Position numbers and translations under genes: made by a program. 64,000 nt of DNA from Branchiostoma floridae (lineage: Eukaryota; Chordata; Leptocardii; Amphioxiformes; Branchiostomatidae), in NCBI RefSeq assembly GCF_000003815.2, contig NC_049996.1, positions 15,698,427 through 15,762,426 on the forward strand, written 5' to 3'. Shown here piece by piece: positions 1-64,000 of this stretch. Under the pieces are notes generated by a model, which worked only from the letters and a program-made list of their open reading frames with translations, made no database searches and had not been told where the DNA came from. How positions within the stretch are numbered: the first letter of the stretch is position 1; every line of letters begins with the position of its first letter.

Positions 1-119
1 TAGCTTTTTGGATTTGATACGTGAACTGGTGCCCTCGTGTATTTGTTGCTAAGCTGGGTGTAAACATGGCTCTCCCACATAGGTTGCAGTAGTTATTCAC
101 TCTAACTGTTATGTTTTAG

Positions 120-3100
120 GGAGTGTTTAGGTGAGGTCCATGAGCCCAGCAGCTGTGACCAGTGGAAACAGTGGCAGCAGAAAATCACGGAGATCGACCC
201 AAGTACGTTTTCACATGGTTGTGAGTTGGTAGTATGACTTTTCTCATTTTTTTTGCATGGCATGTTTGTTATATTGTTAGTTGATGTCTAAGTGTAGTTT
301 TAAGTTGTACTCCAAAATACTCATATAACTGGATTTAAGTAATTATCAATTGATAATGACTGTGATGTGTGTGCTTAATCGGAAACGTTTGATAAAAGTT
401 AGACTTTGAACTGAACAGGGGAAGTTGCGTGTGTGTTGTGCGTGTGTGTGTGTTCGTGTGTGTGTGTGTATACGTGTGTGTGTGTGTGTTAAAAATATCT
501 GTGATATGATATACAGTTACTAAATTAAATGTAACATAACATGTAGTGGGACATTTTGTCCCCAATACCTCCTGCGCATAGCCCATATTATGAACAATTT
601 TAGCAATGACTTTGACCTGTTTGGTACTATTTCCTCCAGCACATGTCCCAGAGAAGAAGACGGAGGTTGACACGGAGGCAGAGACCACAGCCAACTGCCT
701 GTGGTTGGTAACCAACACCAAACCCTGCCCCAAGTGTAAGGTCTACATACAGAAAAACGAGGGATGCAACCACATGAAGTGCACCAAGGTGACAGGGTCT
801 TTTTTTGCTCTTTGTAGATGTTTTCATGTTACTGGTTCACTTAATATGGTATATTAGGTCATGTTGCTTTGATTTTATTTGGATGACATCCTCTGAAACC
901 CCAAAACAGAGGTGAGCTTGCAGATGAAAAAAAGTTTGGCAAAAAATGCCTAAGTTGTCAAGAAATGACTGCACACACAGTGTATGGTATTCACTTTTGT
1001 TCTTTGACATATCATTCTTTCACATATTATTCTTGGCATTCTATGAAATTAGCATCTGCTTTCCGGTGTATTTTTTTGCAATCTACTGTATATCTTTTGT
1101 TTAGTTTACAGCTGCTTTGTATGATTTAAAATATGGTTGGAAGTGTGACATACAGGGTAAGCAATGGGTCAAAGCTGTTGCAGCCCCCATCCTAATCTCA
1201 TGAAGGTTGATAGATAGCTCCCTTTACCCCCCTCATGAAATTGTTGCTCGCACCCCACTTACGAAAAGAAAAGTGACAATTCCTTTTTCATAATGTCATA
1301 TACAAACGCAGATGAACCTTTGTGCTAAGTCTTATGTCTTGTGTCCCCAGTGTAAGAATAACTTCTGCTGTGTGTGTCTTGGGTGTGTCTTGATTCCTTA
1401 GAATGTGTTTCTGTATCCCCAGTGTAAGTATGACTTCTGCTGGGTGTGTCTGGAAGACTGGGAGAAGCACAGTTCCTCGACAGGTGGTTACTTCAGGTGT
1501 AACAGGTACGAGGTGGTGCAGAAGGTAGAGGAGGAGACCAAGCTACTCACAGAGGAGGTGAGAGACAACACACACTCACTCAAACTCACTATACTCACAG
1601 AACACCAGGGCTCTAGCCAGCGTCCGTTTTTCTGTCAATTGACGGAAATTTGCTGCGTGTGACGGAAAATTTTTTAAACCAATCCGTCAACCTTGACGGA
1701 CAAAAATCCTTGGTGGAAGCTACAGGCGGCTTGGGGACGCTGTCCACGGCCGGAAAAGCCACACACTGTTTGTTTTGCTATTGTTATTATTGTTGACGAT
1801 GTGTGTCAGTGCCCTTTCGCATACAATAATCTCATTAAAAACCAGTGTTTTCGCGGTTTTCGCGACAATGGGAATTGAGCTGGCTAGAGCCCTGCAGAAC
1901 ACAGAAGCATACACAGAATTACATGCATGTTAGGCTGAAGTTGATTCGTGGAAGTTAGACTTTGAGGTCTATTCTTTGGGTTTATGGAAAGTACTGACTG
2001 TAAATGCATTTAAGTTCGCGGGGATTTAATTTCGTAGTAGCGGTAAAATGGACTTTTCGCGGTGGATTTAAGTTCGCAGTAACACCATGCACTGTTATAG
2101 TAGTCTCTTACTGCCATGGAAAAATGTTCATGGTGGTTTTAGATTCAGGGTGAAGCGCCGCCACGAAAAACCGTGAACATAAATCCACCGCGAAAGTTTC
2201 TGCATTTACAGTAATGGCTGAAGAAAATGTAGACGTTAGATGTTTAGTTACACTGTACATGTATATGGTTTTCATGTATTGAAAGTATGTTGTATAATTT
2301 GTGTGTTGTGTGCTTTTTAAATAACCCCCCAAAATGATGTATCTAAGTTATGTTACAACAGCAAGTTATGTACATCATATCTTAACACCATTTACTTTCA
2401 TTTTGAACAGAATGTGCTACTAATGTGATGTCAACATTTGAGTAACAGACACAATATCTTACCTGAATTTTGATTCAAGGTCGGCATTCTTTAATCAGAT
2501 TTAACTCACAACACTTTCTTTGTTCCCCCTTTTTCTAAGGCCCGAGAAAAGAATGAGAAGGCACAAGAGCTCAGCCGCCTGATGCACTACTACACCAGGT
2601 TCAAAAACCACGACAACAGCTTTAGAGTGAGTAGTTATCAGCTAAGGAAGCTCTCGCTGGGAATGGTTGACCCAAAAGATTCTTTTAAACTTTTATGCTT
2701 TACTCTTTTATTTTGATGTTGTTTTTATTAGAAAGAAAAGGAACAAGTTATCCCGCTGCACAACATTCTCATAAAAGAATTGGGGCTATGAATGGGGGTT
2801 TCTGAGTAGCCTGATGTGATAGCCAGTCCAGGTAGACAGCCCAGGTAGCACGGCCTGGTGCACAGACCAGCATTTTCCTTAAACCCTTTTTGCTAGGAGG
2901 AAGTAGGAAATAGAACACACCAGCAAAAACAATATGTTTTCTCCTTGGGAAGACAGTAGAGTTTTAGCATTTTTTGTGTAATAACGCGTGAATTTCTGCT
3001 TGATGCCCACAGATAGAGGAGGCCTACCTGCGGACTGCCATGAGAAAGATGAACGACCTTGCCCTGGCAGCCGCAAGTACAGGTAAATGTAAGGACATCT

Positions 3101-6100
3101 CTCTCCTCTCTGCCTTCCTGTCTTTCTCTTGCTGTATTCCAGTGTTCCAGCCAGCCTGAATGTTTTTTAGTTCCCAGGACTTTGAAGAGACATCCTGTAA
3201 AAGGCACACCGATCCTAGGGAGGTCCAGAGGCATGCTCCCTGGAAAAATTTAAAATTTAGACCCTCTGAAATGCTATTTCCTTTATTTAAGGGGCAAATT
3301 TTGCTGGTAGACGATTGTTGTCCATCATAGAGGATGGAATGGGCCAATTTTTTGTCCGTCCCCAGCAGCAAAATTCAGCCAAAGGACAGATACTGGCTAG
3401 AACCCTGCTCTATTCTTTACAAAGTGCCACAGCTATAGTTTCTTTCCTTGGACTGCCAAACTATTGAACTCTGTTTCCCTCTTGTACAAAAAATGTATAT
3501 ATTCTTTAAACCTTCAAAAGCAGTGTTCACCGCTATCTCCTATACATATAGAAAATGATTTCCTTGGGCTTTGCATTCTTATTAAGACATTTCGTCTACT
3601 TTACCTTTACATCTTCTTGAAATTTATTGTAATACATTAACGCTTAAGTGTGATGTATAACATGTACATTTTGTATCTTTCCATGTCTTTATTTTTGCTT
3701 TTGACTCTGATGATTTTAATCATGTTTGAATGTACAATCATATAGTTTTCATATTGTTTTAACACTTGGTTAGGACTTGGTATATTCTTTGTATCTTTTG
3801 TAACATAGTGTATGCATATTAATGAAAAAGTGCTTGGTAGATTTCAAACTGAGAGGTTGTTGTGCTGGTTTGCAGTTGGAAGCCAGAGAGTGAGCACTAA
3901 GTTTGTGGAGGAAGCCATCCGTGAACTGCTGTCTGCCCGTCGTGTGCTGAAGTTCTCCTACTGCTACGGTTACTACGTAGGAGACGCCAGGAAAAGGAGA
4001 ATCTTCGAAGACATCCAGGTGGGAAGACTTTGTCAGAACATGAGTAATACTATTGATAATGTAGAATTTAAATTTTTATACAATGTGTGGTCTAACTAGA
4101 GTAAGCTCGCTGGACAGAGCTGCATGGAAGTGCAGTGTGAAGATCAGCTGTCTGCTGCCTACCCCTGTGTTAGGGATCCCAGCAGCAGTATAATCAATTA
4201 CTCAGTATACTACTTTATACTATGAATCATTTTACAATTCAACAGAAAGAAATTAGTTTGGGTGGTCACGAAAGAGTTTAATGGAAAGCATTTTGTATCT
4301 GTAGCTGTATCTCTATAGCCTATTACTGTGTAACTGCCAACTCTTGGCAGGCATGTGGTGTGGCTGCAGCTGGTTACACTGAACGACCTGTCACACCTAA
4401 CCTTTGCACATCTACAGCCTTTCTCCATGGCACAACCGAAAACAAAACCTTCTTGGCAAAGGAAAAAAATGGAAAAATAAAAGAAGTTATTTGACTCCCC
4501 ATATTTCTGTGTGAAATACAGACGGAACTCGAGGAGGCCACAGAGACCCTGTCCCAGATGATCGCCAGACCGTACCTCCGCACGCCGAGGTCAAAGATCA
4601 TCCAGGGCGCCCAGCTGACCCAGAGGAAACGACACGACTTCTTGGCTGCTGTAGAGAAGGGCCTCCTGCCCCCGGAAACTCCACCTTCTGAGAGGAGGAG
4701 AATGTGAGTTTTGGTAGTCGCTTTTTTTGGTGTTTATTATATTTTCACTGATGCTGTAAATGCATTGAAGTTCGCAGGGATTAGATTTCGCGGTAGCCGG
4801 GAAACAGACTTTTCACGGTGGTTTTAAGTTCGCGGTAACACCATGCACTGTAGCCTCTTACTGCCATGAAAAAGTGTTCGCGGTGGTTTTAAATTCGCGG
4901 TGAAGTGGCCAACGTGAAAACCGCGAACATAAAACCACCGCGAACATTTCTGTATTTACAGTAGTTATAACAGTTACAACAGGAAAAAGAAGAGCCTCCT
5001 TTAAAAATCAACCTAGTATTCATGTCTACCAGCCACATTGTATACTTGACAGATCATATCATATGATTTATTATTATGTCATTATTTATGTTATTCATTT
5101 TAGCTATCAATCATTACATCATATCAGTTTATCATCTTACAGTCAATTTTTTACATGTATCAATTGCAAGGATATCTTTTTGTTCATCTTTATTCTTTTT
5201 CAAGTCAGAAAACAAGAATCTTTGAATTCAAGAATCAAGGTGTAGCCACAATCTTGGTCACCAATCAGCTGATCTGAACCATCTTAACATATGCCAAATA
5301 GTAGTTACTCAAGCAACTGGATATGATGTTGGAAACTTTCAAATGTTTCAGGTAGAATCCACTACCTTTCGTCCATGACACTAAGTAAAGAGACCTTGTT
5401 GGAGAGCAGGTTAATATATCCTATGAATTGATATGCAATAGTAATATAGTTGCAGGGCTCGAAATTCATTTTAGGGATTAGGTGTACTGGTGCACCCAGC
5501 TTAAAAAATCGGGTGCACCAAAAGAATTTTGGGTGCACCACTTAAATTTAAGTAATAACCTAATAATAAAACTTAGTTACAAGCTATCAACTTCTTAAAC
5601 AACAGACATTTTTATTATCTTTCTAACACTTAGATGTCAAGAATATGATGTACATGTATACTAAGTATACTTTGATATTCTCTTGGGCTCGAAATTCATT
5701 TTTGGGATTAGGTGTACTGGTGCACCCAGCTTGAAAAATTGGGTGCACCAAAAGAATTTTGGGTACACCACTTAAATTTAAGTAATAACCTAATAATAAA
5801 ACTTAGTTACAAGCTATCAACTTCTTAAACAACAGACATTTTTATTATCTTTCTAACACTTAGATGTCAAGAATATGATGTACATGTATACTAAGTATAC
5901 TTTGATATCTTTACATACATAAACCTAAGAAAATATTTGGGTGCACCCTGTGCAACCAGAGAAAATAATTGGGTGCACAGCTCCAATTTTGGGTGCACCT
6001 GGGTGCACATGCACTCAGTATTTCGAGCCCTGAGTTGCATAACACAGTTTTTATCCTAACTACATTAAACAAAATCTTCATTCTTCCCTTTTCCAGCTTG

Positions 6101-9100
6101 ATGGACTTGTTCAGGCCAAGGTTCTTCGAGGAAGAAGATGAGGAATCCCTGCAAGATGAGGATGCTGCTCTAGCCCAAGCCATCCTGGCGTCCCTGCGGG
6201 ATGTGTTCCCCCCGGAGCCCCCCACCCCGCCCCCGGGGGACAGCAGTACCCAGAGCTCCGACGAGCCCAGCCCCAACCCTGCCACCAGGCTGGCCAGTAC
6301 AGGGGCAAGCCCTTCCCGAGGTACAACCTCTTCTGTATCATCTGGATATGTACACAAGCTTCTGTATCTGTATAGCTGGCACAACACTTTTATTGAATAA
6401 ATGATTTCCTCACTTAGATCATGTGAAAATGAGTTTTTAGCTTCAGTTAGAGATGTCTCTGTCCGAATATACAGCTTTTTAGTTGGACCTTATGTGTTAC
6501 GCCATGAGGTAGTTACCAATGGGGCATGCAGTAGATACAAATACTGGTACTAACTTTCAATTTGATTGGTTGCTAAGAGAGAGAGAGAGAGAGAACTGGT
6601 TTATTCAGGTAACGTAACAACAACACACACAAAGTACAAGATGGTAGTCTGAACACTAAATTGCCTCATACAATGTACAATAGAGGAAGGCGCCCCCAAA
6701 GTCTACTTGTATTGTAATGTCTATTGAAGTGGAATTTGAAGTATTTTATATAAAATGGAAATGTTTGTGTCCCTGACTGTAGTTCCTCCCGTGGACCCTA
6801 CGCTGTGCCTGCGAATCGGCTGTGGCCGGCCCCGCGCGGTGCATCGCCAGTCTGGCAGGCCTCACGACTTCTGCAGCCTGAGGTGCCTGCAGATGGCCAG
6901 GAGAAGGGGCAGGAGGGGGAGGAACAGTACGTATCTGGGGGGGAGTAATTAATCAGGGATGGTACAGTAATGATTAGGTAGGGAGGGGGAGGAACAGCGC
7001 GGTGCACCGCCAGTCCGGCAGGCCTCACGACTTCTGCAGCCTGAGGTGCCTGCAGATGGCCAGGAGGAGGGGCAGGAGGGGGAGGAACAGTACGTATCTG
7101 GGGGGGATGTATCAATGAGGGAGGGTACAGTAATGGTTAGGGAAGGAGGATAGGCAGAAAGGGGAGGAAAAGTACAGTAGTCTGGCAGGCCTCACGACCT
7201 TTGCAGCCTGAGGTGCCTGCAGATGGCCAGGAGAAGGGGAAGGAGGGGGAGGAACAGTACGTATCTGGGGGGATGTATCAATCAGGGATGGTACAGTAAT
7301 GATTAGGTAGGGAGGGAGGCCTCACGACTTCTGCAGCTTATGATGCCTGCAGATGGCCAGAAGAAGGGGCAGGAGGGGGAGGAACAGTACGTATCTGGGG
7401 GAGTAGTCAATCAGGGATGGTACAGTAATTGTTAGGCAAGGAGGAGAGGCAGAAGGGAGGAAAAGTACAGTAATGGTTAGGTAAGGAGAAGGGGGAGGAA
7501 CAGTACGTATCTGGGGGATTTGTCAGTCAGGGATGGTACATTAATGCTTAGGCAGGAAGGAGAGGCAGAAAGGGCAGGAAAAGTATGTAACTCAGTCACA
7601 CACTATCTGGTTTATCATCTACTGTTCCCTGTAGACTATTGCACTCTTATACTTTTTTGCATGTAGATGTGGAGGCTTAATGGCAGCCCGCCAGCAGCTT
7701 CTATCTTTTGGGTTGGCACTGTGTAGGTTGAGGAGCTGAAGATCTTCCCTTATATGTTGTCAGTCCATCTCTTACAGGGTTTTCCATGTGGGCTCTTAGA
7801 AATAGATAACACATCCACCGTATGCCAGATTTTATGATAAATCCTGGTGTTTTTTACCACTACCAGGTCTGGACCTCCCCTGGCATCTGCTTGAGCTGGA
7901 GCCGCCCCCCACCCCACCCCGACGGACGGACTCCCTGCCCCCTCTGCCCCCCACCCCCCCTCAGCTTCGACAGCTGTGCCAAAGGACAGAGGAGTCTGAG
8001 GACAGGTCAGAATCTCAAGTTTGCATGTCATACATGTAGCTAGAGTTTGAAGCAGGCACTGTCAGTAAAATGTTTTTCCAATTTTGTCATTATTAATAGT
8101 TTTCACTCCACAAAGACCAGAAATCAATCCATTTCCAGCCTGTATCTTAAATGGTAAAAGCTGCATGCATGTGTGTTTGTGTGTGTTCGCACTTTTGTAC
8201 CTGTGTGTGTGCGTGTTTGTGCGTGTGTGCATGTATATCTATATATGTGTGTGTTAGTGTGTGTGTGAGTGTGTGTGTGTGTGTGTGCGTACGTGTTTGC
8301 GTGCCTTAGATCCTCATTGCTGTTTAATTTCTGTTATACTGGAAGCAACACAAAGCAGTATGGGTAAGGGGATGAATCCCGCCATCTCTTATTGCCTTAT
8401 TTGCTTTCACAGTGACTACGAACACCTGACAGTGGGGAGGGGTGACGCAGCAAACCAAGCCAACCCATTGACAAGTACGCCCCAAAGGGATGTCCCCCCG
8501 GGTGAACAGGCACTGTTTCAGATCCCTACAGAGGACGGCACGCTGGGGCCTGAGCCGGCAGATCAGGCACTGTTTCAGATCCCTACAGAGGACAGCGCAC
8601 AGGGAGCGGAGCCTGCAGTCACGGACCCTGATCTCCACAGGGTGTTGGAGCTGTCCAGACTGTCTGCGCAGTTAGCTCCCACTGAGTCTGCTGGTAATGC
8701 CACTTTAGTCTCTTTATATGTATCAATCTATCAATTCATGCATGAAATAGTATGTGGTACATAAGTACATGAACAAATTGTAAAGGTTCGGATACATGGG
8801 CTTAGGTCCTTCGGTACAGGTCCAAACCTAAACAATTATGGTCAATTGTTTGAAAGTTATACATGTAGCCAACTGTCTTTTTAGTTCTAGATTGTTGTTA
8901 TTGTATGATAATTTACATATTTGAATCTCAAAACAGTTTTCTCAATCTTCTAAAGCTTATCTGTCTTTTAATTGGAAATCTTTTTTTCCTTCAGCAGGAG
9001 ACCAGGGAGAGGACGAACTGATCCGTGCCATAGAGCTCTCGCTCCAGCTTTCCACAGCAAACTCTTCCACAGCTCGGCCCTTACAACCGCAGGCTCCCTT

Positions 9101-10997
9101 ACCGGTCCAGTCCGAACCCATCCCTGCCACAAATACAAACATGTCCAACCACAGCAACAACAACAACGTCTCTCCCTCTGTGGGCTCCGTCCTCGCTGCT
9201 CCCCCTCTTCAGAAAACTGTGCCGTCTGCAGAGAAACATGCGCCCAACATTCCAGAAGAAGAAGAAGTAGTAGTAAAGGAAGTGCAGAGTGAGCCTTCAC
9301 GAGTGGAGGACATACCAGCAGCAGGCTGGGTGAGTGTCCCGCTGTCAGGGGACACCCTCGGAGCTACGGCCTCACCAGGAGCGGAGAAAAAGTCTCGCAA
9401 AGGCTCTGATTCTCCCAGGAGAAAAGGTAGGAGAGGGGAGCCTAAGGTAGAGCCTGTCAACCCTGCAGAAGCCGTGCCGCAAAAGCAGCCGTCTGCGTCT
9501 CCAAGTGGGGCGAAAGTGAATGAGGAGGCAGAATGGCTGGAGGTTGGAGAGAGGACTGAGTTTCTTGAGGCCACTTTGCGCGCGTGGCTCACGGACGAGG
9601 GCTGGATAGGTAGAAACACTCCCAGCAATGCTCCTGCAGGTCAGAACGCAACAACGCCTAAGGAGGTCTCAGCAAAGGTAGACGGCATGTCACCAAAAGT
9701 AGACGCAAGTGTCGGAAACGCAGAGGAAGGGCTCAAATTTCTGTGCTCTGTGCCTGACAGCGGAAATGCAAACACGGCCACCGGTGCGGGGGAGGAGCTA
9801 AGCGACTTCCCCACCCCCCCTTCAGAAGTGAAGTCCCTTATTTGGGAGCCTCCGAGTGACGAGCCGGAAACAGAGCCTGGTAGTCTCCTGTCCATGGACT
9901 CGCACACTTTGTACAACCTTTCCGACATCGATTCCATTGTCATTAACACTGTGCAAAGGGCTCAGGCAGTTTCAGGGGACCCCACAGTTTCAGGGGACCC
10001 CGCAGTTTCAGGGGACCCCGCAGGAGGAGAAACGACAGAGCTCATTGGTGCAGTAGGGTTAGGAGAAAGTAGCTCTACATCCGTACAAAACAGCAACACC
10101 TCTGGCACAAAGGAAGCCGCAAAGGAACTCCAGCTCAAGTTTGAAGACGACCCAAGTACGCCGAAAGACTATCTCGAAACCAACCTCGACTCACCATTTG
10201 AGTTGACTGACGACCTCCAGGCATTGTGCGCGAAACTGCCTTTAAGTAGGGAATTTCCGAGGATACCCACAGCGGACGAGATTTGGATTCCTCAAGAGCG
10301 CGTCCCCGAACATTTCGCGTTCGACGCGCCATTACCCCCGCAAACAGTGCCATCACCAAATGCTAAGAGTACTGGGGGGATCAATGTTAACGTAGACTCT
10401 GAGGGGAGCCAAGGACTACTAGTAGTAGGTGACAATAAGGATACAGTTGTGCCCAATATGTTTGCACACGTGCCAGTGCAGGGCCCCACTACTTCCCTTT
10501 CCGCAGCTATCACAGATGCACACCAGGCGCTGTTCGGCAACACCATGGCTTTTCCTGGGGGTCAGGAAAGCGCCCCAAACCATCCAATCCTTCCAGCCTT
10601 GCGTCTTTCTGTTGGGCCACCCTCCCAACATCCACACATTACAAACACAAGGCACCCTGCGACCGGCCGCCACCAGTTGGAGGGCAAGTCCGCAACGTTT
10701 GGTCAGAAGGTGCCCGAGCCGCCGCCCCGCCTTACCAGGGAAAGAAGGCTGGCGCTAGAGGCTGCCAGCAAGGCGCAGAGTATTTGGGAGAGAAGAGAAA
10801 AGGACGCGTCGGCATTGTCCGACACAGGCGACCAAAGGAGAGGCCATAGACGAAAATCGAAGAATAGAAAGAGAAGCAAAGAGGAGGGGAGAGGGAATGA
10901 AGGAAGGAGAAGGGCATCAGTGGAGGGGGCAAGGGGGGTTGGGGAGGGGTGGTACGATCCCTTAGATGACGACGATATACCTGCCACTTTGGTGTAG
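120..10997 (+). CDS. ANKIB1: ANKIB1-type RBR E3 ubiquitin ligase, 3' part (12 exons; 5' end outside window)
   Basis: Exons joined by GT-AG with consistent phase: 120-202, 640-788, 1423-1557, 2540-2626, 3013-3082, 3876-4018, 4522-4703, 6097-6320, 6783-6926, 7867-8005, 8413-8693, 8995-10997 (stop TAG). They give 1212 C-terminal residues. The first three exons cover the end of the IBR and the RING2/Rcat domain: CPKC, then GCNHMKC and YDFCWVCL. By analogy with Ariadne RBR ligases, the Cys of GCNHM (codon 765-767) is the catalytic thioester residue. The helical Ariadne-like region follows ([22 protein letters not shown]). UIM-like helices are seen in exon 8 ([16 protein letters not shown]), exon 11 ([17 protein letters not shown]) and exon 12 ([15 protein letters not shown]). 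Exon 9 encodes a Cys/His-rich module. The long low-complexity tail is larger than in vertebrate ANKIB1 as I recall it. The ankyrin repeats and RING1 must lie upstream. The role, ubiquitin transfer, is known for the family. No canonical AATAAA lies close after the stop. Confidence 0.93.
428..489. repeat. GT microsatellite
   Basis: Interrupted (GT)n run in ANKIB1 intron between the exons at 202 and 640. Nothing else is seen in that intron. Confidence 0.9.
1336..1380 (+). repeat. Decayed partial copy of the ANKIB1 RING2 exon edge
   Basis: Bases from about 1336 repeat the polypyrimidine tract, CCCCAG acceptor and first codons of the true exon that starts at 1423. The copy encodes [11 protein letters not shown] where the real exon has [11 protein letters not shown]. 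The frame then stops at TAG 1399-1401. It keeps an acceptor (AG 1349-1350) but no donor. Confidence 0.75.
1606..1894 (+). mobile_element. hAT-type non-autonomous element (MITE), family A
   Basis: 289 bp, ends CAGGGCTCTAGCCAG / CTGGCTAGAGCCCTG, flanked by perfect 8-bp direct repeats CAGAACAC (1598-1605 and 1895-1902). An 8-bp target duplication and CAGGG ends are typical of the hAT superfamily. The interior matches the element at 23314-23643 in reverse orientation. No transposase is present. It lies in an ANKIB1 intron. Confidence 0.93.
1997..2212. mobile_element. MITE with ACTGTAAATGCA ends, copy 1
   Basis: Inverted ends ACTGTAAATGCA / TGCATTTACAGT with an interior rich in inverted TTCGCGGTG/CACCGCGAA motifs. 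A related copy is at 4754-4962. It sits in an ANKIB1 intron (1558-2539), which otherwise shows only the hAT element above. Confidence 0.85.
4754..4962. mobile_element. MITE with CTGTAAATGCA ends, copy 2
   Basis: Same family as 1997-2212: CTGTAAATGCA at the left end and its near-complement TGTATTTACAG at the right, with the same internal TTCGCGGT and AACACCATGCACTG blocks. Located in the ANKIB1 intron 4704-6096. Confidence 0.85.
5453..6032. mobile_element. CAGGGCTCGAAAT-ended MITE with internal 230-bp tandem duplication
   Basis: Ends CAGGGCTCGAAAT and ATTTCGAGCCCTG are inverted repeats. AGTTG occurs immediately outside both ends (5448-5452, 6033-6037), a possible 5-bp target duplication. Inside, about 230 bp is present twice in tandem (5455-5684 and 5685-5914), nearly identical. 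Multiple GGTGCACC motifs occur. It lies in an ANKIB1 intron. Confidence 0.85.
6783..6926 (+). other. ANKIB1 exon 9: Cys/His-rich zinc-finger-like module
   Basis: The exon reads as [15 protein letters not shown] followed by [20 protein letters not shown]: paired cysteines, HDFC, a further Cys four residues on, and an Arg-rich tail. The C-x4-C ... H-D-F-C-x3-C spacing resembles small treble-clef zinc motifs. I do not recall such a module in vertebrate ANKIB1, so it may be a lineage-specific insertion; that is inference. Acceptor at 6782, donor GTACGT at 6927; entry and exit are both phase 1, so skipping it would keep the reading frame. Confidence 0.6.
6820..7590 (+). repeat. Tandem array made from the 3' edge of ANKIB1 exon 9 plus its donor
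   Basis: The true exon 9 end (AACA then GTACGTATCTGGGG) is followed by four further copies of the exon end, donor and proximal intron, with donors at 7090, 7257, 7387 and 7503 besides the real one at 6927. Units are about 115-170 bp. Copy 2 starts at exon text near GCGCGGTGCACC; later copies carry progressively less exon. Reading past the real donor meets TAA at 6950-6952. Confidence 0.88.
8160..8292. repeat. GT-rich simple repeat
   Basis: Degenerate TGTG/GTGC run in the ANKIB1 intron 8006-8412. No other feature is seen in that intron. Confidence 0.85.
9965..10022 (+). repeat. 18-bp coding repeat in the ANKIB1 tail
   Basis: Three in-frame copies encode VSGDPx ([13 protein letters not shown]). 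In exon 11, a 19-residue unit containing [10 protein letters not shown] is also present twice (about 8507-8615). Both show ongoing in-frame slippage in the low-complexity tail. Confidence 0.85.
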
Positions 10998-11469
10998 GTT
11001 GTAGGGTTTCCTGTGGTTTCAGACTTTGTGTACCTCGTGTGTCAAAGACATTAGAACATACTAACATCACACGTAATAATACACGTGTTGTTGCCATAAT
11101 AGTTAAAATAATACATTGTATACCCAGTAGTACTCCAGATAAAGATTGAATCATCCCAAACTGCTGTTGATAGCTGTGTTAGAAATACTATAAAGTCACT
11201 CCAAACCACTACCTTTGACAAATACCTGCACTAAAATGTCTGAGACATGTACTAATGCCAAACTTGTTACCAGGTGTAGCAGGTCATAGTATACTCCCGG
11301 CAAGAATGTACCCGGGTACATTTTGACCAGGTGCATATTCTTGACTGCTACGCTGGGATGTAAAATGTAGGATACAGAACATCATTCTTGTACACTTTTG
11401 ACCGACTGACGTGGCATTCTCTCTCCATAAAAAAGGTACTTCTCTGGTGCCTTGTGGTCAGTCTTACAA

Positions 11470-11953
11470 CAGGGCTCTCACCAGCTCAGTTGATCAAAGT
11501 GGGGCCCTATGTTATCATTTGGGCCCTACACTGTATTTCAACTAGCATAGGGGGCTTTTCTGTTTTGTGATAAAGATTTTAATCTCCAAGCAGATCCCAA
11601 GGTAGCATAAGATAGTATCAAAAGCTGGCAGAGGAGTGAGACCGTCCTAGGAGTGTGTATGCGAGTTTGTATGCCTGTTTGACTCCCTTTGGCCGGCTAT
11701 ACTCCTCGGCCAGCTTTGATACTATCTTATGGCACCATAGGATCTTCTTGGAGATTAAAAGATTTAAGAATATTCGCTTTATTTTATGAAATTTGGCCCT
11801 CAAAATATAAGAATTTTTTCTGACTGTTAAAGATTAATTTTCATAAAAAGCCCCCAGGCCCTCTACAGTACTAAAACCTGCGCCACATCCCACATGGTTT
11901 TGCGGCACTTACCCACCCCCCTATGCTGTGAAATACTTCTGGTGAGAACCCTG
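11470..11953. mobile_element. CAGGG-ended element carrying a nested MITE
   Basis: Outer ends CAGGGCTCTCACCAG and CTGGTGAGAACCCTG are inverted. No clear target duplication is visible. A second element (11580-11757) sits inside it. Confidence 0.6.
11580..11757. mobile_element. MITE with TAATCTCCAAGCAGAT ends, copy 1
   Basis: Long imperfect inverted repeat: TAATCTCC, GCATAAGATAGTATC and AAAGCTGGC on the left, with complements CTTTGATACTATCTTATG and GGAGATTA on the right. Related copies are at about 32365-32540 and 50058-50186. It is nested in 11470-11953, so it inserted later. Confidence 0.88.
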
Positions 11954-12932
11954 TAGTGTGTTACCTTGGCTCCGCTAGCCGCTAGCCATTTGGAGGCTGG
12001 AACCTTCAACAATGTTGACTGTAAATATCACTTTTTCAAATACTCAGTCATCTTTAAACTAGAAATACGAACAGCTACTTTGTTGGTCTTGCTTCGGGCA
12101 TTCTTTTCATGGTCACATTTCATCCAATCAGGAGTGGTGAGACATTAAGACTCGAAGATTTTGCAAGAAGTATTGCAATTGGTCCATTCTGGTTTGTTGG
12201 TTTCAAACCATTAAGATTACCCAGGGTTCAGTAAGTAGTGTTTGGTTTTTATTTAGTGATGAGAATTTTCAGTTAAAAAGGTTCGTTTTGAATGATTTTC
12301 ATTGGTTGCGATGTTTTTCTGTGTTAACTTGTCATAGGATAAGGATGATTGATAAACATGAACAGTTAAATACAGAAAATGCTGATGGGTTACTAAAAAC
12401 TAATCAGTAAAAACAAGAAGGTTATCTGTATATCCTCATTGATTTAAGAATTGAATACAAATTGAAAATCAAAGTTGCCATTTTAGTAACATCAGCAACA
12501 GAATGCCAAGCGAACATTGTTGATGGTGAACAGTGTGAATGCACTGTTTTTTTAATAACAGGATGCTAGAAGATCAAGAACTTCACAGAAAGTTCATCTG
12601 TGTTGGAAAAATATTTTTGGTTGGTAAACTTGTCAAAACCAACACTGAAATAGTTGGCACTTGCCCAGATTCTCCGTTCACAGAATGAATCAATAAATGA
12701 CTTGATTGCTCAACAATCGCTCAAGGTACAATGTGTGGCAACCAATAAAACTACTAGCTATATAGACAATGGTACTACAAAGCTACCTACAGAACAACAA
12801 AATATTTTGGACCTATCTACTGAAGCTTCCAGCACAGGATGTTGAAGACACCTACCTTCAGCAATGGTCCAGGAAGCTTTGGTATCCATTCAGTGATCCT
12901 TCATCCAAAAATTTGGTGTCACTCAGGCCAAA

Positions 12933-13241
12933 TCTAGAAACAGTTTTTACCGATATCTGTGGAGATGTCGGGAGGGATCTGGAACGTTGGCTGTGGGACA
13001 CCTGTGGTGCTTGCAGTCATAAACAGATATATAGCCTAATGAGCCCGTGTTCGGGACGCATCTACACGCGCGCGGAAGTTGTCGGGGACCCCTGCTAAGC
13101 TATCGGGCGAATGCTCCTGACCTTTCGGGAGAAATTTTGCCGATATCTTAATGGCGATATTGCAGTTCCATCTAGACGCTGTAAAAAAGCTGTCGGCGAG
13201 AGGTTGTCGGCTCACAGATATCGGGAAAAACTGTGTCTAGA
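12933..13241. mobile_element. MITE with TCTAGA...CGATATCTGTG ends
   Basis: TCTAGAAACAGTTTTTACCG at the left and CGGGAAAAACTGTGTCTAGA at the right are imperfect inverted repeats continuing into GATATCTGTG/CACAGATATC. About 309 bp, non-coding. Confidence 0.75.
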
Positions 13242-15274
13242 TCGTGCCTCACTCACTATCCAGTATTTGATTATACTGCTGCTGGGATCAGGGGTAGGCA
13301 GCAGGGGTAGGCAGCAGTCGGCTAGTCTTCACACCGCACTTCCATGCGGCTCTGTCCAGTGGGTCGACCCGTTAGACCGCACACCTTGTACAACTGTGCT
13401 CCAACTATTTCTGTGTTGGTTATATAAGGTTTAGTTTTTAAGGGTTTAGGTGTTGTACACAATACTGTCACACCGAACTGTTAGCAAGCGTGTGTGAAGT
13501 ATCTTCATATGACACCAGGCAGACAAAAGCTGTCTTAAAAGAAAAAGCAATAAGAGACATCTTCAAGTGGTTTCTGTAATTTATTCTTGTTGGCAATCAC
13601 CGATTCCAGCCAAGTTGTGCGAGCTGCTACTGTATAAAATCCTTTATTACTACTATTATTTCCAAACTAACTCTTACATTTATTAGTAAAATAATGCTAT
13701 ATATATATCGTTCTTCACTGTGAAGCAAAAACATTCCAATGCCAGATTGTAAGGTCTTAAAATAGAACTTAAACTCAATAATAGGTTTATTCTACTAGTA
13801 TACTCTTTCTATATTGGCTTTGCAATTTTTCCATTTGTTTCTGGCTGTTGGTAGCAAAGTAGTAAACTAAATCTAGTATTCTTTTGACCACATCAAACAC
13901 ATAGACTTTGTACATTTAAATGGTTGGCAAATGTAAATGAGACTTTTCTAAAACAATAAACAATAGATGTAAGTGCCATAGTGATGTACATTTACACCGA
14001 TGTAAGTGTCAGTAAAAATGATAGTGGCCATTGTCCATGTTAGTACTTCAAGTAGGGTGCAGGTATGGGTATTACTTAAAGTGACATGTCATATGCAATG
14101 GCTTCTATGATTTAATGCCATGTTTTGTCAATTTAAAAGTCTGCGCTGAAGTGAATGTCATTGAGCTTGTGGAAGTTTTTTTAAAGGCTCTGTCCTAAGG
14201 CATTGCCAGAAATATAGTGAAGTCTATGCACTGAATTTACACCTGTTCTGGCTATGTACGTGGACTTTGCTTTTTTTTTTTATTATGATATACCATTTGC
14301 ATGTTTTGTGAGCTGTCATTGGCTTGCTGTTGATACCTGATTTTCTCACAGCCAATCAGCTGTCAAGACACATTTTTTTCATATGCTCCAATGGAAGGCT
14401 GTGATTGGTCAAAGTCCATACCATATTAGGACATTTGTCCAGATTTGATCTATGTATATCTTGCATTTGAAACATTTCTCAGATATGAATATTTACAGAT
14501 ATCCACAGCATGATGTTCAAATTAACATTACGCATCTGATTCAACAGTTGTCATTTCAAGAGGTAATTTTCTAGAAATCTATGCAAATTTGGAAAATGTC
14601 ATAAAATAACTAACGTTAATTGTTCTTACATTACACGTTTGTATGTACAATCATAATGGCCATGCATGGTAGCAATAAATGTTTGGTGTGTACATTGAAT
14701 TCTGGTTCGTGTTTTTGTGAAATTTGCCCTGAAGTTTGCAGCAATGTTGCAATTTAAAAAATGTATGATTTTGTTTTTTAAGCCACTTTCATAGAAGGCG
14801 GGTGTAAACCTTTTCGCAGGTTCCATTGCATGCTGGGAGATGTGGGGCACTATGGGTACTGCGTTAAGCACAGAAAACCGTCACCATGACAACAAAGACA
14901 GGACCAGACACACAGTACACATTGCATACATGTATGCCTTGTTGTTTGTGCCTCAAGCTACCCATATACATGTACAATGTACTGTACCTTCTATCCCGCC
15001 CGCAACATGCTATGAGATCTGCATAAAGGTCTATACAGGCTTTTCGTTGACGTCATAATGATTATAATTTGAATCCCACAGCGACCATGTTGGTGGGTAA
15101 TTGAATTAAGCAGTTACTATAGCATCTTCGTGTATCTAACATTATGCATGCTGTAAGCCAACATGGCGCAGATTACGTCAAATTAAAAGCCTGTACAGGG
15201 AACATGCTGTAGTCTTCACTCATACAGCAGTATTTACTGTTCTGACACCAGGAATGACCTGCGGTTTTCTCGCC

Positions 15275-18200
15275 TCAACGGAGGAAAGAGAAGAAGATCT
15301 TCTTCCTCAGAGTAGCTACGGGTGCCGGGCTCTGTTTAAACTGCCCTCCCCCCTTCTTTGCAATGGCCTTGCCCACCTCTTCATTGACCTTGATGAGAAT
15401 GCTCAGAAGGTCATATCGGTCCCCCATGTTGTCTAAGATTTCTACGAGTTTGGTGACAAACCAAGAGCCATACGTCTTACTGCGATACGAAACATAACCA
15501 GGGATTGTGGAATAGCTTAGAAGGAAGTCAGCCTCGTTGGGGATGGTCTCCTGGAATGCCGCCAGACCATCAGACCCGTAGCCAGCATCGACACTGACGT
15601 CGCTAACGCCCCTCTGCTCGCTCCGCCCCTGACAGGCCTGGATAAAGAACAGCTTGGGTTTCCCACCAAGAGAGGGACACTTTGTAGACTTAACCTCTTC
15701 TGCCAGGTCCCGGATGCTGACGGGAACACTGTCGGCCCCATACACCTGCCCCTGACTGCCATGGGACAGGATACATGCAGCGAAGCAGTCGTGGTTTTGG
15801 TGGTCTGCATAACGGACTTGGGTGAAGATGTTGATGAGCTGATCATGTGTGAGATTTTCATAGGTTTGGACCTCGAACCCAAGCTTGGTGAAGATGTAGA
15901 TTAAGTTATCTGGAAAAGAACATAACATACAGCACATTCAACAGTGCAGGGATAAACAAGTCCACTAGCCCTATTGTCCAGGGCAAGTGAAAGTGCTGTT
16001 CGGGCAAGTGCATGTCCATCCCACTTGTCCGATGTTATGTCTTTGATATACTTGTTACTTTTTACAGTCATGACATCAAGAAATTGTCTACAGAGAATTC
16101 CATTGCTGGAAGTGAAAATGCATATACTAGTAACAGTGACATTTGAATTTTGGGCAAGTGAAAAATTGGTTCGGGCAAGTATATTTTTTATGTGCTTGCC
16201 CGATAGGACAAGTGAATTTTAGAAAACTTGTTCAACCCTGCAGTGTACAAACTCTGGTGGTTCCTAAGATAATTTTTTCCATTTACACAATCATTAAACT
16301 ATCTCAGTCCCTTTAGAGGTCTCCTTCCAACTGGGCAGTTTTTAGTGTACATGTATCATGATCAAGAAGAGAGCCGAGTTAAGATCTCATTTGACTTCAA
16401 TTTTTTACTATCTATAGTCACAGATCTATCAACTTAATTGGATATCATGCAGAAAAAAATATAAATGGTTCTCAAAGCATCATTAGACATAATGAATTGT
16501 TGCTCCAAGGTTCTGAAGTATCGGTAGCATTTTGTACCTCTGTCCACATTTGTTCCCTCCCGATTTTCAAGCCCTCGTCGACTGTCTGCCCGTCTGGGAT
16601 CTTGGAAGAATTGTTTATTGTTGATGATAACAGCCAGGCCGCGAGGATCGCGGTCCATCCTGTAGCAGGGCATGTCCTCCCGCTGCCGAGCCCTCTCCTG
16701 CGCCAGTAACACTTCCAGCTCCCGCTGGATGGTAGCCTGGAGATCAGCCGGCGCGGGGCCCAGGCCTGCAGGTACTTCCTGTGGTGGTTATATGGTTTTT
16801 TTGACATGTAAATGAGGGGTGGCAAACTAAACCCTACCTTGTTGTGCTGGCCCCATCATATTCTGGGCATGGTTGTGGTTAGGGGTGGATTACTGATATG
16901 GTGTTATTGGACCGGTCCAGAAAAACCAGACCTGAAAAAATTTGGTGGACCAAATGTTGGACCTATTGGAAAATGAACAGCTTATATTCACACGTTTTGG
17001 GGCTGACCAATCGAGGAAAATTATAAGAGTGAGGTAGAGATTTCAGCCTATAGTCATTTATACCAGGTTTTACAGTCAATAGTAGTTAGCCTTGTAGGAT
17101 TTTAAAATGCCAGTGGGAGTCGAATACTCCACAAAACAGATTTCATTGTAGTGAAATGGACCATTGTTTTGATTTATAAGTTCTCACATACTGGTTCGGA
17201 CCTGGACCTGATCCTCTGGACCTGAACCAGACCTGGACCTGAATTTTCTGTACCAGTACCCACCCCAAGTTGCGGTTGTTGCTGTGGGGCGTACGGTTGT
17301 TGTTGTTGCTCTGCTACTCTGGCTGTCTGCCTGGCTTGGGTGTCAGGTGCTCTGCCAGCCTGCTGCATCAGCTCTGTCTGCAGCATCTGTTGGTAACCTG
17401 CGGATAAATCAAAACTTATTTATTTTTACCTTCACAAAGGAGACATACTGTTTTTGCTCCATTTCTTTTTCCTCCTCTTCTCCAAACATTACCTCCACAA
17501 CTAGAGCTTGGAATAAATCCAAGCAAACATCCAGTGATCATTTTGTCAAATAGAGGATACTAAAAAGATAATTCATGGGACAAATATGGGTGGAAACATG
17601 ACATCTGAAGCACAAAATTGAACCTAAGAACCCCTTTGAAGTTAGAACCATGTTCAATAATCGTGCTGTCGAAGGTCAATAACCATAGCTTTGAAATGCA
17701 TTTATGTGTTAACCTGCAGACAAGCAAATCAAAACTTCTACAGATATTCTTAGAAATTCAATACAGAGGTTACCAATGTCTTACAGTTACACAATCATGT
17801 ACATACCAGTAGCTTCAACTATGTTCTTTGAGGCAAATTGATACACAGAATATTTCTTGGTTTATCCAAGCTTTTGACACAGTAGACCACAACACACAAC
17901 AAAGTTACAGAAAACAATCATCTCTAATGAGTCATTCTGCCCCAAAGGTCATAATGAGGTGTACAACAAGGATCTATTCTTGGTCCCCCCCTGTTTTTGC
18001 TATGTTAATGAGGGGTGGCAAACTAAACCCTACCCTGTTGTGCTGGCCCCATCATATTCTGGGTCATGGCCACCAGGTTAGCTTCCTGGTTGGCTGGATT
18101 CTGCCGTTGCTGCTGAAATGGCTCTGGTTGTCTGTGTTGTGGATTTGGGTCGCCCTTCATTGGTGATGGAGAAAAACCGTCGTCAGGGGAGCCCTTCCCT

Positions 18201-20367
18201 TTGAAACTCCCTGATGACATGCTGGCTGTTGTAGGTATAGATATCAAAATGTTAGGCAAGAAAATGTCAAGAAATACACTTACAATTACAGCAATCATTA
18301 CTGAGCATTAGAATGTAAGGGCTATTTGTGAGACTGCAGTGCGGCCTCGTGTTTTCAACCAAGCATATTTGGATATTACACCCTTTTGTTATTGTTCGTA
18401 CAGAGATTTGACACGTGAGGCTCACGCCAAACACGGGAGAATAACAAATAAAGATTAAATTGAAACAAAGGTCATTTATAAAGCAAAGACTATAATGCTT
18501 ACCCTCATAGTTCTGTATGATGTTTTTGAGGTCAGGTCGCTCTTGTGTCTGCAGTAGCTCATGCAGTACCTGCACATTGTCAGTGGTCAGGTGCATCCCC
18601 TGTTCCAGGGCAATGGCCAAGGAGAGGAAATTGTCCACCTGAAGCAAAAATAAAGTAGTTTGTAAGATTCAAGAGACACAAAGCTCTCATCATGTACATG
18701 TAACTTTAAAAGGTGGACTACACACTTTTTTTGTTAAGTTGTGAAAACTACAGTATGATATTTGCATAACACAATCAACAATCACAGAAGCAAGGGTGTG
18801 CTTAGTATGATGTCCTTTGTTACTGGCCCTGTATGTACTACTTCTGTTATTGGAGTGGAAAAGCCCCTTTTGAAGTGAATCATGAAGATTTTCCATTTGG
18901 CTCAAATTGCAATGTGCTAACATAAATATATGTAAAAAAAATAAATATACAGAGATGGCTTTTCTTCAAGCACACTGTTCCTTATCTGCGTATATACTCT
19001 TATCAATTTATGTTGACTTTTTTTTACATTTAGATACCCCCGGTAGTTAAATGCCTGAAGGCTAAAGCTATCCATACATGTACATGGGGGACAATGGCTT
19101 AATGTTTAACCTGTGTTTACACAATCTCTTGCTGGGTTAATGTACTCTCCAAACAGAGGTTAGCCTCCAGCTGTTTTTCAAACTTTTTTCTTAGTCGTTT
19201 TTATCAGGCTTTCTATTTTGTATTGTATCTTGCTGTGTCAAAAACTAGCACAGCAAGGTACTCAATACAAAATAGAAAGCCCGATAAAAACGACTAAAAA
19301 AACAGAGAGTAGGGTTAATGATACTAGGTTAATGACCCCCTCCTAGGTGGTGGCAAGTGTAAGGCTGGCCGCTAGGAGCGCAATTTTAGTCAGGCTAGCT
19401 TAATGTCATCTCCAAAGGACCACCAGTATCATTTATCATAAAAATGAAATCTTTACCGTTTCCAGCTTGTTTCGTGAGATATAGGCTGCAGCCATGAATT
19501 TCATGTCGTCAAAGTCCCGACTGGTCAGCTCTTCAGACACTTGTAACAGCATCACTCTGTAACCAGATTATAAACATGTTGTGAGCTATACTTCTTATTG
19601 TACATTGTATGATGTATGTCAAAAGAATACTGGCTTCTTATAGCCTGTGTCATTCATGTTGGAGCTTGTTTGAAAGAATATGATTCTTCTTTTTGATGGA
19701 AAGATTACAACAGTAACGTTACCTGTCTAATGCAGCTTAAAAGACACCAAACTTTACATTCAACTGTAAGATCTACATAATACAAATGTATATGGTATGC
19801 CCCCCAGTTTGGGACTGCAGGGGTGTGTGTGTTGGAAACTTAGAGATGATAATTCAGGAAAGAGCCAATAGGTTTTTTTCTTCTCCAGCTTTCTTTTCTC
19901 ATATCTCCTAGAAGCTTGTTTTTGGTGCAAAGGTGTGCTTGCGCTGGTTGGACACATAAAGAGGAATGCGACTAATATTAATAGTTCTTCGTGATTTTTT
20001 TCTGCTGCCATACTTACCTGAAAGGATTCAGCAGTGCCCTGCCGCGGCCTATCTCTCCTGATACCTGTTCCTGGCGCCAGGCTAGTTTCCTCAGCAGGTC
20101 AGCCCTCTGGATCCTGTACAGCAGCTCCGTCAGGAACATCAGGTTGTTCTGACCCAGCAGCCCCTTGTTCTCCAGCTGTCTGAACACATCCAGCGAGCCT
20201 TTGGTATTTTCCAGCTTAGCGGCTGGAATTAAGTCTCTGCACAGGAACTTTAGGGCGGCAATGTCGCCCGACGTAAGATCATCATCAATGTCTTTCAGAG
20301 CCTTCCTGAAGTTGAAGTTAGTGTCCACAGCGTCGGTTGCCAAGCCGGTGCTTGGTAGTCCGGCCAT
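15275..20367 (-). CDS. CASP8: Initiator caspase with tandem death-effector domains (caspase-8/10-like)
   Basis: Coding exons in transcript order: 20367-20018, 19556-19457, 18638-18503, 18225-18034, 17397-17264, 16778-16538, 15909-15275. All are GT-AG with matching phases; the sum is 1788 nt, 595 aa plus stop. Residues ~1-95 form DED1 (ends with the RxDLL motif in RIQRADLLRKL). DED2 is residues ~117-195 (RVMLLQVSEELTSRDF, FMAAAYISRNKL). A Q/P-rich linker (~200-350) is followed by the caspase fold: LAVIINNKQF (~352), SHG with catalytic His (~434) and QACQGR with catalytic Cys (~477). VSVDAG is a likely inter-subunit cleavage site, and YVSYRSKTYGSWF builds the substrate pocket. The family acts in death-receptor apoptosis as a dimerising protease. 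At least one 5' noncoding exon is likely (acceptor near 20403; donor-like sites near 20867 and 21032). The symbol denotes the family; caspase-10 is equally close by eye. Confidence 0.93.
15947..16240. mobile_element. CAGGG-ended MITE, family B (copy 1)
   Basis: Ends CAGGGATAAACAAGTCCAC and ACTTGTTCAACCCTG; CAGTG flanks both sides (15942-15946, 16241-16245). The interior repeats GGGCAAGTG motifs and matches the element at 42740-43057. It occupies most of the last caspase intron. Confidence 0.82.
16807..16866 (-). repeat. Displaced copy of the 3' edge of caspase exon 4 plus donor
   Basis: About 58 bp nearly identical to 18003-18063. It contains the codons for QNMMGPAQQ, the donor and the start of the intron. 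It lies just upstream of caspase exon 6 and is not part of the frame used. Confidence 0.85.
17858..18005 (+). pseudogene. Fragment of a LINE reverse transcriptase
   Basis: Plus-strand translation shows QAFDTVDHN and, after a frame change, GxQQGSILGPPLFLLC. These are two conserved RT blocks (KAFDTVDHN and VPQGSILGPLLF) normally further apart, so the copy is internally deleted and ends in stops. It lies in a caspase intron and abuts the duplicated segment at 18003. Confidence 0.75.
19144..19311. mobile_element. MITE with TACTCTCCAAxCAGAGGTTA ends, copy 1
   Basis: Left end ACTCTCCAAACAGAGGTTA, then TTAGTCGTTTTTATC and CTTTCTATTTTGTA; the right arm is the complement (AATAGAAAGCCCGATAAAAA), ending abruptly at AGAGAGT. 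Relatives in the window are at 25541, 26595, 32711, 33994 and 38143. Lies in the caspase intron 18639-19456. Confidence 0.85.
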
Positions 20368-21249
20368 CTTAGACTCTTTTTTGTTATTTTGGAAGATCGA
20401 GTCTGAAAATAGGAAAGAGCAGCTTGTTATCTCAAGACTGTCCAGTTAATGAATATCATATCAGTGAATGCTTTTCAAAGTACTGACTTAATTAATTTAA
20501 TTTAAAGGCAACTTTATTTTAATCTATTCTAATGATTTGCTGTAGAAGGAAACTAATTTGTTCAGTCAAGTCCTAACACGAGATTTTAAAAGTCGTGCCC
20601 AATCACTTTAAAAACTCCTGAAACGTTGGATCTTTTTTTACTCAATCATCTCTCACCTGCTCCTGAATCGTTGTGTTATACAAACATGTTATAACATGAC
20701 GACCCCATCACAAAACAAACATCAACTTATGACCATCGCATAAATCTTTCAAAATAGTTCTTCAATCAATTGAGGTAACCACCTCTTACATTTGGAAGAT
20801 TTTGCTATCTACTTTTGTTGTAAAATAGTCTAGGATAGTTGGTGGCTTATGATTTGAGATAACTTACCTTTCATGTTCCCAAGGAAATGCTCTTTGTTTC
20901 CTGACAGCAACAAACAAATCACTCGTACTCGTAGTCTCCCATAAGATGGGCTAAACTAAGGTGAGATTCATTCCTTTACCTGTCCATCCGAATGTGAAAC
21001 AAGGAACTAAATGAAGGGGAATGTACTTACCACGTCATCATTGACGTAAGTTTGTGTAGGCTCTGGAAAAGTCCCGAAATGCGCAATCCACAGCGACCGA
21101 AACCCGGGGGATTCCCCTTTCTCTGTCTGACTCACTTCCGGGTTTAGGTCATTCGGGTCGAAGGTCACAAAGCGTCCTAATTTTTTCAAACTTCTGTCCA
21201 TAAAATAAAGATTTGCAGGTTGAATATCTAAAGAAGTGTGAAGAATAAA

Positions 21250-21442
21250 CACTTGGTATGAACTTTTTATTTTTTTAACGTTTTTTTTGTGTGAAAATGG
21301 AAAATTGTGTCACCTCGTTCCCAGGTTTGGGAACGAGGTTTGCGTCAGGTTCCGCCATCTTGGTTTGGAAGGTCGTGCGAAGCACCTTGGAAGAAAAAAA
21401 CATCACATTTTCACTGTTTTAGCTTCTGCCAGACCTGCCAAC
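21250..21442. promoter_or_regulatory. Bidirectional promoter between caspase and NDUFB3
   Basis: The caspase leader on the minus strand and the NDUFB3 start on the plus strand diverge here. The interval contains an 11-bp perfect inverted repeat, ACCTCGTTCCC / GGGAACGAGGT (21312-21322 and 21329-21339), and GCCATCTTGG (21354-21363), the reverse of a YY1-type AAGATGGC element often found near start sites. Promoter activity is inferred from position. Confidence 0.5.
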
Positions 21443-22650
21443 ATGGGAGGAGACGGTCCTCCTAAGGAGCTCAAGATTCCAGACTGGCGGATCTATAAGA
21501 TCCAAGGAACGCCGCTAGAAGACGTGCAGAGAAAGTTACACGCGAAAGGACTACACGACCCTTGGCTCAGGTTTGCATGCGATTTTCGTTTGTACATGTA
21601 GTATGATTTTTCAGCTTATGTGTGTGTTGCCCTGTTTCTCTTGATTTTACGTGTAGTTTGCATCTATTCCTACCTTTTAGTGTACTCTGCAATCTGCAAC
21701 TTGCAACCACTACAAAGCTGCTAGCAGCTCAGTCTATTCTATATAGGGAACATGGAAATATTATTGAATAGCACAAAGTGTTACGTGAATTTGCATCACG
21801 TACTTTTAAATCTAGCTATTTATACTTTGAGAATTACGGATTATAATTCAATCTTCTTAAATTTAGCTTATTTTGTGTTATCAAAGTAGTTCTGAATGTT
21901 TTAATATAGGACTTATTTTTATGATAATGAATATCTAAGACTTAATAATTTTGAACTCTCATTGAGTTTCATAGTTAAACATTCTCAGACTCTAGTCAGA
22001 GCAGGCTTTTAGCTAGGCATGCGTCAACGCGTCATTTAGACGCACTGTCCTAACAAACATAAGAAATCGGACGCAATACTTAGTTTTAAGCAAGACGCAC
22101 TACGGACGCCCAAATTTTTCCTCCCAGCCTCAGTCAGGGCAAACATATTGTAACAGACACAAAAAAATCTTGGCTGAATTCTACAAAATATGCACCTCAA
22201 AATGCAGGAAATAGTATTTCAGAGGGTTATGATGTCAAAAGTTTCCGGGGGGAAACCCACGGACCCCCTACAATGCTCGCGCCGCAGATCACTCCGATTA
22301 CTTTGGACGCCCTAAATTAATTCCTAGCTAAAAGCCTGAGTCAGAGTATATAGTGTGAAAAAATTAGACTGATTTGAAGTAACTCAACAACACTAGACAA
22401 TCTGTTAATCATTTTAAATTCATAATGCTAATCATAATTTTAGATTCCAAAGACAACATACCTTGATCCAACATATAACACATTGATCATTTTTGTGTGT
22501 AGGAACGAAGCGTGGAGGTTCCAACACTTACCAAGAATCACCTTCCCCATGATGGCGTTTCGTGGCTTCAAGTACGGGTTCGCCGCATTTTTGGTGGCAC
22601 TGGCCGTGGAGAAGGCTTTCTTCAGCAGTGATGACCACGGACACCATTAA
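21443..22650 (+). CDS. NDUFB3: NADH dehydrogenase 1 beta subcomplex subunit 3 (complex I B12)
   Basis: Two coding exons, 21443-21570 and 22503-22650, join in phase 2 to give 91 aa. The N-terminal half reads [15 protein letters not shown] and [18 protein letters not shown], the conserved NDUFB3 signature. The second half ([20 protein letters not shown]) is the single transmembrane segment, and a short His-rich end (DDHGHH) precedes TAA. It is an accessory subunit of mitochondrial complex I in the inner membrane. The upstream frame from 21287 is open, but the homologous start is ATG 21443. The intron holds a hAT MITE at 22002-22338. ATTAAA at 23013-23018 is a likely poly(A) signal. Confidence 0.95.
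22002..22338. mobile_element. hAT-type MITE with CAGGCTTTTAGCTAGG ends
   Basis: 337 bp; ends CAGGCTTTTAGCTAGG and CCTAGCTAAAAGCCTG. Perfect 8-bp duplications AGTCAGAG flank it (21994-22001, 22339-22346). Partial relatives occur at 50681-50785 and about 58810-58871. Confidence 0.93.
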
Positions 22651-22901
22651 CGAACTCCATCCTACCCAGCTTCATAATCATCAACAACACCCCTGTTCTG
22701 GCCGTGGACTGGTCTGGAGTTTCCCAGATGTCGAGAAAATTAGGACTGTTCCACTCTAATCCAGGGCACCATTGACAAACTCCTTGATCCAACCCAGCAT
22801 CATATCATAATGATCAACAACACCCCTTTTCTGGCTGTGGACTGGTCTGGAGTTTCCAAGATGTCAAGAGAAAAACAGGACTGTTCCACTCCAATCCAGG
22901 G
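22642..22901 (+). repeat. Tandem duplication of the NDUFB3 stop region and 3' UTR
   Basis: Units 22642-22766 and 22767-22901 are closely similar. Each begins with CACCATT followed by a stop in the same register (TAA in unit 1, TGA in unit 2), so the copied segment starts inside the last codons. Confidence 0.85.
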
Positions 22902-23012
22902 ATGTTCTTGGACAGATTGTGCAGCTGGGAACTTGTGTCTTCGTAGTTACATCTTGTGATTTAAATCAACTGATGACAACGTTCAACTTTATTTTCTGTA
23001 TTATGATAATAC

Positions 23013-23018
23013 ATTAAA
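23013..23018 (+). terminator. Candidate NDUFB3 poly(A) signal
   Basis: ATTAAA about 365 bases after the stop codon, followed by GT-rich sequence. It is the first signal-like hexamer seen in the UTR. Confidence 0.45.
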
Positions 23019-23313
23019 AATTGGTCGGCATTCTAGTATGCTACCTATAGTAGCTGAAACATACACATTATTTTGACTTTTTGACTGAAAAAAATGTGAT
23101 ATAACCAAATGTTAGCATACATTGTATTTGTGTGGATGTTGACAAGAAATCTTGAAGTGTAAACAAGATCTGCTGCAAACTGCAGTAATTAAACTTTGCT
23201 GGAAGACCTAGTGTCATTTTGCTCATTCGTGTCATGTTTAGCTGCATTGCAAACAGACTGCTACTGCTAGTACTCGATTCTTGAAAGTGAAACGACTAAT
23301 ACTGGTATCTAAC

Positions 23314-23643
23314 CAGGGCTTTAGCCAGCTCATTTTTTTTTCCGTCAGCCAATTACAATCGTCGCGAAAACCGCGAAAATTAATTAGAACGGCTTAACCC
23401 GAGACCTTGAAAAACGGGTTTTAATGAGATTATCGTATGCGAAAGGGCACCGACACACATTGTCAACAATCATAACAATAGCAAAACAAACAGTGTGTGG
23501 CTTTTCCGACCGTGGACAGCGTCCCCAAGCCGCCTGTAGCTTCCACCAAGGATTTTCGTCCGTCAAGGTTGACGGATTGGTTTTAAAATTTTTCTGTCGG
23601 ACGCAGCAAATTGACGGAAAAACGGACGCTTGCGGGAGCCCTG
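23314..23643 (-). mobile_element. hAT-type MITE, family A, second copy (inverted)
   Basis: 330 bp; begins CAGGGCTTTAGCCAG and ends GGAGCCCTG, with perfect 8-bp duplications TATCTAAC (23306-23313, 23644-23651). The interior is the reverse of 1606-1894. It carries extra sequence near the left end, so the two copies differ by an indel. Confidence 0.93.
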
Positions 23644-25540
23644 TATCTAACCGATAAGTAATTGGTTTCGCATGGGACTCAATGTGCCCGGCGCAGGTAG
23701 GTATAAACATGGCCTTTTGAAAACAATAGCCCATCCAATGGCTGGCGATGTTGTGAAATGGACTCTGCCCAGACAAATTAGCCTCCACAGGTCGCTGGAA
23801 AAAAAGTGAAAAATGGCCAAATAAAACAGAAAACATGCCAGAGGAGTTGGATGGCTGAGGAGTACAGTTTGCAACCATGCTGGCCAACACTCCTAGGCTA
23901 GACTTTTATTCCTAACTTGCAATGGCCAAAGTCCCCTAATTCGGCCGGGCGGGAGTTTGGTACAGACTACAGATAAACTGTGACTTGTTGTTAATGGTAC
24001 CAAGCATTTTTATAATGTAGGGGGTATGGAAGACGTAGTAACATTTCGCCCCTTAGTAAGATAATGTCGGCTCACATACTTAAGAAAAAAAAAATCATGA
24101 GTATTAAGCCCTGCAAGGACTAGTTTCATAGATAGAGTTATGATATTTTCTGCTTCTAATAAGTCTTGTTGTATGTATGTCACTACACTAGCCACTTAGT
24201 ACTTGACGTTACCTGGGCATCCTGCCAGCATGCATTGTCTAAGTCAGCCGCTAGGGGGCATGGCTGTACCAGGTTTTGTGTCAGTACAAATATAGAGAAC
24301 AAACTCATTGTGCTATGCCCACCCCTCCAATAGGCACAATTTAACCTAGCAGATGTAGGATCCAACTTTGGTATATAATCTATACATGTATTTTGCTGTG
24401 ACTTTTTAGAGGTGAACGTTTTTTTCTCAACGTGGCTGCAATTGAGCGTTTCTTCACTGGCTCTGTGGTACTGGTAAATTTTAAAATTTTTGCTTGCGCT
24501 TTTAGTTTTTGCAGTGACGGCTTAATACTGTGGACATATGCTCTATAATATTGTGTTTCTACGATTGTTTCAGCTGTGAACTCAAAGATACAGGAAACTC
24601 TTGACTTCGAAATGATTGAGAACTTTACTACTAGCATAAACTTAAATGTACGTGCAGTAACCTTTTCAAGGGACGTATGTGTATGGGTGATATTAAAAGT
24701 TCCTTTCTAATTAGCATATGATGAAAACTTACATACATTTACATGAAACATATTTGTTATTTATTACACAGCATTCCACAACATCTCCATCTATTATTAT
24801 CAAAATACCCTGTTCCTTACATCACCAGGAATATCAATATATAAAATCTATAGGATACTTTAGCTATGGAAACATGCATATTTAGCTTTGGATACAACAT
24901 ATATATGTATGACATAACATATAAACTTCAAATATCCTATACAATTTGATATACAATACTATCTGTTTATAACATCAATATACAAGTCTTGTTCATCGAA
25001 TGGTTTCCAGATTGATAAAGAATAAATGCATATAATAAGTGCATATAAGCATATAAAGTAGGATTATAATAAGTTCAGATTACATTCAAGAATTTGATGA
25101 TGTACAGTAAGGATTTCTATACACCGTCAAGACTCAAGATGGTGGAAAGTTCACGTTTTTACGTTACTGATGTCTGTTTTTCATCAATCGTCCCCATCAT
25201 TTGACAGGATGACACCAGAGGGCGATGAATCAATATATGTGTCCAATTATCTATAATTAAGTGATTGTGTCTGTCCCGATGACCCATAATGGCAGTGCTT
25301 TACCTTTTATCTCAAACAAGGTTTTCCTTTAGCCATTATTAATTCATGGTCCTGGCTTCTTAGAATGGACAAAATGGCATGATGTGGAACAGTTGAATTC
25401 CACAGGGACAGGTTATACCGAGTTAAGGTGACAATGTTTGTTGCGGGACCACCTTTGGTTGCCCACTTGTCATTTTGTTGTGTTTTGCTTCAATAGTATA
25501 CAAAATATACAAACTTTTGTAAGAAAGTGATGAACATAGA

Positions 25541-25727
25541 TCTCCAAGCAGAGCTTAGGCTCCGGCTGTTTTTAACGTTTTTTAGTCGTTTTTATCGGGC
25601 TTTCTATTTTGTCATGTTCTTGAAGTCCGCCAGCCAGTTAAGTTTTGACAATACAATATACAATACAAAATAGAAAGCCCGATAAAAACTAAAAAAACAG
25701 CCGCAGCATAACCTCTGCTTGGAGAGT
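25541..25727. mobile_element. MITE with TCTCCAAGCAGAG ends, copy 2
   Basis: TCTCCAAGCAGAGCTTAGG at the left and its near-complement ending CTCTGCTTGGAGAGT at the right. Inner arms are CGTTTTTATCGGGCTTTCTA and its complement around a ~60-bp unpaired centre. Confidence 0.9.
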
Positions 25728-26594
25728 ATATGAACGTACTGTGATATACAACTTTACAGAAACACACTATTCACTCTTAAATTTAACTAATGTAACATTT
25801 TTTACTCTACATAGTACTTACAATTACATCTTTTTCACAAACATTTTGTAATCGTTAAAGACCATATTCACATCTTAATATCATCTAAATATCATACTTT
25901 CTTTTACATGAACAATGACTAATTCAAGTCATTATTAGCCCTTCTGTATATTACATGTATTTAATAGACTATTTTCATATCTTTTGTTAATTTCGATATA
26001 CGCAATGTTCATTTACTTTACAGTTTCGGATACACGTCATTTAAAAGGTACTAATTACAGCTCAGCAGTTTAGTTAAGAACACTATCACTAACATATGAA
26101 GCTATGTCTTGCTATCTATTCTACAATTACTTCTTTCACGCAGAAAATAGCCATTTATAATCGACAAGTCTGTCGAAACAAGAAGTTTTTGAAAGACAAG
26201 CAGTAGGACCACAGAGCCCCAAATGCGCATGCCGTTTACAGAACACGTCTGAAAACATGTCATAGTACATACATTTATGGAAACACCCAGCAAATTTCCA
26301 TACACGCAATCCATCGAAGCATCTGGAATTCCCCAGCACAGAAAATATTGTCCATTGAAAATATCGTCATTTTCACTTCTCCGGATCAACAGTCGTCCAT
26401 TTGTGTGAGTCTTTTTTATGAGTTCGTCACATGGTTGTCGTTTCTTTAATACAGACTTGAAACAATACACATGTGCAACATGCAAAACGAATGTGTCAAA
26501 ACGTATGTATGTTTGAATGTGTCAAAACGTATGTTTCTGAACCTGACATTTCGTCTGGATCAGTTTTCAGATACCCTCAAATACTCCACTCCGA

Positions 26595-26759
26595 TACTCT
26601 GGATCAGTTTTTGACATGTTTTGGCCGTTTTTGTCGGACTGTCTATTTTATACCGTTTGCGTCTGACCAGCGGCCACACGAAGAAAGCAGTACAAAATAG
26701 AAAGACCGACAGTAACACTTTTAACGCGTCAAAAACAGCCGGAGCCCTGCTTGGAGAGT
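26595..26759. mobile_element. MITE of the same family, diverged copy 3
   Basis: The right end GCTTGGAGAGT and inner arms (GTTTTTGTCGGAC...CTATTTTATA with complement ACAAAATAGAAAGACCGAC) identify the family. The left end has decayed to ACTCTGGATCAG. Confidence 0.7.
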
Positions 26760-26839
26760 CTTAAAATTAAGATACAGTACAGTTGTCGGAAAGGTCGTTA
26801 AAAATAACAGATTGTGTTGAAACTATGACGTTGGCCGTG

Positions 26840-27025
26840 AAGTTCACATCTGTGCACGTTCTGGAAAAGTTAAACTGTAGTATCCAACAAGAAAATTGGA
26901 TGTACCAAAATTTTCGACTGAATATATATAGCCCAGTCTTTCGAAAATCCCATAAGTCCAATTTGGGTTAGAGATTGCAGTTTAACTTTTCCAGAATGTC
27001 TTCTACCAACACAGATGAACTTTCA
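26840..27025. repeat. Inverted-repeat element
   Basis: TTCTGGAAAAGTTAAACTG near 26859 pairs with CAGTTTAACTTTTCCAGAA ending at 26996. Outside it, CACATCTGTG and CAACACAGATGAACTTTCATG continue the symmetry. The same outer motif follows the hairpin at 30409-30470, suggesting a shared MITE family. Confidence 0.6.
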
Positions 27026-27046
27026 TGTTATTTGTGCAGGTGGTTG

Positions 27047-27168
27047 TCAGTCCAGTGTGTATATCCGCAGGATGTCCTCCAGGTACCTGTTGCGCCGTCC
27101 GGTCGGTCTGTCTATTGGAAAGAGTTCACTCGTCTCGGCTGTCGTTTCGTCTTGGTCGTAGATTTGTC
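27047..27168 (-). other. Candidate terminal exon (minus strand)
   Basis: A strong acceptor (TTTCGTTTCAG) precedes 122 nt that are open in the phase-1-entry frame and end at TGA (27047-27049). The peptide has QIYDQDETTAETSELF, then PTGRRNRYLEDILRIYTLD. The donor partner is unclear. The coiled-coil gene just upstream has a CAG-GTAACT donor before VTLPGRW, but its phase (0) does not match this frame. It could be an alternative last exon or a separate gene's end. Confidence 0.3.
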
Positions 27169-27645
27169 CTGAAACGAAAGACAATGTGCAACATGCAAAA
27201 TGAATGTGCAAAAAGTACTTTAAATTTGCGAAAAGAAAGTTCAAGAGCTTTGACACCGGTGATCTTAAGAAACGTCTTTTAGTGATATAGAATTGTGCGT
27301 TTGGGGGCTTGTGTTATTCCCTCATACTGTACACCTTTTTGTTGACGAATACAGTTTATCAATCACTGCTGTTTTAGCACCATATACATTCTCCTTTAAA
27401 TGATTTTTGGCGACGCCTTATGGGCGGAAGCTGACATTTACAAGTCATTGGGTCACCTCGCGTAGACTATAGGATAAGTTTGTAGTAGCCTAATACAAAT
27501 TTATATCTAAATTTAGTGTATCCAAAACTAAATTGTTTTAGAAATTATGGAACAGATTATTGTTAAAACCACCGAGACAAAGAATCGTTACACCTGCCAT
27601 TGCTCAATTATAGGGCCAACGTAAAAATGCGGTGCACTGTTCATT

Positions 27646-29619
27646 CTATTGCAACATCTTGTTTCCGCACTTATTATCAAGTTCGGGAAGACTTTCGAAT
27701 CGAGCTGTTTGGGGTTTGATATATCTCCGTATGACTTCGTGCGTGTGAACACCGAACTCTGGCACCCAAATCCAACGCCCAGGCAAAGTTACCTGTGACG
27801 TACTCGATGTCATGTCGTCATCAAAAGATGCGTAGTTGTCGTCTGGCGTCATCGTTGCCTGCGCAGTCTTGTCGAGGTCCGGTTCGCTCTGCGTCTTTGT
27901 CGCCTCAATCTTGAGCGGGATCTTGGACTTGACCGACGTTTTGGGTTCCTTCTCTCTCTGTAAGTTGCCGCGACCGTTGATATTGTTGGTGTTCCGGAAA
28001 CAGAAGACGCACGCGCGATAGGTGGTTTGCGTTCCCCTGTTCTTTGAACTCGGCCTCTCGTCCGCCATGTCACACATGACTCCTACCGACTGCTGTTGGT
28101 GCTGCATGGTCGACATCTGGATGTCCATCATAGCGATTTCCAGTCTCTCCATGGCCCAGGCCTTCTCTCGTCTCGTCTTCTCCAGAAGCTTGGACAGATG
28201 CGCGGTCCGGGTCCTCTCGATATCTCGTTCCTCCAGTGCCTGTTCGTTCTGCAACATGAGATACTCGTGTTCCCGTTCCAGCTCCACGTGGCTGCTGAAG
28301 CTCTCGTCTATTTTTCTCTCGGCTCGCTCCGCCCGTAGCTTCAGTCCCTTGTTTTCTTCCACCAGCCGTTCTTTCTCGATCTCAAGACTGTCCTTTCCTC
28401 TTTGCGCCTCGCGAACAATCGCGCTCATATCGTCTTCCAGCTCAATTTTCTCTTTCATTAACTCCTTCTGCTTCTTTTCGAGGATCTCTGCTTTGGATTT
28501 GTAAGTGTCTCTTTCTTGTTCGATGATGTCTTTCTCTTGGAGAGCGCGGTTCTTGGCAGATTTGAGGTCGTCGTTTTCTTTCTTAAGTTCCGAGACGTTT
28601 TTCTCCAGAGTTACGTACAGAGACGCGGCGGAGTCCCGCTCACGAAGGGTATTCTCCTTCTGTCTCTCTAGAAGGTCTTTCTCCCTTTGGAGTTTTTGTA
28701 GAGTTACTGAAAGCGAGAATGCAAAACAGTTATTGAAAACAGACGGTCACCGAAACTTAAAGCTGTGGTTGTGCAAAACGAGTGTCTTCACTCAACGAAA
28801 CGGTATACGTTATAAGTTTAACTAACGGGTTTTTCCTCTCAAAAATCATCTAAAATTCGGTTTCATTTGCCCAGTGCTATGCATTGACATCGATACCAGG
28901 ATTCCGAAGCCCCAAACCCTTGCGTTGAATCGCTTTCAAGGACAAAACTTCAATAAACATGTAACCAAGCCTTTTCTAATTCAACCCTCATACAAAGCAA
29001 CATAACCCTTATTTAGATAGATTAATGCATTACAGTTAGACGTTAATTGAACTGCAAAATAGTCACCCTAAAAAGTCTGATAGAGGCAAGAATTAGCCTG
29101 AGTACCATCCTCCGTAGTGACAGCTGGTTCATTCTTTGGCTTGCTAACTGCGGTTTATAGCAAATGAAAATACTGAGCCATCGGTCACTACGGAGGATAG
29201 TACTCAAGCTAGGTAAGAATGACCAAACCAGATAAAGAATAAACAAACAAACAAACAAACAAACCTTTCAGTCCCTTGGCCTCATCCTTCGCCTCGTCAG
29301 CCTGTCTCACCGCCGTGCTCTCCTGTTTCTTAGAATCTTCAAGTCTCCTTGTCATCACCGCAAGACGATGACTGACATCATCGAACGCCCGACTGTTCTT
29401 TCTTGTAGACATGGCTATCTTCTTCTTCTGCTCCGCGATGTCTTCCACCTTCAGCTTCCACTGCTTGTTCTTTTTCTCAAGTTGTTTGATCTTCTCCGTC
29501 AGATCGGCGATGTTCTTTTCGTACTGGGCTGCCTTCTTCTGTAACCGCTGCTGCTCCGCGCCCGAATAAAACTCCTCGTGTAATTGGACTATTTTCGGCG
29601 TCTCCACAGCGGTCGTCAT
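27646..29619 (-). CDS. Coiled-coil protein of unknown function
   Basis: Two coding exons, 29619-29265 and 28706-27646, join in phase 1 and give 471 aa. ATG 29619 is supported by an in-frame TAA just upstream at about 29670. A leader acceptor is near 29757; possible further noncoding exons end at donors near 31318 and 35591. Residues ~15-330 are almost uninterrupted charged heptad sequence (KNIADLTEKIKQLEKKNKQ; LEREHEYLMLQNEQALEERD), predicting a long coiled coil. The C-terminal third changes character: YRACVFCFRN, Ser/Thr-rich DDDMTSSTSQ, then WIWVPEFGVHTHEVIRRYI. I do not recognise a family. The first donor (G-GTTTGT) lies inside an (AAAC)n/(GTTT)n run. Confidence 0.72.
29094..29211. mobile_element. 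Small MITE with TAGCCTGAGTACCATCCTCC ends
   Basis: About 118 bp. Left arm TAGCCTGAGTACCATCCTCC plus GTAGTGAC pairs with GTCACTACGGAGGATAGTAC then TCAAGCTA at the right. It is in the intron of the coiled-coil gene. Confidence 0.85.
29236..29264. repeat. AAAC microsatellite overlapping a splice donor
   Basis: (AAAC)n immediately after the exon 1 end of the coiled-coil gene. On the coding strand the donor reads GTTTGTTTG, so the 5' splice site is itself part of the repeat. Confidence 0.75.
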
Positions 29620-30408
29620 GGTGATAACAAACCAGGGCGAGCGTGAGGTTTGCCAATTTTCGGTCAATTATCCAATATCCAGCGATGTCCAACCTTTGAG
29701 GAATCACAGCCCTCTTGTTGTCCCTTGTGGCCGACAGACAAAAGAAAAGGTCCCCTGAGGAGGAAAAGAACTTGAATTATTGAAAACACATAAAGTAACT
29801 TGTCAGATTGATGTTTTTGATGAATGTTCTTAATGAAACCCCAGGAGAAGTGACGAAGCAAAAATGTTGTATGCCCTAGCAACAACACGTACCGGACACC
29901 ACTAAACAGATGCAACGGAATGACGACACCGTGTCATCAATTGTATGTGTGTTACATAACACGATTAAATCTCAGAATTACTTTTTTAAAAACCTAGGCT
30001 TCTGAGCCCCTGTATATTCTTTTTCCCTGCTGTTACTAAATGATTTCTTTCTTTTTTTGCACAAATAAGCCATAAACACGCAATAAGCAGTTACGACGCC
30101 AATAAAAAACGCCAATGGTGTCCAAAATGAAGAAATCGAAACAAATTTCGCATATTTTCTTTTCAGAGGAACGTATACGCAAAGGATGGCTAACTTGATC
30201 GTATCTTGAGCGGCTTGATTCAGAACTTTGGTTTTTACCAAGAAGTCTAAGGGCAGGGTACATCAAGAACTTTTTACAAGTACATGTAATAGTAACAGAT
30301 ACAGACAAAACCTATCACTACTGACGAAGATTTGAAGACTGATAACGTGGCTTATCTACAAAACGCGACTCTCGGAACAGCCACATTTTCACTATTACAA
30401 TAAATTAC

Positions 30409-30470
30409 ATATTGAAGATTTTCCACTGTCTTACATTTAGTGTTGTAAGACATTGGAAAATCTTCAATAT
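30409..30470. repeat. Near-perfect hairpin
   Basis: 26-nt arms with a single mismatch around a 10-nt loop (loop ATTTAGTGTT, 30435-30444). The following CAACACAGATGAGCTTTCATG matches the border of the inverted-repeat element at 26840-27025. It is therefore probably a MITE remnant rather than a microRNA. Confidence 0.7.
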
Positions 30471-30984
30471 TTACTACATCAACACAGATGAGCTTTCATG
30501 CTAATACAATAAATTACCATCGAACAAACGTTGCAATTGTTCAAGTTCAGCCCACTTTTTAAGTGAGGACCCAGGCAGAGTAGTCCGTGTGTGGTTATTT
30601 ACACTATTGAAGGGCCCATGGCCAGCTTAAAAACACACTTCTCGGCAATTGCGCAAGTAACGACAACAGCTGGTTGTCATGGAAAGGCAAAACAGCTGGT
30701 TGCCATAGAGATACTATCCCATGACTCCATGCGACGGAAACGTCATGTCCGTGACTTTGCCATTGGCAATGGCACATGTTGTCAATCAATGTGATGTGTT
30801 TCAGCCTCAGTTTGCTCCTGTATGTTAAGATCTTACCCCTTACCCCTAGTAGTGCCAATTTTTTTTCTATTATAAAGACAAACTTAAATATTGTGAAGCC
30901 ACATGTACCGTAGCTGACACATGTAGTGTAGCATGAAGTAGTGCTAAAGCAATGAATGGTTATATAATTAGGGCTGCAATCAAA

Positions 30985-31235
30985 TTCAAGATATCGGAGT
31001 CATGTGGTCGTCTGCAAAACTTTGCATGATATTCGGCCCACAACCTATAGGTCCTGGGCTCGAATCCTGTCATGCAACCGATCTTGTGCCCTTGGAAAAG
31101 GTACATTTCACGACATTAGTTGCAGATGTATGGCAGTGGAAGGAATGGGTTGGGTTCCGCCAACACCGTGCCCATTATCACACAACTCACTGTCCCTACG
31201 GCCTAAAAGACTGTTGGGCTACCTTACCTGTTTTT
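30985..31235 (+). repeat. tRNA-derived SINE-like unit
   Basis: A B-box-like stretch (GGGCTCGAATCCTG, about 31056-31069) sits in a tRNA-like head and is followed by TGTGCCCTTGGAAAAGG, a body motif common in marine animal SINEs. Degenerate; exact limits are uncertain. Confidence 0.5.
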
Positions 31236-32364
31236 CTTTGTATAAAGCACTGAAAAAAAATAAGTTTGTCCAAAAGTAAAGAAAGAGGATTTTAGAAATA
31301 GGCTAAGATTATCTTACCGTGGTCAGCTTATATCAACACTCCCTTGCTGGAAACATCAGTCTTTCTTAAGAGACACTCTTCAGTAGAACAGTTATCAAAT
31401 CGTTTGGCCACAGTCTATGTCTAGTCAGGGAGGTTTAAACGGTTCTAGTTCACGTCGTGTGGTCGTGTCGTATATGTACAGTAGAACATATCCATGTTTG
31501 TGTGTACAGTGCAGGTGCAAATTGCTTGGCGATCGCTTGTGTAGAAACCCTGCCCATGTTTACACTAATAACAGAGCAGGTGGGAATGTTGGGACCAGTA
31601 CTTAGTACTTACTTGTACATGTTGATGTCTCATTTGATTATTTGAGTGGCCTGCAACAATGCTTCTTTGTCTACTGAATACTCAACTTCTCGCGTCATTT
31701 TCGGCATGACACTGGTCATTTCTTGGATTGTTGTGTTTTTGTTTTGTCTGAACCAGTGAACTTGGCTTTTAAACTGAGATCCTCATACGAATGTTTACGT
31801 TGTTAGTCATCGTCCGGCTTCTAAATTCTTGCTGAAGGTCTGTCACTCCTGTAACTTTTGCTCAACTCTCTTCATTCTTTAATTTCGGTACATAGTGATG
31901 TAAATAAAAGGAAGCGCACATACACATGCATTCATACACATTTCATGATGAACTGTACACATTGCTGAAATTGCCACCTCTACAGTACAGTCATAAACTA
32001 GGCCTAATCTCATTGTTACACATATACATGGACGTAACTGCCAATGAAACTAATGTAGTAGTAATTTCTGATACGGACAATACATTGTACATGTACCTTT
32101 AACCTCATAAACTACCAATGAAAGGATTATTGTAGTTGTAATTTCTGATACAGACAATAAAGTGAATTTGATGATGTACAGATTTTACCTTTACGCCCAA
32201 CACTAAATCACGCATCAATGATTTTACCGCCACGTGTCATTGCGTAACATTTAAACCAACCACGGCACGTGCCGGACGGGACGATTCACACGTCAGTCAA
32301 AATATGGCGTTGCTAGGCAACGTAGTGTTGACAGACCAAGGTTTCGTGATGGTAGCAGAGGTAG

Positions 32365-32540
32365 CCTCCATAGCAGGCTTCGGTAGTATCTAAGCAGATT
32401 CTCGGTGGCATATCAGATAGTATCGAAGTCGGTCAAGGAGTATAGTGGTCGGCCAGAGGAGGTCCGCTGGTCGCATACACACCTCTGCCAGCTTTGATAC
32501 TATCTTATGCTACCGTAGGATCTGTTTGGAGATTAGGCTT
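32365..32540. mobile_element. MITE of the TAATCTCC family, copy 2
   Basis: The right arm TTTGATACTATCTTATGCTA with GGAGATTAG matches copies at 11580 and 50058. The left arm is diverged (TAAGCAGATTC...CAGATAGTATCGAAG). Left limit approximate. Confidence 0.75.
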
Positions 32541-32710
32541 CTGGGCTAGATTCTGTTTTCTTTTCTTTTCTTTTTTTGCTGATCGTGTGCTGTTTTCTGA
32601 GTGTTACTGGACATGCATCTAGCTAAAAGGAAAGACATTTTGATTCACTCTTGCGTTTAGAGGATGCGTCATGAAGAAATGGCCGGAGCGGTCCTGCTAT
32701 GGCAACCGGA

Positions 32711-32797
32711 CGTAGTCTCCAAGCAGAGGTTAGGCCCGATGAAAACGACTAAAAAACGTTAAAAAAAGTCAGAGCCTAACCTCTGCTTGGAGAGTAA
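32711..32797. mobile_element. Short MITE, TCTCCAAGCAGAGGTTAGGC family, copy 4
   Basis: TCTCCAAGCAGAGGTTAGGC at the left and GCCTAACCTCTGCTTGGAGA at the right are perfect 20-bp inverted ends. The centre is deleted down to a single GACTAAAAAACGTTAAAAA arm. Confidence 0.9.
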
Positions 32798-32919
32798 ACC
32801 TCATGAGCCTCACAGGCGTGTTCGCCCTTCAATGACTCATAGAAGACACAGGTCTTCAAGTCAACGAGCTCCGCTCTGTAATATGATACTGAACAGGACT
32901 TCTCTACAGAGGATGAACT

Positions 32920-32941
32920 GAACTGAACTGAACTGAACTTG
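32920..32941. repeat. AACTG pentanucleotide repeat
   Basis: Four tandem AACTG units. Too short to be informative. Confidence 0.8.
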
Positions 32942-33271
32942 CATCTAAAAGACTGATTCAATGCAGGCTGTAGGACGCAACAATAAAACCCATACACAAT
33001 CAGAGAACAGCATACAACAATCACAAAAAGAGTCCATTCTAGAAAAATGCTTTAAGACCCCATGACAGCTTGGATAAATTCCGTTTGTGTACTTGGGGCA
33101 ATCTAAATATTATGATAGTTCTATGGCAGAAAGAAGACACATGTAGACCTTCAGCATTGATCTGTTTATATAAAAGAAACGTACGAAGTTCCTTGTCATT
33201 AAAAGAAGTTTTGTATCAATACCCGTATTGACTTTGTACTAGATGAATCACACGGCCGGCGGAGGTATCTA

Positions 33272-33522
33272 AAGGTGGTATCTCACTGCACTTCGGGCAC
33301 CGGTGCGGCACTGTGGCGTTCATTCATTGCGACACCGTTGTGTTATTTTCGCAGATTTTTTTTGGTAATCTAGATATTGCGTAGTACGTAAAATTGTGAC
33401 TTAGAAGACAACAAAATGCACAAAACGTAAGAAATTAGTTCTTCATCTCTGGAATTCGTTGGATAATCTTTCGAACCCCGCAGTGCCACACCGGTGCCCC
33501 AAGTGCAGTGAGATACCACCTT
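33272..33522. mobile_element. MITE with AAGGTGGTATCTCACTGCAC ends
   Basis: 251 bp; the left end AAGGTGGTATCTCACTGCAC and right end GTGCAGTGAGATACCACCTT are exact 20-bp inverted repeats, followed inward by GGGCACCGGTGC versus GCACCGGTGCCCC-like arms. Confidence 0.93.
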
Positions 33523-33830
33523 GACAGAGTCATACGGTCTTTGTTTAAAATGCCCGACTCTGTGAGTGATTTATTTTGTATAATGTTAATATCAAGGCCA
33601 TTGAATTGTTAATCCTTGGTAATATATGTACGTACATGGGTGTCTAACCTCCATCGACATACGCACAGGCTGAACTTTGTTCAACATTTTGGCTTTAAAT
33701 TTCCAACCAATTGCACGTTAACAATGACTGACGGCGAAATTGATATTCCCCATTTATTTCCATTGCCAATAGATATTGATTCGAGATAATCATACATATT
33801 ACACACATAGATTTGAACAGTCTCTTTCAG

Positions 33831-34319
33831 GTTCCACATGTCGATGGAAATACATTTGGTATATTAGAAATTGGCCAAATAGGCAGATACAGTAACACAC
33901 TAGAGGGGTTGGCCGGCCCAAAACTAATTAGTTTGAAACATACTACCGGAGAACTGTACTTTGGGCCAGTTGATCCCTCTGGTGTGTTATCTTACTCTCC
34001 AGGCAGAGGTTAGGCTTCGGCTGTTTTTCTAACGTTTTTTAAGTCGTTTTTATCGGGCTTTCTATTTTTTATTTTATCTCTCTGTGTCAAAACATTTTGC
34101 TGGCGTACTTAAAGAAAAATGACAAAATAAAAAGCCCGATAAAGACGACTAAAAAAACGTTAAAAACAGCCGGGGCCTAACCTCTGCTTGGAGAGTAACT
34201 TATCTGTCTATATAAACGAATTTCTACTATTTCTAGCGACATGTTGAGCCTGGTAGTGACCAATCTTTGTATACGTTCATAGATTTTGTGGTAAGGGTGG
34301 TTGACACAGAACCTGGAGG
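33831..34319 (+). other. Orphan candidate exon pair
   Basis: A strong acceptor (TCTCTTTCAG) opens 33831-about 33983, encoding VPHVDGNTFGILEIG...TTGELYFGPVDPSG, followed by GTGTGT. A second open block, 34238-34319, has a good acceptor (CTATTTCTAG) and a consensus AG-GTAAGT donor and encodes RHVEPGSDQSLYTF...VVDTEPG. A MITE (33994-34196) lies between them. No flanking exons or family recognised, so this may be a decayed gene fragment. Confidence 0.25.
33994..34196. mobile_element. MITE of the ACTCTCCAAGCAGAGG family, copy 5 (long form)
   Basis: ACTCTCCAGGCAGAGGTTAGG and CCTAACCTCTGCTTGGAGAGT ends, with full inner arms TCGTTTTTATCGGGCTTTCT and complement. The best-preserved long copy in the window. 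Confidence 0.92.
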
Positions 34320-34379
34320 TAAGTATACTGAGTTCGAATGCCTAGAAATCCCAATGTTCTAGCCCTAGCTAGAGGCGGT

Positions 34380-34610
34380 TATTGGCCATACGAACGGCGC
34401 TACATCCTCACTCAACTTTGAGATGTAAATGAGTTGCTAGCTTCAATAAGGGCCGTCCCTCGGATAGGACGATAACGTTAAACAGAGCTCTCATCTTTTA
34501 GATGAGCGACACCTCGAGCATGTAAAAGAACCCACCACACTTTAATATCGAAAAGAGTAGGGGTCCTTTCCTGGTGACAGCGGATCAATTAAATCTGCCC
34601 TATATATATA
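34380..34610 (+). repeat. SINE-like fragment
   Basis: Contains GGATAGGACGATAACGTTAA, AAAGAACCCACCACAC and AAAGAGTAGGGGTCCTTTCC in order. I recall this block order from tRNA-derived SINE bodies of marine animals. It is followed by (TA)n. Confidence 0.4.
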
Positions 34611-37600
34611 TATATATGCAGCTTGTAGTGTTCAGTACAAACCTGGGTGTGTCTTCTAAATCTAAGAATAAAAAAGGGCTGTAACATGATATCATTTCGT
34701 AGACCCTTGGAATGAACGTTGAATTGGTTCTTCAGAAAAGGCCCGTCTTAGAAAATTTCTCTCAAACTGGATATCAAATGAATAAAGCACACATATATGG
34801 ATATATACGACATGGATTGTTTTAAGTGTGTATGTTTGTATTGATGATTGTATCATAGACACAGACAAATGTGCTCGTAAATTTTCGCATTGACGGTTTT
34901 ATGTCTTTTTCAATTGTTTAAGGGTTCATAATAAGGTCACGATCGTATATCATTGTATTCGTGATTAAATGAGACCCTCTCAAATCACATTTTCTTTTGT
35001 AGAAAGAAAAAAACAATAATATCTCTCGTTCTATGGTACCAAGAAAATCTACGATCGTACTAAATTATTACATAACATGCTAGAAAGATGGGCTATTCGC
35101 ACGCTTTGCGCTGTGTCTACAGCCATGCTAAAATTGCCATATTGTGTGCGGGTAATTTAATCATGCTACAAATGCTCACATCTATATGACCCACATTGTA
35201 CCGATGTTGAGTAGACATTAAATAGTGTGCAGCCTGGCAAAGAATGACCGATGCTTGCCACTGATGGTAAATTTACGGCGTTTCATATGAAAAAGACCCT
35301 GACGTTGATGACCCGATCATTGCAAATTGGCACAGTTTGCACTACGTTTCCACTAAAAAGATCTTGTACAACGTAAACATACATTGCTTTCCTCAAATGG
35401 TCAATGATTTAGCTAAACTAAATAGTAAAAAAGAACATCTGTACAAGATTATACCTCAAATCTCCCTTGCCATTTCACCTCGAACTCTAGAAGAATGTTG
35501 AAATACTACTATACGATATCTTCCATAATTTTCTTTTATTACGCTTATGTCTCATTACGAGAAACTCAAAAATAAAAAAAGAAGACTTACCTGGATCCGA
35601 TTTCGTTGCACAAGCTTCGTCTCTGTCGGCAAAAGTCAGAACGCTTCTTCAAAAAACATTTCGCCCCACAGGCCGACACTCTTCATGTCACGCGATTTTC
35701 ATACAGAAACTTCAAAGTAAGGTTATAGTAGACAAAGAACACGTCTGTCCCGTCTGTTTGTAATGCCAAAATAGCTATCAATCTTGTTATATATACAACC
35801 CGGTAGCTGCAAGTTTATATACTCCAGTAATACAAACTCTACACATACACATGCGCTCTCTCACACACCACGTATGTGCATGTAATGATATGTGATTAAG
35901 TCCACTTCATCTGTAGTAACCAAATGATGGGTATTGGTATTTATTGCGGTCTAAGTTCTTCGGTTTTGGCAACGGTATATGTGGTAACGCACAACAAAGG
36001 ATATCAAAAATCATGAAAGAAAGCCTTTAGTAGCGCCGCTATGACGGAACGACTTTGAAAACGATTTCGATATTCATGAATCGTATCCATGCATGCAAAC
36101 AGCGAACTTGGTAACGCCGGGGCGGAAAATCTATTGTTCAAACGTTTTGTGTCCCGACCTCAACATGCGTGTTTCTCGCTGTAAGAAGTTGTATTTTTGC
36201 ATAATTGATGAGCGCCTCTGGCATGCGGTGGTGTTAGAAGTACGCTGAAGTCACGCGAGGCGGTTAATTCCCCATTGATTATGTGCATTTGGAACAGAAC
36301 AGCATCGTAAAAAGCATTTCGTACCGAGTGACTCATGATCACAAAGACACTCTGCACCGCACAACTCTTTCATTCCCGAGATGGTAAAAACGGCTTTTTA
36401 GAGACACAATGACAAGAATTGCCGCGGCGAAAGTCCATTTAGCCGGACAAAACTGCCCTCCTTTGAGACCCAAACGCGTTTCAAACAGGTGTAATTGAAG
36501 AAGCACACGCTACCCCACCTGTCCCAAGTCACTTGTATAACCTGCGATTTAAGGAACATTACATGGACGCACCACGAATGGGGAGAGACAAAAGCCTATA
36601 TAGATACCACATAAGTCAGAAACTTTATAACACAATATATATGTAATTTACATCAATATGATCATGATAGTTAAGCGAAAAAAACAAGATAGGTGAAAAA
36701 AAGATTGCTAACTTCTCAACAAAATTCCCTTGCTGTGGCCAAGTAAAAGTTGCATCTTTCGAGTAGCCCTACCACGAAGTGCTCTTAGAAGTTTTATCTC
36801 AAGTAAAACAGTGTACTACCTAAAAGATGTACGAAATGTCACAAAACAGGCTTAAAAGACTGAGCCTGGTCCTTGTACATTTTAACCACAACGAAAGAAC
36901 CATATTGTTTAAAGAAATCACAATTATATTCCCCATCTTTCCCACATTTATGGACGAACAGAAAGCCACTTTCCTCTTGAAATCACAAAACCCACAAATG
37001 GTAAAAAAAGTGGGACTCTTTGTGTTCCTCTGCTTCCAAAAAAGAAGTCAAACCCAGCCTATCTAGATATAGTAATCGAGTAGTCTCTTTGTATGGTATT
37101 TAACACTGTTCATTCTGACATGCATATTCCGTATCTTGTTTCCACCATGTACTTGCTCATGTCTCATCTTAGGCAAGCCTTTTACATATTTTAATTTTGT
37201 TCGAGAAATGAGTAAGGTAATCTTAACAATTAGCCTACGGGCATGAACTTGCAAAAACATTCTTTATAATACGTCTGCTTGGAGAGTACACACAACCACC
37301 CTTGTACATTCAGGGTACGTTTGATAGGGTCTCTCTTGTGCAAACGTTGAAGACTCTATCTTTTGTTAACACTTCTATAGGTGTCAAAGAGTTAAGCGGG
37401 CATCTCTGAATCTTTAATGGACGGTATTGCAGTTTTGACATTAGTGTAATAGATTTTGTATCTTACGTTTCGTATCATTTATCTTGTGTCACTATGAAAT
37501 CTAAACAATAGGATGAAAAACATCAGGGGTTTCTTACTCACTAGTCACCACGTAACGAGACACAAAGGCAACGTTACTAAGGTCACGGATTAGGCCATGT

Positions 37601-38142
37601 TTATTTGATTATATGGATGATATCTACGCATGCATCAATTTTCGGCCATTTCCAAAAATAAAATAAAAAGTTGTCAAAGCAGATTCAAAATAACAAAATA
37701 TATGCTACGGATTGCAAAACAAATATTGGAAAACGTCATAGAATATTCCAAGATCAAAGAAGATGTGGAAGAACAAAAATGAAGAATCTATCGTTTGGCA
37801 TACTACCAAGTATATTCATACTATATTGAGAGTTTCCGCAAGCTACGAACTGTAGTTGGGTGCATAATTTGGTCGAAATACATGTGTAAGTAAAACAAAT
37901 AAAATAAGACATTGTGTCCAGTCTATCAACAACTTTACATCCTTCATATCGTTTTGCTATCTACATATGCCAGTTTACAAAGTTAAGACAGACGAATGGC
38001 AACACTTTTCATGTTTAATGTCTTGTCATGGAGGCTGATAACATACAGAAAGTAGGTAAGAAAAGTTGAACAGTTCTCGAAAGAATATTTTACTCCAGGA
38101 CTGGGTATCTGTGGTCCTTTAGCAGCACATGGTCGGAAATCT

Positions 38143-38229
38143 ATTCTCCAAGCAGAGGTTGGGTCACGGAGATAGTAGTGGTTAGGATTTTTACCGGTTA
38201 GTTTTCTCACTAGCGTCTGCTTGGAGAAT
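38143..38229. mobile_element. Short MITE sharing TTCTCCAAGCAGAGG ends
   Basis: 87 bp; TTCTCCAAGCAGAGG at the left, GTCTGCTTGGAGAA at the right. The interior is unrelated to the long copies, so only the ends are shared. Confidence 0.7.
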
Positions 38230-39855
38230 ACTGAAACCCACTTCTTGTCATGTATCCTGTAAATTCATTGGCAACATTCTGTGTGCAAATGCCAAATGTC
38301 TCAGAGTGTAACAAAACAATAGAGAGCAGCATTCAAACATGTTGCTTTCCATACACACCATCAAATAACTTGTATGTGTATACAATACATGAACTTTAAA
38401 GTTTACAAAATAACAAATACATAAACCTTTCGGTTTTCAAAATCATTCACATTATATGCAACAGCAGCTACATGCCTGCACTCTCTCTTCTACATGTATT
38501 TATAAAGGGCTAATGCTAAATCACCTTTATCCAGGGGGTTACATATATCCATTGTTTCTTTAACATGGTATCTAGGGATATCAAGTTGACGTACCGGTGG
38601 TTTCGAATTACAATATATTTTGAAAATATTTCAAATTTGAAACCATTTCCTGTAGTCTTGATATCCCTAAATTCACTGTTTTTAACAACGATTATAGGTC
38701 ACCCCACGGATAAAGGTGAACTAGCGTTAACTACAAAAGCACAAAGTTGTATTAACAACATACCCTTTCAATGATGCTATGTCCAAGAGTTGATGGCTAA
38801 CACATTATTCAAGAATGCATAAATTTTTCCATAATAAATGCTCTATGTATGTACAGCTAATATGTAGAACGTTTCATGTTAACCCAAGACCACTTAGTGG
38901 CCAATCTGAGTTACATACAGCCTATTTTCTGGTAACTATTTTTAATAGCATAATTTGCATTGGATTTGATAGACAAAATTCCATCTCATTGATCACCAGT
39001 TACTGATATAGGGTTGTTTCACAAATACTCCAGAAGTAAAAGAGGAGCATATACATGTATAGTGTAAAGTCTTTAATCTGTTGTCATTTGGAATCCTTAG
39101 CTTAGAGTGAATTTTCCATGTCTTACAGAAACGTTTTGGGCCAAAACATTACAAACCCTAGACAGTGGTCTACAAGAAGTCATGGAACAGTACATCAAAC
39201 CTGTGTCTATAAAAGACTAAAAGTGCATGCTTACAAGAACTTGGATATACAATGTACCAAGAAGGAGGTTCTACTATGTTTGGGGGTATTCTGGGGGTAT
39301 ATTTCTAGTTTTTGAGGGTAACAGTTTCAGGATATACCAATTATATCATTTAAACTTTTGTTTTGCTGTGGTTTGGGACTCCAGAGGTAGAGAACAATAC
39401 TTTTGACTTCACATCTTCAGAGTTGGAGACTAACCATCTGTTATAGCTGACGGGTGAGTATTACTGGAATTTTAGTGATTTGAAGAGTGGCAAACAGGAA
39501 AACATTATTCTTCTAGGCCATTCCAATTTAATTTGTTGGTTCTCGGATATCTAAAAAAAATGTTCAACTGGAAAAAACATTATGAAACAAAGCCAGAGGG
39601 CCAGGTTTATGTGTCAACTTGGTGCACTCTGTTTTATGGAGTGAATACAGTCACATTTAAGTTTTCCTCCCTGCCCGCTGCTTTTGTGATGTCCGCTTGC
39701 TAAATTTTTAGTTTTAAAAATCCAAGAACCAAGGAAATCAATTGGTGTGGCCATGGGTAGACTTTCCTTATAAGGTTTGTTGGGAAATGTTTCCTTTGCG
39801 ATAAACCGAATGCTTAATGGACAATCCCTTAACACAAACAACAGGGACAATCCGT

Positions 39856-50419
<10,564 letters not shown>

Positions 50420-50483
50420 GGTGGTCACACAGCACCTCGTATACTACTTCTTTCCTACAAAACAAACACCAACATGTCAATAG

Positions 50484-50569
50484 GACGTCCAGCACAAGAG
50501 ACCCCTCTGTACCCACCTCAGGCATGGTGGTCACAGAGCACCTTGTATACTACTTCTTTTCTACAAGAC
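50484..50569 (-). repeat. Duplicate of the SANBR start-codon region
   Basis: Near-identical to 50378-50463, offset 106 bp. It includes the acceptor-like TTTTGTCTTGTAG, the ATG and codons MPEVGTEGSLVLDV. The offset is not a multiple of three. If unspliced, its ATG opens a frame that terminates at the TGA overlapping the real start (ATGCCTGA). Confidence 0.85.
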
Positions 50570-50680
50570 AAAACACAAAGAACATGTAAAAATTGACATC
50601 AAAGATCATCTGTGGTAGTAGATGTAGTTGTTCTGAATAAAGCAAAACAGAAGTTTCAACACAAAAACATAACTTGACAT

Positions 50681-51104
50681 CAGGCTTTTAGCTAGGATTC
50701 TTATTTTCATCTAGTGGTCCAATTTCTTACTACATGTATTTTTGGAACAGTGCGTCCAAATGACAGGTGAACACATGCCTAGCTAAAGGTTGGGTCACCC
50801 ATGCGTATATATTCAAGTCCGCTTGAGGTGCGTATGACGCTCTTAGTCTCTACCAGGCTCCACAGGTTGCGGGAAAAATAGTACAAATTGGACAAATATA
50901 GATACATAACATGCCAGATGAGTTAGCTGACCGAGAAGTATGGTTAGCGACCCAGCTTACTCGTCTGGCATGTTACCTGCTTACGTTTGTCCAATTTCTA
51001 TTAATTACTTTTCCAGCAACCTGTGGGGCCTGGTGGAGGTAAATACTCCCATGCGCGCCTCATACGGACTTAAATATATACGCAAGTGTGAACCCACCTT
51101 AAAA
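50681..51104. mobile_element. Two adjoining inverted-repeat elements
   Basis: 50681-50785 is a diverged relative of the CAGGCTTTTAGCTAGG hAT MITE. From about 50788 to 51104 is a palindromic element: GTGCGTATGACG..., ACAGGTTGCGGGAAAA, ACATGCCAGATGAGTTAGCT on the left, with complements AGCTTACTCGTCTGGCATGT, TTTTCCAGCAACCTGTGG and GGACTTAAATATATACGCA on the right. Confidence 0.75.
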
Positions 51105-51999
51105 GCCTATGTGACGTCACGTCCAGTCCATTCCTTGACTTGTACTGGAGCTGATCAGTCAAAAATCTGGGGTGAATCCGATTTTTGTGTTGGACATTGT
51201 AGTTTAGTATCTAGTTTCATGTTGCGAACTTTATTCAGAGCAACATGTAAATAATTGTCTTAGAGTTCATAGGTTGGGTAAGGTTGTCAGCCCAGTTGGA
51301 ACTGGTCTTATTGGGGACAACCGAGTTTGATTGGCTTTGACTCTGTGGGGTTCGAATCTTATGCGTGTACATGTAATGTTGTTGACATGATGTTATTTAC
51401 TGTATTTGACAATAAAATTGACCTATGCTTCTGAATTTAGGTTTGCAAAACAAACATTGGAAAAAAAATCATGAATAACATTGATATTATGTACATGTAG
51501 TATGTACTGTTTTTGATAACGTACATCAGCAGGTTCTTTTGAATTTGGGTACTACTATTTAGCACTACTTATTGATAATAATTTTTCTTCTGTTTTGATC
51601 AAGGTATCAATGTTTTGATGTAACCATAAATATTTAGTAAAAACAAAGCTTTTGTCCTTGTCTTTTTCTTTCCTTCACCAAGGTCAGAGGGATCTGATAG
51701 GGATAGTAACATTGCACCTTGTCTCAATGTGCACAAAACATCACCAAATATTTGGCAGGAAAAAACGCCATTCCTCACTAAGCTGGAATGCATTTATAAA
51801 GGAATGGCTATCCACATCAGCTGAAATCACACCACCCACCCAAACTGACCCTGAAATAATAAAATAACAAAAACCTGAGCCTTCTTTGCAAAACGCCCTA
51901 TTCCTGGTATTTTCTTGAATGTTAAGGAATAAGAAGATGTACCCCGATCGCTAGACTATAGCAGAAATCGCGACACAAACCTTCATAAAATCGCGTCTC

Positions 52000-52593
52000 C
52001 ATCGAGCGTCCTGCTGTCTTGGCGACCTGGGATGTTGACCTGCGATGACCCCAATTATATCAGGGACAAATCAATAATCTGACGTCAGCATATTTGTGGG
52101 TCTAAAACTCACCACTACGTTATCTAAGGTGCACCTCTTCTCAGTTTGTTTTAAGAAGTATTCTTAATATCCCTAAAACTATCTTTAAGTTGTTTGATGA
52201 TGTAAAGATAAACATTCTTGATGATTTCCACCTTTTAAAAGATTATAAAATGAACTTTCCCTCACTGAGGCATCATGGGATGAAAATTCAAAATGGCCGC
52301 CGTTGGTGAGAAAAGTTTTGTTTTTCTCCGCTTTTTTGTTGTTTTAGTCTCACGTTTCATGTTGTGAGCATGTTTACGTCTGGAAAGTTCGTCTCGAATG
52401 TGTTTAGAAGTTTGGGAAACATGTAGAATCTCTATGGTGGTAAGTACAAGGCTGTAACGACCAGATAAACACTTTGAAGAGTGTTGGACCGCCAAAAAGT
52501 GTGTTATTTCTCACATGTTGATTCGTTGTTTTGATACAGGTTAGAGTGCCTGGTTGTCTTGAGTAGTACTTCGTTATTCCAGATGAGGAAAAA
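52000..52593. promoter_or_regulatory. Divergent 5' region of SANBR and CCDC14
   Basis: A minus-strand donor (GTG-GTGAGT, exon end about 52113) suggests a SANBR leader exon. On the plus side AAAATGGCCGCC (about 52291-52302), a YY1-like motif, is followed by a GTGAGA donor. The next plus-strand exon begins after CAG at 52539 and contains the CCDC14 start. Both leaders diverge from roughly 52200-52290; TSS positions are inferred. Confidence 0.45.
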
Positions 52594-55500
52594 ATGCCGG
52601 TCACTCGCAAGATTATAGGCAGGGGAACAGGCAGGGTATGTACCATTGAATATCTCTAATACCTAAATTATTATTGTCAAGAATTCTGTGTGTTATTAGT
52701 ACATATTTCCTTACTACACATAGTTACTAACTATGTGTAGTAAGGAAGTATACTAAGTTACCATAAAATAATGCAGATATATGTCAATACTGTAAGCAAT
52801 AGTAAAATTAATTTTACATGTACAAAAAAAAAGTACATTTGTATAGATATAGTTTGTTTTTTTTTTTGTTTTTTTTTTAAGGTGAAGTCAGTTCCTGCAG
52901 CTGGTAGAGGGAGGGGTGCAGTTGGAAGGGGAAGCAGGAGGTAAATTTCATGGTCGTTGTTTTTGGTATTATTTATTATGTGACAAATGTGATTGCTAAA
53001 TAAAGCCTTGCATTGTTATAATGTCATCAGGAAAGATTTAAAAAAAATGCAAAGCTCAGAGCAAAGGATGCCAGGATTTTATTGTCCAGGCATAATTCGA
53101 AATAAGCAACATTGATAAATCATAAGTCATATCAGGTCTTTTTTCAGTCACTTAAAAAACAGATTTGTGAAGTGCTTCATATTGTTGGTTGCATTCTGAA
53201 ATCTGTCATCAAACCAACGGTAATTGCATGTACTTCCATTGATTTAATGCTGACATATGAACTTACAATTTGTGTGATTTTTAGTTTATAAATCTTGATT
53301 GTCCATAGAGAGTGCTAGTACTAGTAGTAGAATCCTGACAAATCTGATGATTGTCAACACATTTATTTCCAGAACTGTGAGAGGAAAACGTGCGCCTTCT
53401 CCTGTCTACTCAGAGGCTGGCTTCTCTCTGTACTCCACTGACTCAGAGGACCAGGTAGTGCATGTGTTTTTATTTTCTACCTACTCATTTGTCTACTACA
53501 TAGCTGTAGATTTTAAACAACATTTGCAGTCAAATGTGCAAAGGTTATGTGTGACAGGTTGTTCAGCGTAATGTAACCAGCCGTCGCCGTGCCTCAGGCC
53601 TGTGAAGCTGGTGTGTTATGTTGAAAGGTGTTTACACTGGTTGTACAGATTCAGATACAGGAACAGGAGTTGTGAAGTTTTCTTAAACATCATAACTTCA
53701 AGTTTCATGTAGTTGATTTTGTTGATAGTTTGGTCAGATGATATATACGATATTAAGCAATACCCTGGAAATATTAATCAAAGTTGCAAAGTTCTGAAAG
53801 GTACAGTCTTCTTTGCCTCTTGATTTTTTTGTTGTGAATTTTTTAGCAAGGTTTCTACAGAACCAAGTGTCAATAATTAAGAATCTCCAACAGTTTTGTC
53901 TATCACAAAACATCTGAACTAGGATGACACCCAGGCTTCTAGCTTAGTGGCTTTGAAACTTGAACGGTGACTTTCCAACCTTAAAATGACTGATGATTAG
54001 TTATATGTCTACATCTAGAGTTGAAAGTTGAATGCCTTTCAGCTTCCATTTATGTTTCCTTGACTTCTCAGGTCACATCAACCAACAAAGGTCTGGACCG
54101 CTGCGCTGCTCTCCTGGGGGACATCCTCAGTAGAGAACCTGCTGATGCGTCTGGTGCACAAGGTGGGTTACTTTTGTTACAACATTTGTAGGAACATCAT
54201 CATCATTTGTCATGGAACAAGTGAAGTAGGAACAGTGCATGTATTTACAAAGTTGAGCTTTGTTTCAACACAAATAAAGGAATTGTTGCTGCTCATTTTA
54301 TTTGTTCAAGTTTGGATGTGCCACATGACTAGAATATGACAATCAAAAACTAATCACTAGTATCTGAATTGTGAGCTAATTCTTTTCTACATGTAATATT
54401 ATTACATATATGTCTATTATTTACCACAGGTTCTAAACAGAAACCAACCAAGCAGCCAAAAGTTAAGACAAAAGCCAACCCTGCCAAGACTAAAGCACCC
54501 CAGGGTAAGACAAAGATAACCAAGTCTGCTGCAAAGAAAACTACTCTTCAACACCAAACCTCGACCAGAGGTTCCCCTGAAAAAGCCAAGCAGGGAAACT
54601 TGTCACCGTATGCCTTCAGGGTGCCTACAGCTCCAGTACAAGGTACAATAGATCATTTTGAGTTTGCAGGGACCTCAGTATATGGTAGAGGGAAGGGAGA
54701 AATTTGTAGCATCTTAACTTTGCATTGGAAACAGTTGGAACGGTAATACAAGGTAGGGCACATGCTTGCAATGTTGATGAGTTTGAAAACTGAAACAATA
54801 ACCTTACCTTAGACCTTAGAAGTTAGATCCTCCCGCAACACTGTTGCATTGGTCGACTCATCGAGCATACTTTCTCCAAAGGGTGCGGAAACAATAAAGC
54901 CACAGCAAATTTTTCACAATTTACAGTACATCCAGTTGATTCCATATCAATTGCTTGTAGTTGTACATTTTTGCCATTGGGCTTGCAATACCACTCCATG
55001 TTGCTAGGTAGTGCATCTAAGCATGATAATTTTCTCTTCCCTCATCAGGTCCAGTGTTACAGCAGCAGGTGGCATCAGCTGCTCAGAGAACCCTTTTCAA
55101 TGAACGCATCCCAAGTTCCACCCCTAACCTCTCCCCTGACCCCAAGAGGCCCCCCACCCCAAACACACTACTCCAAATGCTGCGTGCTCAAAATCATGGT
55201 CCTGTGCAAAACGTCCCTGTGCCTCACTCCCCACCTCAAAAGGAAGGGGGCCAATATCAACAGGGGAAAGATTTTGATGCTACACCTTCTTACCCAGAAT
55301 CCACCCATCCTGCTGTGCAACCCCCACAGTATGATCAGCTACAATCTCTGCAACACGCGCATTTGGGCAACCCTCAAAACTATGTCCCCAACCAGCCTCA
55401 GCAGCCATATATCAACCAGCAGACTTATCAACAGCCTCTGAGTTATCATCACCCAGGCGCTAACAATGGTCGATATCACCCACCGTCTATAGGTGACGTT

Positions 55501-58500
55501 ATTGGTTATCCTGTACCTACTCCTACTCACCATGAATATATCACAACCAATGGCCATCCTGCACCTACTCGACATGACTATGCCACAACCAGCGGCCAAG
55601 CAGATGGGAGAGAACAGTTAGATAGCATTCCCGTCCGAGATCGTGAAAACGTTAGCCCAACACGACGGTCTCTCTTTCAATCCGGAGGACCTGTTGCTAA
55701 CCATACGCCAGGGAATCGATCATTTGGGAGTGAAACCAATCAAGAGCAGGACGAAACTCTGACCTCAAGTCCAAAACGATCAACCTCACGTCTTTCGGAA
55801 AAGAAAACGCCGCAAACGAGCCCCGGAAAATCTCTGCAGACGTTGAGGTATCTCCTGAGGGAGTTGCAGGCTGCAGGGGATGACCCGGAAGTGAAACGTT
55901 TGTCACAGGAAGTGGAGAGGATTGTGGGACAGCTACCAGAGACCAGGAGGGCTGCTGACATGCAGACTGACATCAACCTGGCACTTCAGCCTCTCAGGTA
56001 TACAGTTTGGTCATTGTGCTTTAAACTATTGTAGCAATTGCATCTAACTCAGTTTTTGTTTTGCTTACTCCAATCCTGTGTCTGACTACATGCCTCTTGT
56101 TTTTATCCTCTATAGCAGCAAAGCCACAACATAAACGTAAGATCTCCTCTAACTCGGATTAAGAATTTGATAGCATTTCAATAATAGTCTCCAGTGTTAG
56201 TACATGTATTTGCTTTTTGATTTTGATTTTGAATTGTTGTAACTTGTATATTAAAGTTGCTTGTTGTCCTGTACCTGTAGAAGTTAGAACAGTCAGCTGA
56301 GGAGGACATGGCTTGTATCCTGAACCAATCATAAATTACAACTCTAACTCAAATTAGGAATTTGACAGTATTTCATTGGTCTCCAGTGATAGTATATTTG
56401 CATTTGGATTTGAAATTTCGAATTGTATAACAAAGTTGTGTTCTCCTGTAGAAGTGAGAACAGTCAGCTGAAGAGGAGGGCTTGTATCCTGAACCAAACA
56501 TGAATTACAAACTCCTCTAATTCAGATTAGGAATTTGACAATATTTCAATGGTCTCCAGTGATAGTAATTACTAGTATTTTGAATTGTAAAACAAAGTTG
56601 TGTTCTCCTGTAGAAGTGAGAACAGTCAGCTGAGGAGGACATGGCTTGTATCCTGAACCAATCATAAATTACAACTCCTCTAACTCAAATTAGGGATTTG
56701 ACAGTATTTCATTGGTTTCCAATGATAGTATATTATCATTTGCTTTTGAATCTGAATTTTGAATTGTATAACAAAGTTGTGTTCTCCTGTAGAAGTGAGA
56801 AGTCAGTTGAGGAGGAGGGCTTGTATCCTGAACCAAACATAAATTACAAACTTCTCTAACTCAAATTAGGAATTTGATAGCATTTCAATGGTCTCCAGTG
56901 ATAGTATAGTACTATTTTGAATTGTATAACAAAGTTGTGTTCTCCTGTAGAAGTGAGAACTGTCAGCTGAGGAGGACATGGCTTGTATCCTGAACCAATC
57001 ATAAATTACAACTCTAACTCAAATTAGGAATTTGATAGCATTTCAATGGTCTCCAGTGATAGTATACTAGTATTTTGAATTGTATAACAAAGTTGTGTTC
57101 TCCTGTAGAAGTGAGAACAGTCAGCTGAAGAGGAGGGCTTGTATCCTGAACCAATCATAAATTACAAACTCCTCAAACTCAGATTAGGAATTTGACACTG
57201 ATGACAGCATTTCAAAGTTCTCCAGTGATAGTATATTAGTATTTGAATCTGAATTTTGAATTGTATAACAAAGTTGTGTTCTCCTGTAGAAGTGAGAACA
57301 GCCAGCTGAGGAGGAGGGCTTGTATCCTGAACCAATCATAAATTACAAACTTCTCTAACTTAAATTAGGAATTTGACAATATTTCAATGGTCTCCAGTGA
57401 TAGTAATTACTAGTATTTTGAATTGTATAACAAAGTTGTGTTCTCTGGTAGAAGTGAGAACAGTCAGCTGAGGAGGAGGGCTTGTATCCTGAACCAAACA
57501 TAAATTACAAACTTCTCTAACTCAAATTAGGAATTTGATAGCATTTCAATGGTCTCCAGTGATAGTATACTAGTATTTTGAATTGTATAACAAAGTTGTG
57601 TTCTCCTGTAGAAGTGAGAACAGTCAGCTGAAGAGGAGGGCTTGTATCCTGAACCAATCATACATTACAAACTCCTCTAAGTCCAATTAGGAATTTGACA
57701 GTATTTCAATGGTCTCCAGTGATAGTATACTAGTATTTTGAATTGTATAACAAAGTTGTGTTCTCCTGTAGAAGTGAGAACAGTCAGCTGAGGAGGAGGG
57801 CTTGTATCCTGAACCAATCATAAATTACAAACTTCTCTAACTCAAATTAGGAATTTGACAGCATTTCAATGGTCTCCAGTGATAGTATATTAGTATTTGC
57901 ATTTGGATTTGAATTTTGAATTGTATAACAAAGTTGTGTTCTCCTGTAGAAGTGAGAACAGTCAGCTGAGGAGGAGGGCTTGTATCCTGAACCAATCATA
58001 AATTACAAACTCCTCTAACTCAGATTAGGAATTTGACAGCATTTCAATGGTCTCCAGTGATAGTATATTAGTAATTACGTTTGAATCTGAATTTTTAATT
58101 GTATGCAAATTCCCATTACTCATTTGATTTCATTTATGATTTCGAGTTATATTATTAGGATTAACGTTGTACAATTGATTTGCCTTATTTTGTCGTAGTT
58201 GAATTGCGTTATTATTTGCCAATTCTTGCTGTGTCACCATTTATTTGATTTTATATTGTTGTCATTATTGTTATGTATGTACGGGGTTTCCCCCAGGGAC
58301 CTTTGAAAAATGCTGACAAGGCGGCATGTATCCCTGGATAAATAGAAACAAACAAACAAACAAATAACAAAGTTGTGTTCTCCTGTAGAAGTGAGAACAG
58401 CCAGCTGAGGAGGAGAGCTTGTATCCCGAACCAAACACATGAATTACAAACTTCTCTAACTCAAATTAGGAATTTGACAGTATTTCAATGGTCTCCAGTG

Positions 58501-61500
58501 ATAGTATAGTATTTTGAATATTTAGAATTGTATAACAAAGTTGTGTTCTCCTGTAGAAGTGAGAACAGCCAGCTGAGGAGGAGAGTCCGTATTCTGAACC
58601 AGCAGCTCAGGGAGAAGGAGAGGGCTGAGAGGGAGAACAGGGCGCCTGACTTCAGCTTTGAGGGTGAGGCTTTTAAAGTCCTTCTGGCTTAGACATCATC
58701 TTGAGAGATGTCACAGTAGAATGACCTAGTGACTTCCCTGTCAATCAGAATTCCATGCTTGTCAGAGGACCTGCTCCCCAGTGTAAGGATGTGTAGTGCT
58801 TTAAATTTCTTGTTATTTTAAGAAAAGCGTGTCCAAATGAGGCCATGACGCATGCCTGACTAAAAGCCTGATGATGACCTTGTCCCCAGTGGAGTCTCTT
58901 CACTCCCTTCAGACATGCTATGATCGTGATGTTTTAGTGGTAGAATAGCTCTTGCGGTGGAGAGTAAGTGATATAGGTTTGGGCCCTCTTGTGACTTGTT
59001 TTGGAACTTCAGGAACCTGTTTAGGGTCAGACTTTTTTTGAAGAGATTCATTAGTCAAGTATGTACACAGTTAATAGGATTTTCATCAAGCAGTGACTAC
59101 TTTTTAAAGGTAAACACACGTACCTCCAAATTTTTTATGGCTATCAGACCATTTTGATCACGGAGTGACCAATGGACTCTCGTGGGAACTGGGTCACTAC
59201 GTGATCAAGATGGACTGAGTGATAGCTATCGAAAATTTGGAGGTACCTTTAAAAAGTAGTCACTGCTCAATGAAAATCCGATTAACCAGACATTTTTGAG
59301 TTGCTGTTGACCTTGTCCCCAGTCGAGTCTCTGCGCTCCATGAACATGTCCCTGCAGAAGCAGCTTTCCTGTAACAGTACTGCAGCAGAACTTCCAGTTG
59401 TGATATTTCGTGTGGTAGATTTTTGAGTTTTGAAATGTTGCTGTTGATCCTGTCCCCAGTCGAGTCCCTGCGATCCCTGAACATGTCCCTGGAGAAGCAG
59501 CTGCAGGACCAGGCCGGCCAGCAGGAGGCGCTGCAGTGCAGGGTGGAGGACCTGAGGCGGGAGTGCGACCAGCTCAGACTGGACAACAAGAACCTGATGG
59601 ACATGGTGGGGATGGATGGATAGATGGATGAATGAATGAAGGAATGAATGAATACAGGAATGAAGGAATGAGTGCGGGAATGAAGGAATGAGTGAGTGCA
59701 GGAATGAAGGAATGAATGAAGGGATGAGTGCATGAATGAAGGAAGGAATGAGTGCATGAATGAAGGAATGAATTAAGGAATGAGTGCAGGAATGAAGAAA
59801 TGAGTGCAGGAATGAAGGAATGAGTGAGTGAGTGCAGGAATGAAGGAATGAGTGCATGAATGAAGGAATGAGTGCATGAATGAAGGAATGAGTGCATGAA
59901 TGAAGGAATAAGTGCATGAATAAAGGAATGAGTGCATGAAGGAACGAATGAAGGAATGAGTGCAGGAATGAAGGAATGAGTGCATTAATGAAGGAATGAG
60001 TGAATGAAGGAAGGAAGGAATGAATGAAAGAAGGAATGAATGAATGAAGGAATTCTGTAGCTGAACAATTTCTGGTACAATGTATGTCAACTAATAATGA
60101 CAACTACATTGTACTAGCTATAAATGGTACCACGAGGCTACATACAAAACAGTTAAGTATTATTAGTAACATACTCTCTCCCAAGGAGGAATAGAGGAAG
60201 GAAAGCAATGAACGAAAGAAGGAATGAATGAATGAATAAAATAAGGAATTCACAATGTACAATGTATGACAACCAATAACAGCTACTAGTTATATCGACA
60301 ATGGTACTACAAGGCTACATACAGAACAACAAAATAATATTAATAACAGCACAGTCATGCATGAGTGATCTGGTCTTTCATTTGAAATGATTGACCTAGG
60401 TAGGCAGATATACGAGTTAAACATCATAGCAGTATATGGAAAATATCGTTCTGTGTTCCAGTAAGAGAGATGTGTGTTTTGGTTCTAATATTCTTAATTT
60501 AAACAATGCTTCTCTCTCTTTACTGTAGGTGGGGCAGAAGGACACCCAGAGCCTCAACACCAAGGCGGAGTGGGACGCCCAGATGGCCAGAGTTAAACAA
60601 GGTAACTGGTGGACATACTGACTGATAATTTCTAATTGATCCAAAGTCTGGTACATTGATTTTTTTTCAGGTCTGCTTTTTCCCGACCAGTCAAAGAAGA
60701 TAACCAGTTTTGTACCGGTACACCAGTCCCTTGGGCTGACTAGTCGTAATGGGGACATGAAGCCAGCAGCCCATTGTACGAGGGATCTTAAGGCATTGAA
60801 AAAGTCTACTTAATTATAACATTTCATAGCCTGCAGCAGTTCTAAGGTTTGAAGCGGAAGTTTGTTTATTTATTTGTTTATCTGTAGACGTGGGTGCTAC
60901 CTTACAGCAGGTCCAGGGTCTGAAGCTGAAATTGTATATTTATTTGTTTGTTTGTTTGTTTATCCCTGTAGATGTGAGTGCTACCTTACAGCAGGTCCAG
61001 GGCCTGAAGCTAAAGTTAGAGGCAGTAGAGATGGAGAACGGAACCCTCCTGGTGATGTTTGTTTGTTTATCCCTGTAGATGTGAGCGCTTCCTTACATCA
61101 GTGGAGATGGAGAATGGAACCCTCCGGATGATATTTGTTTGTTTGTTTATCCCTGTAGATGTGAGCACTACCTTACAGCAGGTCCAGGGTCTGAAGCTGA
61201 AGTTAGAGGCAGTGGAGATGGAGAATGGAGCCCTCCTGGTGATGTTTGTTTGTTTGTTTGTTTGTTTGTTTGTTTATCCCTGTAGATGTGAGCGCTACCT
61301 TACAGCAGGTGCAGGGTCTGAAGCTGAAGTTAGAGGCAGAAGCTGAAGTTTGTTTTTTATTTGGTTATGTTTGTTTATCTTTTTATTTGTTTGTTTATCC
61401 CTGTAGATGTGAGTGCTACCCTTCAACAAGTCCAAGGTTTGAAGCTGAAGCTAGAAGCAGTAGAGATGGAGAATGGAACCCTCCTGGTGACTATCAGACA

Positions 61501-64000
61501 GAAGGATGCAGAGATTAGGAGACTGGAAATTCTCACAAGGTCAGCTTCGGTTTTGTTACCTCCGTGAAATGGAGGTTTTGTACTGACTGCTGTGTCTTTG
61601 TCCCGGAGATGTCTGTTTGCAAGATAACAAAGAGGACGAAGCATGGAACTTTGTTCGAAGCTAGAAGTGCAATGCGGCTCTGCTGTGTTTCACAAATATG
61701 AAGGACAACTGCTTTGCCTTCTTAACTTAGATCAATAATGATATGATCTGGTGGCAGTGTTGTCTCCATCCCGAAATAAAAATTCAATTCTCGTGACGGA
61801 TAAAAATTTCGTCCCATCCATCCAAAACATCTAATCTTCCTGACATGAAATTGCTGAAAATATTGTTAAAGGTAAAAATGACTGATTTGACAACATAAAC
61901 ATGGACTCCCAAACAAAAGTTGAGAAGGGAAAAAAATAAAGCTTCAGCTAGACATCCATGCCTTGTGGTGAGTTTTTAAAGTACATTCTTGACTGATAGT
62001 TGTGATATAGTCTTAATATATGACCAGGTGGTCACTTTTTCCATGTCTCCCTGACTGCATACTCCTACGCAGGGACATCCAACACCCAAACTGCCTGTCT
62101 GGATGTACCCTGCTCTTCAGCCGTCACCCTTAGTTCCTGACCGCCCTGCTTATAAATATTAATGAGGTTACCTTACCCTTATACATGCAAGACAGCTTTT
62201 GAAAACAGAAAGCATATTCTCTGATTGGCTGACAGCTGGTTTGGGGGGGGACGTCCACAGGAACTAAGAGTGACGGTTGAAACAGCAGGGTACATCCAGA
62301 CAGGCAGTTTGGCTGTTGGATGTCCCTGCATAGGAGGATGCCCTGATTGATAATTGTGATGTTCCCATACTCTAGGGACCTCCACTCCAGCATGTCCTAC
62401 CTGCTGCGGGACCTGCAGAACTCAGGACCGGGCACCAGGAATGTGGATGGGCTCACTTTGGAGAGGGTGGAGCACTTCCTCAGGACACACAGTGTGGACA
62501 GGTAGCACCAGAAACCCTTCAAATAGCCTCACATCCACGCATAGTAAAGTTCTTTGTTGTACAACCAAAGGATTTACCTGCCAAAGGTTTTTGAAGTTCT
62601 GATGATTATTACCAGCTGTAAAATGCTAAATTTGCACTTTCTTTGAAACAATCGTTTTTCCGACCGCTCAATCATTGTGTCAATTGAGTAGAGATAGGCC
62701 TGGCCCATTTGTTAAGACAATTAAGCATGGAAAGTGTTTTTGCATGGAGATAAAACATCAACTAGTCTAAGGTTTTATAGTAGTCTTTCTACCTTCCTCA
62801 ATGCAATAATGACTGAACCTACTACCTGCAGCAAGGTACCATTGCAGTGGAAGAATTAGGTCCTAAAAGATGCTGCACTTTTATCCTGCCTCATCACTTT
62901 TAGAACTGCAGTCTTCTCACTGTAGCTGTTGAAAAGTTGAAGATGAGTCCACAAAAGTTTTTATGAACAGCCTGCATCTTACAACAGTAATAACCTGCAA
63001 TGAGCTGAAGTCATCTTGTGTTTTTATGTCTCCCAACAGCGTCCTCCAGCTTGCAAGTCCTGAGGGGGGTCAGCCCAACTTCTACGGCAGCCCAACACGC
63101 CGGACAGCGGAAAGCGACTTGCCTGGTCAACCGCAACCCCTCCCGACCAATCACCATGGCAGCGGGATGCCACGGCAACAAGAACCACGCCCTTCGGGTG
63201 GCCAGTTGCCACGGCAACCCTACAGCTCTCAGTCACATGCTACCAGCTATGGTCATCCATCACGCCTCCCCAGTTACCATGGCAACAAATCTCCACGGCA
63301 GCAGTCTGAACCACGCCTCCCAAGTTACCGTGGCAATTCGTCACCAAGGCAACAGTCTGAACCACCTCCCACAGCTGGTCCACAGGCAGAGCTACCCAAG
63401 ACTCCAGCGTCTGTAAAGAGGGCCTTACAGTTCGAGGATGTGAACGGAAGGAAGAGCGAAGACGTCACGGGAAGTTCTCTGACAGAACAGCACCTGGCTG
63501 ACCATCAGAGGAGTATTGAGGAGAAAAGTGTCCCAAAGTTTGGTGTCGGTAACAACGACGTTCCTGCAAGCTATGATCACTCTCAACAAGGTTTAACTAG
63601 AGAGGCTATATCCGCACACGACAGATCAGGACAGCAGTATACTGTCCCAGCGCCCCCCTCCCCCAAAAAGCAAGGTGTAGGAACTCAGGGTGTTCTGGCT
63701 CACTCGTTCAACGGTTATCCACCGTCCGACTTTGACCATGACTCCACCATGTACGCTTCCCTACCCTCCAATGTGGGGAGACCGCAGTGGAAGCCAACAC
63801 CAACAAAAGTGTTCATGGACAGAAAGCCAGCAGCACAAAAACATCAAGAAAACGGTGGAACAAAACTGCAGTGGTACCAGTCACAGTTCTCCCAACCTTA
63901 CAAAGAAAACATTCCAGATCGATCTACAAATGCTCGCTCTTTCAGACCAGATGGTGCTGACGTCAGCAGACCGAACTCGAAACAGGACCATCTCTTCAGA
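52594..64000 (+). CDS. CCDC14: Coiled-coil domain-containing protein 14 (CCDC14), 3' end beyond window
   Basis: Coding exons: 52594-52635, 52882-52940, 53373-53454, 54072-54162, 54430-54642, 55049-55997, 58557-58663, 59460-59605, 60529-60601, 61407-61539, 62376-62501, 63040-64000+. Phases match throughout; 994 codons are visible. Family landmarks: AGFSLYSTDSEDQ and GLDRCAALLGDIL near the N-terminus; TLRYLLRELQAAGDD; DINLALQPLR joined to SENSQLRRRVRILNQQLRE; ESLRSLNMSLEKQLQ; KLEAVEMENGTLLVTIRQKD and RRLEILTRDLHSSMSYLLRD. In vertebrates the protein is at centriolar satellites/centrosomes and influences centriole duplication. Exon 6 is long and Pro/Gln-rich; exon 12 has a repeated SPRQQSEP unit. 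A short out-of-frame uORF starts at ATG 52583 and overlaps the start. Introns 6, 7 and 9 carry exon-edge arrays. Confidence 0.95.
52707..52747. repeat. Perfect 20-bp palindrome
   Basis: Two exact 20-nt arms (TTCCTTACTACACATAGTTA and its complement) around one central base, in CCDC14 intron 1. No target duplication is obvious. Confidence 0.85.
56120..58556 (+). repeat. Tandem array of CCDC14 exon 7 5' edges with acceptors (12 decoys)
   Basis: Unit of roughly 157-181 bp: polypyrimidine TGTTCTCCTGTAG acceptor, the first ~35-45 bases of exon 7, then intron sequence. Decoy exon starts: 56281, 56452, 56614, 56793, 56951, 57109, 57290, 57452, 57612, 57772, 57950 and 58389, before the real one at 58557. 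Joined to exon 6 (phase 2), decoys read SENSQLRRRACILNQ then stop, or SENSQLRRTWLVS then stop. No convincing donor follows inside the decoys. An unrelated insert with (AAAC)n lies at about 58100-58365. Confidence 0.93.
58879..58930 (+). repeat. Decoy copy 1 of CCDC14 exon 8 edge
   Basis: CTTGTCCCCAG followed by a diverged exon start reading VESLHSLQ (exon-like start 58890). The real exon 8 at 59460 reads VESLRSLN. Confidence 0.65.
59074..59283. mobile_element. Palindromic MITE
   Basis: The left arm (GGATTTTCATCAAGCAGTGA, CTACTTTTTAAAGGTA, ACCTCCAAATTTT) is complemented by the right arm (AAAATTTGGAGGTACC, TTTAAAAAGTAG, TCACTGCTCAATGAAAATCC). About 210 bp in CCDC14 intron 7. Confidence 0.9.
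59310..59375 (+). repeat. Decoy copy 2 of CCDC14 exon 8 edge
   Basis: TTGTCCCCAG then an exon-like start at 59323 reading VESLRSMNMSLQKQL before diverging; it runs to a stop without a clear donor. Closely matches real exon 8. Confidence 0.85.
59612..60055. repeat. GAATGAAG-type simple repeat beside CCDC14 exon 8 donor
   Basis: About 440 bp of GGAATGAATGA/GAGTGCAGGAATGAA units starting about 7 bases after the exon 8 end at 59605. It creates long spurious minus-strand ORFs rich in HSF/IPS. Confidence 0.93.
60075..60345. repeat. Dispersed repeat, two copies
   Basis: TGGTACxACxAGGCTACATAC with flanking CAATGTATG and CAACxAATAA occurs near 60080-60165 and again near 60255-60345. A third relative is at 12728-12820. 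The family is not recognised. Confidence 0.6.
60880..61406 (+). repeat. Tandem array of CCDC14 exon 10 edges with acceptors (5 decoys)
   Basis: Exon-like starts after TATCCCTGTAG or TATCTGTAG at about 60888, 60972, 61079, 61159 and 61287, before the real exon at 61407. The most complete decoys encode DVSxTLQQVQGLKLKLEAVE plus MENG; one (61079) has an internal deletion. They are separated by (GTTT)n runs. Where a GTGATG follows CTCCTG the phase would not match the next copy. Confidence 0.9.
62062..62336. mobile_element. MITE with ~50-bp inverted ends (GCAGGGACATCCAAC)
   Basis: CTCCTACGCAGGGACATCC ... CTGTCTGGATGTACCCTGCT at the left, with the complementary AGCAGGGTACATCCAGACAG ... GGATGTCCCTGCATAGGAG at the right; the arms match almost throughout. 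A partial relative is at 47805-48000. It lies in CCDC14 intron 10, ending about 40 bases before the exon 11 acceptor. Confidence 0.92.

Follow-up and report, generated by a model that had tools for sequence, protein, structure and literature searches.

Introduction

Minisatellites that repeat an intron-exon border, termed 'mirages', are already in print for amphioxus, where published accounts describe them gene by gene in Adh3, the globins BflGb6 and BflGb9, PGBD5 and troponin C (PMC3087553, PMC3902484). As set out in the sections of these papers that deal with the repeats, they are tandem arrays lying over either end of an exon, with units of 10-160 bp, whose copies often keep the AG or GT while the real exon stays intact. 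The same sections report haplotype length variation and RT-PCR, and in the globin paper mirages are put forward as possible origins of new introns. Two further systems are related. Introns of amphioxus VCBP3 contain whole exons or parts of exons beside the coding exon that they resemble, and some of them have canonical splice sites; these copies are given as 'data not shown', and the passage that mentions them does not describe tandem units. Intron gain by tandem genomic duplication, as outlined in the relevant part of PMC3443670, likewise multiplies splice signals by tandem duplication.

Here we describe tandem arrays in the window, the whole 64-kb stretch of DNA that was analysed, which has six annotated genes and 84 junctions. 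The window arrays resemble the mirages of PMC3087553 and PMC3902484, as described there, in lying over an intron-exon border at either exon end, in unit lengths of the same order, and in copies that often retain AG or GT beside an intact real exon. They differ from those described in lying in other genes, in having up to 12 decoys, and in numbering seven within 64 kb. The window arrays are probably amphioxus mirage minisatellites, a kind already known, and what is added here is a rough rate.

Arrays across splice junctions in three genes

The window contains 15 local tandem arrays, 7 of which have a splice junction inside the repeat (5 acceptor, 2 donor). The first-pass annotation had listed seven arrays of copied exon edges in ANKIB1, SANBR and CCDC14, with 1-12 decoys each; all seven were located, each lies across a junction, and the range of decoy numbers is correct. 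Exon numbers below follow counting within the window, and the gene first read as ANKIB1 is referred to as the Ariadne-type gene.

In the Ariadne-type gene (forward strand), an acceptor array at 1340-1451 covers the start of exon 3 (1423-1557), with a single decoy at 1351, 72 bp upstream; the pair aligns over 40 bases at 90% identity and the decoy acceptor is AG. The donor array of exon 9 (6783-6926) occupies 6834-7585 and carries decoys at 7089, 7256, 7386 and 7502, with additional weaker ones at 7171 and 7582 that match 25/40 and 27/40 core bases. SANBR lies on the reverse strand. Its exon 3 (48490-48684) has a donor array at 48056-48572 with decoys at 48355, 48199 and 48062, and its exon 1 as annotated (50268-50454), which comprises the 5' leader and start codon, has an acceptor array at 50376-50572 with one decoy at 50560 (a copy of 91 bases, 93% identity, shift 106).

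The remaining three, all acceptor arrays on the forward strand, are in CCDC14. Exon 7 (58557-58663) is preceded by the longest, at 56144-58601, whose 12 decoys run from 56281 to 58389 at spacings of about 158-181, with one of 439. Copies of the exon 8 edge (exon 59460-59605) extend over 58869-59502, with the main part at 59294-59502 (75 bases, 88%); the decoy at 59323, 137 bp upstream, matches 35/40 core bases, and a weaker one at 58890 matches 29/40. The array at exon 10 (61407-61539) spans 60860-61490, with decoys at 60888, 60972, 61079, 61159 and 61286.

The joined reading frames are open when only the full exon copies are used. We found no sign in these arrays of a duplicated exonic AGGT having split a former exon by a new intron: they sit at borders, and the frames are open without the decoys. 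Unlike the intron gain described in PMC3443670, the duplicated segment spans a pre-existing border and the frame needs no new intron.

Three other repeats fall outside the seven. A copy of the caspase exon 4 donor edge, reported in the first-pass annotation, is present at 16798-16867 on the reverse strand (94% over 70 nt to 17994-18063; exon 18034-18225), but it is not tandem: it lies 1196 bp away, on the far side of exon 17264-17397 and hence one intron further on. The duplicated NDUFB3 stop region is likewise real, a forward-strand two-copy repeat at 22639-22901 (copies 22639-22766 and 22764-22901, 84%), yet it covers the last codons, stop and 3'UTR and has no splice site. A 20-bp minisatellite at 46372-46574 adjoins the donor of SANBR exon 4 (46578-47205, reverse strand); its unit holds a few exonic bases at most, its donor likeness was judged by eye, a decoy scan returned none above threshold, and it was not counted as spanning.

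Local duplication and exon borders

Among the scored candidates from the 513-Mb assembly, the CCDC14 exon 7 unit had 13 matches, all in its own array, and the SANBR exon 3 unit matched its own array only; no second locus for either was seen among these candidates in this one assembly. Like structures occur elsewhere in the same genome. Beyond the window, junction-spanning arrays were found at a kinesin-domain exon (two decoys), at an LDLa exon (four decoys) and, in the upstream flank, at an IBR exon (four decoys). Tables of family matches were rejected as a count of mirages, being too insensitive because short exonic parts are missed: kinesin gave 134 matches and one clear case, and no mirage was seen by eye among 148 myosin and 97 UCH matches.

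The most probable reading is that local duplication of an ordinary kind now and then takes in an exon border and is tolerated as one full exon remains. Local duplications of roughly 60-200 bp would be made at a high rate; detectable arrays number about 11-14 in 64 kb. A duplicated segment lying over an intron-exon border would give one full exon plus truncated copies, with acceptors upstream and donors downstream, and selection would tolerate the copies because a complete exon still keeps its own splice sites. The arrays would later grow, shrink and homogenise like other minisatellites, presumably driven by slippage or unequal exchange.

Whether borders are caught more often than chance depends on the null model. 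When entire arrays were placed at random over the window, 4.1-4.5 junction-spanning arrays were expected against 7 observed at three thresholds (P = 0.06-0.11), while the strictest threshold gave 3.7-3.8 expected and 6 observed (P = 0.11); placement inside gene bodies gave 5.4-6.7 (P = 0.37-0.54). For long arrays this null sets the chance level too high, since several units are joined in the alignment rows. Placing the unit only, which is the better fit to the duplication model, gave expectations of 1.7-3.8 for the 7 observed; P ranged from 0.0004 to 0.053 across four placement rules, two ways of counting and two array sets, one of which omits arrays 4812 and 42110 by the author's choice; both sets are reported. 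Observed over expected in the window ranges from 1.0 to 4.2 depending on the null, and the window had been picked because the pattern was noticed there. In the two 10-kb flanks, which continue the same locus, 4 or 3 of 5 arrays span junctions against 0.9 or 0.6 expected under unit placement (P = 0.004-0.011).

Random stretches of the same assembly (212.7 kb, 39 arrays) were examined with exons predicted at loose and strict settings. A predicted exon straddled 9 of the 39 arrays at the loose setting and 5 at the strict one, against 4.1 and 2.7 expected by unit placement (P = 0.015 and 0.12) and 5.6 and 4.0 by array placement (P = 0.10 and 0.36). Seven of the nine are mirage-like by eye, and one has a Pfam-confirmed exon. 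The random stretches are similar to the window in array density and unit size: with one threshold for both, 172.8 kb gave 30 arrays, with units of 62-211 bp, and the 64-kb window gave 14. Junction-spanning arrays in the random stretches come close to the rate expected by chance. If exon-edge arrays exceed what the genome's many short repeats would give when placed by chance, the excess is at most modest.

The first-pass annotation had suggested, as one option, a local mutational process (replication slippage, or repair starting at exon borders). A local duplication process is supported, with two units matching only their own arrays among the scored candidates; a start at exon borders is not established by the random stretches. 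That borders are preferred starting points, for instance because breaks are coupled to transcription or splicing, or because replication stalls at a change of composition, appears unlikely: the unit null favours it in the window, the flanks and the loosely predicted random stretches, but whole-array placement gives no significant excess in the window or the random stretches, nor does unit placement with the strict predictor, and both window and flanks come from the locus where the pattern was seen. Nevertheless, the unit-null excesses speak against placement by chance only, and therefore pure chance may not be the whole story; borders may truly be preferred to a modest degree, or the region may be a local hotspot.

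In several two-copy cases the copies are spaced, not head-to-tail, and plain slippage does not predict spacing. The spacers of five two-copy mirages measure 15-71 bp, several non-mirage pairs are alike, and a sixth case, L017, is really multi-copy. As a hallmark of mirages, spacing was unsupported overall when the 6 mirages were compared with the 23 remaining two-copy arrays (P = 0.73). For the 60-bp spacer of L030, alignment to either flank did not outscore the top one of 200 shuffles, though the downstream flank came close (11.5 against 12.0). A still more doubtful combined reading would have borders truly preferred about twofold and new mirages arising as such spaced edge copies (15-71 bp apart in the five cases) by short-range template switching, not head-to-tail slippage, possibly coupled to transcription, with thousands in the genome as raw material for new introns.

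Two features of the exons themselves were considered and rejected. GTRAG occurs 1-2 nt into the exon in 3/5 acceptor mirages, but by weight-matrix score donor-like exon starts number 3/5 against 18/44 exons in all (P = 0.33); as regards acceptor-like exon ends (recursive splicing), the two donor mirages rank 37 and 39 of 40. A detection bias, in which the constrained real exon keeps a pair recognisable for longer, was unsupported: exon identity exceeds intron identity in 8/13 mirages (P = 0.22), and in 7/9 comparing decoy with decoy (P = 0.10), with decoys and lengths chosen by the author.

Decoy splice sites

The decoys are splice-competent sequences. AG or GT is intact in 30/30 recognised decoys of the seven arrays, a count that favours intact copies since decoys were picked by similarity; 24/30 equal or exceed the real site in score at the printed rounding, and all 16 decoy uses translated lead to a premature stop. 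Decoy acceptors lie upstream, decoy donors downstream, and the real exon is intact, as the first-pass annotation had stated. Its suggestion of selection for decoys was unsupported. The side on which decoys lie carries no weight here because the geometry of tandem copies forces it, and retention of AG or GT is weak evidence in copies this similar.

Variation within the arrays gives a mixed picture. Of the final 20 intron columns before CCDC14 exon 10, 1 is variable, compared with 15/20 just upstream, but the upstream stretch is a TTTG-type repeat. In the sole formal region test, at CCDC14 exon 7, the intron core did not differ significantly from the distal intron (P = 0.24), whereas with the exon part added the core varied less (P = 0.03). 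In the upstream flank, GT has become GC in one copy (L009:659). That decoys are kept by selection, for example to tune expression through unproductive splicing, would fit the intact sites, their scores and the premature stops, yet the copies share ancestry and were recognised by likeness, and judged on sequence we regard such selection as very improbable.

Assembly artefact, such as collapsed or stitched haplotypes, is scarcely credible: tandem arrays are hard to assemble and the globin paper notes one mirage aberrantly assembled in an older draft, but the real edges differ from their nearest decoys in seven pairs (identity 0.77-0.97 for exonic and 0.68-0.91 for intronic sequence), and the PGBD5 authors report that resequencing backed their repeats.

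Normal splicing is reported for other amphioxus mirages in the sections describing them (PMC3087553, PMC3902484), and by analogy the exons of the window arrays are presumably spliced normally as well.

Implications

The random sample suggests that mirages are common, although a figure of thousands per genome would be a rough extrapolation. If they are common, this assembly would be a natural test of how the spliceosome chooses the real exon among near-identical sites, and also of the idea, already in print, that new introns are seeded by copies of this kind.

Exon-edge arrays and decoy splice sites in the window

The six genes of the window were annotated by hand using open frames and splice signals, giving 84 junctions in total. 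They are an Ariadne/RBR gene (its earlier exons fall beyond the window edge), a DED caspase, NDUFB3, a coiled-coil gene, SANBR and CCDC14. Pfam supports IBR/Ariadne, caspase and DED, NDUF_B12, BTB_SANBR and CCDC14, while the coiled-coil protein had no Pfam match. The closest solved structures for the Ariadne/RBR gene are ARIH2 and ARIH1; its other name, ANKIB1, comes from the first-pass annotation.

Uniform self-alignment at the loosest threshold returned 15 tandem arrays. Seven include a junction (exons 3 and 9 of the Ariadne-type gene, SANBR exons 1 and 3, and CCDC14 exons 7, 8 and 10), confirming that the exon-edge arrays noticed earlier are real; the remaining eight, starting at 4812, 5455, 22639, 32036, 41215, 42110, 46372 and 60002, do not. 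The seven junctions carry 30 extra edge copies, or decoys (21 acceptors and 9 donors), and AG or GT is present in all 30, with the recognition threshold (at least 62% similarity across 40 bases) biased towards intact copies. One donor copy in the upstream flank (L009:659) has GC instead of GT. Among the best-scored candidates in the assembly, matches to the units of CCDC14 exon 7 (13) and SANBR exon 3 (four) all fell within the respective unit's own array.

At printed rounding, the decoy splice score equals or exceeds that of the real site in 24 of 30 cases. Decoy use was translated for 16 of the 29 coding-edge decoys and gave a premature stop in every one. Joined reading frames built from the full exon copies stay open. 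The decoy of SANBR exon 1 is located in the leader; using it would introduce an additional start upstream, opening a 37-codon frame. The SANBR exon 3 copies (48056-48572) alternate in form: the real exon and the 48199 copy contain a 24-base stretch that those at 48355 and 48062 lack, a pattern that would fit later duplication of a two-unit block.

Selection for decoys had been proposed as one possibility, and decoy acceptors had been noted upstream and decoy donors downstream of the real exon. The pattern holds, but on reasoning it is no evidence of selection: when an intron end and exon start are tandemly duplicated, the truncated copy necessarily falls upstream of the full exon, and in the donor case downstream, so that duplication geometry fixes the side. 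Copy variability is not taken as an argument for selection either. In ten complete CCDC14 exon 7 decoys, with 15 gapped distal-intron columns left out, variable columns numbered 16/55 in the distal intron, 8/45 in the intron core and 5/46 in the exon part (core versus distal intron, P 0.24; core plus exon versus distal, P 0.03). In CCDC14 exon 10, 1/20 columns vary in the last 20 intron bases versus 15/20 just upstream, in a simple repeat. Next to the junction, Ariadne-type exon 9 has 9/30 variable columns on the exon side and 7/28 on the intron side, and SANBR exon 3 has 3/30 and 18/30 (the latter partly indels).

Other repeats lie nearby. In-frame repeats occur within long coding exons at 8507-8618 (57 bp), 9966-10023 (18 bp) and 63261-63365 (51 bp), and a GAATG-type simple repeat (59606-60053) starts almost at the CCDC14 exon 8 donor. 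Near-palindromic hairpins at 11571-11766, 25541-25725, 33992-34198 and 50057-50186, alongside other inverted pairs, resemble small non-autonomous transposons, and several have termini similar to CTCCAAGCAGA / TCTGCTTGGAG. A dispersed repeat (1-109), most of its length matched at 12 further assembly places at 89-92%, stops about 10 bases short of the exon at 120.

Chance expectation

With whole arrays placed randomly over the window, the expectation at three thresholds was 4.1-4.5 spanning arrays versus 7 observed (P 0.06-0.11), and at the strictest 3.7-3.8 versus 6 (P 0.11); confinement to gene bodies raised the expectation to 5.4-6.7 (P 0.37-0.54). Placement of the repeat unit alone, with unit lengths that we set from window self-comparisons, gave 1.7-3.8 versus 7 (P 0.0004-0.053). 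Across nulls, observed/expected was 1.0-4.2.

The window is part of contig C18 in a 513-Mb assembly of 431 contigs, from which 22 usable of 25 random 10-kb stretches provided 212.7 kb without N. Exons were called by a predictor trained on the window, which recovers 66-67 of 78 junctions when a gene's own codons are omitted, its splice matrices retaining all genes; at the strict setting, 47/53 predicted exons overlap a true exon and 68/106 predicted junctions are exact. With predictor-defined exons, 6/14 window arrays were straddled; unit placement predicts 2.2-2.4 (P 0.01-0.02) and array placement 3.4-3.6 (P 0.11).

The random sample held 39 arrays, 9 (loose) or 5 (strict) straddled by a predicted exon. 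That exon-edge arrays exceed random placement is supported by unit placement at the loose setting (4.1 expected, P 0.015), but not at the strict setting (2.7, P 0.12) or by array placement (5.6 and 4.0, P 0.10 and 0.36). The first 18 stretches alone had 5 and 2 of 30 arrays straddled, versus 3.1 and 1.9 expected by unit and 4.2 and 3.0 by array placement. In the two 10-kb flanks, 4 (loose) or 3 (strict) of 5 arrays were straddled, versus 0.9 and 0.6 by unit (P 0.004 and 0.011) and 1.0 and 0.8 by array placement (P 0.006 and 0.028).

Mirage-like arrays elsewhere in the assembly

By eye, seven of the nine straddled random-stretch arrays are mirage-like, their repeats spanning an intron-exon border: L017, L026, L028, L030, L034 (two) and L036 at 1358. 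We rejected L036 at 8822, an in-frame coding repeat, and L024, which matches at only 23/38 bases. Pfam confirmed the L026 exon as LDLa, and found no match for those of L030, L017 and L034. The L030 mirage (8216-8459) has two acceptor copies (92 bases at 96% identity) separated by a 60-base spacer that matches neither flank beyond shuffles. On another chromosome, a kinesin-domain exon (L031, C2:31967400-31968300) was read in sequence as having acceptor decoys at 207 and 358 and the real edge at 512, spaced by ~151-154 bp. Immediately upstream of the window, three further arrays sit at the edges of predicted exons in the flank (L009, C18:15688427-15698426), with junctions at 460, 3017 and 7426 (two donors, one acceptor). 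The acceptor exon, at 7426, matches IBR and is therefore probably part of the window's Ariadne-type gene.

Relation to known mirages

Duplicated intron-exon borders, called mirages, have been described in two globin genes of amphioxus and, before that, in Adh3; the globin mirages gave RT-PCR results compatible with regular splicing, differed between two haplotypes (6 versus 3 units) and were put forward in an intron-gain model (PMC3087553). Repeats of 60 and 108 bp are described at PGBD5 exon borders, with troponin C also named (PMC3902484), and partial exons carrying splice sites are mentioned in VCBP3 introns (PMC2632668). Titles and opening abstracts yielded no genome-wide mirage count, although such a count may already have been published. 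The window arrays are real, but of a kind already known. Repeat-rich, exon-dense sequence would largely account for so many cases within a single window, leaving room for a border preference of about twofold or a local hotspot.
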